A stretch of 64,000 bases of DNA from Gelidibacter pelagius (lineage in GTDB: Bacteria; Bacteroidota; Bacteroidia; Flavobacteriales; Flavobacteriaceae). Positions 1 through 64,000 of this stretch are shown one piece after another. The first letter of the stretch is position 1, and each line of letters begins with the position of its first letter. The stretch covers positions 1 to 64,000 of the forward strand of contig NZ_JAGEVG010000012.1 in assembly GCF_017581925.1 (NCBI RefSeq), read 5' to 3'. The notes beneath the pieces are model-generated. The model was not told where the DNA came from, searched no databases, and worked only from the letters and a program-made list of their open reading frames with translations. The position numbers were made by a program, and so were the translations under genes.

Positions 1-1585
1 GGCGCCATATCATAACTTTCAATGGGGTTTATTCTATCGACCGTCAAGGTACTCTTAAAAAGGAGATGCAGATTTCGAATAAATACCGACCGACGCGATT
101 TTATAAACTTGGGGAATAATATATATATGTCGCCCCTTCAGGGCTATATGGTAAATCGGTTTATTTCCATTAGCATAGGTCTACGCACTATGCTTATGTA
201 TGACACTCTTTCAGAGCTCTTGAAATGCGAGAGGTACACAATTGTTTTTCAGAAAACGGGATGCAGCCCTGAAGGGGCGTCATGTCATCAGTCAAGACGA
301 CAATCTTGAGTTATGAATGTTTGGGGAATAATGTGTATGCCGCCCTTTCAGGGCTATATGGCGAATCGGTGATTTTTATTAGCATAGGTCTACGCCCAAT
401 GCTAATGTATGACGCTCTTTCAGAGCTCTTGAAATGCGAGAGGTATATAATTTTTTTTCAGAAAGCGGAATGCAGCTTGGAAGAGACGCCATATCATACC
501 TTTCGATAGGGTTTATTCTATCGACCGTCAAGGCACTCTGAAAAAGGAGATGCAGATTTCGAATAAATACCGACCGACGCGATTTTATAAACTTGGGGAA
601 TAATAGGTATGTCGCCCTTTCAGGGCTATATGGTAAATCGGTTATTTCCATTAGCATAGGTCTACGCCCTATGCTAATGTATGACGCTCTTTCAGAGCTC
701 TTGAAATGCGAGAGGTATATAATTGTTTTTCAGAAAGCGAAATCAGCCCTGGAAGGGGCGCCATATCATAACTTTCAATGGGGTTTATTCCATCGACCGT
801 CAAGGGACTCTTAAAAAGGAGTTGCAGATATCGTACAAATATCGGCCTACACGATTTTAAAAACTTGGGGAATAATATATATGTCGCCCTTTCAGGGCTA
901 TATGGTAAATCGGTTTATTTCCATTAGCATAGGTCTACGCCCAATGCTAATGTATGACGCTCTTTCAGAGCTCTTGAAATGCGAGAGGTATATAATTGTT
1001 TTTCAGAAAGCGGAATAAAGCCATATCATAACTCAAGGCGAAAGTCTTGAGTTATGAATGTTTGGGGAATAATGTGTATGTCGCCCTTTCAGGGCTATAT
1101 GGTAAATCGGTTATTTCCATTAGCATAGGTCTACGCCCTATGCTAATGTATGACGCTCTTTCAGAGCACTCGAAATGCGAGAGGTATACAATTGTTTTTC
1201 AGAAAGCCGGATGCAGCCCTGAAGGGGCGCCATTTCATCAGTCAAGACGACAATCTTGAGTTATGAATGTTTTGGGGAATAATGTGTATGCTGCCCTTTC
1301 AGGGCTATATGGAGAATCGGTGATTTTTATTAGCATAGGTCTCGCACTATGCTAATATATGACGCTCTTTCAAAGCTTATGATTCGCATAATTTTCGTCA
1401 TTATAATTCAGAGAACAGAATGTAGCCCTGAAAGGGCGCCATGTCATAACTCAAGGCGGTAGCCATGAGAAGTGAGAATGTATAACTATAAAGGATACAG
1501 CCCTGAAAGGGCGCCATGTCATAACTCAAGGCGAAAGTCTTGAGTTATGTATGTCAAGAGAAATTAAGCCCTGAAAGGGCGATAT
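1..1585. repeat. Modular hairpin-rich repeat array
   Basis: About 1.6 kb is made of repeated modules. The core hairpin GCCCTTTCAGGGC (or a one-base variant) recurs near 131, 341, 613, 884, 1082 and 1292, at spacings of about 200-210 or 271 bp. Each core is followed by a second stem-loop TAGCATAGG-TCTACGC-CCTATGCTA (some copies with one or two mismatches), then GCTCTTTCAGAGC, a third hairpin of the same shape. Copies of the inverted form GCCCTGAAAGGGC lie near 262, 1424, 1501 and 1568. A perfect 11-bp hairpin, CATAACTCAAG/CTTGAGTTATG around the loop GCGAAAGT, occurs at 1027-1056 and 1520-1549. The 271-bp modules carry an extra segment (positions 1-118, 485-598, 758-870). Short open frames run through the modules but look like by-products. 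The array ends beside the transposase gene at 1633-2085, suggesting REP-like elements mobilised by it. Confidence 0.9.
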
Positions 1586-1632
1586 ACCTTCATCAATTAT
1601 CTTCCAATCTTTATGAATGCCGCATCTCTCAT

Positions 1633-2085
1633 CTAATCCCACACATATCGCTCATCGTATTCCATGTGGTTACTCTCGAGGAATGCGCGATATTCGTCTT
1701 GAAAAGTTTTGCGTCTGTGATGCTCTTTCTGGTTGGCGATATAATTAATAACCACATCGACTTCTGAAGCTTTTACTGAAAATGCGCCATATCCGTTCTG
1801 CCAATAAAAATTACGATAGGCCTCACCATGTGTTTTCATCCATTTTGAGGAATTGGCCTTCAGTTTTGACATAAGCGTTGCTAAAGTGATGTTTTTGGAG
1901 AGTAAGCATAAAATATGGACATGATCTTGATGTCCGCCGACCTTTATAGCTCGACATCCCAGATTGTTGCAGGAGTCACCGAGATATTTATAGAGTTCGT
2001 CTTCAATGGATTCATCGATTAATTTTTGACGGTACTTGGTACTGAATACAATGTGCAGATAGTTTTTGACTAATGATTGTGACAT
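1633..2085 (-). CDS. IS200-like / REP-associated Y1 transposase
   Basis: A 150-residue single-strand DNA transposase of the HUH Y1 family (IS200/IS605 TnpA or RAYT type). The HUH motif is H55-V-H57, and the catalytic tyrosine is probably Y115 in the Y-x3-Q pattern of this family. The size matches TnpA (about 130-160 residues), so the gene looks intact. It starts at an ATG at 2085 reading leftwards. No TnpB partner is present. Both flanks carry copies of the GCCCTTTCAGGGC hairpin, in direct orientation on one side and inverted on the other. This is the expected context of a transposase that recognises small palindromes. A plain IS200 copy is the alternative. I cannot tell from one locus whether it is domesticated. 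Confidence 0.88.
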   Translation of the reverse strand: MSQSLVKNYLHIVFSTKYRQKLIDESIEDELYKYLGDSCNNLGCRAIKVGGHQDHVHILCLLSKNITLATLMSKLKANSSKWMKTHGEAYRNFYWQNGYGAFSVKASEVDVVINYIANQKEHHRRKTFQDEYRAFLESNHMEYDERYVWD

Positions 2086-2100
2086 AGGCTTTGAATATTA

Positions 2101-2275
2101 TAGCCCTTATTGGGCTACCCAGGGCTACCCAGGGCTGCCATACTGGGGTGAATATGCCGCCCTTTCAGGGCTAACCAGAGATATTATCTCAGTTAGGTTA
2201 TGCCGCCCATTCAGGGGATACCAATGACTATCGTCATAGGTTGCAGTATATCGTCCCTTCAGGGTTAACATCACA
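2101..2275. repeat. REP-like hairpin copies upstream of the transposase
   Basis: This stretch has further degenerate copies of the core palindrome: GCCCTTATTGGGC at 2103-2115, GCCCTTTCAGGGC at 2161-2173, and weaker ones near 2204 and 2252. A short tandem GGGCTACCCA duplication lies at 2113-2132. Together with 1-1585 they bracket the transposase gene. Confidence 0.7.
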
Positions 2276-2334
2276 CTAAAATACGATATTTATTGGATGT
2301 TAATCGTACGGTGGCAGATGTGTAAAGTTGTCAG

Positions 2335-2342
2335 TATCTTTG
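2335..2342 (+). promoter_or_regulatory. -7 box TATCTTTG of the serine hydrolase gene
   Basis: TATCTTTG matches the Bacteroidota -7 consensus TAnnTTTG and lies 17 bp before the ATG at 2360. No good TTG -33 element is visible at the usual distance, so this is a weaker call. Confidence 0.45.
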
Positions 2343-2359
2343 TGTAAAATCAATTGATC

Positions 2360-3919
2360 ATGACTACTATTTTTTTTAAGCGCTATCAGATCGCACTATC
2401 CGTTTTTTTAAGTTTATTTTTCACTTCACTTGTGGCCCAAGAATCGCTGCCTAAGAATTTCGATGCGTGGGTTGAGTCGAGCAGACAGGATTGGAAAATC
2501 CCAGGCATGGCAGTTGGCATTGTGAAAGATGGCCAAGTGATCTATGCGAAAGGATTTGGAGAAAAACGCTTGGGAAGCGGAGAGAAGGTTGATGCCAATA
2601 CGATTTTCAGTATTGCTTCGGTCAGTAAAAACATGACTGCGGCTGCACTAGCAATCTTGGTAGATGAAGGAAAAATAGATTGGGATGATAAAATCACCAA
2701 ACATATTCCGTGGTTTCAGCTAAAAGACCCTTGGGTAACGCAGGAAATCACTATTCGCGATGCCTTGACACATCGGGTGGGCTTGGGACGGAAATTAGGT
2801 AATAGACTTCAATTTATGACCAATAGTTCACGAGACAGCATTTTGTATCAGATGCGCTATATGGAATTGGAAAAACCTTTCCGTTCAGACTTTGTATATA
2901 ACAATGTCATGTACTCATTAGCAGGGCAAATTATCGAATATGTCGACGGACGCACTTGGGATAATTTTTTAAAAGAACGACTTTTTGCACCTCTTGAAAT
3001 GAATTCGACAACTACCAGTATCACTCAGATAAAAACCAACGCTAATCAAGCCTATCCACATCAAGAAATTGATGGAAAAGTAGTGCCGATTTCGAGGCGA
3101 AATTGGGACAATGCAGGGCCTGCCGGTGGTGTAAACGCTTCGATAAACGATTTAAATAAGTGGATGTTGATGCAATTGGGAATTTCTGGCGAGTATAATG
3201 GGAAAACCATCATCAGTGAGAAGCAGATGAACGAGATCCATAAACCACAGATGGCCCGTCCACAAGCAGATGCAATGGCAGCACAGGGCAGTTATGGTTT
3301 TGGCTGGACCATTACCGATTATAATGGAAAACGAGTCCTAACTCACGGTGGCGCAACGGATGGTTTCAACACGGCCATGTACCTCATGCCCGAATTGGAA
3401 TTGGGAATTATCGTCGTAGGGAACAATTTCAATAGCTTGGGGAATGCCGTTGCTTATCAGGTCATGGATGCCTATTTGGGAAAAAGTGATGTTGACTGGA
3501 ATAATCGTTACTTACAAGGCTATAAAAAATCTTTTGCACGAGCCGCGGAAGCACGTGAAAAAATCCATCAAGCTCAAGTATTGAAAACAAAGCCGAGCTT
3601 AAACTTAGATGCCTATATTGGTAGGTATCAATCTGTAGGGTACGGAAGAGTAGAAGTGAAAAAGCAGGGTAAGGATTTAGTATTACATTTTTGGGATACG
3701 GATGGCTTGGAAGCGAAACTTGAGCATTGGCACTACGACACGTTTAGAGCGGTTTGGAAAAACCCGGCCCAACGTGAAGAATTTATGCAATTCCATTTAG
3801 GCAAGGATGGCAAGGTAGAAGCTTTGGATTTCGAGTTTTCTCTACGGCCATTATCTTTGCAAGTAGGTGCCTATCCATCGAATTATACACATACAGAGCA
3901 GTTTGTTAAGCAGAAATAA
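2360..3919 (+). CDS. Secreted serine hydrolase, class C beta-lactamase-like
   Basis: A periplasmic or secreted serine hydrolase of the beta-lactamase class C/penicillin-binding-protein-like (AmpC/EstB) fold. An N-terminal signal peptide ends near AQ at residues 27-28. The nucleophile motif S87-V-S-K90 is clear, a Y-x-N motif follows in VYNNVMYS, and the third motif is HGG in LTHGGATDGF in place of KTG. The C-terminal 120 residues look like the DUF3471-type beta domain often attached to these enzymes. The ATG at 2360 is preferred; an in-frame TTG two codons earlier (2354) is possible. The substrate cannot be inferred: esterase, D-aminopeptidase and peptidase activities all occur in this fold. 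Confidence 0.9.
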   Translation: MTTIFFKRYQIALSVFLSLFFTSLVAQESLPKNFDAWVESSRQDWKIPGMAVGIVKDGQVIYAKGFGEKRLGSGEKVDANTIFSIASVSKNMTAAALAILVDEGKIDWDDKITKHIPWFQLKDPWVTQEITIRDALTHRVGLGRKLGNRLQFMTNSSRDSILYQMRYMELEKPFRSDFVYNNVMYSLAGQIIEYVDGRTWDNFLKERLFAPLEMNSTTTSITQIKTNANQAYPHQEIDGKVVPISRRNWDNAGPAGGVNASINDLNKWMLMQLGISGEYNGKTIISEKQMNEIHKPQMARPQADAMAAQGSYGFGWTITDYNGKRVLTHGGATDGFNTAMYLMPELELGIIVVGNNFNSLGNAVAYQVMDAYLGKSDVDWNNRYLQGYKKSFARAAEAREKIHQAQVLKTKPSLNLDAYIGRYQSVGYGRVEVKKQGKDLVLHFWDTDGLEAKLEHWHYDTFRAVWKNPAQREEFMQFHLGKDGKVEALDFEFSLRPLSLQVGAYPSNYTHTEQFVKQK

Positions 3920-3925
3920 AACGGA

Positions 3926-4219
3926 TTAAAAAAACTTAAATTTGATCTCCTTCGGCATGAAATGAACCCCCTTAAAATCGGTAATGGCTTTAATTTGATG
4001 CCTGACTTCTGGGGGAACAATAATCGTGTCCCCTTGTTTTAGAACTCGTTCTTCATTGTTCATTTTAAAGACGCATTCGCCTTCACGAACAAAAACAATC
4101 GATTCGAGATTGGCAAGATGTTCGGGCAATAGCTGTCCAGCATCAGCCTGCATTTGTTTGGCGACTAATACATTGCCTTCGGCAAGTGTCTTTACTTTAG
4201 GTGGCGTTACTTTTTCCAT
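3926..4219 (-). CDS. Small single-domain cupin protein
   Basis: A 97-residue cytoplasmic protein with a single cupin barrel. The second cupin motif is seen in GDTIIVPPEVRHQIKAI, with the glycine, proline and histidine expected. The first motif is degenerate (LPEHLANLESIVFVREGE), with only one histidine and a glutamate as likely metal ligands. There is no signal peptide. It converges with the serine hydrolase (6 bp between stops) and lies upstream of the phosphodiesterase on the same strand, 71 bp away. No substrate can be named. Confidence 0.85.
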   Translation of the reverse strand: MEKVTPPKVKTLAEGNVLVAKQMQADAGQLLPEHLANLESIVFVREGECVFKMNNEERVLKQGDTIIVPPEVRHQIKAITDFKGVHFMPKEIKFKFF

Positions 4220-4290
4220 AATATCATAGTTTTAAATTGATAGAATTTAGTTTGTAATAACTCTGTTGATGATTCACATCTACAATTTAA

Positions 4291-5583
4291 TCAATCATTA
4301 TCAGGTTTCAAAACGTCTTGCACTTTGCTTAGAGTTCCATCAATGTTATCGGGGACTTCAAAACCTAAGATGTCACAGATTAACGGATAGATATCAATGT
4401 TTTGAAACGAAGGTATTGTATGCTCCGTTTTAAAAGCTGGACCATTGGTATAAAATATGCCATGCATATCTCTGTTGTCGCTGTCAAAACCATGGACGCC
4501 AATAGTTTTAATGTTGTTTTGGTTTAAAAGTGCTATGTTTTTTTCATTAGAAAAATAATAGCCAGAATCTGGAATCAATTGGATGGCACCCCAATCTTTG
4601 TTTTTTGGGGAGTATTCAAATCCTGGAGTGTCTTCAGTCTTATAGACTTTAAAATGTTTTTCTTTTTCTTTCAGATATTGAAATACTGCGTCCACTTCGG
4701 TATCATTATTCGGATGGATATTGACAATAGACCCATTATCGACCGAACGAAATAAACTATCGTTTTGAACCGTTTCGATAGGAATGAGGTGATCTGTAGC
4801 AACTGCTGCCATGCCATGGTCTGAAACAATAATGATGTTTACGGGCAGACCGGATGCTTTTACGCCGGTGAGTAAGACGCCTAAATTCTTATCTAAACTA
4901 TCGAGTGTTTTTTGTAATTCTGCTTCGTTATTAGGACCATATCTATGTCCCGTATCGTCCATGTCAGAAAAATACATGGTTATTAAATGTGGTCGTTGTT
5001 TTACTGGTAAAGCCAACCACTCTAACACTTGTGAGATCCGTGTTTCATTTTTTACTTTTCCATCATAATCTTTAGAATACGTTGGTCTTACACCCTGTAT
5101 TTCTACATCAGAACCCACAAAGAAATAGCTCGCCGTTACCATATTGTTCCTATCTGCGAGCATCCAAATAGGTGTGCCTCCGTAAAAATCGCCATCAGTC
5201 ACAACTTCTCGGTTTCTGATGCTATATACTTTTTGCTTCTTATTGCTGTAAAAGGTATTACTTAAAATTCCGTGATTATCGGGATACATTCCCGTGGCAA
5301 TGGAATAATGGTTGGGAAATGTTTTGGAAGGGAAGGTTGAGATCAACGACTCGGCACTGACACCATTCTCAACAAAATTACTGAGATGTTGAGGTTTATA
5401 TTTATTTACATAATCCCAGCGAAAACCATCCAGGGAAATTAATAGCACATAAGGCTTTTTTTGAGAAGCTTTAGAATTGACAGTAGGGGAGTGTGTACCT
5501 AAGTTTGAGCTTGATCCGCAAGATACTATCGTTATTGAAAACAGAATGGAAACAAGTCCGAAAATGAAATGTCTTTTCAACAT
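4291..5583 (-). CDS. Nucleotide pyrophosphatase/phosphodiesterase lipoprotein
   Basis: A 430-residue ectonucleotide pyrophosphatase/phosphodiesterase of the alkaline phosphatase superfamily. A lipoprotein signal ends at SITIVSC, so it is probably anchored in an envelope membrane. The metal-binding start is LLISLDGFRWDY, and the nucleophile threonine lies in TFPSKTFPNHYS, typical of NPP enzymes. Further metal ligands are in DMDDTGHRYGP and VSDHGM, and the last in GVHGFDSDNRDMH. Length and motif order match bacterial NPPs, so it is probably intact. It likely hydrolyses nucleotide or other phosphodiester substrates in the periplasm. Confidence 0.93.
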   Translation of the reverse strand: MLKRHFIFGLVSILFSITIVSCGSSSNLGTHSPTVNSKASQKKPYVLLISLDGFRWDYVNKYKPQHLSNFVENGVSAESLISTFPSKTFPNHYSIATGMYPDNHGILSNTFYSNKKQKVYSIRNREVVTDGDFYGGTPIWMLADRNNMVTASYFFVGSDVEIQGVRPTYSKDYDGKVKNETRISQVLEWLALPVKQRPHLITMYFSDMDDTGHRYGPNNEAELQKTLDSLDKNLGVLLTGVKASGLPVNIIIVSDHGMAAVATDHLIPIETVQNDSLFRSVDNGSIVNIHPNNDTEVDAVFQYLKEKEKHFKVYKTEDTPGFEYSPKNKDWGAIQLIPDSGYYFSNEKNIALLNQNNIKTIGVHGFDSDNRDMHGIFYTNGPAFKTEHTIPSFQNIDIYPLICDILGFEVPDNIDGTLSKVQDVLKPDND

Positions 5584-5691
5584 ATTGTATGAATTATTGG
5601 TGAAGATTTTGGTGTGTTTATAAATGACTTTATCGCAACAACTGAAATGCTAATTTAAAGAATTAATTTGCGATTCTTCAATTTTAAAGCA

Positions 5692-6072
5692 TTACTCTAA
5701 GCCACTAATTAACTTTCTAAAATAAGGATAGTAAATTCTTCCCCAAATTGGATTCTTTTGAAACTTATAGATTTCATTCTTGTCAGAATTATAAATTACA
5801 GGAATAGTGAAGCCTGCCCATTTTTTTCCGGATTTTAACTTTCTACAATATTCTTTTGCTTCTTCATTCATTTTGGAAGAAATCAGAATGGATATGACAC
5901 CTAAGCCAGATTGCAGTCCTTGTGGCCATCCTTTATAATTGGTTTCTGCCAATTTAAAGGAATCGTTCAAATGCTTTTCAATCATGGGAATTGTGATTTC
6001 ATCACCTCCCATATCGGTTGCGACAATAAACGTATTTAATTGAGTGGCAATCCAAGTCCATTTGAATTTCAT
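5692..6072 (-). CDS. Hypothetical protein of accessory region
   Basis: A 127-residue protein I do not recognise. It begins MKFKWTWIATQLNTF and ends in a basic, aromatic stretch (GRIYYPYFRKLISG). It has no signal peptide or membrane segment. An in-frame GTG at 6135 would add 21 residues (VVEFFILKPQF...), but the ATG at 6072 looks better. It is the first of three small minus-strand genes separated by AT-rich spacers with a diverged repeat, which suggests a cassette-like accessory island. No function is proposed. Confidence 0.65.
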   Translation of the reverse strand: MKFKWTWIATQLNTFIVATDMGGDEITIPMIEKHLNDSFKLAETNYKGWPQGLQSGLGVISILISSKMNEEAKEYCRKLKSGKKWAGFTIPVIYNSDKNEIYKFQKNPIWGRIYYPYFRKLISGLE

Positions 6073-6309
6073 TTCGTATCCAATGATCGTTTTTTTTATC
6101 CGAAATTGTGGTTTCAGAATGAAAAATTCCACCACTGGAAAGGCTTTTTTTAATTGATTCGAGATTCATTCTTGATTTGTATTAATTTTGACTAATGTTT
6201 TTTAATGATTTTAAAATCAGTTGTTAGCATTTTTTTGTTAATAGCTTTTCTTTTGATTTTTTTTTAAAATGTTAGTTTTAAAAGATTGTTTACTTCGCAA
6301 ATAGGAAGG

Positions 6310-6440
6310 ATTATGGTAAACGTTTTATGTATGCGTTGTGGTGTGGTTTCGGAACATTTCAAACAGGTACTTCCCAATGGGAAATCTGCCCTGTCACACA
6401 TTTTTGCGTGGAGGATTTTCGAAGTAGGCGATTACAAAAT
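6310..6440. repeat. Intergenic cassette-type repeat, copy A
   Basis: This copy aligns with 6925-7060 over roughly 120 bp. Shared blocks include GTTGTGGtGTGG, TGGgAAATCtGcCCT, GCGTgGAGG/GtcGTTGAGG and TTTTCgAAGTAGG. Identity by eye is about 60 %. A spurious short reading frame (6286-6522) runs through it. Confidence 0.6.
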
Positions 6441-6535
6441 ATTACACATCTCTGTTAGAAAATACCTTTTTTTTCAGTTCAACAATTGCTCAATCAGGTT
6501 GATAAATTCGCTTAATTCATAAGCAACTAATATAG

Positions 6536-6847
6536 TTAAAATAGATAATTCGTTTTAAACTTCTCTTTTCTTGTAAAAGCTAAACTAAAGCATACAATTA
6601 GAATAATCATGAATAATTTAATTTCATTCGCATAAGAATAGTGCATGACTTTCGAGAAGAAAGATAAAGGAGTAAAAACTCCTATAATCAAATTCAGCCA
6701 TTTTGTTTTTATTCCGCTATATACAGAGAATATTAAGCTTGAAATTCCGAAACCAATAAAGGAAATATTAGTCAGAAGTTTATTTTCAAGAAATGACATC
6801 TTATAACTAATAATTAAACCAATCAAAACTTTAACTAAAAATTTCAT
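6536..6847 (-). CDS. Small integral membrane protein, unknown
   Basis: A 103-residue hydrophobic protein with about three or four predicted membrane segments (residues ~4-20, 28-46, 50-67 and 74-92). It ends in a basic, cytoplasm-like tail (FTRKEKFKTNYLF). I do not recognise the family. Its base composition is very AT-rich, like the neighbouring spacers. It lies alone between two copies of the intergenic repeat, as expected for a cassette-type accessory gene. The reading frame starts at an ATG with no visible ribosome-binding site. Confidence 0.6.
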   Translation of the reverse strand: MKFLVKVLIGLIISYKMSFLENKLLTNISFIGFGISSLIFSVYSGIKTKWLNLIIGVFTPLSFFSKVMHYSYANEIKLFMIILIVCFSLAFTRKEKFKTNYLF

Positions 6848-6924
6848 TTTGTTTTTTCAAAGAGACGAATTCCAATTAAGATCCCAATTCCGATTATTAT
6901 CCTTTCGTTGTTCATTTTTCAGTT

Positions 6925-7060
6925 GTTTGCTAACGGTAATGTGTTTTAGTTGTGGCGTGGGATAAACACGGGAGATTCCAAAAGGCAAACTGCCAGTGGA
7001 AAATCCGTCCTACAACACTTTTGGTCGTTGAGGTTTTTTCAAGTAGGAAGTAAAAGCCCT
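6925..7060. repeat. Intergenic cassette-type repeat, copy B
   Basis: This is the second copy of the diverged repeat at 6310-6440, in the same orientation. It starts near CAGTTGTTTGCTAACGG and ends near CAAGTAGGAAGTAAAAG. A similar CAGTTGTTAGCA string also lies at 6219-6230. The two copies flank the membrane protein gene. Confidence 0.6.
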
Positions 7061-7103
7061 TGCTTATAATTACTGTTGCAGTAGTTTTAAAATATTAATC
7101 CTC

Positions 7104-7793
7104 TTAAAATTTAAATGCTACAAGGCCTCCTATTGTAGATACTTTAAAATTCATGCTATAATCCATTCCAGCGAATTTTATAGAATCTTTCGTAAAGTGT
7201 AAAAAATTACCACCTAAAAAATTGATTCCTTGCATCTTTATAGCATCATTTTCCATTTCAATTGATAAATATTGCGGATTACACCTGTTTTTAATAAATA
7301 AATAGCTGCGTTCTGATTCAACAATAAAAGGAACTGCCGACCAATACCTGTTAGAGTTCATCCAAAATATCAATCTTCCATTTATGTCATAAAATTTCGT
7401 TTTTATCGTGTATTTTCCATTTTTAAGTTTTTGAAATTCTATAATATTTTCTTCTTGGTATTTAACTATTATAGGGGTATCAATAAAAGTACTCCCACCA
7501 GTAATAACTTTTCTTTTAGTAACTTGAAGAAAAATGCTTCCACTAATTCTATCTCCCTGTTTATGTAAGTTTACTCGCTCTAATAATTCTTTTTTAGATA
7601 TTTGTCCTTGATGAGTTTGTCTATGACAGTTTGGACATAATAATATTAAATTTTCAATTGAATGCTTGCCTCCATCTGAAAATTCTTCAATATGATGTCT
7701 GTCTGTTATGATAGTTCCACACCAGGCACATTCAAAAAAATGCTTTTCTTGAACGGCTTTACTAATTCTTTGTGGTATATATCTCTTACTCAT
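7104..7793 (-). CDS. HNH endonuclease-domain protein
   Basis: A protein of about 229 residues with an N-terminal HNH nuclease domain. The zinc-binding C-x2-C of FECAWCGT and C-x2-C of LLCPNCHRQTH enclose the HNH core TDRHHIEEFSDGGKHSIENLI. The remaining 140 residues form a beta-rich domain I do not recognise, rich in I/F/Y strands and possibly for target recognition. The ATG at 7793 is preferred over a TTG six codons earlier (7811). It is the largest gene of the cassette-like island. It may be a restriction- or defence-type nuclease, but no methylase or partner is adjacent, so this stays open. Confidence 0.85.
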   Translation of the reverse strand: MSKRYIPQRISKAVQEKHFFECAWCGTIITDRHHIEEFSDGGKHSIENLILLCPNCHRQTHQGQISKKELLERVNLHKQGDRISGSIFLQVTKRKVITGGSTFIDTPIIVKYQEENIIEFQKLKNGKYTIKTKFYDINGRLIFWMNSNRYWSAVPFIVESERSYLFIKNRCNPQYLSIEMENDAIKMQGINFLGGNFLHFTKDSIKFAGMDYSMNFKVSTIGGLVAFKF

Positions 7794-8090
7794 TTTTTGA
7801 TTTATTTCCAACTAAGGCTTATTAATGTTCTGAAAATCAATTGTGCGTATTTTCAGTTGCATTTTTGTTTTCTCGTCTAAAAAAGGTTAATTTGAGGAGT
7901 CAATTTTTATAATTTACGGGAAATTACTGCCAACTCATATTTATAAGCACACAATATACTCATATTCCCCAAACATAGGTAGATACAAATATCATTTACA
8001 CTCGTTTTCTATACAAATAGCGCTGTTCACTAATGGATCAATTCATAACTGAATAATATTAAAAACCAGTCAACACTCGTTTATCTTAAT
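7794..8090. other. Intergenic, AT-rich; one repeat fragment
   Basis: No gene is seen here. At 7973-7986 TATTCCCCAAACAT is the reverse complement of ATGTTTGGGGAATA, part of the linker in the 5' repeat array (for example 318-331). It is an isolated fragment of that family. The rest is featureless AT-rich DNA. Confidence 0.5.
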
Positions 8091-8119
8091 AAAAAAAGCA
8101 CCAACAAATGCTGGTGCTT
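8091..8119 (-). terminator. Rho-independent terminator after anti-sigma gene
   Basis: Read on the minus strand, the stem AAGCACCA/TGGTGCTT has an 8-nt loop and is followed by a run of seven T. It lies 22 bp after the anti-sigma stop codon. Confidence 0.85.
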
Positions 8120-8140
8120 ATTCTATAAAAGTATGTGCTT

Positions 8141-8956
8141 TTAAGGCGCTGGTGCCGCTACAACTCCTAAAGTATATAATTGCTCCATGGTTGGTGTTTC
8201 ACTACCACCTTCTGGTTCTAAAGTAATTCCAAAGGCTTCACTTTCGTTGGCATTGGCAATGGCAAATATTTTGTTGTCGTCGGTATTGAAATCGTCAATA
8301 GTGCCCAAACTCGTTGGCGTTAACGGATTCAGTTTTAAAGACCATACTTGGTACACTTTGCCAGATGGCGCCTCCGGAAGTCCTTGAGCGTCTAAGTAAA
8401 TACTGTTGTCCTTTTTGTTCCAATAGACCTTCGCGTAGGTGTTTGCAAATTCACCTTGGCCTCCTAACGGTACTGAGATGATATCCTTATCACGTAAGAA
8501 ATCCAACAATTTTTTTGAATCGGCGAGCTTTGTTCTGGAGTTTGCTATCTGCTCTTCCAAAAAGGCATTTTCTATTTCGGCAGTATTTAAATTGGATTCC
8601 AGTTCTTTATTTTGATTCAATGTCCAAAATAATCCAGCACCAATAATAATAGCTGCCGCCCATCCTGTATAGGTCAACCAGTTGTATTTGGGTTTGGCAA
8701 TGGAAATGACTTTGGTGTCGGCCTCTGATGTATTAAATGTTAATTTGTCCTTGATTGTTTGAAGCAATCCTGCGTTCTTATTATTAGAGGCGGCAGCAGT
8801 GAGTTTAACAACGGCAGCTTCTATGTCTAAAACCTCCTGAAGTATTTCTGGATGTTCGCGCATGAGTTGATACACCTCTTTGTTTTCGTTCTCAGATAGT
8901 GCACCGGCCACGTAAAGCTCTAAAATTCCAGATGCTATATAAGCGTTTATATCCAT
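8141..8956 (-). CDS. Anti-sigma factor, RskA-like
   Basis: A membrane-bound anti-sigma factor of about 271 residues. The N-terminal ~90 residues form a cytoplasmic helical domain (YIASGILELYVAGAL...) of the zinc-free anti-sigma-domain type. One membrane segment follows (WLTYTGWAAAIIIGAGLFWTL), then a coiled-coil-like stretch and a periplasmic RskA-type domain (YWNKKDNSIYLDAQGLPEAP; GFEVYQVWSL-like core). The ATG at 8956 follows the sigma stop by one base, so the pair is translationally coupled. A TTG at 8971 would give a 15-nt overlap instead. It presumably holds the upstream ECF sigma factor until an envelope signal arrives. The gene ends in a strong terminator. Confidence 0.9.
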   Translation of the reverse strand: MDINAYIASGILELYVAGALSENENKEVYQLMREHPEILQEVLDIEAAVVKLTAAASNNKNAGLLQTIKDKLTFNTSEADTKVISIAKPKYNWLTYTGWAAAIIIGAGLFWTLNQNKELESNLNTAEIENAFLEEQIANSRTKLADSKKLLDFLRDKDIISVPLGGQGEFANTYAKVYWNKKDNSIYLDAQGLPEAPSGKVYQVWSLKLNPLTPTSLGTIDDFNTDDNKIFAIANANESEAFGITLEPEGGSETPTMEQLYTLGVVAAPAP

Positions 8957-8957
8957 A

Positions 8958-9488
8958 TTATTTGAGTACAATAGTTCTTAGTTCCTTAATGCAATTTCTA
9001 TTTCGTGTTTTGATGGTGCCAATGGGCATGTCAAGAGTCTCTGAGGCTTCCTTTTGGGTGAATCCCTGAAAGTACAAAAGTTCAATCACTTCAATACATT
9101 TTTTGGCAAGCTGGCTCACAAACTTTTTGATGCCAATGGCGTCGGTCTGATCATCTAAACTATCACTGTGTTGTAAAATATCTACGAAATATTCAGCATC
9201 CAGGTTTTTTCTTGAATTTTTAAATGCTTTGGACCGCGTTTTGTCAATGGCAGCATTTCTGGCAATATTCAGGATCCAGGTGAAAAACCGTCCTTTCTCT
9301 GCAGAATAGCTGTTGGCATTGTTCCAAGCTTTTATAAAAACATCCTGCATGACTTCTTCTGCAATGGCATGATCTCTCACTATATTGTAGATGACGCCCT
9401 GCATGCTATCGCCATACATACGGTAGAGCTCTGTAAACGCTTTTTCGTCCTTTTGTTGAAATTTTGAAATCAATACTTCTAATTGCAT
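8958..9488 (-). CDS. ECF-type RNA polymerase sigma factor
   Basis: A 176-residue sigma-70 family extracytoplasmic-function sigma factor. Region 2 is seen in AFTELYRMYGDSMQGVIYNIV through EVMQDVFIKAWNN and FTWILNIARNAAID. Region 4 follows in IELLYFQGFTQKEASETLDMP, with the recognition helix GTIKTRNRNCIKEL. Length and region order are normal. It is co-transcribed with the anti-sigma factor directly downstream. Its position next to sodC suggests, but does not show, an oxidative or envelope-stress role. Confidence 0.94.
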   Translation of the reverse strand: MQLEVLISKFQQKDEKAFTELYRMYGDSMQGVIYNIVRDHAIAEEVMQDVFIKAWNNANSYSAEKGRFFTWILNIARNAAIDKTRSKAFKNSRKNLDAEYFVDILQHSDSLDDQTDAIGIKKFVSQLAKKCIEVIELLYFQGFTQKEASETLDMPIGTIKTRNRNCIKELRTIVLK

Positions 9489-9532
9489 ATAGTGTTTTTA
9501 GATGTTCTTAAGGAAATTTAAAATTGAGAACA

Positions 9533-9557
9533 AAAAAGCCACCTTTTAAAGTGGCTT
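9533..9557 (-). terminator. Terminator after sodC
   Basis: On the minus strand the stem AAGCCAC/GTGGCTT around an 8-nt AT loop is followed by six T. It lies about 30 bp after the sodC stop and in front of the sigma-factor gene, so the two units are separate. Confidence 0.85.
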
Positions 9558-9587
9558 AAGTTTGTCATTGTTTCTTAACGTCACGGA

Positions 9588-10169
9588 TTATTCAATAATT
9601 CCCCCACAACTTACGCGTCCGCCGGCATCACCTGTTGGTTGGCTTACAAAATCATCAACACCTTCGTGTACGATGATGGCTTTTCCTATAATGTCTTTAT
9701 TGGCATCTCCACATCCAATGCACCACTCGTCAGTAGACATAGTAATGGTTGCATTTCCATTGGCATCGGCTTGAAGGTTTCCAATATCGCCTTTGTGATA
9801 GCCATCTGGACTTCCCCATTTGCCGTGAGGTTGATTGGTTGGATTCCAGTGACCTCCAGAAGACGTCCCGTCGGCTGCTGAACAATCTGCTTTTTCGTGA
9901 AGGTGGATCGCGTGCTCACCTTCGGTAAGTCCGCTAAGCACTGCCACCATAGTGACTATGCCATCTTCTTCAGTAAAAACAGCATTACCTTTCACCTGAC
10001 TGTCGCTTTTGGCTTCCATGGCCACTTGCAATTTTATGACTTCTTTTACTGGGGTTTCTTTTGACATTTCTTTCGTTTCATCAGTCTTCGTTTCCTTTTT
10101 GTCGTTTTTGCAGGAAGTCGTGATGGTCATAGCAAAAACAGCTAAGAGTATCAGTGATATTCGTTTCAT
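9588..10169 (-). CDS. sodC: Cu/Zn superoxide dismutase lipoprotein
   Basis: A 193-residue periplasmic copper-zinc superoxide dismutase that converts superoxide to oxygen and hydrogen peroxide. The signal peptide ends in a lipobox (TITTSC), followed by a lysine/glutamate-rich linker. The copper ligands begin in HAIHLHEKADC, and the zinc/copper loop is GGHWNPTNQPHG. The C-terminal VHEGVDDF carries the last copper histidine. The arginine near the C-terminus is in GDAGGRVSCGGI, completing the disulfide and active-site pattern. It has its own terminator. It fits a genome rich in periplasmic copper enzymes. Confidence 0.95.
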   Translation of the reverse strand: MKRISLILLAVFAMTITTSCKNDKKETKTDETKEMSKETPVKEVIKLQVAMEAKSDSQVKGNAVFTEEDGIVTMVAVLSGLTEGEHAIHLHEKADCSAADGTSSGGHWNPTNQPHGKWGSPDGYHKGDIGNLQADANGNATITMSTDEWCIGCGDANKDIIGKAIIVHEGVDDFVSQPTGDAGGRVSCGGIIE

Positions 10170-10324
10170 GGTTCTAGTTTTTAGTGTTTAAATTTTAATT
10201 ATGAAGGATTAAAGTTACAGTTAATTTACGTGTATTTAGCAATAGGGATTGTAAAAAATAAGATTCATCTCAAATAGTTGCTATTTAATCTTATGCTAAA
10301 ATTAATTTAAACGGAAGAGGTTAT

Positions 10325-10368
10325 ATGACTTATATCATATTTTTTATAACGTATTTAAAATATTTTTG
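10325..10368 (+). promoter_or_regulatory. FNR-type box and -7 element of hemN
   Basis: The box ATGACTTATATCAT (10325-10338) is ATGA-N6-TCAT. It is followed after exactly 22 bp by TATTTTTG (10361-10368), matching TAnnTTTG. The spacing is identical to that at nirK, nos, 25063 and the cco promoter. Confidence 0.75.
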
Positions 10369-10391
10369 AATCAGATTTAATCGAAACAAGA

Positions 10392-11756
10392 ATGAAAAGG
10401 TCTTTAATAGATAAATACAATGTTGCTGGGCCTAGATATACCAGTTATCCAACGGTTCCGTATTGGATTGATGACACATTTTCCATGAAAGCATGGAAAG
10501 ATTCACTTCTTATGGCTTTTGATGAAAGTAATGAAGAGGAAGGACTGAGCCTTTATATCCATTTACCATTTTGTGAAAGTTTATGTACGTTTTGTGGCTG
10601 CCACAAGCGGATTACCAAACAACATAGTGTTGAAATTCCGTACATCAATGCCTTAGTGAAAGAGTGGGACCTCTATTGTGATCTGTTGCCATCAAAACCC
10701 ATAATAAAAGAAATGCACTTTGGGGGCGGCACACCAACCTTCTTTTCACCCACACATTTAAGCCTACTCATCAATTGTATTTTAAGACGTGCTACCTTGG
10801 CTGAAGACTATGAGTTCAGCTTTGAAGGCCATCCTAATAATACGACAGAAGAGCATTTACAGACTTTTTATGACCTCGGATTTAGGCGAGTTAGTTTTGG
10901 GGTTCAGGATTATAATGAAACCGTTCAAAAAGCGATACATAGAATCCAACCTTTTGAGAATGTCAAACGGGTGACTGAGCAGGCAAAAGCTATCGGTTAT
11001 ACTTCGGTTGGACATGATCTTATTTTTGGATTGCCATTTCAAACAAAGGAGCATGTCAAAGAATCGATAGCCAAAACAAAACTATTGAAACCTGATCGGA
11101 TTGCATTTTACAGTTATGCCCATGTTCCTTGGATAAAAGGCAATGGCCAACGCGGTTTTGATGAAAGCAATTTGCCATCTGGAGAGGCCAAAAGAAAGCA
11201 ATATGAATTGGGCAAGACCTTGCTTTTTGAAGCGGGTTATCATGAAATTGGAATGGACCATTTTGCATTAGAATCAGATTCATTGTACCAATCCATGATT
11301 ACAAATCAACTTCATCGTAATTTTATGGGATATACAGCTTCAAAAACCAAGGCGATGATTGGTTTGGGCGTATCGGCAATTAGTGATAGCTGGTACGGAT
11401 TTGCACAAAATGTCAAAAATATTGAAGATTATTACCATTTGGTTGATGAAGGCATCATTCCTGTAGTGAAAGGCCATATTTTAAATTCTGAAGATCTAAT
11501 CATCAGGAAACACATTCTAAATTTAATGTGTCATTTTCAGACCTCTTGGACTTCAAAAAATCTATATTTTGAAGAATTGCCGGAGACTTTGGAGTATTTG
11601 AAAGAAATGGAACAGGATGGTTTGTTAGTGCGTAGTGAAGGGCAATTGACTATTACCGAGGAGGGAAAACCATTTGTTAGAAATGTATGCATGGCCTTTG
11701 ATTTGCATTTAAAAAGGAAAAAGCCTGAAACACAATTGTTCTCAATGACTGTATAA
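10392..11756 (+). CDS. hemN: Oxygen-independent coproporphyrinogen III dehydrogenase
   Basis: A 454-residue radical-SAM enzyme that oxidatively decarboxylates coproporphyrinogen III to protoporphyrinogen IX in anaerobic haem synthesis. The cluster motif is C61-x3-C65-x2-C68, followed by G-C as in HemN. The N-terminal KYNVAGPRYTSYPTVPYW and the GGGTPTF glycine motif are characteristic. The C-terminal HemN domain is present (TKAMIGLGVSAIS). Length matches the ~450-residue family, so this is genuine HemN and not the shorter HemW. Its FNR-type promoter at 10325 fits an enzyme needed when oxygen is absent, supplying haem for the cytochromes encoded nearby. Confidence 0.95.
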   Translation: MKRSLIDKYNVAGPRYTSYPTVPYWIDDTFSMKAWKDSLLMAFDESNEEEGLSLYIHLPFCESLCTFCGCHKRITKQHSVEIPYINALVKEWDLYCDLLPSKPIIKEMHFGGGTPTFFSPTHLSLLINCILRRATLAEDYEFSFEGHPNNTTEEHLQTFYDLGFRRVSFGVQDYNETVQKAIHRIQPFENVKRVTEQAKAIGYTSVGHDLIFGLPFQTKEHVKESIAKTKLLKPDRIAFYSYAHVPWIKGNGQRGFDESNLPSGEAKRKQYELGKTLLFEAGYHEIGMDHFALESDSLYQSMITNQLHRNFMGYTASKTKAMIGLGVSAISDSWYGFAQNVKNIEDYYHLVDEGIIPVVKGHILNSEDLIIRKHILNLMCHFQTSWTSKNLYFEELPETLEYLKEMEQDGLLVRSEGQLTITEEGKPFVRNVCMAFDLHLKRKKPETQLFSMTV

Positions 11757-11851
11757 AGAGTCAAAAATTAAAATCAAACTTTGATAGTGGCTTTCATTTG
11801 TCACTTTAACATAATATTAGTACCTTTTATCTTTAATAAAAACACCTACCT

Positions 11852-12682
11852 ATGAAAAAAATTATTGTTCCAATAGATTTCTCCAAATATTCTGAATATG
11901 CCCTTGAGGCGGCAGCTATATTGGCGAAAAAAAACAATGCAGAGATTTTCGCATTGCACATGTTAGAAATGTCCGATGCCATATTGACTGCCTCAAATGA
12001 CGGACCAAAGCCGAAAATGTTGTTTTTCTTAAAACTTGCTCAGCAAAAATTTGATGAGTTTTTAAGTAAAGACTATTTAAAAGGCATTAAGGTGACTCCA
12101 ATTGTCAAACATTCTAAAGTATTCAGTGAAGTCAGTGAGGTTGCTGAAGAGCACCATGCCGATTTAATTGTTATGGGATCTCATGGCGTCACTGGATTTA
12201 CAGAGGTTTTTGTAGGGTCGAATACTGAAAAAGTAGTACGTCATTCTAAACTTCCGGTACTTGTGATCAAGCAAAAACCGACCAATCTCAATTTTGAAAC
12301 CGTTATTTTCCCTTCAGATTTTACAGAAAAGAGTGTGGACGTTTATCAGCGTGTTTTAAAGACGTTGGGAGAGACTTCCAATGTGCATTTATTGTATGTG
12401 AATGTCCCTGGGGAGAATTTTAAAAGCACAACTGAAATGGAAAAGAACGTGGCAAACTTCTTAATGAAAGCGGAAGGGGATATGAACAATTTAAACAAGG
12501 TTCATTATGTGTCAGATTATTCCATACAACAAGGAATTATGAATTTTTCAAATCTTTTTGGAGCCGATTTGATCGTCATGCCAACGCACGGAAGAAAGGG
12601 ATTGGCACATTTTTTTGAAGGAAGTATTTCTGAGGATTTGGCAAATCGAGCCAATCTTCCTGTAATGACATTTAAAATATAG
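11852..12682 (+). CDS. Universal stress protein, tandem UspA domains
   Basis: A 276-residue protein with two UspA domains. The first (residues 1-145) has the ATP-loop signature in VMGSHGVTGFTEVFVGSNTEKVV, and the second (about 150-276) has VMPTHGRKGLAHFFEGS. Both end with the typical hydrophobic strand (LPVLVIKQK, LPVMTFKI). It probably binds nucleotide and acts in the cytoplasm under stress or low oxygen. Placement between hemN and nirK suggests induction under anaerobiosis, but I found no FNR box with the spacing used by its neighbours. It ends in a terminator, so it is probably monocistronic. Confidence 0.9.
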   Translation: MKKIIVPIDFSKYSEYALEAAAILAKKNNAEIFALHMLEMSDAILTASNDGPKPKMLFFLKLAQQKFDEFLSKDYLKGIKVTPIVKHSKVFSEVSEVAEEHHADLIVMGSHGVTGFTEVFVGSNTEKVVRHSKLPVLVIKQKPTNLNFETVIFPSDFTEKSVDVYQRVLKTLGETSNVHLLYVNVPGENFKSTTEMEKNVANFLMKAEGDMNNLNKVHYVSDYSIQQGIMNFSNLFGADLIVMPTHGRKGLAHFFEGSISEDLANRANLPVMTFKI

Positions 12683-12720
12683 AGAAAATTTATGATATAT
12701 AAGACGATGAATTATATCTC

Positions 12721-12769
12721 ATGTCGTGTAACAAGCAGGCTTTAAGGCTGTTCGTTACATGACATTTTT
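12721..12769 (+). terminator. Terminator after universal stress gene
   Basis: The imperfect inverted repeat ATGTCGTGTAAC/GTTACATGACAT has an inner AGCAG-GCTTTAAGGC-CTGTT-like fold and is followed by five T. It lies 38 bp after the stop. Confidence 0.7.
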
Positions 12770-12774
12770 AATTA

Positions 12775-12837
12775 GGACAAAAACGTCCGATATATGACAA
12801 AAGTCATATTTTGTACTGTTAAATACTAATAACTTTG
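12775..12837 (+). promoter_or_regulatory. Composite NsrR-like + FNR-like promoter of nirK
   Basis: GGACAAAAACGTCC (12775-12788) is a palindrome shared with three other promoters here. Five bases later comes ATGACAAAAGTCAT (12794-12807), a perfect FNR-like inverted repeat. Exactly 22 bp further is TAACTTTG (12830-12837), the -7 box, with a TTG at 12811. The FNR-like box would be centred near -43 and the upstream palindrome near -62. Confidence 0.8.
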
Positions 12838-12863
12838 AACCATAAACCAATTATAACCACACT

Positions 12864-14309
12864 ATGAAATCAAAACTAAAATTTACAGTATTAATTGCAA
12901 CAGTATTTTTATTTAGCTGTTTCCAAGAAAAAAAAGAAAAATACACGGCCGCTGAGGACATCCCGGTGAGTCTTGAAATGATTGCGGAATTGACCGCACC
13001 GCCACACGTACCAAAACCTGTGGGCAAGCGCAAAGCAAAAAAGCTTATTGTAAAAATGGAGATCCTCGAAGCCGAAGGTGAAATTTCAAATGGGGTACGT
13101 TATGTATTCTGGACTTTTGGAGGTTCAGTTCCAGGAAGTTTTATCAGAGCTCGTGTTGGAGATGAAATCGAATTCCATTTACAAAACCACCCAGACAACA
13201 AACTACCTCACAACATTGATTTACATGCGGTGAATGGTCCAGGTGGAGGTGCAGAGTCTTCTTTTGTGGCTCCAGGTCACGAAAAAGTGTTTTCCTTTAA
13301 GGTATTGGCTCCTGGTTTGTACGTTTACCATTGTGCAACAGCTCCTGTAGGGATGCATATTGCCAACGGTATGTATGGTCTTATTTTGATAGAGCCTGAA
13401 GGTGGTTTGCCTCCAGTAGATAAAGAGTACTACGTCATGCAGGGCGATTTCTACACTGCGGGTCCTAACGGCGAACGTGGGTTGCAACCTTTTGACATGC
13501 AGAAAGCAGTTGATGAAAAAGCGGATTATGTGGTCTTTAATGGAAAAGTAGGTGCGTTGACTGGTGATGGAGCATTAACCGCTAAAGTAGGGGAGACCGT
13601 AAGACTTTTTGTGGGGAATGGAGGCCCTGGATTAGTGTCATCGTTCCATGTCATTGGAGAAATATTTGACAGGGTAACCGTTGAAGGAGGAAGTCTTATC
13701 AATGAGAATGTCCAAACAACGTTGATTCCTGCCGGCGGGGCAGCTATGATAGAATTCAAAGTAGATGTTCCAGGATCGTATGTTTTGGTTGACCACTCTA
13801 TTTTTAGAGCGTTCAATAAAGGTGCTTTAGGATTGTTGAATGTGACTGGTGAAGAAAACGAAAAAATATACTCTGGAGAGCAGATGGATAATATTTACCT
13901 TCCAGAAGGTCCAGGTATCCAAAGAATGCCAACAACAAGCGAGATTAAAGAATCTGATGTTCCTGCAAAATCCTTTGAGGAGCAAATGAAGTTCGGAAAA
14001 CAGATTTATGGTCAAACCTGTATTGCTTGTCACCAAGCGGAAGGACAGGGTATTCCAAGCGCATTCCCTCCATTGGCAAAATCTGATTATCTAAATGCCG
14101 ATGTTGACAGAGCTATTGAAGCCGTGCTTTTCGGATTAAGTGGAGAAATTACCGTAAACGGTGAGAAGTACAACAGTATTATGACCGCACAAATGATTTC
14201 ACAAGAAGAAGTTGCCAACGTAATGACCTATGTTTATAATAGCTGGGGCAATAATAAAACGGTGGTGACAACTGAGATGGTGAAGAAAGTGAAAGAAAAA
14301 AATAAGTAG
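12864..14309 (+). CDS. nirK: Copper nitrite reductase fused to cytochrome c
   Basis: A 481-residue copper-containing nitrite reductase that reduces nitrite to nitric oxide. The N-terminus is a lipoprotein signal (VFLFSC). Two cupredoxin domains follow: [14 protein letters not shown] carries type 1/type 2 histidines, and [19 protein letters not shown] carries the type 1 Cys-His-Met ligands and a type 2 histidine. [14 protein letters not shown] supplies the last type 2 histidine. The C-terminal ~110 residues form a class I cytochrome c domain with C386-I-A-C-H390. Such NirK-cytochrome c fusions deliver electrons within one chain. It has its own composite promoter. The next gene is 138 bp away across a repeat. 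Confidence 0.96.
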
Positions 14310-14318
14310 TCGAAATTG

Positions 14319-14420
14319 CCCGCCTGAATGACGGAGTCGGGCAGGAAGTTGAATCCCGATAGCTATCGGGAGAAGTTGAAGTTGAAATGATTTTTTTGAC
14401 AACAGACAACAGACAACCGA
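14319..14420. repeat. Palindromes and heptad repeat after nirK
   Basis: The stem GCCCG/CGGGC (14318-14342) is followed by the perfect palindrome CCCGATAGCTATCGGG (14355-14370). Then come a GAAGTT hexamer tandem and a 7-bp tandem ACAACAG x2 plus a variant (14399-14420). No T-run follows the palindrome, so it is not an obvious terminator. Confidence 0.65.
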
Positions 14421-14447
14421 AATAATAATTTATAAAAACCACAAATC

Positions 14448-15224
14448 ATGCGTACCAAATTCTTCAGATTGTCCTTTGTTTTGATTTTTGTCCACCTATT
14501 TAGTTTTGGGCAATCTGAAGATATGGCACGTATTGATGGCGCCCGATACATTCCGTTATACGGACGGGATTCCACGGTAGTTGAGGTTAAGGACTTTGAT
14601 CTGGATAAGTATCCGGTGACCAATGAACAGTATATGGACTTTGTAAGGAAATTTCCAGAATGGCAGAAATCCAAAGCTAAAAAAATCTTTGCCGATGGGA
14701 TGTACCTCAGAAGTTGGAAGGATGATTTTGAACTCAATGACGACGCCAAGTTAAATAGCCCTGTTACCTATGTGAGTTGGTTTGCAGCTAAGGCTTATTG
14801 CGACTGTATGGGCAAACGTTTACCAACCATGGACGAATGGGAATATGCTGCCATGTCAGATGAAACGTCTAAGGATGCCCGTATCAAGAAATCTTACAAT
14901 GAAAAGATTTTATCCTGGTATGAAGCCCCTCGATCCAACGAAAATCAAATTGGGCAAAACCCAAAAAATTATTGGGGTGTTTCTGACTTACATGGTTTAG
15001 TTTGGGAATGGACCTCAGATTTTAATTCTGTTATGCTCTCGGGTGAATCACGAAAAGATCAAGACGGAGATAATAACTTATTCTGCGGAAGCGCCTCCGT
15101 GGGTGCTACTGATTTAATGAATTACGCAGCGTTCATGCGCTACGCTTTTAGAGGCAGCATCAAGGCCAATTACGCGATAAAGAATCTCGGGTTTAGATGT
15201 GCCAAAGATATTGAAACCCCATAA
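14448..15224 (+). CDS. Formylglycine-generating-enzyme-like (SUMF1) protein
   Basis: A 258-residue exported protein with an FGE/SUMF1-type fold. A signal peptide (LSFVLIFVHLFSFGQ) is followed by family signatures: LDKYPVTNEQYMDFV, SPVTYVSWFAAKAYC, GKRLPTMDEWEYAA, GLVWEWTSDF and the C-terminal GFRCAKD. True sulfatase-activating enzymes have a paired active-site cysteine. I see C-D-C in AYCDCMGKRLP and C in GFRC but cannot confirm the FGE pair, so catalysis is uncertain. It ends 5 bp before the SCO gene, so the two form an operon. Its position between nirK and sco suggests a role in maturing or supporting periplasmic copper enzymes. Confidence 0.85.
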   Translation: MRTKFFRLSFVLIFVHLFSFGQSEDMARIDGARYIPLYGRDSTVVEVKDFDLDKYPVTNEQYMDFVRKFPEWQKSKAKKIFADGMYLRSWKDDFELNDDAKLNSPVTYVSWFAAKAYCDCMGKRLPTMDEWEYAAMSDETSKDARIKKSYNEKILSWYEAPRSNENQIGQNPKNYWGVSDLHGLVWEWTSDFNSVMLSGESRKDQDGDNNLFCGSASVGATDLMNYAAFMRYAFRGSIKANYAIKNLGFRCAKDIETP

Positions 15225-15229
15225 TTATT

Positions 15230-15952
15230 ATGAAAAAAACACTTTTTATACTGTGTAGTATTCTTTTTATAGGATTTACTGCCTGTAAAAACGACAGCTC
15301 AAAATCATCGGATGAAGCCATAGCGTATTACTGCCCAATGGAATGTGAGGGCGATAAAACCTACGATGAGCCTGGCAGTTGCCCTGTTTGTAAAATGGAT
15401 TTGGTACCCATTGAAACGATAAAAGAATCAGAAAAAAGATCAGATGAAATTTCAGACCTTTCAATTTTCAACATAAAATCTACTTGGACTAATCAAAATG
15501 GAGAAGACCTTCAGTTTGAAGATCTTAAAGGTGATGTTTTGGTTACGGTCATGATCTATACCTCTTGTAAAGCAGCTTGCCCACGATTAGTGGCCGATAT
15601 GCGGAATATTGAGGAGCGACTTTCAAAAAGTACTAAAGAAAATGTCAAAATGGTACTGGTCAGTATCGATCCAATTACAGATACGCCTGAACGGCTAAAA
15701 GCCTTTGCAGAAGAAAATGTCATGGATAAACACCCGTGGCTGTTTTTGCGATCTTCAGAGGACAATACCAGAGAATTTGCTGCAGTTGTAGCGGTTAATT
15801 ATATGAAGATTTCACCAATTGACTTTTCACATTCAAACATTATCACCGTTTTTAATGCTGAAGGTGAAATGGTATTTCAGCAAGAAGGTCTTGGGGTTAA
15901 CTCTGATGCCACTGTTCAAAATATAGAAAAAGCGGTTGCATCCATTCAATAG
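15230..15952 (+). CDS. SCO1/SenC copper chaperone with metal-binding domain
   Basis: A 240-residue lipoprotein (lipobox GFTAC). Residues ~30-60 form a small heavy-metal-binding domain with the pattern YYCPMECEGD...GSCPVCKMDL. The remainder is a thioredoxin-fold SCO domain with the copper motif C-K-A-A-C-P and a downstream histidine (SPIDFSHSNII). SCO proteins load copper into CuA centres. Here the likely clients are the CuA site of NosZ or other periplasmic copper proteins, since the locus lies between nirK and nosZ. It starts 5 bp after the SUMF-like gene. Confidence 0.92.
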   Translation: MKKTLFILCSILFIGFTACKNDSSKSSDEAIAYYCPMECEGDKTYDEPGSCPVCKMDLVPIETIKESEKRSDEISDLSIFNIKSTWTNQNGEDLQFEDLKGDVLVTVMIYTSCKAACPRLVADMRNIEERLSKSTKENVKMVLVSIDPITDTPERLKAFAEENVMDKHPWLFLRSSEDNTREFAAVVAVNYMKISPIDFSHSNIITVFNAEGEMVFQQEGLGVNSDATVQNIEKAVASIQ

Positions 15953-16010
15953 GCTAAAAACCATGACTCTTAACAGGTCAAACAAGTATAGGTTCTAATA
16001 AACAAAACTC

Positions 16011-17270
16011 ATGAAAAAACTAATTTTTTTAATGTGCTTCGGCATGTTGAGCCAGACATTTTTTGCCCAAGAATTTGCTATCGATCTCCAATTAAGACCG
16101 CGTGCTGAGTATAGGCATGGCTTCAAAACCTTAGTTCCTGACGCTGCCGATGCTGCGACGTTTATCTCGCAACGTTCGCGACTTAATTTTAACTATGGCA
16201 GCGAAAAACTGAATGCTTATATTTCTTTGCAAAATGTCAGAACTTGGGGAGAGGTCAGCACCTTATCTGCAAGTGATGCAAACGGAACTGCCATCCACGA
16301 AGCTTGGGCATCTTTTAAATTGGATTCTGAATTTTCATTTAAAATGGGACGTCAGGAAATCATTTATGATGATTCGCGAATTTTCGGCAATGTCGATTGG
16401 GCACAGACGGGGAGAAGTCATGATGCGTTTATAGCCACTTACCAACCCAATTCTAAAAACCGATTGGACATTGGTCTTGCACTGAATGAAGAGGATGAAA
16501 CGCTGTTCAAAACCGATTATGATGTCAATAATTACAAGGCATTTCAATATGCATGGTACCATACCAGTTTGGATAATTTAAACTTGAGCCTTTTGGCACT
16601 CAATACAGGGTTTACATTTGATAAAAATGGCAAACAGGAGGTAGATTATAATCAGACACTTGGTGCTTTTGTATCCTTTGGGAAAAATCAATTAAAGGGT
16701 GATGCTTCAGCTTATTTCCAAACTGGAAAAATTGCCGATCGCAGTTTAAGTGCTTATAATTTAGCCGGAAACTTACATTATCAAATCAATTCAGAATTTA
16801 CTTTTGGGCTTGGTGCCGAATTGCTTTCTGGGACCGATATGAACTCAACATCAGATAAGATGAACTCATTTAACCCATTATTCGGTACCAATCATAAATT
16901 CAATGGATGGATGGATTATTTCTATGTGGGAAATCATATCAACTCTGTCGGATTATTGGACATTAGTGTGCCATTAAAATATCAAAAGGAAAAAGTAACA
17001 CTTCAATTGGTACCGCATTTATTTTCATCTGCAGCCACTGTGGTGGACAATTTTGGGAATGAAAAAGACAACTATTTAGGCACTGAAATAGATTTTTCAT
17101 TTGGCTATAAAATTGCCTCTAATATTGATTTCCAGTTGGGATATTCCCACATGTTCGCAACAGAAACCATGGAGGTCTTAAAAGGTGGCAACAGAAACAA
17201 TACCACAAATTGGGCTTGGGCCATGTTTGTGTTCAAACCAAAATTATTCACGCATACAACTAGTAAGTAA
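16011..17270 (+). CDS. Outer-membrane beta-barrel, alginate-export-porin type
   Basis: A 419-residue predicted outer-membrane porin. After a signal peptide (ending QTFFAQ) it starts with LRPRAEYRHGF and alternates short amphipathic strands through to the C-terminal aromatic WAWAMFVFKPK. This resembles the alginate-export porin family (AlgE-like). The signature RSRLNFNYGSEKLNAYISLQ and KMGRQEIIYDDSRIFG support this. It lies 58 bp after sco and ends before a strong terminator, so it closes the nirK block. In this setting it may pass nitrite or other small anions, but that is inference. Confidence 0.85.
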   Translation: MKKLIFLMCFGMLSQTFFAQEFAIDLQLRPRAEYRHGFKTLVPDAADAATFISQRSRLNFNYGSEKLNAYISLQNVRTWGEVSTLSASDANGTAIHEAWASFKLDSEFSFKMGRQEIIYDDSRIFGNVDWAQTGRSHDAFIATYQPNSKNRLDIGLALNEEDETLFKTDYDVNNYKAFQYAWYHTSLDNLNLSLLALNTGFTFDKNGKQEVDYNQTLGAFVSFGKNQLKGDASAYFQTGKIADRSLSAYNLAGNLHYQINSEFTFGLGAELLSGTDMNSTSDKMNSFNPLFGTNHKFNGWMDYFYVGNHINSVGLLDISVPLKYQKEKVTLQLVPHLFSSAATVVDNFGNEKDNYLGTEIDFSFGYKIASNIDFQLGYSHMFATETMEVLKGGNRNNTTNWAWAMFVFKPKLFTHTTSK

Positions 17271-17328
17271 ATCACTGTTTTTATTGGAATTCCGAAGAGA
17301 GGAATTCCGAACAAAATTAGCATAGATC

Positions 17329-17371
17329 ATCCTTCAAGATATCCAATATATGGGTCTTGAAGGATTTTTTG
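17329..17371 (+). terminator. Terminator of nirK-block, after porin gene
   Basis: An 11-bp perfect stem ATCCTTCAAGA/TCTTGAAGGAT with a 15-nt loop is followed by six T. It separates the nirK block from the nos promoter. The rest of 17271-17477 holds only an AATTCCG repeat (17288-17309) and AT-rich DNA. Confidence 0.9.
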
Positions 17372-17477
17372 CGTTTTGCCTATGGCTTCTATAGTTCTGC
17401 TTTTAAGAAGGTTAGTATGGAATGTCTCATAAATGTAAGTTTTATAATCACTTTAGTGCAAATTACCACAGTAAAGA

Positions 17478-17540
17478 GGACAAAATCATCCGAAATATGA
17501 TTATTGTCATGTTTTATAATAGATTATCGACTTAAATTTG
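17478..17540 (+). promoter_or_regulatory. Composite NsrR-like + FNR-like promoter of nos
   Basis: GGACAAAATCATCC (17478-17491) is followed after 5 bp by ATGATTATTGTCAT (17497-17510). TAAATTTG (17533-17540) comes 22 bp later. All three spacings are the same as in the nirK promoter. Confidence 0.8.
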
Positions 17541-17619
17541 TTGTATAAAATCAAAAAGAATAGAACTATCACGTGAAAATAGTTCTGAAATTTTTATCAC
17601 AACTTAAATTTTTAACAAA

Positions 17620-18108
17620 ATGAAAAAAACACTAACAATTTTCACAGTATTAAGTGTAATGCTGTTTATGGGGTGTGGTGATGGAGAAAAAAAGAAAGAT
17701 GATCCATATGCGAAACCAGCACCTACAGAGCAAACTAAAGCTGTATCCAGCGTGCCTGCTTCTCAAAGGGTAGACTTGACCAACAAAGGTATTGGTCCGA
17801 TCAAAAATGTTGAACTTGGTGAAACGATTGATATGGAAATGGCCGCCAAAGGAGAGGAAGTGTACAACATGAACTGTACTGCCTGTCACAAAGTAGACAA
17901 AAAATTCATTGGTCCCGCTCCAAAAGGGATCTTGGAAAGAAGAACTCCAGAATGGGTAATGAATATGATCTTGAACCCTGAGGAAATGACTAAAGATGAT
18001 CCGCTTGCCCATGATCTTTTACTTGAATTTAACGGTTCGCCTATGGCAAACCAACACATGACGGAGGAACAGGCAAGACAGATGGTGGAATATTTTAGAA
18101 CTCTATAA
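17620..18108 (+). CDS. Cytochrome c lipoprotein of the nos cluster
   Basis: A 162-residue monohaem class I cytochrome c with a lipoprotein signal (VMLFMGC). The haem site is CTACH near residues 87-91, and the axial methionine is probably the one in SPMANQHM. A charged, proline-rich linker separates the lipid anchor from the haem domain. It is the first gene after the composite nos promoter. Bacteroidota nos clusters often begin with such a cytochrome, which presumably feeds electrons to NosZ. This role is inferred from position. Confidence 0.92.
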   Translation: MKKTLTIFTVLSVMLFMGCGDGEKKKDDPYAKPAPTEQTKAVSSVPASQRVDLTNKGIGPIKNVELGETIDMEMAAKGEEVYNMNCTACHKVDKKFIGPAPKGILERRTPEWVMNMILNPEEMTKDDPLAHDLLLEFNGSPMANQHMTEEQARQMVEYFRTL

Positions 18109-18176
18109 TATATATACTAACAACCGATCGGCTTTTGAAGGAATTAATTTCTTCTTGATCTAAAAACTAATCTCGT

Positions 18177-18746
18177 ATGAAAACAACTCTTAAAATGCTC
18201 TTTGTTTCATTTACATTACTTCTGTTTGCAGCTTGTAAGAATGAAACAGCCACCGGAACGACAGAAGAGCTTTCCACTCAAAGCGATGTCCAAACAAAAA
18301 ACCAGGGACAGGCATTTATTGAAGATGATGAGTCACAGCCAAATGTTCTGCAAATTGCAATTGGATCCCCTGACCATACCACATTAGTGGCAGCTGTCCA
18401 AGCAGCAGGTTTGGAAAACTCGTTGGTTAACGCCGGACCTCTAATGGTATTTGCACCCACCAATGCCGCCTTTGATGCGTTACCTGCAGGAACGGTAGAG
18501 GACCTTTTGAAACCTGAAAACCAAGAAAAGTTGGCTTTTATCCTTAAGAATCACGTAACACCTGGTAACTACTCAAAGGATTTTTTGAAGAAATTTAAGA
18601 AAGTCGGGCAGGCTAGTGGCGAGGATGCCGCAGTAGAGGTTAAAGGTGAAGAGGTATACGTAGGTGGCGCTAAAATTTTAGCGAGTGTTCCAGCCGGAAA
18701 TGGTATTGTACACGTCGTGGATAAAGTAATATTACCAGCAAACTAA
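18177..18746 (+). CDS. Fasciclin-domain lipoprotein
   Basis: A 189-residue lipoprotein (LLFAAC) with one fasciclin (FAS1) domain. Characteristic motifs are LVAAVQAAGLENSL, GPLMVFAPTNAAFDALP, ILKNHVTPG and GNGIVHVVDKVILP. The segment HTTLVAAVQ starts the domain at about residue 62. FAS1 domains bind other proteins or surfaces. Its conserved place between the cytochrome and nosZ in this cluster suggests an accessory role in nitrous-oxide reduction, but no biochemical function can be read from the sequence. It is 68 bp from the cytochrome gene and 33 bp from nosZ. Confidence 0.92.
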   Translation: MKTTLKMLFVSFTLLLFAACKNETATGTTEELSTQSDVQTKNQGQAFIEDDESQPNVLQIAIGSPDHTTLVAAVQAAGLENSLVNAGPLMVFAPTNAAFDALPAGTVEDLLKPENQEKLAFILKNHVTPGNYSKDFLKKFKKVGQASGEDAAVEVKGEEVYVGGAKILASVPAGNGIVHVVDKVILPAN

Positions 18747-18779
18747 CTATAAATCAATTTAATATAAACAATAAGGACA

Positions 18780-20747
18780 ATGAAAAAATCAATTAATATT
18801 TTATTTTTCTTAGCTATAGCTGCCGGATTGGTTGGCTGTAACAATGGAAATGACAGAAAGTCGGGCAAAGGCCAAGGTGGTCTTGCTACCAATGCAGCAG
18901 AAAGAGTCTATGTTGCTCCCGGTGAGCACGACGAATACTATGCATTTATGTCCGGAGGATTTAGTGGTCAGCTTAGTGTTTATGGCTTGCCATCAGGTCG
19001 TATGCTAAAAGTTCTTCCAGTTTTCTCACAAAATCCTGAAAATGGATATGGTTATACAGAGGAGACCAAACCGATGTTGAACACATCTTTTGGATTCGTG
19101 CCATGGGATGACTCTCACCACCCTGATATTTCACAAACAGATGGAGTGTTGGATGGTCGTTGGATATTTATCAATGGAAACAATACCCCACGTATTGCAC
19201 GTATCGATTTGAAAAACTTTGCAACTGAAGAAATTATTGAAATTCCAAACAGTGCAGGGAACCATAGTTCATCATTTATTACCGAAAACACCGAGTACGT
19301 TGTTGCCGGAACACGTTTTTCTGTGCCAATCCCACAAGAAGATATGCCAATCAATGAATACAAAGGGAACTTTAAAGGATCTCTAACGTTTATTAGCGTT
19401 GATCAAGAAACAGGAAGAATGGGAATTAAATTCCAGTTGATAATGCCTGGATTTAACTATGACCTTTCTCACCCTGGGCGCGATAAAAGTCACGGTTGGT
19501 TCTTCTTTACCACTTATAACACTGAAGAGGCCCACTCACTTTTGGAAGTTAACGCATCACAAAACGATAAAGACTTCATCGCAGCCATTAACTGGAAAAA
19601 GATTGAGGAATATGTGAACAATGGCGGTGGAAAAATGGTTCCTGCCAACTATGCACACAACGTCATGGATGAGCATACCCACACGGCTACCTCTACAATG
19701 TTGAAAGAAGTATTGACCGTAAATCCATTGGACGTTCCTGGAGCTGTTTATTTCTTACCAACTCCAAAATCGCCGCACGGTTGTGACGTAGATCCAACAG
19801 GAGAATATATTATTGGTAACGGAAAACTTTCTGCCGACTTGACAGTGCACAGTTTTACCAAAATGCTTGATGCTATTGAGAACAAGAAATTTGATGGTGA
19901 GGCTTATGGCATTCCAATCTTGAATTTTGAAGACATTCTTGCTGGTGTTGTTAAGCAACCAGGCTTAGGACCATTACATACTGAATTTGATGATAAAGGA
20001 AATGCTTATACCACCTTCTTCATCTCCTCTGAGGTTGTAAAATGGAAAGTTGGAACTTGGGAAGTTTTAGATCGTCAACCAGTATTTTACTCTGTAGGTC
20101 ACGGAATGATTCCTGGAGGAAACTCACGTAAACCGTTTGGTAAATACTTTGTAGCCTTAAATAAGATTACAAAAGACAGATACCTGCCAACCGGCCCAGA
20201 GTTGACTCAATCGGCACAATTGTTTGATATCACAGGTGATAAGATGGAGCTCTTATTGGATTTCCCAACTATTGGTGAACCTCACTATGCTGCTGCCATT
20301 CCTGCGGATATGATTAAGAACAATTCAAGAAAGATCTATAAACTTGCTGAAAACAAGCATCCTTATGCTGCTTTTACTAATTCAGATACTAAAGTCGTTC
20401 GCGAAGGAAAGAATGTTCATATTTATATGAATATGATCCGTAGCCACTTTAACCCTGATAATATTGAAGGTGTAAAAGTAGGAGACAAAGTATTCTTCCA
20501 CATTACAAACCTTGAACAAGACTTTGACGTCCCTCACGGATTTGCGGTAATTGGAGCTAATAATGCAGAAATGCTGATTGTTCCAGGTAAGACAGAGACC
20601 TTGGTTTGGGAACCTAAACAAGTAGGTGTATGGCCGTTCTATTGTACGGACTTCTGTTCTGCGCTTCATCAAGAAATGCAAGGCTATGTCCGCGTATCAC
20701 CAGCAGATTCTGACATTGAGTTGTCTTGGTCTTTAGATGAAGATTAA
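18780..20747 (+). CDS. nosZ: Nitrous-oxide reductase, clade II (Sec-type)
   Basis: A 655-residue enzyme that reduces N2O to N2 in the periplasm. The signal peptide is of Sec/lipoprotein type (GLVGC) with no twin-arginine motif, typical of clade II NosZ. The seven-bladed propeller domain carries CuZ histidines in DDSHHPDIS (about 113-114), HPGRDKSHGW, DEHTHT and KSPHGCDVDP. The C-terminal cupredoxin domain has the CuA site C622-T-D-F-C626-S-A-L-H630-x2-M. Length is normal. It is followed by a strong terminator, so the accessory genes downstream may be expressed less or separately. Confidence 0.97.
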   Translation: MKKSINILFFLAIAAGLVGCNNGNDRKSGKGQGGLATNAAERVYVAPGEHDEYYAFMSGGFSGQLSVYGLPSGRMLKVLPVFSQNPENGYGYTEETKPMLNTSFGFVPWDDSHHPDISQTDGVLDGRWIFINGNNTPRIARIDLKNFATEEIIEIPNSAGNHSSSFITENTEYVVAGTRFSVPIPQEDMPINEYKGNFKGSLTFISVDQETGRMGIKFQLIMPGFNYDLSHPGRDKSHGWFFFTTYNTEEAHSLLEVNASQNDKDFIAAINWKKIEEYVNNGGGKMVPANYAHNVMDEHTHTATSTMLKEVLTVNPLDVPGAVYFLPTPKSPHGCDVDPTGEYIIGNGKLSADLTVHSFTKMLDAIENKKFDGEAYGIPILNFEDILAGVVKQPGLGPLHTEFDDKGNAYTTFFISSEVVKWKVGTWEVLDRQPVFYSVGHGMIPGGNSRKPFGKYFVALNKITKDRYLPTGPELTQSAQLFDITGDKMELLLDFPTIGEPHYAAAIPADMIKNNSRKIYKLAENKHPYAAFTNSDTKVVREGKNVHIYMNMIRSHFNPDNIEGVKVGDKVFFHITNLEQDFDVPHGFAVIGANNAEMLIVPGKTETLVWEPKQVGVWPFYCTDFCSALHQEMQGYVRVSPADSDIELSWSLDED

Positions 20748-20809
20748 ATATAAATAACCAATATTATAAGTTTAGGGAAATTTTGTTTTAGTGTTTATTT
20801 CCCTACTAT

Positions 20810-20843
20810 AAGGCGAGAGTTGAATTATCGCTCTCGCCTTTCT
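20810..20843 (+). terminator. Terminator after nosZ
   Basis: A perfect 10-bp stem AAGGCGAGAG/CTCTCGCCTT with an 11-nt loop is followed by a short T-rich stretch. A weaker GGGAAAT/ATTTCCC stem lies just before it. With its imperfect T-run it may act as a partial terminator or an mRNA stabiliser. Confidence 0.75.
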
Positions 20844-20915
20844 ATTCTTGCGTAGGCAGGAATCTCTAAAATAATTTAAACAATTGATTGTCAAAATTGA
20901 TTTTTTAATGCTGTG

Positions 20916-20939
20916 AACAGTTTATTAAGATAGACTGTT
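20916..20939 (+). promoter_or_regulatory. Inverted repeat upstream of nos accessory genes
   Basis: AACAGT/ACTGTT arms are separated by 12 bp, ahead of the membrane-protein gene. It could be a hairpin or an operator. No TAnnTTTG box is evident nearby, so its role is unclear. Confidence 0.35.
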
Positions 20940-20992
20940 TTAAAATGAGTATTAACAAAAAAAATATTCCCGTTTGCATGGGAAGCACTATT

Positions 20993-21607
20993 ATGAAAAA
21001 AGCAGGAATAATAATGATCATAGGCTCCTTGCTATTATTGGGTCTCTTTAAATTCCCATTGTGGAATATTATGCTCGGCGCACCACAGTACCCAGATCCA
21101 CTTGGGATGAATATTTATATTCAAGGTATAGAAGGTAACGAAGAGTTTGATATTCAGAACATTGATGGTCTTAACCACTATATTGGGATGAAAACCATTC
21201 CCAAAGTTGAAGAGATGTGGGAATTTGATGTATTTCCAAAGGTTATTGGGTTTATGGTGGCTCTTGGCGTCATCATTGGTGTGCTTGGTTTCTTTGGAAA
21301 AGTGAGCTATAAATGGTTCCTTGGGTGGTTTGTATTAATGTCTGTTTTAGGGGCATTAGGAATGTACGATTTCAATTTATGGTTAATTGATTATGGTACT
21401 GATCTAGATCCCAAAGCGATTATGGCATACACCCATCCAGATGGTACGCCAATGACCTATAAACCACCACTGATAGGCTATCAAAAGATGCTGAACTTTG
21501 ATGTGGATTCTTGGCCAGCAACAGGAGCATATATGATATTTGTTGGAATGTTGCTTACTGTAGTAGCCTTCTTTGTTGGGAAAAAGGAATCCAAAAAAGT
21601 TGCTTAA
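20993..21607 (+). CDS. nos-cluster membrane protein, unknown
   Basis: A protein of about 204 residues with four probable membrane helices: one at the N-terminus (IIMIIGSLLLLGLFKF), two central (VIGFMVALGVIIGVLGFF; FLGWFVLMSVLGALGMYDF) and one at the C-terminus (YMIFVGMLLTVVAFFVG). The large loop after the first helix contains APQYPDPLGMNIYIQGIEG and GLNHYIGMKTIPK, which look conserved and may face the periplasm. From memory of family context, proteins of this type sit next to nosL/nosD in clade II nos clusters. The function is unknown. The ATG at 20993 is preferred; an in-frame ATG at 20945 would add 16 residues. Confidence 0.82.
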   Translation: MKKAGIIMIIGSLLLLGLFKFPLWNIMLGAPQYPDPLGMNIYIQGIEGNEEFDIQNIDGLNHYIGMKTIPKVEEMWEFDVFPKVIGFMVALGVIIGVLGFFGKVSYKWFLGWFVLMSVLGALGMYDFNLWLIDYGTDLDPKAIMAYTHPDGTPMTYKPPLIGYQKMLNFDVDSWPATGAYMIFVGMLLTVVAFFVGKKESKKVA

Positions 21608-21672
21608 TTTGTGCTAAAGCTAGTGTTGAACAAATTTTGATTTGATTGCCAATATTATAAAAATATAAACAA

Positions 21673-22113
21673 ATGAAACAGTTTTTTTTCCTAAGTATTA
21701 TCAGTCTTTTATTAGCGTCCTGCAACGTGAGTCCGCAGCCTATAAATTACGGGTCTGATGCCTGTCATTTTTGTGATATGACCATTGTGGACAAGCAACA
21801 TGCCTCGCAATTGGTGACTACAAAAGGTAAAGCTTATAAATATGATGCCATTGAATGTATGGTTCATTCCGTACAGGATGAGTTTAAGGATACTGAAATG
21901 GCTTATTATTTAGTGGCAGACCTCAATGCACCAGGTGAGTTGATTGATGCTACAAAGGCCACTTATTTGGTCAGTGAACGATTGCAAAGCCCAATGGGAG
22001 AAAATCTTTCAGCATTTTCAACTGAAGAATCTGGAAAGAAAGCCCGGGAGAAATTCACTGGAGATCTCTATTCCTGGAAAGAAATTCAGGACCACCTGAA
22101 AATTATAAAATAG
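21673..22113 (+). CDS. nosL: NosL copper chaperone lipoprotein
   Basis: A 146-residue outer-membrane-type lipoprotein (LLLASC) of the NosL family. The copper-binding motif C-H-F-C-D-M is near residues 31-36, and a later Y-x-A-I-E-C-M segment matches the family. NosL supplies Cu(I) for assembly of the NosZ copper centres together with NosDFY. It is 65 bp after the membrane-protein gene and is followed by a terminator-like hairpin before nosD. Confidence 0.94.
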   Translation: MKQFFFLSIISLLLASCNVSPQPINYGSDACHFCDMTIVDKQHASQLVTTKGKAYKYDAIECMVHSVQDEFKDTEMAYYLVADLNAPGELIDATKATYLVSERLQSPMGENLSAFSTEESGKKAREKFTGDLYSWKEIQDHLKIIK

Positions 22114-22121
22114 AAAAAGGG

Positions 22122-22174
22122 CTTCAGCAGTTCCTGAATGACTAAAAATCTCCAAGATTTGCTGAAGTTTTTTT
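22122..22174 (+). terminator. Hairpin after nosL
   Basis: An 8-bp inverted repeat CTTCAGCA/TGCTGAAG with a 30-nt loop is followed by seven T. The wide loop makes this a moderate terminator call. It implies separate or reduced expression of nosDFY. Confidence 0.6.
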
Positions 22175-22267
22175 ATTAATTTCGAAATCACACTGATTTT
22201 CTAAAGTTTTATTTTTTTAATCTTCTCGGAAGAGAATGACTTCATATAGCTTAATTTTAACTTCATT

Positions 22268-23521
22268 TTGAAAAATAAACACTACATAATCTTCTTTTTA
22301 GCGGTATTGTTTTGCATGACCAGCGTATGGGCAAAAACAATCACTGTTTGTTCCTCTTGTTCCGTCAAAACAATCCATGAAGCGATTCAGCAGGCATCGG
22401 AAGGTGACACTATTCTGGTTAAAAAAGGAATTTATAAGGAGGCCAATTTAAAAATAGATAAAAGTATTACGCTAATCGGTGAGGACCTTCCAACGATAGA
22501 TGGGGAAGAAAAAGGCGAGATTATAACCATAGGCGCGGACAACGTGACGCTCGATGGGTTTAAAATTATTAATGTAGGCGTTAGCTATACCACCGATTAT
22601 GCCGCTGTACGCGTTGTAAATAGTTCTGGATTTGTCATTCAGAATTTAGATCTTGAAAAACTCTTCTTCGGAATTTATCTTCAAAAATCCAATAATGGAA
22701 AAGTTCTGAACAATACTGTTAAAGGAGAGGCTGTGACTGAATTTAATTCAGGTAATGCCATCCATTTGTGGCATTGTAGTAATGTGGAAGTACGAGGTAA
22801 TGATGTCCGAAATGTTCGTGATGGGATTTATCTTGAATTCTCTGATAATATAACCATCACTGATAATTTCACCAAAAACAACGTGCGATATGGACTTCAT
22901 TTCATGTTTAGTAATAATAACAAAGTGCGCAATAATGTTTTTGAAACCAATGGTGCTGGAATAGCTTTGATGTTTTCGAAATTCATGGAGGTGGAACACA
23001 ATGTCATTACTAAAAACTGGGGAACCGCATCTTATGGTTTACTGTTGAAGGAGGTAACCGACGTTAATCTTAAAAACAACAAATTTATAGAAAATACGGT
23101 GGGAATAACGGTTGAAGGGAGTAACCGTTTGGTATATGCCAACAACGATTTTATAAGCAATGGTTATGCCATAAGAGTTAAAGGTGCTTGTTATGAAAAT
23201 CAAATTATTAAAAACAACTTCCTATATAACTCATTCGATATTTCCTATAATGGAAGGATCCACGACAATAAATTTGATAATAATTTTTGGAGTAATTATA
23301 CAGGCTACGATTTGGACAAAGACGGCATAGGCGATGTGCCCTACCGACCCGTAAAGCTTTTTTCATATATAGTGAATAGAACCCCAGAAGCCATAATTTT
23401 ATTGCGAAGTCTATTTATTGATCTTATAGATTTCTCAGAAAAGGTTTCCCCAGTTTTCACCCCAGATGATTTGATGGATGAAAATCCAAGAATGAAACGC
23501 ATAGACCATGATAAAAATTAA
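22268..23521 (+). CDS. nosD: NosD periplasmic copper-site assembly protein
   Basis: A 417-residue exported protein of the NosD family, a right-handed parallel beta-helix. The signal peptide ends in SVWAK. A run of about twelve beta-helix coils follows, with N-rich turns (NNGKVLNNTVKG, NNNKVRNNVFETN), and a C-terminal DKDGIGDVPYRP segment. It works with the NosFY transporter to assemble the NosZ CuZ cluster. The only sensible start giving a full signal peptide is a TTG at 22268, since no ATG lies nearby upstream. Its 3' end overlaps nosF by 14 bp, implying translational coupling. Confidence 0.93.
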   Translation: MKNKHYIIFFLAVLFCMTSVWAKTITVCSSCSVKTIHEAIQQASEGDTILVKKGIYKEANLKIDKSITLIGEDLPTIDGEEKGEIITIGADNVTLDGFKIINVGVSYTTDYAAVRVVNSSGFVIQNLDLEKLFFGIYLQKSNNGKVLNNTVKGEAVTEFNSGNAIHLWHCSNVEVRGNDVRNVRDGIYLEFSDNITITDNFTKNNVRYGLHFMFSNNNKVRNNVFETNGAGIALMFSKFMEVEHNVITKNWGTASYGLLLKEVTDVNLKNNKFIENTVGITVEGSNRLVYANNDFISNGYAIRVKGACYENQIIKNNFLYNSFDISYNGRIHDNKFDNNFWSNYTGYDLDKDGIGDVPYRPVKLFSYIVNRTPEAIILLRSLFIDLIDFSEKVSPVFTPDDLMDENPRMKRIDHDKN

Positions 23522-24215
23522 GGAATTGTATAAAAAGTTTGGAAAAAATGAGGTTCTAAGTGGCCTCAATTTAGAAATCGGAGAAGGTGGGATTTTCGCC
23601 GTCTTAGGTCCAAACGGATCTGGCAAAACAACCTTGATCAAATGCTTGTTGGGCATGGTAATTCCAAACAAAGGGGATGTCTCTGTGTTAGGTGAGAACA
23701 TAAAAAAAGATTCTAACTACAGACACAAAATAGATTATCTACCCCAAATCGCCAATTTCCCCAACAACTTAAGAGTGAAAGAATTAATTACAATGATTAA
23801 AGATCTACGTGGCAAGACTAACTTGGATCAGGAATTAATCAGCTTGTTTAAATTAGAGCCTTTTTTAGATAAAAAATTAGGAAATCTTTCGGGTGGTACC
23901 AAACAAAAAGTAAACTTGGTATTAACCTTTATGTTTGATAGTCCATTGGTGATATTGGACGAACCAACTTCAGGTTTAGACCCCATTTCATTATTAAGAT
24001 TAAAAAAATTGATCCAGGCAGAGAAAGCCAAAGGTAAAACCATTCTGATCACCTCGCATATCATGAGTTTTGTTGAAGAGATTTCAGATGAAATTGTATT
24101 CCTTTTAGAGGGTAAAATATACTTTAAAGGAACGATTACCGAACTTAGAGACAAAACCAATCAACCGGATTTCGAACATGCCATCGCATCCATATTAACA
24201 GACAATCATGTTTAA
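23508..24215 (+). CDS. nosF: NosF ABC transporter ATPase
   Basis: A 235-residue ATP-binding subunit. Walker A is LGPNGSGKTTLI, the ABC signature is LSGGTKQKVNL, and Walker B is PLVILDEPTSGLDP, followed by the H-loop ILITSHIM. It pairs with NosY and NosD for maturation of nitrous-oxide reductase. The gene overlaps nosD by 14 bp and nosY by 8 bp. Its length is slightly short (NosF is usually about 300 residues), as in other Bacteroidota copies I recall. Confidence 0.94.
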   Translation: MIKIKELYKKFGKNEVLSGLNLEIGEGGIFAVLGPNGSGKTTLIKCLLGMVIPNKGDVSVLGENIKKDSNYRHKIDYLPQIANFPNNLRVKELITMIKDLRGKTNLDQELISLFKLEPFLDKKLGNLSGGTKQKVNLVLTFMFDSPLVILDEPTSGLDPISLLRLKKLIQAEKAKGKTILITSHIMSFVEEISDEIVFLLEGKIYFKGTITELRDKTNQPDFEHAIASILTDNHV

Positions 24216-24990
24216 AATATTAAAATATAGTTTTTACGATTTAATGCGCAGCCGTTGGAGCTACGTGTATTTTGCATTTTACTTATTACTTGGTGTTGTG
24301 TTGTTGTTTTTAAACAACGACTTGTCCAAAGCGGTCATCACCTTAATGAACGTTATTATTGTTTTGGTGCCTCTAATAGGAACCATTTTTGGCGTCATGT
24401 ACTATTATAATTCCAAGGAATTTACAGAGCTGTTATTGGCACAACCCTTAAAACGATCATCGATTTTCCTGGGTCAGTATCTCGGTGTAGCCATTTCGCT
24501 GTCCATGAGCTTGATTTTAGGATTGGGCATCCCGTTTGTTTTTTACGGTTTGTTTATGTCCAATGCCATTTGGGATTTTTCCTTATTACTTATAACAGGA
24601 ACATTTCTGACCCTCATATTTACAGCTTTGGCCTTTAATATCGCTTTATCCAATGAAAATAGAATTAAAGGTTTTGGTTATGCCATTTTATTATGGTTGT
24701 TCTTAGCCATTATTTATGATGGCATCTTCCTAATGTCACTGATTATTTTTGAAGATTATCCTTTGGACAAACTTTCTTTAATTGGAACCATGTTAAACCC
24801 CATAGATCTATCTCGTACTTTAATCTTGCTTAAGTTGGACATTTCTGCCTTGTTAGGTTATACCGGCGCGGTATTCAAGCAGTTTTTTGGAACCAATTTC
24901 GGATTGATCGTATCTTTTTCGGCATTGACTTTGTGGGTGATTTTACCGGTTTTGAGAATCACCATGAAAGCCAAGAAAAAGGATTTTTAA
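24208..24990 (+). CDS. nosY: NosY ABC transporter permease
   Basis: A 260-residue integral membrane protein with about six helices, of the ABC-2/NosY permease type. The N-terminal motif YSFYDLMRSRWSYVYFAFYLL and the LAQPLKRSSIFLGQYLG loop are typical. It forms the membrane part of the NosDFY complex. It overlaps nosF by 8 bp and ends the nosDFY unit; the next gene has its own FNR-type promoter. Confidence 0.93.
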   Translation: MFKILKYSFYDLMRSRWSYVYFAFYLLLGVVLLFLNNDLSKAVITLMNVIIVLVPLIGTIFGVMYYYNSKEFTELLLAQPLKRSSIFLGQYLGVAISLSMSLILGLGIPFVFYGLFMSNAIWDFSLLLITGTFLTLIFTALAFNIALSNENRIKGFGYAILLWLFLAIIYDGIFLMSLIIFEDYPLDKLSLIGTMLNPIDLSRTLILLKLDISALLGYTGAVFKQFFGTNFGLIVSFSALTLWVILPVLRITMKAKKKDF

Positions 24991-25014
24991 ACTTTTAGTG
25001 ATTGGAATTGGATT

Positions 25015-25058
25015 GTGATAATTATCATATAAAATTTAGAATATGATACTTAACTTTG
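25015..25058 (+). promoter_or_regulatory. FNR-type box and -7 element of the 25063 gene
   Basis: GTGATAATTATCAT (25015-25028) differs from ATGA-N6-TCAT at one base. TAACTTTG (25051-25058) follows after 22 bp, as at hemN, nirK and nos. The start codon at 25063 is only 5 bp after the -7 box, so the transcript would be leaderless or nearly so. Confidence 0.65.
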
Positions 25059-25062
25059 TACC

Positions 25063-25458
25063 ATGATTACTACCATTGCACATAAAATTACAGCCTATGT
25101 TTTGGTGTTTATATTATTTGCACATAATATCAATACTCTAATGATTATAGGTGATTTTTTGGCAAATCAAGCAGTCATCGCAAAAAACCTGTGTATTCAA
25201 AAAGACGACCAACAAGGCTGTAATGGGAAATGTCAATTGACCAAACAGATTGTAGAAAGTACACCAGATTCCAATACCGACTTGCCAGCACAAGAAACAA
25301 GGCGTATGTCCTTGGATGCCTTTTGTTTGTATACAATTCAAGTGGCAGAAACTCAAACGGAGATCTTTTCTGCAACAAAGAACATACCTTTTGGATACAC
25401 ACCGTCCATTCTTCTTCAGTATCAGGATATTGATACCCCACCACCCAACTTTAGTTAA
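25063..25458 (+). CDS. Small cysteine-containing exported protein, unknown
   Basis: A 131-residue protein with an N-terminal membrane/signal segment (ITAYVLVFILFAHNI) and then cysteines in the pattern KNLCIQKDDQQGCNGKCQLTKQI. The rest is polar and proline-rich at the end (DTPPPNFS). I recognise this only as a small Bacteroidota protein often found near copper or TonB-receptor genes. The three cysteines could bind a metal such as copper, but that is inference. It is the first gene of a unit with the YtkA-like lipoprotein and the copper receptor, although a 297-bp gap separates it from the next. It has the FNR-type promoter and may be translated from a leaderless mRNA. Confidence 0.75.
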   Translation: MITTIAHKITAYVLVFILFAHNINTLMIIGDFLANQAVIAKNLCIQKDDQQGCNGKCQLTKQIVESTPDSNTDLPAQETRRMSLDAFCLYTIQVAETQTEIFSATKNIPFGYTPSILLQYQDIDTPPPNFS

Positions 25459-25755
25459 TTTTTTAGGTATAAAAACCTTGTTTTTTCCTTTTCTGGCTTG
25501 TTTTTACACGCGAGCAGGGGACTTTAGAACTTTTTTAAACTTTATCATTAGTGTCCGATAAATGATATAATTAGTTATAAACCTATTCAAAACATAGGAT
25601 GTTACTTGATTTTCAAAATGACTCCTTACTCTTTAGAAACCATTTCTATGGAAATTGATTGGGCAATTTTAGCTGAAACAATATCTAATTGTTAATTAGT
25701 TACAATCAGGTCTTGATTTTATATCGAACAACAATGAAACTTAATACTCAAAAAA

Positions 25756-26604
25756 ATGAAACTAAAATATATCATCCCAATTCTTTTTATCACCTTATTT
25801 ACAGTGTCATGTTCGAGTGATGACGATAATTCAGACACCATCATCAATGAGGTTGAAAATCTTAAAAAAATACAAGAACTGACCAACGCTACACATTCTG
25901 TCGAATTATTCAACACTTCTGGTAAATTTGAAACCGGTTATAATGCAATAACTATCCGAATCAAGGACAATGCCACCAACAATTATGTTGAAAACGCTTC
26001 CATATCTTGGATGCCCGTAATGCAAATGTCCACAATGAAACATTCGTCTCCAAAATCTGATATTACTAAATCTTTGGGTCAGAAAACACTTTATGAGGGA
26101 TTTATTGTCTATCAAATGGCTAATCTCGATGGGTCAGGGTGGTCTTTAAAAGTTGATTATACAATAGACGCCATTAATTATTCTGTCCATTCAGATATTA
26201 CCGTGATGCAAAGCGAGTATCAAAACGTGACCAGTTTTATGGGTGCCGATGACAAACGCTATATCATTGCTATGATAGAGCCAAGATCTCCTAAAATAGC
26301 TATTAACAAGTTGAAATTGGGTTTGTTTCAAATGGAAAGCATGATGTCATTTCCAGTTGTTGCAGATTATCAAATAACCTTGGATCCACGCATGCCAGGA
26401 ATGGGAAATCACAGTTCACCTAACAATACCGATTTGAACTATAATTTGGCAGAGAAAATGTATGAGGGGAATTTGTCCTTAACCATGACTGGCTATTGGG
26501 TACTCAATCTAAAGTTGTTGAATGATTTTGATGAGGTTTTGAAAGGTGAAAATGTCACCGAAGAACATCCGAAGAGTTCCCTTTATTTGGAGCTTGAATT
26601 TTAA
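25756..26604 (+). CDS. YtkA-like (FixH-type fold) lipoprotein
   Basis: A 282-residue lipoprotein (LFTVSC) with a YtkA-like Ig domain. The signature WMPVMQMSTMKHSSP, with methionines and a histidine, is typical of periplasmic YtkA-like/copper-linked domains. A second similar module seems to be present at residues ~190-282, with RMPGMGNHSSPNNTDL. The methionine-rich segments MPVMQMSTMKH and MPGMGNH are plausible Cu(I) sites. It lies directly ahead of the copper receptor, with 135 bp between them. Together with the receptor it probably handles copper uptake for nos and the oxidases. Confidence 0.85.
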   Translation: MKLKYIIPILFITLFTVSCSSDDDNSDTIINEVENLKKIQELTNATHSVELFNTSGKFETGYNAITIRIKDNATNNYVENASISWMPVMQMSTMKHSSPKSDITKSLGQKTLYEGFIVYQMANLDGSGWSLKVDYTIDAINYSVHSDITVMQSEYQNVTSFMGADDKRYIIAMIEPRSPKIAINKLKLGLFQMESMMSFPVVADYQITLDPRMPGMGNHSSPNNTDLNYNLAEKMYEGNLSLTMTGYWVLNLKLLNDFDEVLKGENVTEEHPKSSLYLELEF

Positions 26605-26650
26605 CCCATCCTTTTTTACAAATTTTACAAAGCTATCTGAACACATCGTT

Positions 26651-26710
26651 CTGTCAGGTTGAGCGCAGTCGAAATCAAATTGAACTTTTCGACTCTTCTC
26701 ATTCTGACAG
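26651..26710. repeat. Palindromic flavobacterial intergenic repeat
   Basis: Outer arms CTGTCAG (26651-26657)/CTGACAG (26704-26710) and inner arms AGTCGAAA (26667-26674)/TTTCGACT (26687-26694) form an imperfect 60-bp palindrome. The phrase GTCAGGTTGAGCGCAGTCGA resembles a repeat I recall as abundant in Flavobacteriaceae. It lies just upstream of the TonB receptor start. Confidence 0.75.
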
Positions 26711-26739
26711 AAAGGATAGTTTTTATAACCACTACGACA

Positions 26740-28737
26740 ATGAAAAAGCTCATAACAGCTGTGATTTGGATGTTTTGTGGCGGATTTATCTTCGCTCAAG
26801 AATCCCATGACACTAAAAAAGATACGACCAAATTAGATGAAATCACTTTGGTTGGCAGACGTAAATTAAGTAATTATCGACAAGAAAAAACCTTATCGAG
26901 TATTGATGATTATTTAGAAAAATCGAATAAAATTACTATGATCAAGCGTGGCAATTACGCTTGGGAACCCGCCATGAACAATATGAACAGCGAGCGGTTA
27001 AACGTGACTATTGATGGTATGCAGATATTTGGGGCCTGTACTGATAAAATGGATCCCATTACCTCTTATGTTGATGTATCCAATTTGCAGAAAGTAAGCA
27101 TCGGCTCAGGACAATCAGGATCTGAAAATGGGCATACTATCGGAGGAGGTATCGATTTGCAGTTACCAAATTCTAAATTCCAAGGTTCCGGATTAAAAAC
27201 AAGTGTCGATCTGGGCTATGAAACCAATGGCAACTATAGAACGGGTGGTTTGGATCTGGAATATTCTGGTGCTATATTCTATCTCAATGCTGATGGCATC
27301 TATCGTAAGTCAGATAATTACGATGCAGGAAATAATGAGGAAGTGCTGTATTCGCAATTTCAAAAATATAATATTTCGCTGCAAAGTGGCTATAAATTGA
27401 ATGAGCATCACACATTAGAGGCAGCCGTCATTTATGACAAGGCAACTGATGTCGGATATCCTGCACTGACTATGGACGTTTCGCTTGCCGAAGCACTGAT
27501 TACTTCAGTAACGCATAAATATGAAAATGATTCGACCTTTATTCAGTCTTTGGAGTCTAAGCTTTATTACAACACCATCACTCATGTAATGGACGATTCC
27601 AAACGTCCAGATGTGCCTATTCGCATGGACATGCCTGGATGGAGTGATACTTATGGGTTTTATAGTAAAGCGTCTATGCAGGTGAGCAAACACGCACTTG
27701 AAGTCAATCTCAATGGGTTTTACAACCGCTCCTGGGCAGAAATGACTATGTATCCCAACGATCTCAATCAATCTGCTATGTTTATGTACACATGGCCAGA
27801 TATTCGAACCTTGTATTCAGGTATTTACGCTAAAGATACTTATGCTATTAATGATCATACTTCTTTATCAGCAGCCTTGAGGGTCGGATTTCATCAAAAT
27901 GAGATTGCCAAAGAAACCGGCTTGGAAAGTCTTCAAATATTCTATCCGGAAATTGGAGCTCTAAAAAACAGAGCCTTGTCCAGTTTTACAACCAATTACC
28001 TATATAAAAAAGAGCATTATGATGTGTCTTTTGGAGCAGGTTATGGTGAAAGAGCACCATCAGTCAGCGAAGGTTATGGGTTTTTCCTCTTCAATAGTTT
28101 TGACAACTATGATTATATAGGCAATCCGACCTTAAATAACGAAAAGTCTATTGAAGCCAATTTTAAAGCGAATTACCACGAGAATAATTTTCATATAGGA
28201 TTGGAGACCTCTTATTTTTATATCATGGATTATATCATTGGAAATATAGATGAAAGCTTGAGTGCAATGACTATTGGTGCTGATGGTGTAAGAGTATACG
28301 ATGCGCTTTCAAATGCCAAAATATTTAATGTGTATTTGAATTCATCTTACAAGCTTTCAAATTCATTTTCAGTAAATGGAACTGTGGGCTACAATTATGG
28401 AAGTGGTAGCAATGGCGAGAACCTACCTTTGATAAAACCCTTTTCCTATTTGGCGGAAGTGAACTATTCAATTCCAAAATTTAACGCGGCGTTACAATTG
28501 GAAGGTAATGGCAATCAAACCCGATATAGCAGTTATTATGGCGAAGATGAAACGCCATCATACGCGACTTTAAACTTAAATTTAGGCAATGAATTTAATC
28601 TCAAGACCAATAAGGTGGTCTTGAAATATGGGATAGAAAATATTTTGGACACTAATTATTCAACTTATGCCGACTGGAATAATATTCCACGACAAGGCCG
28701 AAATTTTTATATAAATATGTCTTATGTAATCTATTAG
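26740..28737 (+). CDS. TonB-dependent copper receptor, NosA/OprC-like
   Basis: A 665-residue outer-membrane receptor with a signal peptide (ending IFAQ), an N-terminal plug domain and a 22-strand-like barrel ending in an aromatic C-terminal strand. In the plug, NVTIDGMQIFGACTDKMDP matches the copper-binding segment of OprC/NosA receptors, which have Cys and Met in C-x3-MDP. The plug also contains SGSENGHTIGGGIDLQL. NosA imports copper for N2O reductase, and the position directly after nosY supports this. The ATG at 26740 is chosen; earlier in-frame codons fall inside the palindromic repeat. It ends 1 bp from the converging hemerythrin gene. Confidence 0.9.
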   Translation: MKKLITAVIWMFCGGFIFAQESHDTKKDTTKLDEITLVGRRKLSNYRQEKTLSSIDDYLEKSNKITMIKRGNYAWEPAMNNMNSERLNVTIDGMQIFGACTDKMDPITSYVDVSNLQKVSIGSGQSGSENGHTIGGGIDLQLPNSKFQGSGLKTSVDLGYETNGNYRTGGLDLEYSGAIFYLNADGIYRKSDNYDAGNNEEVLYSQFQKYNISLQSGYKLNEHHTLEAAVIYDKATDVGYPALTMDVSLAEALITSVTHKYENDSTFIQSLESKLYYNTITHVMDDSKRPDVPIRMDMPGWSDTYGFYSKASMQVSKHALEVNLNGFYNRSWAEMTMYPNDLNQSAMFMYTWPDIRTLYSGIYAKDTYAINDHTSLSAALRVGFHQNEIAKETGLESLQIFYPEIGALKNRALSSFTTNYLYKKEHYDVSFGAGYGERAPSVSEGYGFFLFNSFDNYDYIGNPTLNNEKSIEANFKANYHENNFHIGLETSYFYIMDYIIGNIDESLSAMTIGADGVRVYDALSNAKIFNVYLNSSYKLSNSFSVNGTVGYNYGSGSNGENLPLIKPFSYLAEVNYSIPKFNAALQLEGNGNQTRYSSYYGEDETPSYATLNLNLGNEFNLKTNKVVLKYGIENILDTNYSTYADWNNIPRQGRNFYINMSYVIY

Positions 28738-28738
28738 A

Positions 28739-29200
28739 TCAGCGCCAGAACTCATCACTCACATTGTCTACAAAGCGTTCGTCATGATGAATGTCTTCAA
28801 TGAGTGCCAATTGTGCTTCTGTAGCGTTCTTTTGGATTTCGGGAAAAAGTATACGTTCTTCAAATCGGATGTGCTGCTCTAATTCCTCTTCAATTTTATG
28901 AAGGGACTTTTCAATATCCTTTTCGTCATTGAAGAGGCGTTTTAGGCGTCTGTGCTCAGCCAAGGCACGTTTTACCAATTCATTGTCTGCTTTTAAAAGC
29001 GGGAAGATATGGGCTTCTTCAAGTTCAAAATGTGGAATCAGTTCATTTTCAAAAAACCAATCGGCGTAGGTTTTAATGCGCTCAATTTCGATGTTTTTGC
29101 TGAATCCACTTCTGATTTTCCAAGAAAGCAATAAACCATGATGGTGCTCTCTGCTGAAAGGTTGAAGTGCTTTATGTCGTTTTAACGGTTTTTGTTTCAT
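28739..29200 (-). CDS. Hemerythrin-domain protein
   Basis: A 153-residue cytoplasmic four-helix protein with a hemerythrin-like di-iron site. Ligands are plausible in FSREHHHGLLLSW, IPHFELEEAHIFP, LAEHRRLKR and HIRFEERILFPEI. Such proteins bind O2 or NO or act in iron-sulfur repair. It overlaps the upstream membrane-protein gene by 29 bp, so the two are translated together. It lies beside Ric, a second di-iron hemerythrin protein. The function is probably NO or oxygen sensing/protection, inferred from context. Confidence 0.88.
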   Translation of the reverse strand: MKQKPLKRHKALQPFSREHHHGLLLSWKIRSGFSKNIEIERIKTYADWFFENELIPHFELEEAHIFPLLKADNELVKRALAEHRRLKRLFNDEKDIEKSLHKIEEELEQHIRFEERILFPEIQKNATEAQLALIEDIHHDERFVDNVSDEFWR

Positions 29201-30398
29201 GATTGATAATATTTAAGATAAAAATTAAAATGCCTAAGGGCAAAAGAATACTGCTAATGAAAAGCAATAAATAATAGTTGGGTAACATCCCAAGGGCAAA
29301 ATAGTAAAAAAGACCCTGAATAAGCAATAAAACCTCAGTTGCAATGAATCCGATGATGAAACAATAGATTCCAAAGGTCAAAGGCTTGCTTTTAATGGAA
29401 ATCAGGTTTGAGCTCAAAAGGAATGCAAACAAAAATCCTGTGATGACTCCTAACATCATCAAATGGATAAAACCAATCACAAAATTGTGATACTGGTAGG
29501 CCATTCTCGAGATGGTGGGCACGATAGAACTGGTTTGTAGAGCTATTTTCATGATAAAAGAAATGAGTGCCAAAGCATACATCGATTTGATCAGTGTTGG
29601 TGTCTTCCTCCAGAATTCCTGCCAGTGTGGACGCAGCAATAAGATAAAGTAATATCCTGATAAAAGCTGTAATAATGCACCCAGTCCATTAATCCATAAA
29701 AGTATAGAATGAAAGGCATACCAACTAACAGGTAAGGCAAAGGTCAGTACGGTGGAGGCAATAAGTGTGATGAAAAAACGCTGAAAAAGCGGGGTGCCTT
29801 TTATATTAAATTGATGTAGGAATACCGCTAAAACAGCAAACATAAACCAACCATTAAACTGAAAATGCAGGAAAAACTGAATAGCTATTTGAAAAAATGC
29901 AGATTCTATCCCCAATTTTGCAGCCGCTGGACCTAAGCACCAAATACCAATAGTAGAAATGAACATAAAAACTAATGAAGCCTTCAGCAGTAATTGTATA
30001 GGTTTTGAATGGATTTTGTGATGTTTCCATATCAATCGGATAAACAGGTAGCTACATATAATATGCAAGGTTGAAAAACTAATGGAGATGGCAGCGTATC
30101 CTTGAAATGGAAAACTGACCATCATGCCAATCACGGCAATCTCCGTGAGCCAAAATAGACGGTTATAAACCGGTTTCTTATCTGGGATAAAATGATGGAT
30201 TAGCAGCACATATAACATGAGATATACCCAACCCAACATTGCGCCATGCGAATGGGCATGCATCAGGCTCCTAAATTCAAAGGGTAGGGGTTTTACAAAT
30301 TCATGAAGGGGAATCACAAAAACATACCGTAACATCAAACCCATTATGGCTGCGACCAAAAAGTTTATGAGACATACGATAACGAGTTTTTTCTGCAT
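29172..30398 (-). CDS. Polytopic membrane protein, oxidase-subunit-I-like
   Basis: A 408-residue protein with about 12 membrane helices. It has histidine motifs RSLMHAHSHGAMLGW in helix 2, HFQFNGWFM in the middle and FIHLMMLGVITGF near the end. These resemble haem-binding helices of haem-copper oxidase subunit I. I see no H-x3-YH or HH pair for a CuB site, so it is unlikely to be a full oxidase or NO reductase on its own. It overlaps the hemerythrin gene by 29 bp and sits next to ric and the NsrR-like regulator, which points to NO handling. I call the family only tentatively. Confidence 0.7.
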   Translation of the reverse strand: MQKKLVIVCLINFLVAAIMGLMLRYVFVIPLHEFVKPLPFEFRSLMHAHSHGAMLGWVYLMLYVLLIHHFIPDKKPVYNRLFWLTEIAVIGMMVSFPFQGYAAISISFSTLHIICSYLFIRLIWKHHKIHSKPIQLLLKASLVFMFISTIGIWCLGPAAAKLGIESAFFQIAIQFFLHFQFNGWFMFAVLAVFLHQFNIKGTPLFQRFFITLIASTVLTFALPVSWYAFHSILLWINGLGALLQLLSGYYFILLLRPHWQEFWRKTPTLIKSMYALALISFIMKIALQTSSIVPTISRMAYQYHNFVIGFIHLMMLGVITGFLFAFLLSSNLISIKSKPLTFGIYCFIIGFIATEVLLLIQGLFYYFALGMLPNYYLLLFISSILLPLGILIFILNIINHETKTVKTT

Positions 30399-30650
30399 TT
30401 AAGAGGTTTTCATCATTCAATAAATGAATCCACTATGATAGGATTTTTTTTGATAAATAAAGAATTTATAAAGAAGAATTCTTTAGTCATTCTGTATAGT
30501 GTCAGGCTATGATGTTTCAAAATTAAATAGAAAAACACTCCCTAATCGTATCTTTTATTGCGGTACTTGAATTTCTTCAAAGAAGCATACAAATACCACA
30601 GCAGGCCAAGAAACGAAAAAGAAGTGTCTTATCAACAATTAAAACCAAAA

Positions 30651-31382
30651 CTAATTGAGAGTTTGTTCCAGCGCAATTGCTTTAGGGAACAATATATTAT
30701 TTTCTAAATGTATATGTAGATGTAAATCCTTTTCAAATTCATCCAACATGGCAAAGGTTACTTTGTACGTGTTGCAGGCATCCGCTGGTGGCGTATAATT
30801 ATTTGTCAGTTCCACGATTTTTCTGAAGCGATCACCTTCAAGTTCATGATCATGTTTCATCAAGGCAATTGGATTTTCTACAGTTGTAAATTGTGGCGAT
30901 TCAATTTTAGTACCTTCCATTTGGGCCTTCACCATACGCTTTATAAAAGGGAAGAGAATAAGTTCTTCTTTTTTCATGTGAGATGCCATCTCTTTGGCAC
31001 AGCCGATAAAAAGTGTTGTAATTTCTAAAAGTTCAGGATGTCTTTGTCCGTGTACTTTACAAAGTTTATCTAAAAATTGACGTAATATTGGTGTTTTTTC
31101 TTCAACATATCGGTGGTGTTTCTTTTCGATATATTCTGCCAACAAATCCAATGGCCATGATTTATAGTCAATAGATTGTTGGTTGTTTGAAATTTGAATT
31201 TCCAGGAGTTTACCGAGTAATTCCTCGACCTCGATATTATTTTTTTTGCATACCTCTTCAACAGTTCTATCACCTTTACAGCAAAAGTCGATACCATAGT
31301 TTGAAAATACCGCTGCGGTTCTAAAGTCGTCAGCCACAAACTGACCGATCTGTTTTTGTGCGTCTTTATGTAATGTTTCCAT
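30651..31382 (-). CDS. ric: Ric (ScdA/YtfE) iron-sulfur cluster repair protein
   Basis: A 243-residue di-iron repair protein. The N-terminal ScdA/DUF542 domain carries the cysteines of FSNYGIDFCCKGDRTVEEVC, and the C-terminal hemerythrin domain has histidines in KKHHRYV, GQRHPEL, MASHMKKEELILFPF, MKHDHELEGDRF and LHLHIHLENNILFP. Ric repairs iron-sulfur clusters damaged by NO or oxidants. The ATG at 31382 is preferred to a TTG at 31409. The GGATAGTTTTATCC operator-like palindrome lies between this gene and rrf2, supporting NO-responsive control. The 252-bp gap downstream to the membrane-protein gene holds nothing I can name. Confidence 0.94.
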   Translation of the reverse strand: METLHKDAQKQIGQFVADDFRTAAVFSNYGIDFCCKGDRTVEEVCKKNNIEVEELLGKLLEIQISNNQQSIDYKSWPLDLLAEYIEKKHHRYVEEKTPILRQFLDKLCKVHGQRHPELLEITTLFIGCAKEMASHMKKEELILFPFIKRMVKAQMEGTKIESPQFTTVENPIALMKHDHELEGDRFRKIVELTNNYTPPADACNTYKVTFAMLDEFEKDLHLHIHLENNILFPKAIALEQTLN

Positions 31383-31450
31383 AAATTTCTTCCCATCCTC
31401 TATAAACAAGGATTTTTTCGGGTGCTTATTAATTAGACAATTATTATTTC

Positions 31451-31464
31451 GGATAGTTTTATCC
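31451..31464. promoter_or_regulatory. NsrR-like operator between rrf2 and ric
   Basis: GGATAGTTTTATCC, read on the minus strand as GGATAAAACTATCC, fits the consensus GGAyAAAAnyrTCC. It is 68 bp upstream of the ric ATG. A matching -7 box was not identified. Confidence 0.65.
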
Positions 31465-31487
31465 TATTTATATATAAATTTTTTTTT

Positions 31488-31922
31488 TTAAATTTTTAAA
31501 AATGAAGCCCCAGATTTGATGTCTAAAGCCAGTTGCTCAAGATTAGTGCTTTCCAACATTAGTTTTAACTCGTTGCGTATCACTTTAAATTGGTCGTGGA
31601 CAGGGCATGGGTGATTCTCATCACAAACGTTCAAACCCAAACCACAACCGTGATAAATGCTGTCGCCGTCAATGGAATTTACAATTTGAGACAGTTTGAT
31701 TGAGGAAATCTCTTCTTTCGGAATTTCGAATCCACCATGAGCACCTTTTACTGAATTGATAATGTCGTTCCTTACTAAGGCTTGAAGTATTTTTGCAGTA
31801 AACGCTTCTGGGGAATCGATTTCTTTAGCAATCTCCTTTAAACTGACCCGATTGCCATCATAAGAGTTCAAGGCTATATAGATAGATGCTTTAATACCGT
31901 ATTCGCAAGCTTTTGAAAACAT
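31488..31922 (-). CDS. Rrf2-family regulator, NsrR-like
   Basis: A 144-residue Rrf2-family DNA-binding regulator. The winged-helix region starts MFSKACEYGIKASIYIA and runs through SLKEIAKEIDSPEAFTAKILQALV, which includes the recognition helix. The iron-sulfur motif is C-x6-C-x5-C in YHGCGLGLNVCDENHPCP, as in NsrR/IscR-type sensors. NsrR responds to NO through its cluster. The gene is immediately upstream of ric. Its own promoter has a GGACAAAATTATCC palindrome, and the same palindrome occurs at ric, nirK and nos. IscR- or RsrR-like function is the alternative. Confidence 0.9.
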   Translation of the reverse strand: MFSKACEYGIKASIYIALNSYDGNRVSLKEIAKEIDSPEAFTAKILQALVRNDIINSVKGAHGGFEIPKEEISSIKLSQIVNSIDGDSIYHGCGLGLNVCDENHPCPVHDQFKVIRNELKLMLESTNLEQLALDIKSGASFLKI

Positions 31923-31941
31923 ATTGGGTTTTTAATTTAAA

Positions 31942-31979
31942 CAAATATACATTAAAATTTAATTCGGACAAAATTATCC
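31942..31979 (-). promoter_or_regulatory. rrf2 promoter with NsrR-like operator
   Basis: On the minus strand TATATTTG (31942-31949) is a -7 box. The palindrome GGACAAAATTATCC (31966-31979) lies 16 bp upstream, overlapping the -33 region. Bound there, the regulator would block polymerase, which fits autorepression. Confidence 0.75.
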
Positions 31980-32002
31980 GCATTAAAACATTGCTAATAT
32001 TT

Positions 32003-32704
32003 TTAATCACAATCAATCGTACCTTGGACCATATCAACAACCGGCGCAGGGGATATATAAGGAATACCTAAGCCCATGCCTCGAAGAATAAATAATAGAC
32101 CTATGACCACTACAAATACTGGAATTGCTTTTTGAATACGCTGTTTTACTGTGGTATTTAGAAATTTTCCGAGATAAATGGCTGATGTCATCAACGGGAT
32201 GGTACCTATACCAAAGAGTGCCATATATAAACTGCCTTTTAGGGCGCCTTCCATGCCTAAAGAAGCAAAAACTGCCATATAGACAAGTCCACAAGGCAAA
32301 AAGCCATTTAGGAATCCGATAGTCAAAAAAGTGTCCGCAGTTTTTTTCTTAAAAGCTTGGCCCAGAGCTCTCTTCACTCTAGAAATCAGCTTATATATAG
32401 GTTTCGAAAAATTGTATTTATTGAAAATTTTTGTAGGCATGAGAACGACTACGATCATCAAAATACCAATAAATATGGAGAGTTGTTGTTGCAAGCCAAA
32501 AATATAAAGACTTTTTCCAACCAATCCGAAGAAGAGACCTATAATACTATAGGCTAAAAGCCTTCCGAAATGATAGGTGAAAATCTGGAAAACTTTTTTG
32601 GCGGAGTTTTCACGATCTACAGGTAACATAAAGGCGATTGGCCCACACATGCCCACGCAATGAAAACTTCCTAAAAGACCAAGTATGACCGCAGACCAGA
32701 GCAT
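32003..32704 (-). CDS. SafE/TauE-type membrane protein of cco locus
   Basis: A 233-residue integral membrane protein with about six helices. It begins ILGLLGSFHCVGMCGPI, with a cysteine/histidine motif common to this family, and has a second conserved FLNGFLPCGLVYMAVF in helix 4. The sulfite exporter TauE/SafE family label is formal. In Bacteroidota such proteins sit in cbb3 loci beside CcoG/CcoH/CcoI and are thought to help copper delivery to the oxidase, which the two cysteine motifs would suit. It is adjacent to fixH (0 bp). Confidence 0.85.
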   Translation of the reverse strand: MLWSAVILGLLGSFHCVGMCGPIAFMLPVDRENSAKKVFQIFTYHFGRLLAYSIIGLFFGLVGKSLYIFGLQQQLSIFIGILMIVVVLMPTKIFNKYNFSKPIYKLISRVKRALGQAFKKKTADTFLTIGFLNGFLPCGLVYMAVFASLGMEGALKGSLYMALFGIGTIPLMTSAIYLGKFLNTTVKQRIQKAIPVFVVVIGLLFILRGMGLGIPYISPAPVVDMVQGTIDCD

Positions 32705-33151
32705 TTAATAGACAATATCTTTTTTGTACAAATACAAATTTCCGTTATATTGCCAATCCACTTTAATGTTCCAACGACCACCTAACAAACTTTTGTCAGG
32801 TATGAGCAAATTATGGTCAGACAATGAAATTGCACTTTCAAAGTCTAATTGTTTATTAGATGGTCTATATAGGAACACTTTTCCTGTGATTTTTGATAGC
32901 TCCATATCTTTCGGAAAACTAAGAATTATGCCTTCCGGAACGCGTTTCCAAGTAATATCCTCTTTTAGATGTTGCGCGTTTTTCTGTTTGTTCATGTCGT
33001 TTTCAAACTCCAATTCCTGATTGTAGTAGTTCTCAACCACCAAATCATGTTCATACTTTTTGTTGACGGTCATTGAAATAACAAAATACAATATAAAGCT
33101 TATAAAAAATATAAACGCCAACACAATCCCTGTACCCCAATTAATTTTCAT
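32705..33151 (-). CDS. ccoH: FixH/CcoH cbb3 oxidase assembly protein
   Basis: A 148-residue protein with a single N-terminal membrane helix (GIVLAFIFFISFILYFVIS) and a periplasmic FixH domain. Matching features are the KYEHDLVVENYYNQELEFENDMNK segment and the final GGRWNIKVDW. FixH assists assembly of cbb3 oxidase together with CcoG, CcoI and CcoS. It abuts the SafE-like gene and lies 124 bp after ccoG; that gap contains a small hairpin. Confidence 0.92.
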   Translation of the reverse strand: MKINWGTGIVLAFIFFISFILYFVISMTVNKKYEHDLVVENYYNQELEFENDMNKQKNAQHLKEDITWKRVPEGIILSFPKDMELSKITGKVFLYRPSNKQLDFESAISLSDHNLLIPDKSLLGGRWNIKVDWQYNGNLYLYKKDIVY

Positions 33152-33160
33152 AATCCTTTA

Positions 33161-33178
33161 TGCCTGCGAAGGCAGGCA
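33161..33178. repeat. GC-rich hairpin between ccoG and ccoH
   Basis: The perfect stem TGCCTGC/GCAGGCA has a GAAG tetraloop and is followed by TCTCTTTTT. A related GTAGGCAGGAATCTCT string occurs at 20852-20867 after nosZ. It looks like a dispersed flavobacterial repeat, perhaps affecting mRNA stability within the cco operon. Confidence 0.65.
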
Positions 33179-33275
33179 TCTCTTTTTAATTCGTTAATAT
33201 TTAGTTTCTGAAACCTCCACCCCTGAAACTTTGGGAGTAAAACCTTCCCGCTTATTTCGTTCTTTCTCTGCGACG

Positions 33276-34700
33276 CTAATTATAACTTCTCGGTCCCAAA
33301 AAGTTGACAGAAGTGGTTTCAATCAGTTCATCATCACTGTAAACTTCAATCATTACTTTATTCTTGTCCGATTTTAATTCACTTTGGTCAATTTCAATAA
33401 ACATGGTGCCTTCTGCTAATCCTTGCATAGGAACGATAAAACGATCCTCTGCGGAAACCACCTTGACAACGCCTTTATAACCTCTCAATTTGAAATTAAT
33501 TTCTGGAATATCCTTCGTGGTCTTATTGATCAGTTTATAGGTGAATACATTACTGATAATGTTATTTTCCTTGTGTTCATATAATTGACCAGGAAGTCTT
33601 AATACACGCGCTTCTACATCATTTCTCAACATTAACATGCCTATAAGAAGACCTGTTAAGATCACTAAAACCGCAGAGTATCCTTTGAGGCGTGGTGTAA
33701 ATTCGAATTTCTTTTTCTTTTCAATATTTTCTTCACTGGCATATCTGATCAGGCCTTTCGGAAGGTTGATGCTCTCCATGATATGGTCGCACTCGTCAAT
33801 ACACGCCGTACAGTTGATGCATTCCAACTGTGTGCCATTTCTGATGTCAATACCTGTTGGACACACATTCACGCATTGAAAACAATCAATGCAGTCTCCA
33901 AAACCAAGTGCTTCTCTATCTTCGTTTTTACGGAATTTTTTTCTACCATTTTCACCTTCTCCACGTTTGTGGTCATAAGCAACAACTATCGATTTATTAT
34001 CCAATAATACGCCTTGTAATCTTCCATAAGGACAGGCTATTATACATACCTGTTCTCTGAACCATGCAAACACAAAGTAAAAGACACCAGTAAAAATGAG
34101 CAAGGGAAGTAACGTGCTGGCATGGGCCACCGGACCTTCGGCGATATATACCAACAATTTATCGCTGCCAATTAAAAACGCTAAAAATACGTTCGCAATG
34201 ACGAATGAAATGACCAAGAACAGAAACCATTTGAAACCTCGCTTTCTGATCTTTTCCGCATTCCAATCTTGTCGATCCAAACGCATTTGTGCACCTCTGT
34301 CGCCTTCAATGGCGTATTCAATCCGTCTGAATACCATTTCCATGAAAATGGTCTGTGGGCAAATCCATCCGCAGAAAATACGGCCGAAAGCCACTGTAAA
34401 CAGGGCGATAAAAATCACACCTATCAACATTGAAATGACAAAAAGATGAAAGTCTTGAGGCCAAAATGGAAAACCGAAAATATTAAAACGGCGTTCTAAA
34501 ATGTTGAACATTAAAAACTGGTTGCCGTTGATTTTAATAAATGGTGCGGACAAAAAGAAAGCCAAAAGCACATAACTTACCCACTTCCGATAATCGTAAA
34601 ATTTTCCGCTTGGTTTTTTCGGAAATACCCATTTTCGGTTACCTTCTTCAGTGAGTGTACCTATTGAATCTCTAAAGCTTTCGTTTTCAGGAGTCTCCAC
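33276..34700 (-). CDS. ccoG: CcoG cbb3 oxidase accessory ferredoxin-like protein
   Basis: A 474-residue membrane protein with several helices, with CxxxC-type cysteines in GRIFCGWICPQTIFME (NapH-like) and two 4Fe-4S motifs in CIDCFQCVNVCP and CINCTACIDECD. The C-terminal periplasmic part is Ig-like (IDQSELKSDKNKVMIEVYSD). CcoG is the reductase proposed to deliver Cu(I) during cbb3 assembly. Length matches the family. It is 67 bp after ccoP. Confidence 0.95.
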   Translation of the reverse strand: METPENESFRDSIGTLTEEGNRKWVFPKKPSGKFYDYRKWVSYVLLAFFLSAPFIKINGNQFLMFNILERRFNIFGFPFWPQDFHLFVISMLIGVIFIALFTVAFGRIFCGWICPQTIFMEMVFRRIEYAIEGDRGAQMRLDRQDWNAEKIRKRGFKWFLFLVISFVIANVFLAFLIGSDKLLVYIAEGPVAHASTLLPLLIFTGVFYFVFAWFREQVCIIACPYGRLQGVLLDNKSIVVAYDHKRGEGENGRKKFRKNEDREALGFGDCIDCFQCVNVCPTGIDIRNGTQLECINCTACIDECDHIMESINLPKGLIRYASEENIEKKKKFEFTPRLKGYSAVLVILTGLLIGMLMLRNDVEARVLRLPGQLYEHKENNIISNVFTYKLINKTTKDIPEINFKLRGYKGVVKVVSAEDRFIVPMQGLAEGTMFIEIDQSELKSDKNKVMIEVYSDDELIETTSVNFLGPRSYN

Positions 34701-34767
34701 AGTATTTTATATTTTATCCCGAAGGACATGATCGGTTTTTCAAAATAAAAAGCCGAATGATTTTAAT

Positions 34768-35646
34768 CTATTCTTCTACCCAGATATCACCTTCCGGATC
34801 TTTTGGATTTGCAGGTGTTGTTCCTTGAAAAGTCAGGATGTAACTTGATACCTGAGCCATTTCAATTGGCTTTAATGTCGATTTCCATGGAATCATTCCT
34901 TTTCCACTACGCCCACCTTCACTCACGGTATGGAAAATGTTTTTGATTCCACCACCCAAAATCCAATGTTCGTCTGCGAGGTTTGGACCAATTCCACCGC
35001 CACCATCTGGCATATGACAAGCTACGCAATAAGCATCATAAACGACTTTTCCATTAGCTAAATCAGCCGGATCTGTCATAACGGTTACAGAGTCAAAATC
35101 GACCAGATCTTTGGCGTTTTTCTTATACTCTTCCAATTCCATTTTTGCGAGTTCTAAAGTGGAATGTAATTCGTCATATTGGGTTGGCCCGTTAAAGACA
35201 TGAAAACGCAACATATAAACCACTGCGAAGACAATTGAGGCATAAAAACCATAGCGCCACCATGGTGGAAGATCGTTGTCTAGTTCTTTAATACCATCAT
35301 AATCATGATCAAGGATGATTTCACCTTCTTTTTCAATGGGCTTTGAACCCAGCATCTTTTTATAGGTTTTTTTGACCCATTCCACAATTTTTGGAGTCGA
35401 TGTTTTAGTGGTCAGATACCTCGCTTTAGCGTCTTCATCCAAACTTTGAAACATGACATTCTCCAAAGCGGCAATAATAGCTTCAATACCTATAATGAGA
35501 AGCAATACAAACCCTAAGAACAATAAAATCATGGGATTGTTCATAAATGCGGGATCGTGCGGTGTGCCCACAAAGAGTTCTACAATGACCCAGATAATAA
35601 AGAATAGTACGGGTACCCTAACGTATGCTGGAATTAAATTTCTCAT
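34768..35646 (-). CDS. ccoP: cbb3 oxidase subunit III, single-haem CcoP
   Basis: A 292-residue subunit with two membrane helices at the N-terminus (YVRVPVLFFIIWVIVELF; ILLFLGFVLLLIIGIEAII) and a third (YGFYASIVFAVVYMLRF) preceding the cytochrome domain. Only one haem-c site is present, C-V-A-C-H near residue 202, with the axial methionine in GKGMIPWKS. Proteobacterial CcoP has two. Single-haem forms are usual in Bacteroidota as I recall. It overlaps ccoQ by 4 bp. Confidence 0.94.
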   Translation of the reverse strand: MRNLIPAYVRVPVLFFIIWVIVELFVGTPHDPAFMNNPMILLFLGFVLLLIIGIEAIIAALENVMFQSLDEDAKARYLTTKTSTPKIVEWVKKTYKKMLGSKPIEKEGEIILDHDYDGIKELDNDLPPWWRYGFYASIVFAVVYMLRFHVFNGPTQYDELHSTLELAKMELEEYKKNAKDLVDFDSVTVMTDPADLANGKVVYDAYCVACHMPDGGGGIGPNLADEHWILGGGIKNIFHTVSEGGRSGKGMIPWKSTLKPIEMAQVSSYILTFQGTTPANPKDPEGDIWVEE

Positions 35647-35828
35647 AATTGTGTATCGTTTTGGTTGTCTAAAGGAATGTCGCTCATTCTATCGATATAT
35701 TCTTTTTTTGCAGTCAATACCCACCAAAAAAGCGCTACGAAGAAAATGAAAAATATGAGCAAGGAAATCAATGGATATATTTCTATACCTGAAATACTGT
35801 CCATATGGTTTTTTATATATTTCAACAT
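35643..35828 (-). CDS. ccoQ: CcoQ small subunit
   Basis: A 61-residue protein with one membrane helix (IYPLISLLIFFIFFVALFWWVL) and a charged C-terminus (KKEYIDRMSDIPLD), the typical CcoQ/FixQ size and pattern. It stabilises the cbb3 complex. It overlaps ccoP by 4 bp and follows ccoNO by 5 bp, so the three subunit genes form one operon. Confidence 0.9.
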   Translation of the reverse strand: MLKYIKNHMDSISGIEIYPLISLLIFFIFFVALFWWVLTAKKEYIDRMSDIPLDNQNDTQL

Positions 35829-35833
35829 AATGG

Positions 35834-38017
35834 TTAGTTTTGTGTTGTTTCTAAATCTTTGACTTTAATATCAGTTCCAAGGCGCTGTAAATAGGCGATA
35901 ATTGCCACAATCTCACGATCGCGCATTTCAACGAAATCATCGCCGCCATTGGCTTTATCTTTTTCGTAAGCCTCTGCAAAAGCAGGATCACCGTAAAGGT
36001 TCTCTTCAATCTGAGTTCCTTGTTCTGTCATGCTTTGTTGTGCATTTGCAACGTCTTCTTCCGTATATGGCACTCCTAAAGTCATCATGGCCCTCAATTT
36101 TCTCTCGGTTACAGACTTGTCCAATTTATCTGTGATCAGCCATTTATAACCAGGCATAATGGAACCAGAAGAGGTACTTTGTGGATCATACATGTGGTTA
36201 AAGTGCCAACTGTCAGAGTATTTGCCACCAATTCTGTGTAAATCAGGTCCTGTACGTTTACTTCCCCATAGGAATGGATGGTCATAGACATACTCACCAG
36301 CTTTTGAGAATTCACCATAGCGTTCTACTTCATCCCTAAAAGGTCTAATCATTTGAGAGTGACAGCCAACGCAACCTTCTCTAATATAAAGATCTCTACC
36401 TTCAAGCTCAAGGGGGGTGTATGGTTTTACGCTCGTAATGGTTGGAATGTTTGAGTCTATCACTAAGGTCGGTACAATTTGAACAATACCACCAATAAGG
36501 ATGGCTATTGTTGCTCCAATAGTCAATTGAACAGGTCTACGCTCTAACCAACTGTGCCAGTGTTCGCCAGCAACCATTCCTTTAGAAACGCGTTGTAACG
36601 CAGGAGCTTCTGCAAGCTCATCAGTAACTTCGCTTCCTTTTCTTACTGTTTGAATAATATTGTAGATCATGACGATCATTCCCGTCAAGTATAAAGTACC
36701 ACCAATAGCACGCATCCAATACATTGGCATAATTTCGGTAACGGTTTCCAAGAAGTTACCGTAAACCAAAGTACCATCAGGATTAAATTGCTTCCACATA
36801 CTTGCTTGGGTAAAACCAGCAACATACAACGGTAATGCATACATGATAATTCCTAATGTTCCTATCCAGAAATGGAGGTTGGCCATTCCAGTAGAATATA
36901 GTTTCGATTTGGTCAATCGAGGAATCAACCAATAGATCATCCCAAAGGCTAAGAATCCGTTCCAAGCTAAGGCAGCAACGTGCACGTGCGCAATAATCCA
37001 GTCGGTATAATGAGCAATGGCGTTTACGTTTTTAAGCGATAACATTGGTCCTTCAAATGTTGCCATACCGTATCCAGTAATCGCTACCACCATGAATTTT
37101 AAAACAGGATCAGTTCTTACCTTATCCCAAGCACCACGAAGTGTCAATAGTCCGTTGATCATCCCTCCCCATGAAGGCATTAATAACATGACTGAGAATG
37201 CGACCCCTAAATTTTGTGCCCATTCAGGTAATGCTGAGTATAATAAGTGATGCGGTCCTGCCCAGATATAGATAAAGATCAACGACCAGAAGTGGACTAT
37301 GGAAAGTCTATAGGAATACACAGGTCTGTTGGCTGCTTTAGGTACAAAATAGTACATAAGACCTAAAAACGGTGTGGTCAGGAAAAACGCTACAGCGTTA
37401 TGCCCATACCACCATTGTACCAGGGCATCCTGAACTCCTGCATAAACAGAATAACTTTTAAAGGCACTGACCGGTATCTCTAAACTATTAAATATATGAA
37501 GTACGGCAACCGTAACAAAAGTGGCAATGTAAAACCAGAGCGCAACGTACAAATGACGTTGTCTTCTTCTTAAAATAGTCCCGATTAGGTTCCATCCAAA
37601 AACAACCCAAACAAAGGCAATGGCAATATCGATTGGCCATTCTAATTCAGCATATTCTTTTGATGTTGAAAAACCTAACGGCAGAGTAATTGCCGCGGCA
37701 ACAATGATTAATTGCCATCCCCAAAAGTTGATGTTACTTAGGGTATCACTGAACATCCTGGCTTTTAGCAAACGCTGTGATGAATAGTAAACCCCAGCAA
37801 AAATGGCGTTACCCACGAATGCAAAAATAACCGCATTGGTGTGTAAAGGTCTCAACCTTCCAAAACTCAACCATGATATGCCATCGGTAAGGTTAGGGAA
37901 AAGGAATAGAAAAGCTAATAAGAGTCCCACGATCATCCCAATAAGCCCCCAGAACAAGGTGGCATAAAGGAATTTCTTAACGACTTTATTATCGTAATAG
38001 AATTGTTGCATTTCCAT
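35834..38017 (-). CDS. ccoNO: cbb3 oxidase fused subunits I and II
   Basis: A 727-residue fusion of CcoN (about residues 1-480) and CcoO (about 510-727). CcoN has 12 helices with the haem ligand in LRPLHTNAVIFAF, the CuB histidine motif QWWYGHNAVAFFLT, the HH pair in WAGPHHLLYSA and the H-x-H of IIAHVHVAALAW. CcoO begins after a junction helix (LTIGATIAILIGGIVQIVPTLV) and has a haem-c site C-V-G-C-H-S with RPFRDEVERYG. Separate genes occur in Proteobacteria; fusions are common in Bacteroidota. It reduces O2 to water at low oxygen. The operon is led by ccoS and the FNR-type promoter at 38243. Confidence 0.96.
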   Translation of the reverse strand: MEMQQFYYDNKVVKKFLYATLFWGLIGMIVGLLLAFLFLFPNLTDGISWLSFGRLRPLHTNAVIFAFVGNAIFAGVYYSSQRLLKARMFSDTLSNINFWGWQLIIVAAAITLPLGFSTSKEYAELEWPIDIAIAFVWVVFGWNLIGTILRRRQRHLYVALWFYIATFVTVAVLHIFNSLEIPVSAFKSYSVYAGVQDALVQWWYGHNAVAFFLTTPFLGLMYYFVPKAANRPVYSYRLSIVHFWSLIFIYIWAGPHHLLYSALPEWAQNLGVAFSVMLLMPSWGGMINGLLTLRGAWDKVRTDPVLKFMVVAITGYGMATFEGPMLSLKNVNAIAHYTDWIIAHVHVAALAWNGFLAFGMIYWLIPRLTKSKLYSTGMANLHFWIGTLGIIMYALPLYVAGFTQASMWKQFNPDGTLVYGNFLETVTEIMPMYWMRAIGGTLYLTGMIVMIYNIIQTVRKGSEVTDELAEAPALQRVSKGMVAGEHWHSWLERRPVQLTIGATIAILIGGIVQIVPTLVIDSNIPTITSVKPYTPLELEGRDLYIREGCVGCHSQMIRPFRDEVERYGEFSKAGEYVYDHPFLWGSKRTGPDLHRIGGKYSDSWHFNHMYDPQSTSSGSIMPGYKWLITDKLDKSVTERKLRAMMTLGVPYTEEDVANAQQSMTEQGTQIEENLYGDPAFAEAYEKDKANGGDDFVEMRDREIVAIIAYLQRLGTDIKVKDLETTQN

Positions 38018-38027
38018 AGTAAAAAAA

Positions 38028-38222
38028 TTATTCTTGGTTAGTTAGTTTTGATTTTTTTAAAGTTTTTGGTTTTTCTTTTACTAATTCGTCTTCAAAAAGC
38101 ATACGTACAGACGGTGTGTAGCTATCATCATACTGTCCGTTTTTTACGGCGAAAATGAAGGCAACAAAAAAGATGACGGCTACTAAAATGCTCAGACTCA
38201 GTAATAAATATATAACACTCAT
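38028..38222 (-). CDS. ccoS: CcoS cbb3 oxidase maturation protein
   Basis: A 64-residue protein with an N-terminal membrane helix (VIYLLLSLSILVAVIFFVAFIFAV) and the typical following sequence KNGQYDDSYTPSVRMLF, which matches the CcoS family pattern. CcoS is needed for cofactor insertion into CcoN. It is the first gene after the FNR-type promoter and lies 10 bp before ccoNO. Confidence 0.94.
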   Translation of the reverse strand: MSVIYLLLSLSILVAVIFFVAFIFAVKNGQYDDSYTPSVRMLFEDELVKEKPKTLKKSKLTNQE

Positions 38223-38242
38223 ACCTGATAGAAGTTATGGCT

Positions 38243-38286
38243 CAAAATTACGTTTGACGCTTTTATTATTTTATGATATTTATCAT
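38243..38286 (-). promoter_or_regulatory. FNR-type box and -7 element of ccoS-ccoNOQP
   Basis: ATGATATTTATCAT (38273-38286) is ATGA-N6-TCAT. On the minus strand TAATTTTG (38243-38250) follows after 22 bp, as in the other FNR-type promoters here. The start codon of ccoS is at 38222. Confidence 0.75.
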
Positions 38287-38447
38287 GTTTCAGATATTCG
38301 AATTACGAATATCGGAATATTTTTATAAACTTTCTCCTTTTATTACCGTGTAATTCCTACGGGTTATTAAGGTGGTTTGGCATTTAAATCTCCCAAGGCC
38401 TCATATTTTAAATGATGAAATAAGAACATGCCTATCAATACTGCATT

Positions 38448-40823
38448 CTATTTCAATTTTCGCGCAGTTAAGTTTGTAGCGATAGTCGTGAAAACCACAA
38501 TACTAATCGAGCTTAAGGGCATCAAGATGGCTGCAACAACAGGTTCCAATCGTCCGGTTACCGCAAAAGAGACGCCCACGACATTATACATAAATGACAG
38601 TACAAACGCCCATTTCACAATTTTAATGGCCGATTTTGACAAGTTAATAAAATCGCTGAGACTATTAAATCTTTCTGCATCCAAAATAGCATCACATGCA
38701 GGAGAAAATACATTCACGTTTTCTGAAAGTGCAATTCCAACGTTACTTTGTGCAAGAGCACCGGCATCATTGAGACCATCTCCAATCATCAATACCTTAG
38801 CACCTTCACTTTGATGATGTTTGATATATTCTAACTTATCATCGGGTTTTTGATTAAAAAGCAATTTGGTCCTTGCCGGAAGCAATTTTTTCAAATTTTC
38901 CATTTCGCCTTCATTATCACCAGAAAGAATGGCCAAATCATAGTTCTTTTTAAGCTTATTGAACAACTGCGACAAGCCTTTTCGATAACTATTATAGAAG
39001 GTGTATTTTCCTTTGTAAGCATCGTTGCTACTGATATGGACTGATGTGTTCAGGGCAGCTGCCTCGTTTGTTCTTCCAACAAAATTTGCAGAGCCGATTT
39101 TCATGCTGTCTTGTTGGTGCATCCCTTGAATGCCTTGACCTACATGCTCTTCAAATTGATCGAGCATGATGATGTCATTCTCTTCTAAAAGATCATAAAG
39201 CGTTCTGCTCAGTGGGTGGTTGGAACCTCTCAAAGTGTTTTTCAATAAAACCTCTTCAGCTATCGAAAGGGAATCCCCTTCGTAAGTTGCTGTGCTTTGT
39301 TTGTTGGAAGTGATAGTTCCAGTTTTATCAAATATGATGGTGTCTATCGCTGCCAACTGTTCAATAACAGTGGCGTTTTTTAAATAGAACTTATGTTTGC
39401 CAAAAATGCGAAGGATATTTCCAAGTGTAAATGGTGCTGCGAGGGCAATGGCACACGGGCAGGCAATAATCAAAACTGAGGTAAAAACGTTTAATGCCTT
39501 ACTGGAATCAACAAACAACCAAAATGCTGTAGAAATAAAGGCGATGCTCAGAACGACAATGGTAAACCGTTTACTGATCAGGTTGGTCAATGTGGTAAAT
39601 CCGTCTTCCTTAACTTTATTGAACACATCATTGCCCCACAATTGGGTCAGATAACTTTGTTCCACACTTTTTAAAGCTTCCATTTCTATACTTCCAGAAG
39701 TCTGCTTGCCTCCTGCAAAAAGCTTATCTCCAGAGATTTTACTGACAGCATCTGATTCCCCTGTGACAAAACTATAATCTATTTTTGCTCTTCCTTTGAT
39801 GAGCACACCATCTACAGGAATCAATTCCTCATTTCTGATCAGCAATCGGTCGCCCTTTTTAATATCATACACTTGAATTGGATGTTCCTGACCAGCTTTG
39901 GAAATTTTAGTAATGGCTATTGGAAAATAGGATTTATAGTCGCGTTCAAAAGATAGAAACGAATAGGTTCTTTGTTGAAAGAATTTGCCCAATAATAAGA
40001 AGAACAATAAGCCTGTTAAACTATCAAAAAAGCCCGATCCGTGGTCGAAAATGATATCAAAAGTGCTTCGTAAAAAAAGCACGATAATTCCTAATGCAAT
40101 AGGCACGTCAATATTCAATACTTTGGCGCGTAAGCCTTTGTAAGCAGAGATATAGTAATCTTGTGAAGAATAAAAAACCACAGGTAGTGAAAATGCAAAC
40201 ATCAACCACCTGAAAAATGGCTTGTACTGGTCGAGCCAAAACTCTTTCACTTCAAAATACTCGGGAAACGACAGGAACATCACATTGCCAAAGGCAAATC
40301 CAGCAATTCCGAGTTTGTAAATTAAGGAGCGGTTAACCTGAGTTTTACCAGTGGAGAAATCTTCTAAGCTGATATAAGGCTCATATCCGATGGAACTCAG
40401 TAAAATGACCGCTTCTTTTAAGCTGAAATTTTGAGAGTTATATTGTAGTCGCACAGTTTTCTTGCCGAAATCTACTTGCGAATTTGAAATATGGCTATTG
40501 AGTTTATTTAGGTTTTCAAGAATCCAAATACAGGAACTACAATGGATTTGTGGAATATAAAGTGTTGCTATTTGTGATTTGCCATCATCAAACTCCACCA
40601 ATTTATCAATAATGTTCTGTTGGGAAAGGAAGTCGTATTTTCCTTGAATATCTTTTGGAGTTGTGCCTGGTGCAGATTGGAGGTCATAATAGCAAGTGAG
40701 GTCATTTTCTGAGAAGATTTCATAAACCGTCTTACAACCTTGGCAACAGAAAGTTTTCTCGTCAAAAAAAATAGTGGACGAATCAGAGAGATCTCCACAG
40801 TGGAAACAAGTTGAAGATTCCAT
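38448..40823 (-). CDS. ccoI: CcoI-type copper-exporting P-type ATPase
   Basis: A 791-residue P1B-type ATPase. The N-terminal part has a cysteine-rich segment CFHCGDLS...FCCQGCKTVYEIF and an HMA-like domain with HCSSCIWILENL. The translocation motif is C-P-C in IIACPCAIALAAPF, the phosphorylation site is FDKTGTITS, and the hinge region GDGLNDAGAL is clear. CcoI supplies copper for CuB of cbb3 oxidase. The N-terminal DUF-type zinc/metal domain and HMA order match CcoI/FixI. It is separated from ccoS by the promoter region at 38223-38447, and its 5' end faces the fnr gene. Confidence 0.95.
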   Translation of the reverse strand: MESSTCFHCGDLSDSSTIFFDEKTFCCQGCKTVYEIFSENDLTCYYDLQSAPGTTPKDIQGKYDFLSQQNIIDKLVEFDDGKSQIATLYIPQIHCSSCIWILENLNKLNSHISNSQVDFGKKTVRLQYNSQNFSLKEAVILLSSIGYEPYISLEDFSTGKTQVNRSLIYKLGIAGFAFGNVMFLSFPEYFEVKEFWLDQYKPFFRWLMFAFSLPVVFYSSQDYYISAYKGLRAKVLNIDVPIALGIIVLFLRSTFDIIFDHGSGFFDSLTGLLFFLLLGKFFQQRTYSFLSFERDYKSYFPIAITKISKAGQEHPIQVYDIKKGDRLLIRNEELIPVDGVLIKGRAKIDYSFVTGESDAVSKISGDKLFAGGKQTSGSIEMEALKSVEQSYLTQLWGNDVFNKVKEDGFTTLTNLISKRFTIVVLSIAFISTAFWLFVDSSKALNVFTSVLIIACPCAIALAAPFTLGNILRIFGKHKFYLKNATVIEQLAAIDTIIFDKTGTITSNKQSTATYEGDSLSIAEEVLLKNTLRGSNHPLSRTLYDLLEENDIIMLDQFEEHVGQGIQGMHQQDSMKIGSANFVGRTNEAAALNTSVHISSNDAYKGKYTFYNSYRKGLSQLFNKLKKNYDLAILSGDNEGEMENLKKLLPARTKLLFNQKPDDKLEYIKHHQSEGAKVLMIGDGLNDAGALAQSNVGIALSENVNVFSPACDAILDAERFNSLSDFINLSKSAIKIVKWAFVLSFMYNVVGVSFAVTGRLEPVVAAILMPLSSISIVVFTTIATNLTARKLK

Positions 40824-40847
40824 AATTATGCTCTTTTATACCTTGCG

Positions 40848-40891
40848 CAAAGGTCGCAAATGATTATCATTTAAACTATGATAATTGTCAT
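40848..40891. promoter_or_regulatory. Divergent FNR-type site between ccoI and fnr
   Basis: ATGATAATTGTCAT (40878-40891) lies between the divergent genes. On the minus strand GACCTTTG (40848-40855) follows after 22 bp, a near match to TAnnTTTG for ccoI. On the plus strand TAATTTTG (40900-40907) is only 8 bp away, so the same site would cover the -33 region of fnr, as expected for autorepression. Confidence 0.6.
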
Positions 40892-40925
40892 GTTTTTCTT
40901 AATTTTGGGGGTCAATAAACTAGGT

Positions 40926-41603
40926 ATGAGTAGATGTGAGCAATGCATTGCACGTCAATTGAATTCGATGAAAACCTTGACAAAAGATGAACTCAAAGAG
41001 GTAGCTGCATGCAAGAGAACAATTTTTTATAAGAAAGGGGAAGTCATTTTTGGTGAAAATGAAATGCTCTCTGGCGTTTATTGCGTGAGAGAAGGCATTT
41101 GTAAAATGACAAAATTGAGCGCCAATGGAAAAGATCATACTGTCAAATTAATGGGTAAGGGCAAATTGATAGGCCAGCGCTCCGTGATTAGTGAAGAACG
41201 CACCCATTTAAGTGCGGTGGCTCTTAATGATGTTGAGCTGTGCTATGTGCCTAAAGATCAAATTTTGGGCAGTATTAAATCCAACCAAGAATTTTCTTTT
41301 AATGTGTTGCAGAATTTGGCCCAAGACTTAAGGGAAGCCGAAGGTGACCTTATCAATATGGCCCAAAAATCTGTGAGACAGCGTCTGTCTGAGGCTTTGA
41401 CCTATGTTAGTAAAAATTTCGGAGAGACCGAAGAAGGTTATTTGAACGTCAACTTATCCCGCGAAGACTATGCAAGTATCGTTGGAACGGCTACGGAATC
41501 TGCCATCAGGATTCTATCCCAATTTAAAAAGGAAGGTCTGATTTCTACCTCAGGTAAGAAAATTAAAATTGAAAAGTTAAAGGAGTTGGAACGTGTGGAG
41601 TAA
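40926..41603 (+). CDS. Crp/Fnr-family regulator, FNR-like
   Basis: A 225-residue regulator with an N-terminal cyclic-nucleotide-like barrel and a C-terminal winged helix (LSREDYASIVGTATESAIRILSQF). Cysteines at about positions 4, 7, 29, 53 and 59 could bind an oxygen-labile iron-sulfur cluster, as in FNR, but the spacing differs from E. coli FNR. The recognition helix has TESAIRIL, with a Glu and Arg spaced as in FNR-type readers. The ATG at 40926 is chosen; an in-frame ATG at 40878 falls inside the FNR-type palindrome and would add an odd hydrophobic stretch. It faces ccoI and is the likely reader of the FNR-type boxes in this window. Confidence 0.9.
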   Translation: MSRCEQCIARQLNSMKTLTKDELKEVAACKRTIFYKKGEVIFGENEMLSGVYCVREGICKMTKLSANGKDHTVKLMGKGKLIGQRSVISEERTHLSAVALNDVELCYVPKDQILGSIKSNQEFSFNVLQNLAQDLREAEGDLINMAQKSVRQRLSEALTYVSKNFGETEEGYLNVNLSREDYASIVGTATESAIRILSQFKKEGLISTSGKKIKIEKLKELERVE

Positions 41604-41660
41604 GAGGTATTCTATATTCTTTTGAACATTGTAAAACACTGTTCTCAATTCAATTCCAAA

Positions 41661-41693
41661 AATAAACCCCAAAGCTTTTAATGCTTTAGGGTT
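41661..41693. terminator. Bidirectional terminator between fnr and peptidase
   Basis: The near-palindrome AATAAACCCCAAAGC/GCTTTAGGGTTATT lies between two convergent genes. There is no long T-run on either side, so it is a moderate call. Confidence 0.55.
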
Positions 41694-41735
41694 ATTCTCA
41701 AAGTTTTTTCAAAGTATTCTCAATATTTCGAATCA

Positions 41736-43688
41736 CTAAGACTCGTTTTTAGATTTTATCTCTGTAGCTTTCATTTCTCCATCAAGAGGTGCATTTGCAT
41801 TCTTCAAATATTTATCTAAAAACTGAAGCACTCTGCTATAGGCTTCAATTTGATTTTCTTTTTTGATAAACCCATGACCTTCATCCTCAAAGAGGACATA
41901 TTCAACAGGAACTCCATTTTTACGGACCCCGGCCACAATTTCATCAGATTCTACCTGTAAAACCCGTGGATCTTGAGCGCCCTGTAAAACGATCAATGGC
42001 TTGGTTACTTTATCTGTATGGAACAACGGCGAAATGCGCTTGAGCCGTACAGAATCTTCTGTAAATGGATCACCCAATTCTAAGTACAATGATTTTCTCA
42101 TAGATTCCCAATAAGGAGGAATACTTTTTAAAGTTCTGATCCAATTGGTCACGCCAAATAAATTGACCCCCACATCAAATTCTTCAGGAGCGTAGGTTAA
42201 GGCTGCCATGGTCATATAGCCACCATAAGAACCTCCAATAATTCCAATTTTATTACCATCGATTTCCGGTTGGGTGGCGAGCCAATTTTTGCCTTCCACA
42301 CAATCCTGTAAATCTTTTTCACCGTGATTCAAATCGTCCATTTGGTAAAAAGTTTTACCGTAACCACTACTGCCTCGATTGTTGACGGCCAGAACGGCAT
42401 AGCCATGATTGACCATATATTGAATAAACGAACTAAAGCCTTGACGAGATTGTCCACCAGGACCTCCATGCACCCAAACCATTGCTGGTACTTTGTTGTC
42501 CTCTGAAGCTTGATGAGGGAGGTAGTAAATGGCAGGAATTTCCACACCATCAAAGGATTTATAGCGAATGACCTTGGCAGTCACCAAATCTTCTGGATGA
42601 ATGTCCTCGTTAAGGACATTGGTCAGCTGATGTTGTTTTTTGGTTTTAAAATTATACGTGTATAGATTGGATGGCATATTGGATCCACCAACATATAGGC
42701 GCATCCATTGTTCGTCATCACTGAAACCAACGCTGGTAATGCTTTGATCTCCGAAATCAGGCAAATCAATAGGAGCATTCGTGGCGACATCTATAACTTC
42801 AATGGCGTTTTTGCCATCTTCATTCACATAAACGACCATATACGTGCCGTTTTTGGTGAAACCTGCACCCATAATATCCCATGATTTTTCAAGGACCTGA
42901 GTTTTTTCCTTTGTTTTGAGATCATATTTCATTAAATAGGAAAACTCTACCCCATCATCTGTGGTATAATAAAGTGCACTACTGTCATTGGAAAAGTCTT
43001 GTGCCGAATTGCTGCTCTGGTTACTGTTGACTTTCGACTTCTCTCTTGTTTGTACATTATAAACATATAAATCGCTGTCATTGGTGTTCAAAGATTGTGC
43101 TAATGCAATAAAGTTTTTGTCCTTTGAAATCCCGCTGAAATTTAAGCCATCATTATTTTGATAAATCATTTTTGAGTTAAAGTTGGAAATATCCATCTCA
43201 TAGACATCAAAGAATTTCGGATTCATTTTATTGGATCCGAAGTAAAACGATTTACCGTCATCAGCCCAACCATAGAATTGTGATTTTGCTCCTTTCTCTG
43301 GGGTCAAATCTTTAATAGTGCCTGTGGTATCACGTAAATAAATATGATCGATTTCATCCCCATTGCCATCTGCTGATAATAGCATACGGTCATCATTTGG
43401 GAAAAATGATTCTGCAAAATAAGACGTGCTGTCAGAGGCGGTAATGGGTGTGTAGCTGCCTCCAGTGGTCGGCACCGTGTAAACATTAAAAATTCCTGAT
43501 CGGTTGCTTGAAATCAAGAGTTTGGAATTGTCAAAAGAAAAACTGCCACCAGTTACGGCTTCGTTATCCATAAACTGCTCAATGGTGTACTGCTCAACTT
43601 TGACGGCAGTATCCTCTTTTTTTTCATCCTTTTGGTCCTTGCAAGAAAAGCAAAGAAGAATTGTAATCGCAAAAATGAAGTGTTTCAT
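41736..43688 (-). CDS. S9-family prolyl oligopeptidase-type peptidase
   Basis: A 650-residue lipoprotein (ILLCFSC) of the S9 family. Residues ~40-390 form a WD40/TolB-like beta-propeller. The C-terminal alpha/beta-hydrolase domain has the nucleophile motif GGSYGGYMT (S in GxSYGG), the acidic residue in LQGAQDPRVLQVE and the histidine in DEGHGF. It probably cleaves peptides after proline or alanine outside the cytoplasm. Length is normal. Confidence 0.94.
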   Translation of the reverse strand: MKHFIFAITILLCFSCKDQKDEKKEDTAVKVEQYTIEQFMDNEAVTGGSFSFDNSKLLISSNRSGIFNVYTVPTTGGSYTPITASDSTSYFAESFFPNDDRMLLSADGNGDEIDHIYLRDTTGTIKDLTPEKGAKSQFYGWADDGKSFYFGSNKMNPKFFDVYEMDISNFNSKMIYQNNDGLNFSGISKDKNFIALAQSLNTNDSDLYVYNVQTREKSKVNSNQSSNSAQDFSNDSSALYYTTDDGVEFSYLMKYDLKTKEKTQVLEKSWDIMGAGFTKNGTYMVVYVNEDGKNAIEVIDVATNAPIDLPDFGDQSITSVGFSDDEQWMRLYVGGSNMPSNLYTYNFKTKKQHQLTNVLNEDIHPEDLVTAKVIRYKSFDGVEIPAIYYLPHQASEDNKVPAMVWVHGGPGGQSRQGFSSFIQYMVNHGYAVLAVNNRGSSGYGKTFYQMDDLNHGEKDLQDCVEGKNWLATQPEIDGNKIGIIGGSYGGYMTMAALTYAPEEFDVGVNLFGVTNWIRTLKSIPPYWESMRKSLYLELGDPFTEDSVRLKRISPLFHTDKVTKPLIVLQGAQDPRVLQVESDEIVAGVRKNGVPVEYVLFEDEGHGFIKKENQIEAYSRVLQFLDKYLKNANAPLDGEMKATEIKSKNES

Positions 43689-43833
43689 GATTTTAGTGTT
43701 TTAGTTGGTTGGTATGCGGAAATATCTTAGACCTCAGATTTACATCGCTATTTCAACGCGTTGGCTTAAAGATAATAAAAAGGTATTATTAGATTCATAA
43801 AATAGATGTTAATAGATTTATCAGTCGCGCAAA

Positions 43834-44985
43834 ATGTCGTATTTTTATGATGCTATGACAAAAAATACAAACACAAAACGAAAAGGTTTTGTTTTCAAGA
43901 CTTATGAAGCGCCTTTTCAATCACCTTTTGATAAACTTTTCGAGATTTTTAAGGAGCTGATTACCCATACTTCTGGTGATTTTGACGAGGCTATTGATTG
44001 GTTGCGGGAATTGGATAAGGAGTACAAATTGACCACTGCAGAATACACCATTGATGATTTTATCGAAGACCTTAAGAAGAAAGGTTATATAAGAGAAGAA
44101 ATCGATCCGGACGGAAACGGTGGAATAACCATTACCTCAAAAACCGAGCGTGCCATTAGACAACAAGCACTTGATCATATTTTTGGGCAGATCAAACGTA
44201 GTGGACAGGGCAACCATAAAAGTAAAAGCCCTGGAATAGGTGATGAGCATACGGGCGACTTTAGAAATTATCAGTTTGGTGATGCTTTGGACAAGGTGTC
44301 TATAACCGAAAGTTTAAAAAATGCTCAGATCAATCATGGCATTGGTGACTTCAGCCTATCTGAAGAGGATTTGGTGGTTGAAGAAACTTTGCACAAATCC
44401 CAAATGAGTACGGTGCTAATGATTGATATCAGTCACAGTATGATTTTATACGGTGAAGATCGGATCACTCCTGCAAAAAAGGTAGCAATGGCTTTGGCCG
44501 AATTAATTACTACCCGTTATCCGAAAGACACCTTGGATATCTTGGTTTTTGGCAATGATGCATGGCAAATAGAAATTAAGGACTTACCATATTTAAAAGT
44601 GGGGCCTTATCATACCAACACCGTTGCCGGATTACAATTGGCTATGGATTTATTACGAAGAAAACGAAATACCAATAAGCAAATCTTTATGATTACCGAT
44701 GGAAAACCGAGCTGTTTGCGACTTCCAGATGGTCAGTACTACAAGGACAGTGCGGGATTAAATCCGTATATCGTGAATAAATGTTATGCCATGGCGCAAC
44801 AAGCCAGAAGATTGCATATTCCAATTACCACCTTTATGATTGCGCAGGACCCCTACTTGATGCGTTTTGTAACTGAATTCACAAAAGCCAACCAAGGGAA
44901 AGCGTTTTACACAGGACTGAAAGGGTTGGGTGAGATGATTTTTGAGGATTATGAGACGAATAGGAAGAAGCGGATTAGAGGATAG
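43834..44985 (+). CDS. VWA-domain protein
   Basis: A 383-residue cytoplasmic protein with a C-terminal von Willebrand A domain (about 190-370). The metal-binding site is DISHSM in VLMIDISHSMILYGEDRI, with further MIDAS residues in KVGPYHTNTVAGL and FMITDGKPSC. No signal peptide is seen. It is probably the partner of the AAA+ ATPase 156 bp downstream, as in MoxR/RavA-type pairs where the ATPase remodels a VWA protein. An alternative ATG at 43855 would drop seven residues. The client is unknown. Confidence 0.88.
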   Translation: MSYFYDAMTKNTNTKRKGFVFKTYEAPFQSPFDKLFEIFKELITHTSGDFDEAIDWLRELDKEYKLTTAEYTIDDFIEDLKKKGYIREEIDPDGNGGITITSKTERAIRQQALDHIFGQIKRSGQGNHKSKSPGIGDEHTGDFRNYQFGDALDKVSITESLKNAQINHGIGDFSLSEEDLVVEETLHKSQMSTVLMIDISHSMILYGEDRITPAKKVAMALAELITTRYPKDTLDILVFGNDAWQIEIKDLPYLKVGPYHTNTVAGLQLAMDLLRRKRNTNKQIFMITDGKPSCLRLPDGQYYKDSAGLNPYIVNKCYAMAQQARRLHIPITTFMIAQDPYLMRFVTEFTKANQGKAFYTGLKGLGEMIFEDYETNRKKRIRG

Positions 44986-44990
44986 AATGC

Positions 44991-45018
44991 TGGAAGTTGG
45001 AAGCACGAAGCACGAGGT
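44991..45018. repeat. Heptad tandem repeat, intergenic
   Basis: This is a degenerate 7-bp tandem: TGGAAGT, TGGAAGC, ACGAAGC, ACGAGGT. It starts 6 bp after the VWA stop, between the VWA and ATPase genes. The same 7-bp periodicity occurs at 14399-14420 and around 53731-53754. Confidence 0.6.
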
Positions 45019-45141
45019 TCACTCAACCTGCAAGCTTTCTAAAACCTTGTAGTTTAAAATTAGATAAATAACGAATTCAAATTGATGTAAATAAATTCTG
45101 AAATTTTTGTGTCAGAACTTTTTTATGTAGACAAATAACAT

Positions 45142-46608
45142 ATGAAAATAGAAACTATAACAACATTAGGCGAACTAAAAAACGCCAATTATCAAAGCAA
45201 ATCGATAAAAGACGAATTGCGAGACAATCTGATTCAGAAAATTAAAAATAAAGAGACCTCATTTGAGGGCGTGCATGGTTATGAGAATACGGTGATTCCT
45301 GAATTGGAACGAGCCATTCTTTCCCGTCATAATATCAATTTATTGGGATTACGTGGCCAAGCTAAAACTCGCTTGGCGCGATTGATGTTAAATCTCTTGG
45401 ATGACTATATTCCGGTGGTAGAAGGTTCTGAAATTAATGATGATCCTTTACATCCAATTTCGAGATATGCCAAGGAATTGATCAAGGAAAAAGGCGATGA
45501 TACACCTATTGAATGGTTGCACAGAAGTGAGCGCTTTGCCGAAAAATTGGCAACTCCAGATGTTACGGTTGCCGATCTTATTGGTGATGTGGATCCGATC
45601 AAAGCAGCGAATTTAAAATTGAGCTACGCCGATGATCGCGTGATCCATTACGGTATGATTCCGCGCGCCAACCGTTGTATTTTCGTAATTAACGAATTGC
45701 CGGATTTACAAGCGAGAATACAAGTGGCATTATTTAATATTCTTCAAGAAGGTGATATTCAAATTAGAGGTTTTAAATTAAGACTGCCATTGGATATTCA
45801 ATTTCTGTTTACTGCAAATCCTGAAGATTATACCAATAGAGGAAGTATTGTGACCCCGTTAAAAGATAGGATTGGCTCTCAAATCTTGACGCATTATCCA
45901 ATTGATATAGAAACGGCACGATTGATTACGGAACAAGAGGCGAGAGTAGTAGAAGGGCAGAATGACATGGTTACGGTTCCTGATTTGGCTCGGGACCTAT
46001 TGGAACAAATTGTTTTTGAAGCACGGGAAAGCGAGTATATTGATTCCAAAAGTGGTGTGAGTGCCCGTTTGAGTATTACCGCTTTAGAAAATTTAATGAG
46101 TACCGCAGAACGTCGCGCTTTAATAGCAGGCGATGGAAAGACAATGGTGCGTTTAAGTGATTTTGTTGGGATTATCCCATCCATAACTGGAAAGGTGGAG
46201 TTGGTTTATGAGGGTGAACAAGAAGGTGCAGCCGCTGTCGCTTATAATTTGATCGGAGAAGGTGTTAAAAGTCTCTTTGAGGAGTTTTTCCCTAAGATTG
46301 AAAAGCTAAAGAAAGAAGACGCTGAAACCCCTTATGACGATATTGTGTCTTGGTTCTTCAATCAAAAGGACGGCTTTGAGCTTTTGGATGATTTGAATGA
46401 TACAGACTATAAAAATTTATTGGATACCATATCACCATTAGACGAATTAATGAGTGAACATCAACCTAAATTAACTAAGGAAGAAAGTTATTTTGTTAAG
46501 GAGTTTGTGCTATGGGCCTTGGTGGAATTCAAACAATTGAATAAATTCAGATTTTCAGAGGGCATTCATTTTAAGGATCCTTATGGAAGTTTTATAAGTG
46601 GTATTTAA
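45142..46608 (+). CDS. AAA+ ATPase, MoxR/magnesium-chelatase-like
   Basis: A 488-residue AAA+ ATPase. The Walker A region is degenerate (NLLGLRGQAKTRLAR, with a GxxGxxKT/R-like loop), Walker B is in CIFVINELPDLQ, and the sensor is FTANPEDY. A C-terminal part of about 120 residues is specific to this subfamily. Paired with the upstream VWA gene, it probably assists maturation or remodelling of a client, as MoxR- and chelatase-type ATPases do. The sequence shows no client. Confidence 0.87.
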   Translation: MKIETITTLGELKNANYQSKSIKDELRDNLIQKIKNKETSFEGVHGYENTVIPELERAILSRHNINLLGLRGQAKTRLARLMLNLLDDYIPVVEGSEINDDPLHPISRYAKELIKEKGDDTPIEWLHRSERFAEKLATPDVTVADLIGDVDPIKAANLKLSYADDRVIHYGMIPRANRCIFVINELPDLQARIQVALFNILQEGDIQIRGFKLRLPLDIQFLFTANPEDYTNRGSIVTPLKDRIGSQILTHYPIDIETARLITEQEARVVEGQNDMVTVPDLARDLLEQIVFEARESEYIDSKSGVSARLSITALENLMSTAERRALIAGDGKTMVRLSDFVGIIPSITGKVELVYEGEQEGAAAVAYNLIGEGVKSLFEEFFPKIEKLKKEDAETPYDDIVSWFFNQKDGFELLDDLNDTDYKNLLDTISPLDELMSEHQPKLTKEESYFVKEFVLWALVEFKQLNKFRFSEGIHFKDPYGSFISGI

Positions 46609-46671
46609 AAGAATACGTCACTTTTAAGCGTCGGAAAAGAGTCGTTTTAAAAATAAGTTAAAACAGCATAT

Positions 46672-46710
46672 AACACGCATCAAATTAGAGTTTTGGTGCG
46701 TGTTTTTTTT
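46672..46710 (+). terminator. Terminator after AAA+ gene
   Basis: The 8-bp stem AACACGCA/TGCGTGTT with a 16-nt loop is followed by eight T. It lies between two convergent units. Confidence 0.85.
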
Positions 46711-46728
46711 ATCATTTATGGCATGGAT

Positions 46729-47301
46729 TTAGCGCGTTCCTCTGGATTTCACATTATTTTCGCATAGCGTAATAATTTCTATTATTCTTTTTTTTCGAGT
46801 GATCTCTCTTTTAGCCTGATTTAGCCAATACAAATAGTTTTTTCTGTACGAGGGCGCGAAATCTTGATAGTTCTGAAACGCCTCTGTGTTTTTATTAAAT
46901 TCGATTTGAAGATCTTCAGGAATGATGCCGTTTTCAACCGCATCCAATGCGGTCCAACTGCCATTTTGTTTTGCAATTTCAATAGTCTTAAATCCGCTGT
47001 CATGCATTAAATTATGGGATGTCAATTCTATAATATGACGTTTATTTAAAGCACTCCAAACGCTTGTAGCATTTCGTTGTGTAAAATACTGACGACGTTT
47101 GCCATCTCCCAAACTCCTTGCAGTGGAATCGATCCAACCATAACACAGTGCCACCTTTACCGCTTCTTCCCAACGCATGGAATCTTTTTCGTGGTCTATC
47201 TTGTAGAAAATTAGATGCACACCTTTACAGGAAGAATGATTTTCATGGAGCCATTCTCGCCATTCGTGGTCTGATTTAATATAGAGTTCTTCGAGATTCA
47301 A
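46729..47301 (-). CDS. YdeI/OmpD-associated family protein
   Basis: A 190-residue protein with the YdeI/OmpD-associated family pattern: HEWREWLHENHSSCKGVHLIFYK, EEAVKVALCYGWIDSTARSL, RRQYFTQRNATSVWSALN and the C-terminal YWLNQAKREITRKKRI. No signal peptide is visible. Members are linked to stress or bacteriocin protection, but the role is poorly defined. It lies 2 bp from the M1 peptidase gene, so it may be the last gene of that operon. Confidence 0.88.
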   Translation of the reverse strand: MNLEELYIKSDHEWREWLHENHSSCKGVHLIFYKIDHEKDSMRWEEAVKVALCYGWIDSTARSLGDGKRRQYFTQRNATSVWSALNKRHIIELTSHNLMHDSGFKTIEIAKQNGSWTALDAVENGIIPEDLQIEFNKNTEAFQNYQDFAPSYRKNYLYWLNQAKREITRKKRIIEIITLCENNVKSRGTR

Positions 47302-47303
47302 GT

Positions 47304-48926
47304 TTATAATTTTTTGGATTTCACATAAGAATCGACGTCGATTAAAAGGTCATCTCCTTTTATATTCATCATGGACCAATCTGCTTTGGGGTATAACCAC
47401 AGTTCTTTACCGTTAATAGCAACTCGTATTGGCATTTCGAAACCCTTGACGGTATTGATCCATCGGTATTTCAATTGTTGATCTTTTATTTTATACTCCA
47501 GAGTTGGGATTCTGACATCTCTCAGATATTGATTAAAGAACGCGGACAAATCAATTCCAGACGTTTTAGAGATATAGTTTTCAATCTGTTCTGTAGTGAC
47601 TGTTTGATGGTAAAATGTCTCGTTCAGACCTCTTAAAATTTGTCGCCACTGGTCATCATTGTTGATCCATTGTCTCAAAGTATGCAACATATTGGCGCCT
47701 TTATAGTACATATCTCCAGAGCCTGATTGGTTCACCTTATACGGGCCAATAATGGGTGCATCGTTTTGAATACCTCGTCGTGTACCGATGATATATACTG
47801 CCCCAGCCTTTTTCCCATAGAAATACTCTACAAATATACTTTCAGCATAGGCCGTAAAACTCTCGTGGATCCACATATCGGCCATATCCTTATAGGTGAT
47901 GTTGTTGGCAAACCATTCGTGGGCAGATTCGTGGATGATGATGAAATCGAATTTTAAACCCCATCCCGTACCAGAGAGATCTCGTCCTAAATAGCCATTT
48001 TCAAATCCGTTGCCGTAAGTGACGGAACTTTGATGCTCCATTCCCAAATAGGGCACTTCTACCAATTTATAACCATCTTCATAAAACGGATAAGGCCCAA
48101 ACCAATGTTCAAATGCTTCCATCATTCGTGGGGCATCTTTAAATTGTTCCTTGGCTTTCTCAAGATTGTCTTTCAGAACATAATAATCCATTTTCAAGAT
48201 CCCGTTTTCGCCATTATAATCTTCAGAAAAATGGACGTAATCGCCAATATTCACATTGACCCCGTAATTATTGATGGGATTGTTGACAAACCAATGATAG
48301 GTTTTTGTCCCGTCTTTATGGTCTTCAATACTGCGCAACTGTCCGTTGGAGACTTCCATCAGTGCCTTCGGAACCCTAACGCTGATGAGCATACTGTCCA
48401 CTTCATCATACATGTGGTCTTTGTTTGGCCACCAAACGCTGGCACCAAGTCCTTGGCAGGAAGTGGCCACAAAATCATTGCCATTGTCGTCCTTTTTCCA
48501 AGAAAAGCCACCATCCCAAGGGGCTCTTATGGCTTCTTTGGGTTGGCCTTCATAATAGACATCCAGACTTTGGAGACTTCCTTTTTTTTGATCCTTCTTT
48601 AGGCTTATAAAGTGGGCGTTGCCTTGAAGATCTACGCTGAGCTCTTCTCCGTTTTGAGTTACTTTGGTGATGGCTAATGGCGCTTGTAAATCAATTTGCA
48701 GCACCGAATTAGGTTCTATAACCCTATAATGTACAGTGTTTTTACCTTCGATGGATTTAGTACTCGGATCCACTGAAATATCCAAATGATAATACGTCAA
48801 ATCCCACCAGGCACGTTCAGGTGTTATGGAGCCTCTTAGGCTATCTTGTTTTGTAAAGATTTTGTTTTGGCCATTTATGGTTTGAAATGATACTATAACC
48901 AAAAGGGAAAAAATATACTTGTTCAT
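47304..48926 (-). CDS. M1-family metallopeptidase
   Basis: A 540-residue exported zinc aminopeptidase. A signal peptide is at the N-terminus (ending TINGQ). The substrate motif appears as GMEHQSSVTYG (GxMEN-like), and the zinc site HESAHEWF is followed 18 residues later by E in WIHESFTAYAE. It is shorter than classical M1 enzymes (about 850 residues) and lacks the C-terminal helical domain. It forms an operon with the M28 peptidase (3 bp) and the YdeI-type gene (2 bp), suggesting joint peptide breakdown. Confidence 0.93.
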   Translation of the reverse strand: MNKYIFSLLVIVSFQTINGQNKIFTKQDSLRGSITPERAWWDLTYYHLDISVDPSTKSIEGKNTVHYRVIEPNSVLQIDLQAPLAITKVTQNGEELSVDLQGNAHFISLKKDQKKGSLQSLDVYYEGQPKEAIRAPWDGGFSWKKDDNGNDFVATSCQGLGASVWWPNKDHMYDEVDSMLISVRVPKALMEVSNGQLRSIEDHKDGTKTYHWFVNNPINNYGVNVNIGDYVHFSEDYNGENGILKMDYYVLKDNLEKAKEQFKDAPRMMEAFEHWFGPYPFYEDGYKLVEVPYLGMEHQSSVTYGNGFENGYLGRDLSGTGWGLKFDFIIIHESAHEWFANNITYKDMADMWIHESFTAYAESIFVEYFYGKKAGAVYIIGTRRGIQNDAPIIGPYKVNQSGSGDMYYKGANMLHTLRQWINNDDQWRQILRGLNETFYHQTVTTEQIENYISKTSGIDLSAFFNQYLRDVRIPTLEYKIKDQQLKYRWINTVKGFEMPIRVAINGKELWLYPKADWSMMNIKGDDLLIDVDSYVKSKKL

Positions 48927-48929
48927 TGT

Positions 48930-50267
48930 CTAATTTCTTAAGATTGAGTTTGGAAAAGCGACCACACTTTCATAACCATCTTTTCCTACTGAAGCAACAC
49001 CAAAATACGAATTGTCAATGACAATGCCTTTCAGTGTAAATTCGTCAATATCTCCAACATATCTGGAATGGTCCCAAGTTGGTGAGGTTGTATCTCTCCA
49101 GTAAATTTTATAGCCTTTAGCACCTTCCACTTGGTCCCATTTTAATCTTGCGGATGCTTCTACAATCCCACCAATGGCAACGGATTTAGGTGGAGGTGGA
49201 GCAGACGCCAAACTCTCCATGTTTATGGCATTGACTGCAGTTAATTTTGCGGCGTACGGAAAATTGACATGGTTAAAGGTGTCGCCATAATTGATCCCGT
49301 TTTCGATGCGAATATCTTGATGTTGTTGGGTATAATTCTCATGCGCTTCCATGATACGGATGCCAGCAAATCCTAAATCGTTGAACGGACGATGATGGCC
49401 GCCGCGACCAAAACGATCGAGTCTATAAACCATCATCGGATTCATTTCAGGCATATACGTTTGAGTGGTTTTATGAACGTAACGAGCCAATTGTCGTGAA
49501 ATTCCATCTACTTCACCACCATAAAAACGGCGCATTTGACGTTCACGCTCAGTTTCGGTTGGAGGTACAGGCTCTGAAAATATTCTAAAGGTTCGGTTGT
49601 CAATCACACCATCAACGCCTTCAATATTTCCAATCATATCATTGTTCAAAACGCCAATAATGTCCCAGCCTTTTTCCTTGGCATAAGCGGCCAAGCCTGC
49701 ACCACCAAAAAGACCTTGTTCTTCACCAGAAAGCCCAACATAAACAATACTGCTTTCAAATTTATATTTGGAAAGTACACGCGCCGCTTCAATGGCTCCG
49801 GCCATTCCCGAGGCATTGTCATTGGCACCTGGAGCATCTACGGTAAAATCCATAGTGTCGCTGCCACGTGAATCAATATCGCCACTCATTATGATGTATC
49901 GGTTTGGGTATTTGGTGCCTTTTTGAACGGCAACCACATTGACTACCCATGTATCATGTGGCACGCGATTGTTACCTTCTTTGGTCACAAAATCCTTTTG
50001 ATAGAACACGTGCAAACAGTTATTACAATCTTTGGAAATAGTTTCAAATTCCTGTTTGATCCAGCGTCTGGCAGCACCAATTCCCCGAGTGTCAGAAACG
50101 GTGTCACTAAACGTATTTCTGGTGCCAAAATTGACGAGTATTTGCACGTCGTTTTTAATCCGGTCGGCCGATACAGCATCGATTATATTGTATATTTTCT
50201 GGTCAGTTTGTGCTGAAAGATGATAACAAAAAAAGAATAGAATTATGAATTTTAGTAGCGTCTTCAT
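48930..50267 (-). CDS. M28-family zinc aminopeptidase with FnIII-like domain
   Basis: A 445-residue exported peptidase of family M28. The signal peptide ends HLSAQ. Zinc ligands are visible in SGDIDSRGSDT, PGANDNASGMAGAIEAA, YVGLSGEEQGLFGG and HRPFNDLGFAGIRIMEAHEN. The last 90 residues (PPPPKSVAIGGIVEAS...) look like a fibronectin-type-III domain for carbohydrate or protein binding. It is in one operon with the M1 enzyme. Confidence 0.93.
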   Translation of the reverse strand: MKTLLKFIILFFFCYHLSAQTDQKIYNIIDAVSADRIKNDVQILVNFGTRNTFSDTVSDTRGIGAARRWIKQEFETISKDCNNCLHVFYQKDFVTKEGNNRVPHDTWVVNVVAVQKGTKYPNRYIIMSGDIDSRGSDTMDFTVDAPGANDNASGMAGAIEAARVLSKYKFESSIVYVGLSGEEQGLFGGAGLAAYAKEKGWDIIGVLNNDMIGNIEGVDGVIDNRTFRIFSEPVPPTETERERQMRRFYGGEVDGISRQLARYVHKTTQTYMPEMNPMMVYRLDRFGRGGHHRPFNDLGFAGIRIMEAHENYTQQHQDIRIENGINYGDTFNHVNFPYAAKLTAVNAINMESLASAPPPPKSVAIGGIVEASARLKWDQVEGAKGYKIYWRDTTSPTWDHSRYVGDIDEFTLKGIVIDNSYFGVASVGKDGYESVVAFPNSILRN

Positions 50268-50306
50268 GGCATTTTATTTTCTGATGATTAACTAAGATAG
50301 TTGACT

Positions 50307-51608
50307 TTATTTTTTATAATTAAATTTTACGGTTTCCACGCTGCCGTTGTCTTGTTTGATATCGACATAAATATTCATTTCGTTGGCACTTATTTTTTCA
50401 AAAATCATGCCTTCAAAAACGACTTTATTTTCTGTGATTTCTTTCAGTGGAAAATCGATGGTTTTTTCCTTTTCTTCCCAACCTTTAAGATCGCTCCCAA
50501 AATGTTTGAGTTGTAGGATGAGCGTATTTTCTATCTCACGAATGATTATAATCTCATAAAAAACTACTTTGTCGTTATCAACCAATTTAAAGGTGGCCAT
50601 CATGGAACCAGCAGAAGGTTCGCTCCAGTTTTCTTCCGTCTGTCCACCGAATGCTTCTCCTTTCCAATTGCCAGCAATCCATTTGATGTTCTCGAGTTTG
50701 GGCTCCAGTATCGCAGATGTATTCATTAATGTGTTTGTGGCTGAGGTTGTAAGCTCTCCAACGATGGCTAATTTGTTTCCATCAGGACTTACTGTTAAAC
50801 GGCTGAGATTGTTAATGCCATAGGATTTTAAGGAGGTTATTTCAATCCACCCCGATTTGTTTTTGGGATTTAACTTGAAAAGTGCCTCGTCTTTGGCCAT
50901 AAGAATACTCCCATCTGCCAACCAGCACATATCTTCAACCCCAGAAAGGGTAGGGGCAATCGTTTTTATAACCCCAGTTTTAGGATTTAAAGATTTTATT
51001 TCTGAAGTACCATCCGTGTTTTTAGAGATAAAACTGATCAGGTTCGAATTTGGAATGTGATGTAAAGATCTCCCGACATGTGTTGTTATCTTTTTATTTA
51101 GACCTGTCTTTAAATCAGAGGTATAAAGAGAGAGATAGTCAGCTTCCAAAACAGAAGAAATAACTGTGTTGTTGTCAAACCAAAGATGATAGCCAACAAC
51201 CAAAGTATCTAAAATAACGGTATTGGTGCTGTTTTTTAAATCATAACGATATAGGCGCTGTTTTCCGTCAGGATCTAATCGGATAGCAGAAACGGCATTT
51301 TGGTTAGGGATTTTTAATGGGGAATATTCGCCACCTTCCGTAAAGCAAATCCAAGTTTTTGAACCGTAATTGAGGTTGTATTTGACGATATCGGTTTGTG
51401 CATTCCGCGTTCCAGCGTATAAAATCGTCTCATTATCCATAAAGGACGGTTGATTGTCGTAGCCCTCATTATTTGAAATGTTTTGAAAGTTGGATAACTT
51501 AAATCCGTCTTTTTCAGTATTCAAGTCTAATAAAAAAACGTCAGTGTTGGGTTGTGCAAAGCTTAAAAATGTACTTAACGCGAACAGGATTGAAAATCTC
51601 GATTTCAT
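50307..51608 (-). CDS. TolB-like propeller fused to DUF6265-type domain
   Basis: A 433-residue exported protein (signal MKSRFSILFALSTFLSFAQ). Residues ~25-290 form a TolB/WD40-like beta-propeller with repeated S-x-D-G-x-x-L motifs (SPDGNKLAIVG, LADGSILMAKD). Residues ~305-433 match the pattern of DUF6265-type domains (IKWIAGNWKGEAFGG, FKLVDNDKVVFYEIIII, EEKEKTIDFPL), a lipocalin-like beta domain. Such a fusion is unusual. The function is unknown; it may bind a hydrophobic ligand. Confidence 0.75.
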   Translation of the reverse strand: MKSRFSILFALSTFLSFAQPNTDVFLLDLNTEKDGFKLSNFQNISNNEGYDNQPSFMDNETILYAGTRNAQTDIVKYNLNYGSKTWICFTEGGEYSPLKIPNQNAVSAIRLDPDGKQRLYRYDLKNSTNTVILDTLVVGYHLWFDNNTVISSVLEADYLSLYTSDLKTGLNKKITTHVGRSLHHIPNSNLISFISKNTDGTSEIKSLNPKTGVIKTIAPTLSGVEDMCWLADGSILMAKDEALFKLNPKNKSGWIEITSLKSYGINNLSRLTVSPDGNKLAIVGELTTSATNTLMNTSAILEPKLENIKWIAGNWKGEAFGGQTEENWSEPSAGSMMATFKLVDNDKVVFYEIIIIREIENTLILQLKHFGSDLKGWEEKEKTIDFPLKEITENKVVFEGMIFEKISANEMNIYVDIKQDNGSVETVKFNYKK

Positions 51609-51777
51609 AGAGGCTTATTTTTATAAAGATATAATTTTTGAATGTAAATTGAGTATTAAATTTACAGGGCCATTCGTGTTCTCTATAAGTTTAATGAGGA
51701 AAACGAAGAAGAGTCAAAATGGAATGATTATCAATCAAGAACTTCGAGGTATTAAAACCCACTGATGGATGGAAATC

Positions 51778-51812
51778 AAAAAGCCAATTCAAATTAATGA
51801 ATTGGCTTTTCT
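51778..51812. terminator. Terminator with AAGCCAATTC stem
   Basis: The 10-bp stem AAGCCAATTC/GAATTGGCTT with an 8-nt loop has A/T runs on both sides, so it may act in both directions. It is downstream of the acyl-CoA dehydrogenase gene (minus strand), about 95 bp past its stop. Confidence 0.8.
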
Positions 51813-51907
51813 TTGTTAATCAAATTTGAGTTAGTCAAAATTTCAGAAACAATATGTGTATCGGATCGTTTCGCACTGATGTCTCAATTTGAAATCTGGA
51901 AAATTAA

Positions 51908-53713
51908 TTATAAGTTATACTTGTTTTCCGCTTTAACTTTTTCCGCAATGGTATTACGCAAATCTACAATATCTGGGTAGTTGGCGTATTTCACAAAACG
52001 CTTCAAGCCCATCAACAACATACGTTGTTCATCGCCTTCTGCAAATGAGATGATACTTTCCTTTCCGTTTTTCTCAACAATAGAAACCGCATTGTACAAA
52101 TACAATTTCGCCATTGCAATTTGGATTTCCTGATCTTTTTCACCAAAACGTTTAGCGTTTTTCTCAGCTCTTAGAATAGTAGATTCAGCCATGTAAATCT
52201 CAATGAGGATATCCGAAGCAGCTAACAATAATTGTTGGTGACCTTCTAAATCTGGACCAAACTTTTGGACTGCAGCACCTGCTACCATTAAGAAGACTTT
52301 CTTAAGTTTAGCGATCATTTCTTTTTCTTCAGCAAATAACTCAGAATAATCTGGGGTGTCAAAAGAAGGGATGCCCAATAATTCGTCGGCGACAGCTTTA
52401 GCTGGACCTAACAAATCGACATGACCTTTCATTGCTTTCTTGACCAGCATGCCCACAGAGAGCATTCTATTGATTTCGTTGGTTCCTTCATAGATTCTTG
52501 CGATACGCGCATCTCTCCAAGCAGCTTCCATTGGCGTATCTTTGGAAAAGCCCATCCCACCAAAAATTTGGATGCCTTCGTCAGCACAGTTTTGAAGATC
52601 TTCAGAAACAGCAACTTTCAAAATGGAACACTCGATAGCATATTCTTCAACACCTTTTAATTCGGCTTCCTGATGAGAGTTACCAGCCGCTTGACGCATG
52701 GCAATTCGGTCTTCTATATTTTTGGCAGCTCGGTACGAGGCTGATTCCCCAGCATAAGTACTGGTAGCCATTTCGGCCAATTTCATTTTAATGGCACCAA
52801 AATCTGAGATTCGAGTGTTGAATTGTTTGCGTTCATTAGCGTATTCAACAGCAGTTGTTGTAATTCTTCTTTGAGAATCCAAACAAGCTGCAGCCAATTT
52901 GATTCGACCAATATTCAAGGCATTCATGGCGATTTTAAAGCCTTCACCACGACCGGCCAACATGTTTTCTACAGGAACAACGGTGTCACTAAAAAAGACT
53001 TGTCTTGTTGAAGACGCGTGAATTCCCAATTTATTCTCTTCCTCACCTAAGGTAATCCCATTTTTAGGATCTTGCTCTACGATAAATCCAGTGATGTTTT
53101 TATCATTTTCTATACGAGCAAAAACAATGAACAAGCTACAGAACCCCGCGTTGGAGATCCACATTTTCTGTCCGTTGATTTTGTAAGATTTACCATCTTC
53201 AGAAAGTGTTGCTGTTGTTTTACCTGAATTGGCATCAGAACCAGCGCCCGGCTCAGTAAGTGCATAAGCTCCAAACCATTCGCCGCTCGCTAATTTAGGA
53301 ACGTATTTCTGTTTTTGCTCTTCCGTTCCATAAAGGGTAATTGGCATCGTTCCAATTCCTGTATGTGCTCCGAAAGCCGTACTGAAAGATCCTGTTCCAC
53401 TGGAAATGTATTCACAAACAATCATGGTTGAGACAAAGCTCATTCCCATTCCGCCATAAGCTTCAGGAACTGACACGCTCAAAAAGCCCATTTCACCTGC
53501 TTTACGCATTACTTCTTCAGTCAAGGCATAATCCTTGGCTTCAAAACGATCTTTATGCGGAATAATCTCACGATCATTAAACTCCATGACGGAGTCGCGC
53601 ATCATTTTTTGCTCTTCATTAAAATCTTCAGGAGTGAAGATATCTTCGCAATTGGTTTCCTTGACGATGAACTGGCCACCTCTTAGTATTTCTTTTTCTT
53701 GTTGTGTTTCCAT
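51908..53713 (-). CDS. Acyl-CoA dehydrogenase
   Basis: A 601-residue flavoenzyme catalysing the first step of beta-oxidation. The signature ALTEPGAGSDA is seen, with the FAD/substrate motifs WISNAGFC and ARIARIYEGTNEINRM (catalytic Glu in YEGT). The C-terminal extension of about 150 residues is typical of the longer Bacteroidota form. It is the last gene of the operon with thiolase and the FadB-type enzyme. Confidence 0.95.
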   Translation of the reverse strand: METQQEKEILRGGQFIVKETNCEDIFTPEDFNEEQKMMRDSVMEFNDREIIPHKDRFEAKDYALTEEVMRKAGEMGFLSVSVPEAYGGMGMSFVSTMIVCEYISSGTGSFSTAFGAHTGIGTMPITLYGTEEQKQKYVPKLASGEWFGAYALTEPGAGSDANSGKTTATLSEDGKSYKINGQKMWISNAGFCSLFIVFARIENDKNITGFIVEQDPKNGITLGEEENKLGIHASSTRQVFFSDTVVPVENMLAGRGEGFKIAMNALNIGRIKLAAACLDSQRRITTTAVEYANERKQFNTRISDFGAIKMKLAEMATSTYAGESASYRAAKNIEDRIAMRQAAGNSHQEAELKGVEEYAIECSILKVAVSEDLQNCADEGIQIFGGMGFSKDTPMEAAWRDARIARIYEGTNEINRMLSVGMLVKKAMKGHVDLLGPAKAVADELLGIPSFDTPDYSELFAEEKEMIAKLKKVFLMVAGAAVQKFGPDLEGHQQLLLAASDILIEIYMAESTILRAEKNAKRFGEKDQEIQIAMAKLYLYNAVSIVEKNGKESIISFAEGDEQRMLLMGLKRFVKYANYPDIVDLRNTIAEKVKAENKYNL

Positions 53714-53728
53714 AGTAGTTAGATTATA

Positions 53729-53754
53729 AGTATCAAGAGCCAGGAGTCAAGACT
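53729..53754. repeat. Left inverted heptad repeat of the four-helix unit
   Basis: AGT is followed by 7-bp units ATCAAGA, GCCAGGA, GTCAAGA and CTAAAGA. It pairs with 54107-54140 as an imperfect inverted repeat. The last unit overlaps the stop of the four-helix gene. Confidence 0.75.
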
Positions 53755-54106
53755 AAAGATTTAGTCCCGATTGAAATCTTGAAATCATTTTTTGAATATG
53801 TATTATTTTTTGTTCTAATTCTTTAAATTTTTCTTCTGATAAGTAATTTTCATTGAATGCCACTATCAATTGTGTTTCCCATTCAAATGCTGAACCTAAG
53901 CTGTCTTCAAGATATTTATTGAAATGTTTATCGGTGCTTTTACTTGAGCCTTCAGATATATTTGAAGGAATTGATATGGCACTTCTATTCATTTGTGAAA
54001 CCAGAACGAATCTTTCAAAATCAGGAAACGTTCGGGTTAATTTGTAATTATCTTTAACCAAACTAATACCTTCCTGCCAAATTTTTAATTTTTTGAAGTT
54101 GTGCAT
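53753..54106 (-). CDS. Four-helix-bundle protein (23S IVS-type)
   Basis: A 117-residue alpha-helical protein of the family encoded by 23S rRNA intervening sequences. It begins MHNFKKLKIWQEGISLVKDNYK and has SAISIPSNISEGSSK. It is inserted between the thiolase and acyl-CoA dehydrogenase genes, in the same orientation. It is enclosed by the imperfect inverted heptad repeats at 53729-53754 and 54107-54140, so it looks like a small mobile unit. Its molecular function is unknown. Confidence 0.9.
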   Translation of the reverse strand: MHNFKKLKIWQEGISLVKDNYKLTRTFPDFERFVLVSQMNRSAISIPSNISEGSSKSTDKHFNKYLEDSLGSAFEWETQLIVAFNENYLSEEKFKELEQKIIHIQKMISRFQSGLNL

Positions 54107-54140
54107 AGTCTTGCTTCTTGGTTCTAAAAGTCTTGATACT
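54107..54140. repeat. Right inverted heptad repeat of the four-helix unit
   Basis: Read on the minus strand this is AGT, ATCAAGA, CTTTTAGA, ACCAAGA, AGCAAGA, CT, matching the left repeat. It touches the thiolase stop codon and ends at the four-helix start codon. Confidence 0.75.
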
Positions 54141-55329
54141 ACTTTAGGAATTCAAATATCCCACATGCCCCTTGTCCTGTACCAACGCACATCGTTACGG
54201 CACCATATTTCCCTTGCATATTGCGTTTGCGCATCTCGTCAAATAGCTGTACCGATAATTTTGCACCTGTACATCCAAGTGGATGGCCTAAAGCAATAGC
54301 ACCTCCGTTGACGTTTATGATATCTGGGTTAAGGTTGAGCTCTCTGATAACGGCAATGGATTGCGAAGCGAAGGCCTCGTTTAATTCAATTAATTCCAAG
54401 TCTTTCTGCTCTAAACCAGCCAGTTTTAATGCTTTAGGAATTGCCTTAACAGGACCGATTCCCATAATGCGAGGTTCAACTCCTGCAGCTGCATAATTGA
54501 CCAATCGGGCAATAGGTTCAAGATTCAATTCTTTGACCATCGCTTCACTCATAATCATTACAAAGGCAGCACCATCACTCATTTGCGATGAATTTCCAGC
54601 CGTAACACTTCCGTTTGCAGCAAATACTGGACGTAATTTGGCAAGTGCTTCTAAGCTTGTTCCTGCTCTTGGCCCTTCATCTTTAGTGACAGTATAAGAT
54701 TTGTTAGCTTTTTTACCGTTGGCATCCACATAAGTCTGATCCACTGTGATAGGTACAATCTGATCTTGAAAACGATTTTCTGCTTGTGCTCTTAAAGCTT
54801 TCATGTGTGAATTGTACGCAAATTGATCTTGGTCTTCACGAGATACTTTAAATTGGTTGGCCACTGCTTCTGCAGTATTGCCCATGCCCCAATAATAATC
54901 TGGATGACCGGCTTTTACGGTATCGTAATTCAATTCTGGTTTAAATCCAGTCATGGGTACAGCGCTCATGCTCTCTGCGCCACCTGCTATGATGCAATCG
55001 GCCATACCTGATTGGATTTTCGCTGTAGCAATGCCGATCGTTTCGATGCCCGAAGCACAGAAACGATTGACGGTTACTCCAGGTACATCAACACTATCCA
55101 ATCCAATTAATGAAATAAACCGTGCCATATTCAAGCCTTGTGCGCCTTCTGGCATGGCGTTCCCAACAATAACGTCGTCAATTCGCGACTTGTCAAAATC
55201 AGGAAGCTCTTTCATCATGTGCTGGATGGTTTCAGCAGCCAGTTCATCAGTTCTTTTAAATCGGAACACGCCTTTTGGTGCTTTACCAACTGCGGTTCTG
55301 TATGCTTTTACTATATATGCGGTTCTCAT
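54139..55329 (-). CDS. Acetyl-CoA acyltransferase (thiolase)
   Basis: A thiolase of about 396 residues that cleaves 3-ketoacyl-CoA. The nucleophile cysteine is in TVNRFCASGIETI, the histidine in GGAIALGHPLGCTG and the second cysteine in MCVGTGQGACG. The ATG at 55329 is preferred; the in-frame upstream codon (55353) falls in a hairpin repeat. It forms an operon with the 3-hydroxyacyl-CoA dehydrogenase upstream, but the ~120-bp gap between them contains two hairpins. Confidence 0.94.
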   Translation of the reverse strand: MRTAYIVKAYRTAVGKAPKGVFRFKRTDELAAETIQHMMKELPDFDKSRIDDVIVGNAMPEGAQGLNMARFISLIGLDSVDVPGVTVNRFCASGIETIGIATAKIQSGMADCIIAGGAESMSAVPMTGFKPELNYDTVKAGHPDYYWGMGNTAEAVANQFKVSREDQDQFAYNSHMKALRAQAENRFQDQIVPITVDQTYVDANGKKANKSYTVTKDEGPRAGTSLEALAKLRPVFAANGSVTAGNSSQMSDGAAFVMIMSEAMVKELNLEPIARLVNYAAAGVEPRIMGIGPVKAIPKALKLAGLEQKDLELIELNEAFASQSIAVIRELNLNPDIINVNGGAIALGHPLGCTGAKLSVQLFDEMRKRNMQGKYGAVTMCVGTGQGACGIFEFLK

Positions 55330-55343
55330 AGGCCTCTCCCCAG

Positions 55344-55439
55344 CCCTCTCCAAAGGAGAGGGAGTTTGTTCGGGATTTTGTTTTAAATTATAAGTTTCAT
55401 TTTAAATTGATCTATTTAAAAGTCTCCCCTTTGGGGAGA
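55344..55439. repeat. Two flavobacterial hairpins upstream of thiolase
   Basis: CCCTCTCC-AAA-GGAGAGGG (55344-55362) and TCTCCCC-TTT-GGGGAGA (55423-55439) are perfect hairpins in the gap between the FadB-type gene and thiolase. They resemble dispersed intergenic repeats of this family and are GC-rich against the AT-rich background. Confidence 0.75.
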
Positions 55440-55452
55440 TTTAGAGGGACTT

Positions 55453-57846
55453 TTAGTTCCTCAACGGCTTTCCAGTCTTCAACATATGCTGAATTCTTTC
55501 CAAGGTTTTTCTTTCTGTTGCTAAAGACAAAAATGCTTCACGCTCCAAGTCCAATAAATATTGCTCCGAAACTAAAGTTGGTTCTGACAAGTTACCCCCA
55601 GCCATTACGTAGGCTAGTTTATTGGCAATTTTTTGGTCATGTTCGCTAATGTATTTACTGTCTTCCATCGAATCGGTTCCTACTAAGAACATTCCTAAAG
55701 CTTGCTTACCGAGAACTTTGATGTCTGTGCGTCTAACAGGTTGCGTGTAACCCGCATCCGCCATTAACTTAGCATGCGCTTTTGCAGTGGCTAATTGTCT
55801 GTCCTTATTGACCACAACAACATCTTTCCCTTTTTGTAATAGGTTTAAGTCGAAAGCTTCGTAAGCAGAAGTTGATACTTTTGCCATTCCTATAGTTAAG
55901 AAGTGTTCTTGTAGAATGTTTAATTTCACATCACCTTTTTGGAAAAGATCTTGTGCTCTTAAAGCCATTTCTTTAGAACCTCCACCGCCAGGAATAACAC
56001 CAACACCAAACTCTACAAGTCCCATGTAAGTTTCTGCAGCAGCAACAACTACATCGGCGTGCAGAGACAATTCACATCCTCCACCAAGTGCCATACCATG
56101 AGGTGCAGCAACAGTTGGGATTGCAGAATAACGCATACGCATCATTGAATCTTGGAAATATTTGATTGCCGCATTTAATTCGTCATATTCTTGTTCGGCA
56201 GCCATCATGAAAATCATTCCGATATTGGCACCTACAGAGAAGTTAGCCGCTTGGTTGCCAACAACCAGTCCTGCGAAATCTTTTTCAGCAATATCTATCG
56301 CTTTGTTTAATCCAGCAAGTACATCGCCTCCAATGGTATTCATTTTAGATTGGAATTCCACATTCAAAATGCCGTCTCCTAAATCTTCCACAACTACGCC
56401 CGAGTTCTTGAAAACTTCTTTGGACTTACGGATGTTGTCCAAGATGATAAACGCATCTTGCCCGGGTACTTTTTCTTGTTTTTTGGATGGTATATCGTAA
56501 AAGAAGGTATTGCCATCTTTTATGGTATAAAACGATTTGTTTCCAGATTCCAACATCTCATTAATCCAAGCTGCAGGTTCTAAACCTTCTGCTTTCATCA
56601 ATTCAATACCTTTTTCAACACCAACGGCGTCCCAAATTTGAAAAGGACCGTGTTCCCAGCCAAAACCGGCTTTCATGGCATTATCTATCTTATAAAGCTC
56701 GTCGGTGATTTCTGGAATTCTGTTAGCAACATAAGCAAACATGGCCGCAAAATTCTTTCTGTAAAATTCTCCGGCTTTATCCTTTCCTGAAATTAAAATT
56801 GGAAAACGATCGATCACTTTATCGACCGTCTTGGTCAATTCTAAAGTGGCAAAATTAGCCGATTTCCGATCTCTATATTCAAGCGTATTTAAATCTAAGG
56901 TTCTAATGTCCTTGCCTTCCTTTTTATAAAAGCCTTGTCCAGTTTTACTTCCAAACCATTTGTTTTCCACCATTTTATTGATGAAATCTGGAAGTTTGAA
57001 TAGCTCGTGAGCTTCATCTTCAGGGCAGTTTTCATAAATACCATTGGCAACATGCACCAAAGTATCCAAGCCAACGACGTCAACGGTTCTGAAAGTTGCT
57101 GACTTAGGACGGCCAATTACCGGTCCTGTCAATTTATCGACTTCTTCAACCGTCAAATCCATTTCCTTAACTTGGTGGAAGAGGCTTTGGATTCCAAAAA
57201 TCCCAATACGATTTCCTATAAATGCAGGCGTATCCTTAGCTATAACTGAAGTTTTCCCAAGGAACTTTTCACCATAATTATTTAAAAAATCCAATACATC
57301 CTGAGATGTTTTTGGTCCAGGAATAATTTCAAATAATTTCAAGTAACGTGCAGGGTTGAAAAAGTGAGTTCCACAGAAATGCTTTTGGAAATCTTCACTT
57401 CGGCCTTCACTCATAAAATGAATCGGAATCCCTGAGGTGTTCGAAGTGATCAAAGTTCCAGGAGTTCTGTGTTTTTCAAGTTTTTCGAAGACTTGTTTCT
57501 TAATGTCCAAGCGCTCCACAACAACTTCCATAATCCAATCCACATTTTTCACCTTTGCAATGTCGTCTTCAAGGTTACCAGTGGTAATCCTGCTGGCGAA
57601 CGATTGGTGATAAATAGGAGAGGGCTTCGATTTTAGAGAAGCAGTCAAAGAATCATTAACAATTCTGTTTCTAACGGCTTTATCTTCTAAGGTCAGTCCT
57701 TTAGCTTTTTCGGCATCATTCAGTTCTCTTGGAACAATATCAAGAAGTAATACGTCAACGCCTATATTGGCAAAATGACATGCAATACCGCTTCCCATAA
57801 TTCCAGAGCCAACAATGGCTACTTTTTTTATTCTACGTTTGCTCAT
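55453..57846 (-). CDS. 3-hydroxyacyl-CoA dehydrogenase / enoyl-CoA hydratase
   Basis: A 797-residue bifunctional beta-oxidation enzyme. Residues 1-400 form the NAD-binding dehydrogenase, with KVAIVGSGIMGSGIACHF at the N-terminus and the active-site His in GTHFFNPARYLKLFEI. The C-terminal half contains the hydratase/crotonase domain, with ALGGGCELSLHADVVVAA and FGVGVIPGGGGSKEM. This order, with the dehydrogenase first, is opposite to E. coli FadB. It is 4 bp after the marR gene, so it heads the operon after the regulator. Confidence 0.95.
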   Translation of the reverse strand: MSKRRIKKVAIVGSGIMGSGIACHFANIGVDVLLLDIVPRELNDAEKAKGLTLEDKAVRNRIVNDSLTASLKSKPSPIYHQSFASRITTGNLEDDIAKVKNVDWIMEVVVERLDIKKQVFEKLEKHRTPGTLITSNTSGIPIHFMSEGRSEDFQKHFCGTHFFNPARYLKLFEIIPGPKTSQDVLDFLNNYGEKFLGKTSVIAKDTPAFIGNRIGIFGIQSLFHQVKEMDLTVEEVDKLTGPVIGRPKSATFRTVDVVGLDTLVHVANGIYENCPEDEAHELFKLPDFINKMVENKWFGSKTGQGFYKKEGKDIRTLDLNTLEYRDRKSANFATLELTKTVDKVIDRFPILISGKDKAGEFYRKNFAAMFAYVANRIPEITDELYKIDNAMKAGFGWEHGPFQIWDAVGVEKGIELMKAEGLEPAAWINEMLESGNKSFYTIKDGNTFFYDIPSKKQEKVPGQDAFIILDNIRKSKEVFKNSGVVVEDLGDGILNVEFQSKMNTIGGDVLAGLNKAIDIAEKDFAGLVVGNQAANFSVGANIGMIFMMAAEQEYDELNAAIKYFQDSMMRMRYSAIPTVAAPHGMALGGGCELSLHADVVVAAAETYMGLVEFGVGVIPGGGGSKEMALRAQDLFQKGDVKLNILQEHFLTIGMAKVSTSAYEAFDLNLLQKGKDVVVVNKDRQLATAKAHAKLMADAGYTQPVRRTDIKVLGKQALGMFLVGTDSMEDSKYISEHDQKIANKLAYVMAGGNLSEPTLVSEQYLLDLEREAFLSLATERKTLERIQHMLKTGKPLRN

Positions 57847-57850
57847 ATTA

Positions 57851-58303
57851 TTATAAACTATTTTCTTTTTGATTGTATATGTTTTTGTTGGAGATCATAT
57901 TATTGATTATTTCAGCCACCTCATAGAAATGCTGCAATTGTTCCTCTGTCGCATTGTTACGAATGGCTTCATTAAAAGTCAGTACTTTTTCTTTAGAGTA
58001 AGCTCGTTTTTTCTTTCCGAAATCGGTTAGAAAAATCAAAACGCCGCGTCCGTCTTCTGGATTGGGACGCCGCTCAATCAGTCCACGTGCTTCCATTGAT
58101 TTTAAAGTCCTGGATAAACTCGTGGCTTCCATGCCCATTTTAGGGCCCATAGCGGTTGAAGGCGTGCCTTTTTCTGGATCAATGCTCAGAAGAGCAAATC
58201 CTGTTGCCATTGTGCTATCAAATTTTGAAGCCTCTTCGTTGTACATTTTAGTAACCGCTAACCAAGTGGTTCTAAGAACATAATCAATGGTTTTGTCTTT
58301 CAT
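57851..58303 (-). CDS. MarR-family repressor of beta-oxidation operon
   Basis: A 150-residue MarR-family regulator. The winged-helix region is seen in GMEATSLSRTLKSMEARGLIERRPNPEDGRGVLIFLTD. The ATG at 58303 is chosen over a TTG at 58324. It is the first gene of the operon, followed 4 bp later by the FadB-type gene. The palindrome TATGCATGCATA in its promoter is the likely operator, so it probably represses its own operon until an acyl-CoA ligand binds. Confidence 0.92.
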   Translation of the reverse strand: MKDKTIDYVLRTTWLAVTKMYNEEASKFDSTMATGFALLSIDPEKGTPSTAMGPKMGMEATSLSRTLKSMEARGLIERRPNPEDGRGVLIFLTDFGKKKRAYSKEKVLTFNEAIRNNATEEQLQHFYEVAEIINNMISNKNIYNQKENSL

Positions 58304-58321
58304 TGTAATTAATAAGGATTC

Positions 58322-58352
58322 CAAATATACAAAAATTTACTATGCATGCATA
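58322..58352 (-). promoter_or_regulatory. Promoter and operator of the marR-fad operon
   Basis: On the minus strand TATATTTG (58322-58329) is a -7 box. The perfect 12-bp palindrome TATGCATGCATA (58341-58352) lies 11 bp upstream, overlapping the -33 region. Confidence 0.7.
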
Positions 58353-58433
58353 ATAAATTGAAAATATTTTTTACAGAAATATTTGAGAAATTTCGATTCG
58401 TTTCAGAAGACTATTAAACCTTTCTAATCTAGA

Positions 58434-58460
58434 TTGGTTAATGAGTTATTTGTACTTTTG
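58434..58460 (+). promoter_or_regulatory. Promoter of LTA-synthase-like gene
   Basis: TTG (58434-58436) and TACTTTTG (58453-58460) match the Bacteroidota -33/-7 pattern with a 16-bp spacer. The start codon is at 58490. Confidence 0.65.
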
Positions 58461-58489
58461 CGCAATTACTAACATTACATTTGTTTTGC

Positions 58490-60424
58490 ATGAAATTGTT
58501 CTTTAGGAAGCAGGAATATCTAATTCTACTTTACCGTCTGTTTTTAGCTTATGTCTTTTATTTTCTTGCTAGGGTTTTGTTCTTCCTCTATAATTATGAT
58601 GTTTTGGAAGTGCATTCTGTAGGAGAGTTTTTCAAATTGTCTTATTATGGATTGGCTTTTGATACGGCGGCGATTTTATATGTCAATAGTCTGTTTATTG
58701 TACTGTCCCTTTTGCCACTTCGCTTAACAGTTTCTTCCTGGTATCAAAAATTATTGATCTACGTTTATTTTATTACCAATTTGATCGGTTATGCCTTCAA
58801 TTATGTAGATTTTATTTATTACAAATTCAATTTTGCCAGAACGACACTATCGGTTTTAGAGGTTGTAGAAAATGAAGCCAATAAGACCACGATGTTTTTT
58901 AGGTTTATGGTGAGCTATTGGCATGTGTATCTCATCTTTGTTTTGGTGAGCTTACTATGGATTTATCTATACAAGCGCGTCAAGCTGAAACCATCGGCCC
59001 ATCGATTATCAACGGCAACATATTATTTGTCTTCTCTTATTGGTTTCGTTGTCATCGCTACGTTGATCGTGGGTGGCATAAGAGGAGGCGATTTCAAAAA
59101 AAGTACGCGTCCCATCAATTTAGTGGATGCCAGTAAACATGTTAAAAAAATGGAGCAAGCAGATTTGGTACTCAATACCACATTTGCATTTATCAGAACC
59201 TTTGGTAACAATAGCTTTAAGAAAGTAGATTATGATATTTCCGATGAAGAGATTCAATTCTACATTAAACCTATTAAACACTATAAAAATAATCCACCCA
59301 CAAAACCGAATATTATCGTCATCATCACCGAAAGTATGGGAAGGGAGTATTTGGCCTCGTTTAATAAGGACATTGGAGTGGAAGATTATGTGGGCTACAC
59401 ACCATTTTTAGATTCTTTGGCGCAACATAGCCTTATTTTTCCAAATGCTTTCGCCAATGGTGCGAAGTCCATACATGGGATGTCTTCTGTATTGTCCGGG
59501 ATTCCATCCTTTGTTGATGCCTTTACATCATCAAGCTATTCCAATCAAAAAATTCAGAGTTTGGTTTCTGTTTTGAACGATTTGGATTATGACACGTCTT
59601 TTTTTCATGGCGCACCAAATGGATCAATGGGGTTCTTGGGCTTTAGCAATATTTTGGGATTCGATCATTATTATGGTATGGAAGAATACGGCAACGACGA
59701 TGATTTTGATGGGAGTTGGGGTATTTGGGATGAACCCTTTTTACAGTATATGAAATCCACTTTAGATCATAAACAGCAGCCATTTTTTAGTACTGTTTTT
59801 ACAGTGTCTTCCCATGAACCGTTTAAAATCCCTAAAAAATACAACGGCGAATTTCCAAAGGGACACATCCAAATGCACGAACCTGTTGGCTATACAGATT
59901 ATGCGTTTAAACAGTTTTTTAATGCGGCAAAGAAGGAACCGTGGTTTGACAATACCATATTTGTCATTACTGCCGATCATCCCAATCAGGTATATTATGA
60001 TGTTTACAATAAAACGATCAACAGACGTGCAGTACCGATCATGTTCTACAAATCCGATGGAAGTTTAACAGGTGTAGATAATGAATTGGCGCAGCAGATA
60101 GATATTTATCCCACCCTGTTAGATATTATCGGGTACGATAAACCCTTTAGAAGTTGGGGAAGAAGTCTCATTTCAGATGATGGTGTTGTGCCCTTTGCGA
60201 TTAACCATAATGCATCGCAATACCATATGTTAAGAGGTAACTACATTTGTACTTTTGATGGCAAGAAGGCTACAGGGTTTTATGACATTGACGATAAAAG
60301 TCTCGAGCATAATTTGATCGCCAATCGAACGCCCGAAATGGATGAAACTGAAATAGCCTGCAAAGCATTTTTGGAGGATTATTTTGAACGTATTGTGGAT
60401 AAGAAGTTGAGTTTGGAGAAATAA
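58490..60424 (+). CDS. LTA-synthase-family sulfatase-like enzyme
   Basis: A protein of about 644 residues with five N-terminal membrane helices (residues ~10-200) and a C-terminal sulfatase-type catalytic domain in the periplasm. The domain begins NIIVIITESMGREYLASF, with the metal-binding glutamate, and the nucleophile region is FANGAKSIHGMSSVL, where a serine occupies the position of the LTA-synthase threonine. Later ligands are in VSSHEPFKIP and FVITADHPN. Gram-negative members transfer phosphoglycerol or phosphoethanolamine to envelope glycans or lipids; the exact substrate is unknown. Confidence 0.9.
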   Translation: MKLFFRKQEYLILLYRLFLAYVFYFLARVLFFLYNYDVLEVHSVGEFFKLSYYGLAFDTAAILYVNSLFIVLSLLPLRLTVSSWYQKLLIYVYFITNLIGYAFNYVDFIYYKFNFARTTLSVLEVVENEANKTTMFFRFMVSYWHVYLIFVLVSLLWIYLYKRVKLKPSAHRLSTATYYLSSLIGFVVIATLIVGGIRGGDFKKSTRPINLVDASKHVKKMEQADLVLNTTFAFIRTFGNNSFKKVDYDISDEEIQFYIKPIKHYKNNPPTKPNIIVIITESMGREYLASFNKDIGVEDYVGYTPFLDSLAQHSLIFPNAFANGAKSIHGMSSVLSGIPSFVDAFTSSSYSNQKIQSLVSVLNDLDYDTSFFHGAPNGSMGFLGFSNILGFDHYYGMEEYGNDDDFDGSWGIWDEPFLQYMKSTLDHKQQPFFSTVFTVSSHEPFKIPKKYNGEFPKGHIQMHEPVGYTDYAFKQFFNAAKKEPWFDNTIFVITADHPNQVYYDVYNKTINRRAVPIMFYKSDGSLTGVDNELAQQIDIYPTLLDIIGYDKPFRSWGRSLISDDGVVPFAINHNASQYHMLRGNYICTFDGKKATGFYDIDDKSLEHNLIANRTPEMDETEIACKAFLEDYFERIVDKKLSLEK

Positions 60425-60449
60425 AAAAGAGCTTCGTTTTAAGAAGCTC
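60423..60449 (-). terminator. Terminator after acyl-CoA synthetase
   Basis: On the minus strand the stem GAGCTTC/GAAGCTC with a 7-nt loop is followed by six T. It sits between convergent stop codons. Confidence 0.85.
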
Positions 60450-60455
60450 CATGGT

Positions 60456-62228
60456 TTAGGGTCTATATATTTTCTCAATAAGGTCTTTATACATCTCTTT
60501 GATAACTTTCCGTTTCATTTTCATGGTTGGCGTTAGTTGGCCACCTTCAATGGACCATACATCAGGGGTCAGTTCAAATTTCTTAATTTGCTCCCATTTC
60601 CCAAAATGCTCATTAGCTTTGTCAATTTCCTCTTGGATTCGTGCCAATACAACGTCCGAGTTTTCAATTGAATCGCTATCCAGCTTAATATCTTTGTCTT
60701 TATGTTTGATCCATTCCCTGATGAATTCAAAATTAGGTTGGATCAATGCCGCTGGCATTTTTTCGCCTTCACCGATCACCATGATCTGTTCGATAAATCG
60801 AGATTGTTTTAATTCGTTTTCCAATAGTGCCGGAGCCACATATTTTCCTCCAGAGGTTTTGAACATTTCTTTTTTACGATCAGTAATTTTCAAAAAGCCG
60901 TCTTCATCTATTTCTCCAATGTCGCCAGTATGAAAAAAATCGCCGGTCATGACTGACTTCGTTTGTTCAGGTTCATTAAAATAGCCTAACATGATATTTG
61001 GACCTTTCACAAGAATCTCCCCGTCCTCAGCAATTTTCACCTCCACATTATCAATTATTTTTCCAACAGTGCCTACTTTAAAGCCTTTGTTTCGCATATC
61101 ATTTACTGAAATCACCGGAGAGGTTTCTGTCAATCCGTAACCTTCCATGATCGGCATTTCGGCAGCGGCAAAAGTTCGTGTGAGTCGTGGTTGCAATGCC
61201 GCACTTCCAGAAACCATCATGTCCAAATTGCCACCAAGACCTTCTTTCCATTTGCTGAAAATGAGTTTTCTTGCTAGTTTGAGTTGCAGTTCATACCACC
61301 ATCCGTTGGCACCATAGGGCTCATATTCGAGACCTAAATCTATGGCCCAGAAGAATAACTTTTTCTTAATGCCTGTCAATTCACTTCCTTTGGCTACAAT
61401 TTTATCATATACTTTTTCGTAAAGTCTCGGCACCGCAGTCATGACATTTGGCTTGACTTCTTGAAGGTTTTCGCTCATTTTCTCAATGGATTCTGCGAAA
61501 TAAATTTCCACACCACAATATTGGTAGAGGTACAGAATCATACGTTCAAAAACATGGCAAACAGGAAGGAAGCTTAAAGCCTTGGATTTTCCGTATTCAA
61601 ACGGTACTCGTTTTTTGCTATCCAGGACGTTAGATACCAGGTTGTTATGAGAGAGCATGACTCCTTTTGGTTTTCCAGTAGTTCCGGAAGTATAAATTAA
61701 AGTGGCTAAATCGTTAGGCTTTACCGCAGCCATACGTCCTTCAACCTCATGTTGATTACTCTCATCTTTACCTAATTCTAAGATTTCTTTCCAACTTTTT
61801 TCACCTTTGATATCATCAAAAGTGTAGACCGCTTTCAGTTTGGTGTTTGCTTTGATGGCATTGATTTTGGCCAATACTTCTTCATCCGAAACAAAACAAA
61901 TTATTGATCCGGAATGGTTGAGGATATACTCGTAATCAGACTCAGAGATGGTAGGATAGATGGGTGTGTTTTGCGCTCCAATTTGCAAAATTCCAATGTC
62001 CATAACGTTCCATTCCGTTCTATTATTGGATGAAATGACCGCGATTTTATCATTAGTCTGTATACCAAGACGCAGCAAACCTCTGCTTATGGCATTGGCT
62101 TGATCAATATATTCTTGAGTCGAAATTGAGGTCCATTGGCCGTCATATTTTGTAATAAGTGCTTTCTCAAGGTTATAATGTGTTAATTGATACCTTGGAA
62201 AATCAAAAATTCTGGTAACGTCAGTCAT
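60456..62228 (-). CDS. Long-chain acyl-CoA synthetase (AMP-forming)
   Basis: A 590-residue adenylate-forming ligase that activates fatty acids with CoA. The phosphate-binding loop is YTSGTTGKPKGVMLSH, the core motif is GYGLTETSPVIS and the hinge is GDIGEIDEDGFLKITDRKKEMFKTSGGKY. Length matches the 590-600-residue Bacteroidota FadD-like form. It is not in the marR operon but would feed it substrate. Confidence 0.95.
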   Translation of the reverse strand: MTDVTRIFDFPRYQLTHYNLEKALITKYDGQWTSISTQEYIDQANAISRGLLRLGIQTNDKIAVISSNNRTEWNVMDIGILQIGAQNTPIYPTISESDYEYILNHSGSIICFVSDEEVLAKINAIKANTKLKAVYTFDDIKGEKSWKEILELGKDESNQHEVEGRMAAVKPNDLATLIYTSGTTGKPKGVMLSHNNLVSNVLDSKKRVPFEYGKSKALSFLPVCHVFERMILYLYQYCGVEIYFAESIEKMSENLQEVKPNVMTAVPRLYEKVYDKIVAKGSELTGIKKKLFFWAIDLGLEYEPYGANGWWYELQLKLARKLIFSKWKEGLGGNLDMMVSGSAALQPRLTRTFAAAEMPIMEGYGLTETSPVISVNDMRNKGFKVGTVGKIIDNVEVKIAEDGEILVKGPNIMLGYFNEPEQTKSVMTGDFFHTGDIGEIDEDGFLKITDRKKEMFKTSGGKYVAPALLENELKQSRFIEQIMVIGEGEKMPAALIQPNFEFIREWIKHKDKDIKLDSDSIENSDVVLARIQEEIDKANEHFGKWEQIKKFELTPDVWSIEGGQLTPTMKMKRKVIKEMYKDLIEKIYRP

Positions 62229-62291
62229 TAGTTATACGAAGTTTAGGTTATGCAAAGTATGAAAATAAATAGGATATTCAAATGACGACAT

Positions 62292-62323
62292 AAAAAAAGG
62301 GGCTTTTAATAATAAAAACCCCT
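62292..62323 (-). terminator. Terminator after purL
   Basis: On the minus strand the stem AGGGG/CCCCT with a long AT-rich loop is followed by seven T. It lies about 27 bp after the purL stop. Confidence 0.75.
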
Positions 62324-62350
62324 CTATATTCCTAATCTAATAATTGTTTG

Positions 62351-64000
62351 TTATTGGTTTTCAATCCATTTACGCGCATTGACAAAAGCTTCCAACCAGG
62401 GAGAAACTTCATCTTTTCTCCCTTCTGGATAATACGGCCAATTCCATTGAAAGGTGGAACGCTCAATATGCGGCATGGTCACTAAATGTCTACCAGATTT
62501 ATCACACATCATGGCAGTGTTAAAATCAGATCCATTCGGATTAGCTGGATAAGCGTCATAACCATATTTGGCCACGATATTATAATGGTCTTCCGAGAGT
62601 GGAAGTTTGAACTTGCCTTCGCCGTGTGAAATCCATACGCCTAAGGTGCTGCCCGCCATACTTGAGAGCATGACCGAATTGTTTTCTTGTATTTTTACTG
62701 AACTAAAGCTGCTTTCGTGTTTATTCGATGTATTATAGGTGAGTTTTCCGTGAGTTTCGTGCTCTGGATTGACTAAGCCTAATTCCATCCAAAGTTGAGC
62801 ACCATTACAAATCCCCACGGAAAGTGTATCCTCTCTTTTAAAGAAATTCTTTAAGGCGAGATTTGCTTTTTCATTGTATAAAAACGCACCGGCCCAGCCT
62901 TTTGCAGAGCCTAAAACATCAGAGTTTGAAAATCCGCCAACGGTGCCAATAAACTGAATGTCTTCCAGGGTTTCACGACCCGAAATTAAATCGGTCATGT
63001 GTACATCTTTTACATCAAATCCTGCCAAGTACATGGCGTTTGCCATCTCGCGCTCGGAGTTGGAGCCTTTTTCTCTTAAAATGGCTGCTTTGGGGCGTGC
63101 AGTACGGTCAAGTCGCGACTTGACCGTACGTCGCGACTTGACCGTACCTTCCAATTTCCCTGTGAAATGCTCTGGAAATTTATATCGTAATGGCTGATTC
63201 TTATAATTCTCAAAGCGAGCTTTTGCCAAGCCGTTTGCGGTTTGTTTTTGATCGAGTAGAAAAGAGGTTCTATACCACATATCACGCAACTTCGATACCG
63301 TCATGCTAAACACATCGCTTCCATTGATAATATTTAGGAAATCGCCTTCCACAACCTTTCCAATCTTGAAAAATTCAATATTTGCATCGGCTAATATCTT
63401 TTCTGCTGAAGCGTCTTTGGTCTGAAAAACGAATCCTGAATTTTCAGCAAAAAGTAGTTTGAAAGAATCTTTTTCACGGATGTTGGTCATATCAAATTCG
63501 GCACCCAAATTGTTATCGGCGAAACACATTTCCAATAAGGTGGTGATCAATCCGCCAGAAGCCACATCATGTCCAGCAACAATTTGGTCATCTTTAATTA
63601 AGGTTTGGATGGTGTTGAAAACAGTTTTCACATAACTTGCATGTTGAACTTTCGGCGTTTCGGCACCAATTTTATTCAGGATTTGCGCAAAAGAGCTACC
63701 GCCCAATTTGAATCCATCCTGAGAAAGATTGATATAGTAGATGCTTCCTGCATTTTTCTTTAAAACAGGCTCGACGACTTTAGAAATGTCGTTACAGTTT
63801 GCTGCAGCTGAAATAATTACGGTGCCAGGAGAAATAACCTCTTCATTGGGATATTTCTGTTTCATGGAAAGCGAATCTTTGCCAGTTGGCACATTGATGC
63901 CCAAATCAATTGAAAATTCAGAAACTGCTTTTACGGCAGTGTAAAGTCGTGCATCCTCACCTTCATTTTTACATGGCCACATCCAATTGGCTGAAAGTGA
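62351..64000 (-). CDS. purL: Phosphoribosylformylglycinamidine synthase, 3' part
   Basis: This is the C-terminal ~550 residues of the large PurL (FGAM synthase), which converts FGAR to FGAM in purine synthesis; the start lies beyond the window. The synthase part has INVPTGKDSLSMKQKYP and HDVASGGLITTLLEMCF. The C-terminal glutaminase has the nucleophile cysteine in SVGICNGAQLWMEL and the histidine/glutamate in TMPHIERSTFQWNW. Between the domains, around plus-strand 63102-63147, the protein contains GTVKSRRTVKSRLDRT, encoded by a palindromic repeat. The insert keeps the frame, so the enzyme is likely functional. Confidence 0.95.
   Translation of the reverse strand, partial: SLSANWMWPCKNEGEDARLYTAVKAVSEFSIDLGINVPTGKDSLSMKQKYPNEEVISPGTVIISAAANCNDISKVVEPVLKKNAGSIYYINLSQDGFKLGGSSFAQILNKIGAETPKVQHASYVKTVFNTIQTLIKDDQIVAGHDVASGGLITTLLEMCFADNNLGAEFDMTNIREKDSFKLLFAENSGFVFQTKDASAEKILADANIEFFKIGKVVEGDFLNIINGSDVFSMTVSKLRDMWYRTSFLLDQKQTANGLAKARFENYKNQPLRYKFPEHFTGKLEGTVKSRRTVKSRLDRTARPKAAILREKGSNSEREMANAMYLAGFDVKDVHMTDLISGRETLEDIQFIGTVGGFSNSDVLGSAKGWAGAFLYNEKANLALKNFFKREDTLSVGICNGAQLWMELGLVNPEHETHGKLTYNTSNKHESSFSSVKIQENNSVMLSSMAGSTLGVWISHGEGKFKLPLSEDHYNIVAKYGYDAYPANPNGSDFNTAMMCDKSGRHLVTMPHIERSTFQWNWPYYPEGRKDEVSPWLEAFVNARKWIENQ
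63102..63147. repeat. Palindromic element inside purL
   Basis: A perfect 28-bp palindrome (half-site GTACGGTCAAGTCG, 63102-63129) is followed after one G by a second partial copy, TCGCGACTTGACCGTAC (63131-63147). It is in frame and adds an arginine/lysine-rich linker between the synthase and glutaminase domains of PurL. Confidence 0.85.

Follow-up and report, generated by a model that had tools for sequence, protein, structure and literature searches.

A flavobacterium appears to control denitrification and NO-defence genes through an iron-sulfur-type regulator whose operator is unlike that of classical NsrR and, at the nos promoter, appears to stand at a fixed distance from an FNR-like site

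Which regulator governs denitrification and NO defence in a flavobacterium, and through which DNA site? The question is raised by a 64,000-nucleotide stretch of Gelidibacter pelagius (the window), which carries a copper nitrite reductase gene with a C-terminal cytochrome c domain (nirK, 12864..14309, plus strand; TIGR02376 341 bits, PF00034), a cytochrome c gene, a fasciclin-domain gene and Sec-dependent nosZ (the nos genes, 17620..20747, plus strand; TIGR04246 946.4 bits for NosZ, Pfam), a di-iron Fe-S cluster repair gene (ric, 30651..31379, minus strand; NCBIfam TIGR03652 233.6 bits versus 204.7) and the gene for a 144-aa Rrf2 regulator (rrf2, 31488..31922, minus strand; Pfam Rrf2 84.2 bits). 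A further 408-aa gene at 29172-30398, labelled nnrS for working purposes, matched no Pfam or NCBIfam family. We found nosZ, whose product consumes N2O, in 71 of 149 genomes searched in this family, and its regulation outside the Proteobacteria is described as poorly known in passages of PMC6264515.

An earlier note on this DNA had described one 14-bp palindrome in four copies, two at rrf2 and ric and the others at nirK and nos. Positions and strands proved right: the cores lie at 12775-12788 upstream of nirK and 17478-17491 upstream of the nos genes (plus strand), and at 31966-31979 in the rrf2 promoter and 31451-31464 between rrf2 and ric (minus strand), where chance would give 0.06 matches (shuffle mean) and none of 100 shuffles reached four. 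The palindromes are imperfect, however, with 4 of 7 base pairs self-complementary at nirK and nos and 5 of 7 at rrf2 and ric (counted by hand). The 14-mer forms the core of a conserved 26-bp inverted repeat, about TAATTCGGAYAAATTTRTCCGAATTA, which places the putative operators at 12769..12794, 17472..17497, 31960..31985 and 31445..31470, respectively. That the motif differs from the NsrR site held as well: the published motif, gATGyAT-N5-ATrCATc (PMC1274295), has no exact copy in the window, and its 14 matches at up to two mismatches (17.3 expected) overlap none of the four operators. A limited literature search returned no published description of the repeat.

Comparison with relatives links the putative operator to rrf2. 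Of 80 named relatives (best 80 of 588), 71 carry it some 50 bp ahead of the rrf2 start codon, versus 1 of 1600 shuffles; here, as for all site counts across relatives given below, the promoters are related by descent and the counts are not independent. With sites identical to a training site dropped, 51 of 60 relatives retained it; it was absent from all six Flavobacterium loci and three others of the best 80. The promoter consensus consists of TTTG at -33 and TAnnTTTG at -7, and by this pattern we take the corresponding boxes of rrf2, nirK and nos to be their promoter elements. The rrf2 operator overlaps the presumed -33 TTTG, and the presumed -7 element (TATATTTG, 31942..31949, minus strand) ends 31 bp from its centre; TAnnTTTG follows the core by 15-18 bp in 65 of the 71 site-bearing rrf2 promoters. 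Among 471 other ORF upstream regions, 29 scored at least 12, and to judge by position most of these probably belong to the gene that immediately follows rrf2. The operator between rrf2 and ric, a match to the pattern and to the blind model described below, recurs in 19 of 24 loci with ric directly after rrf2, versus 1 of 10 where it is not, and 51 of 57 loci have a gene of the ric, nor, globin, nirK or nos type no more than 7.5 kb from rrf2 (three fetched loci, L111-L113, at 39-44% identity excluded). The earlier note had staked its proposal on conservation in related genomes and had pointed to the rrf2-ric intergenic region in particular; both comparisons show such conservation, and its suggestion that the regulator acts on its own gene gains support from an operator at that gene's own promoter.

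The core pattern occurs seven times in the whole genome, as does the same pattern read backwards. Since the count equals this control, the evidence for the operator is location and conservation, and it was on conservation that chance was rejected. Five of the seven matches are the four window sites and one before a cupin gene beside norBC and a globin gene; the other two exact matches (C22:539 and C37:200383) lie inside open reading frames and were set aside as chance. Strong further sites stand at norBC and the cupin gene, on another contig. The genome was scanned with a blind model (R2) built from 38 rrf2 sites of other genera, none from this genome or its genus-mate, which placed all four window sites, norBC and cupin within its top seven. 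Cupin, rrf2, norBC and ric led the ranking, with nirK sixth (E 0.17) and nos seventh (E 0.90), both below a partial match (C14:12257); this weakness of the nirK and nos sites counts against our preferred reading. A second model (R1) had five of the six own sites among its training sites, and a weight matrix derived from 56 rrf2 sites, the window's among them but not those of ric, nirK and nos, gave no site of at least 14 at the genome's own nirK or nos. The compact regulon envisaged in the earlier note is supported by comparison for ric, nirK and nos and is to be enlarged by norBC and cupin, with nirK and nos the weakest of the six sites. NO-detoxification and denitrification genes, the targets expected of an NsrR-like regulon, are combined in this genome and patchily in relatives, hmp and hcp lying outside the search.

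At nirK and nos, the operator is combined with a second site. An FNR-like box follows at 12792..12809 (ATATGACAAAAGTCATAT) and 17495..17512 (ATATGATTATTGTCATGT), in both cases 19 bp from the operator, centre to centre, and is followed by presumed -7 elements at 12830..12837 (TAACTTTG) and 17533..17540 (TAAATTTG), all on the plus strand. At these two promoters, 56 bp separate the operator centre from the end of the -7 box, versus 31-32 bp at rrf2, norB and cupin. The cupin -7 box, TAACTTTA, is one letter off the consensus. Geometry was read from 30 loci each, of 36 nirK and 73 nos places listed. Among nos promoters with an FNR-like box, the highest-scoring operator match lies precisely at -19 relative to the box in 23 of 28 (18 of the 23 scoring at least 12), and the gap from box to -7 box was exactly 20 in 28 of 28. 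A single class of operator site was rejected, the operators falling in three promoter positions. Exact FNR-like boxes also precede hemN (10324..10339) and the cco (cbb3 oxidase) genes (38272..38287), and another, between a copper-ATPase-like gene and a CRP/FNR-family gene (40877..40892), overlaps the 5' end of the latter (40878..41603, plus strand; PF13545 55.2 bits), a candidate reader of the boxes, written as ATATGA-N6-TCATAT, and one of five places in the genome where PF13545 exceeds its cut-off.

We assign a probability of roughly 70% to the reading that the Rrf2 protein is an autoregulated, NO-relieved repressor working like NsrR, its control being combined with anaerobic activation at nos and nirK. 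Rrf2 proteins bind as dimers, and a dimer on the 26-bp inverted repeat would cover the promoters of rrf2, ric, norBC and cupin and repress them. NO, or NO-caused damage, at a cysteine-bound Fe-S cluster would release the protein, and the NO-removal and Fe-S repair genes would be switched on. At nos, and in this lineage at nirK, the operator would lie at a fixed 19 bp from an activator box about 42 bp before the start, a class II activator position, so that expression would need two signals, low oxygen sensed by an FNR-like protein and NO acting by removal of Rrf2. What comparison shows is the operator, its association with rrf2, the targets in this genome, the promoter positions and the constant spacing at nos; DNA binding, the cluster, the NO signal, repression and the identity of the activator are inferences. 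With its centre about 62 bp upstream, the operator sits where a repressor would not usually be expected, and this counts against the reading.

An alternative is a bifunctional protein, which would repress rrf2, ric, norBC and cupin and, at the 19-bp junction of nos and nirK, partner the FNR-like activator and aid activation. The longer distance to the -7 box at nirK and nos and the fixed nos geometry favor this explanation, as does the annotation of the related IscR as a dual regulator. Common descent, however, can keep a spacing without protein contact, and the outer bases of the operator overlap the FNR-like box, which is also compatible with mutual exclusion. At nirK of a same-genus genome the spacing is 17 bp, not 19, and of the 16 nirK loci that carry a site, 11 have it 16-22 bp downstream of the -7 box, which is a repressor position and makes activation there unlikely. 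We regard bifunctionality as unlikely. Similarly unlikely is a specific form of it, namely that the nos promoters of Flavobacteriaceae are fixed-geometry switches at which an Rrf2 Fe-S sensor with a conserved extra N-terminal cysteine touches the FNR-like activator, the same protein repressing NO defence and co-activating N2O reduction.

The NO-relieved repressor also has to be weighed against the protein itself. It belongs to the Rrf2 family (PF02082 84.2 bits versus a cut-off of 30; NCBIfam rrf2_super TIGR00738 82.4 versus 73.3), and the three cysteines noticed earlier, C93, C100 and C106, are invariant in 28 of 28 aligned proteins together with C6 and H109, E7 being present in 27. Glu7 aligns with Asp8 of E. 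coli NsrR, a putative ligand, so that by residues alone the three cluster cysteines and acidic residue 8 of NsrR are in place. Membership in NsrR is nevertheless not supported by sequence: the NsrR equivalog NF008240 gave 26.1 bits versus a curated cut-off of 182, identity to E. coli NsrR is 26.5% over 83 aa, and the published operator has no exact copy in the window. Judged by family score and operator, the regulator is not NsrR. It also fell below the cut-offs of the IscR (TIGR02010, 49.2 versus 207.55 bits), RirA (37.3 versus 193) and CymR (42.9 versus 195) equivalogs. In a 23-protein tree, 2 of 20 inner branches were well supported and the outgroup branches were very long, and for this reason only pairwise identities were taken from it. 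The same regulator and operators could instead respond to Fe-S status, to oxygen or to some other redox cue, with NO genes only part of the output. Much as in IscR, a histidine stands two residues beyond the third cysteine; the best PDB profile matches were 6y45 and 6hsd (named only as Rrf2 family regulators), CymR and IscR, with NsrR 5n07 lower (E=0.001); and single sites in some genera stand at apparent cysH, nrdD and cytochrome peroxidase genes (named by eye). Neighbors and targets are, however, mostly enzymes of NO, nitrite and N2O and RIC, and position 7 is acidic rather than Arg as in IscR, and we hold a different redox signal to be distinctly doubtful.

The distribution of sites in other genomes bears on whether the Rrf2 protein reads them. 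Of 33 chosen genomes that have an ortholog, many of them sources of training sites, 29 gave model hits at E<=0.02; of 18 with no match at 1e-20, 2 did. In 55 genomes with an ortholog, 57 exact cores were counted (55 for the pattern read backwards), and 4 (10 backwards) in the 20 without that were listed among 65 lacking a match, these being smaller on average. In some other genera, the operator stands at NO reductase, globin and ferredoxin-cupin genes. Within 300 bp upstream, a score of at least 12 was found in the first loci at 1 of 7 norB, 0 of 20 globin and 0 of 8 cupin genes (a nirK entry of locus L057, whose gene start falls at the locus edge, was excluded as an artefact). Thirty further stretches, most of them selected for an exact core or a model hit and with several genes named by eye, gave 21 with a site of at least 14 (six at cupin genes, four at NO reductase genes, one each at globin and rrf2 genes, and nine elsewhere). 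Both the nine stretches lacking such a site and the nine of 21 with no NO-type neighbor or with the site in coding sequence count against the preferred reading. Sites at nirK fade with distance, from 9 of 9 genomes at ortholog identities of at least 70% through 2 of 4 at 60-69% and 3 of 10 at 50-59% to 2 of 7 below that or without an ortholog. A bystander role for rrf2, with another protein reading the operators, could account for the six Flavobacterium loci in which the ortholog is retained but its promoter has no site, but is very improbable given that model hits track rrf2, that sites stand at its own promoter and that the only other Rrf2 gene found in this genome adjoins sulfur-metabolism genes.

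Together, these data show targets like those of NsrR under a different operator, a combination that searches with the published NsrR motif or the NsrR equivalog would miss. With a defined operator, a target list and an FNR-Rrf2 composite of fixed geometry, the control of N2O consumption in this group can be tested directly.

Among known systems, Rrf2 regulators near clade II nosZ have been noted in sediment metagenomes, as here; the operator, regulon and FNR composite are described here and in none of the passages of that study on Rrf2 genes beside clade II nosZ (PMC6264515). E. coli IscR shares the family and the placement of the histidine but is 27.8% identical over 79 aa, has Arg at aligned position 8 and differs in its targets, those found here including no Fe-S assembly genes. 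The [4Fe-4S] NsrR of Streptomyces coelicolor (PDB 5n07), as described in passages of PMC9338935, likewise has three cysteines and an acidic residue aligned with position 8, and we count its 23-bp operator as a likeness to the 26 bp found here; its C93, C99 and C105 differ from the C-x6-C-x5-C arrangement and the additional invariant C6 and H109 here, and its profile match reached only E=0.001. The NsrR regulons of Proteobacteria and Gram-positives in Rodionov et al. 2005 (PMC1274295), where the two passages naming Bacteroides concern HcpR, differ from ours in operator, and our protein lies far below the NCBIfam NsrR cut-off; in our case nos genes and a cupin are among the targets, and the FNR-like box is downstream, not upstream, of the Rrf2 site. 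In the portions of that work concerned, those regulons resemble ours in having an Rrf2 regulator whose targets in some species include ric (dnrN), norB and nirK, and at enterobacterial hcp an FNR-like site adjoining that of NsrR recalls the composite at nos and nirK.

We searched for the Rrf2 protein in 149 genomes of the family, obtaining a match at 1e-20 in 84, and took 60 rrf2 loci, of which 57 were counted as orthologs (identity at least 50%). An inverted repeat, approximately TAATTCGGAYAAATTTRTCCGAATTA, lies at one fixed place upstream of rrf2 (31488-31922, minus strand, in the window) in nearly all 57. A weight matrix built from 56 rrf2 sites, the window's site included, scored at least 19 at 81 places in these loci versus 0 in shuffled copies, most of the rrf2 sites being training sites. 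Among 80 named relatives (the best 80 of 588, the closest a Gelidibacter with 94% protein identity), the site was present at 71 rrf2 promoters versus 1 of 1600 shuffles, so that the conservation on which the earlier note had staked its operator is borne out at this promoter; after dropping sites identical to any training site, it was still found in 51 of 60. The operator centre lies 45-56 bp upstream of the start codon in the site-bearing relatives. Because TAnnTTTG, which we take to be the Bacteroidota -7 element, follows 15-18 bp past the operator core in 65 of the 71, the operator overlies the presumed -33 box of rrf2. The nine relatives without a site at this promoter comprise all six Flavobacterium loci of the set and three others. 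These Flavobacterium orthologs (L359, L365-L369) have an operator-less rrf2 promoter despite 65-69% protein identity.

All four copies of the 14-bp core GGAyAAAAnyrTCC claimed for the window, at 12775, 17478, 31451 (minus strand) and 31966, were found in place, with shuffles averaging 0.06 copies and none of 100 reaching four. The genome scan proposed alongside them returned 7 matches in 4.49 Mb, and the pattern read backward also returned 7, so this genome-wide count has no evidential weight. The seven comprise the four in the window, a fifth that precedes a cupin gene beside norBC and a globin gene, and two that fall within reading frames. We also ran a blind model, built from 38 rrf2 sites of other genera only, on the genome itself. 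It ranked cupin (E = 4e-5), rrf2 (1e-3), norBC (2e-3) and ric (6e-3) highest, followed by a partial match (0.10) at a place without a matrix site, and below it nirK (0.17) and nos (0.90). Of the regulon proposed in the earlier note, rrf2 and ric were thus recovered, nirK and nos were left below the partial match, and cupin and norBC were added. A wider model, with five of the six own sites in its training set, separated six own-genome places, all below 0.02, from a next-best one at 0.12. No operator in this genome is stronger than that of the small cupin gene (L023:5472-5816, a stretch from C6 of this genome); that of norBC lies about 440 bp upstream of norB (L023:9992-10450), leaving a long leader.

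Across the family, the blind model matched in 29 of 33 genomes with an ortholog, many of which supplied training sites, versus 2 of 18 without, one of these two misfits falling within a reading frame. In 30 further stretches, hand-picked from model matches and with several gene names assigned by eye, 21 held a site scoring at least 14 (6 at cupin, 4 at NO reductase, 1 at globin and 1 at rrf2 genes, and 9 elsewhere, whether beside another gene, within a coding sequence or lacking an identified neighbour), and nine held none by the matrix. The cupin-gene operators come from six other genomes, three of the genes standing behind a 2Fe-2S ferredoxin-like gene. At the loci taken first, a site within 300 bp upstream was seen for 1 of 7 norB, 0 of 20 globin and 0 of 8 cupin genes, some of which may be downstream members of operons. 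The suggested comparison of rrf2-ric regions in relatives placed an operator at ric (30651-31379, minus strand, in the window) in 19 of 24 loci where ric directly follows rrf2 on the 3' side, and in 1 of 10 where it lies elsewhere. An NO- or denitrification-type gene is found within 7.5 kb of rrf2 in 51 of 57 loci. A 408-aa gene (29172-30398), which a sizeable share of the relatives also have close to ric, encodes a product with many hydrophobic stretches and no match in Pfam or NCBIfam.

In the window genome, the -7 box ends 31-32 bp after the operator centre in the promoters of rrf2, norB and cupin; the distance is 56 bp for nirK and nos alike, and the ric promoter showed no recognisable -7 box. 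At nos and at the window genome's nirK, an FNR-like inverted repeat, ATATGAYnnnnRTCATAT, sits between operator and -7 box. Free of mismatches, this box occurs at only five places in the window (hemN, nirK, nos, the cco genes and a CRP/FNR gene); at up to 2 mismatches, 63 were found versus 45 expected. The exact boxes at 10324 (hemN), 38272 (cco) and 40877 (CRP/FNR gene) suggest that the window holds a low-oxygen regulon. Five CRP/FNR places in the genome score above cut-off, all candidate readers of the box. The operator is present in 16 of 30 nirK loci: 11 of these sites follow the -7 box by 16-22 bp, three show the spacing of 54-56 bp, and two have no recognisable -7 box. Operator and FNR-like box are 19 bp apart in the window, at nirK and nos alike, and in L146, and 17 bp apart in the same-genus L144. 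At nos, the box was found in 28 of 30 loci, its gap to the -7 element being exactly 20 in all 28, and in 23 the highest-scoring operator match inside 45 bp was exactly 19 bp away, scoring at least 12 in 18 of those. Accordingly, the nos promoter reads as a putative activator site about 42 bp before the start, with an Rrf2 operator next to it at about 62 bp. One divergent rrf2-nos intergenic region (L095:7221-7285) has a single FNR-like box between two operators.

The operator, its targets in this genome and their geometry were established by comparing sequences, and we infer from sequence the binding by Rrf2, its cluster, the signal and the sign of control. Most likely, Rrf2 is an autoregulated repressor released by NO, whose loss of repression would switch on NO removal and Fe-S repair, with its control at nos and nirK probably gated with anaerobic activation. 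Less probably, Rrf2 would use the composite site at nos to assist the FNR-like protein.

Pfam and NCBIfam assign the regulator (144 aa) to Rrf2, and it scores far below the NsrR, IscR, RirA and CymR cut-offs. All 28 aligned proteins share C6, C93, C100, C106 and H109, and 27 of them keep E7. Next to the nosZ cluster, some of the family's genomes encode a more divergent Rrf2, about 40-44% identical in the two cases L111 and L112, in which S or K replaces E7 and which may read a variant operator. The one other Rrf2 found in the genome adjoins sulfur-metabolism genes.

Our literature search, of mainly open-access papers, returned no recognisable description of this operator. Rrf2 genes near clade II nosZ have already been noted, with no operator given in the available part of that source (PMC6264515). 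The NsrR motif, published as gATGyAT-N5-ATrCATc (PMC1274295), is not that of the present operator, and a motif search confirmed the difference that the earlier note had pointed out. In the protein alignment, the counterpart of E7 in E. coli NsrR is Asp8, and that of H109 in IscR is the His that follows the third Cys. The residue set combines features of NsrR with those of IscR and has one further cysteine.
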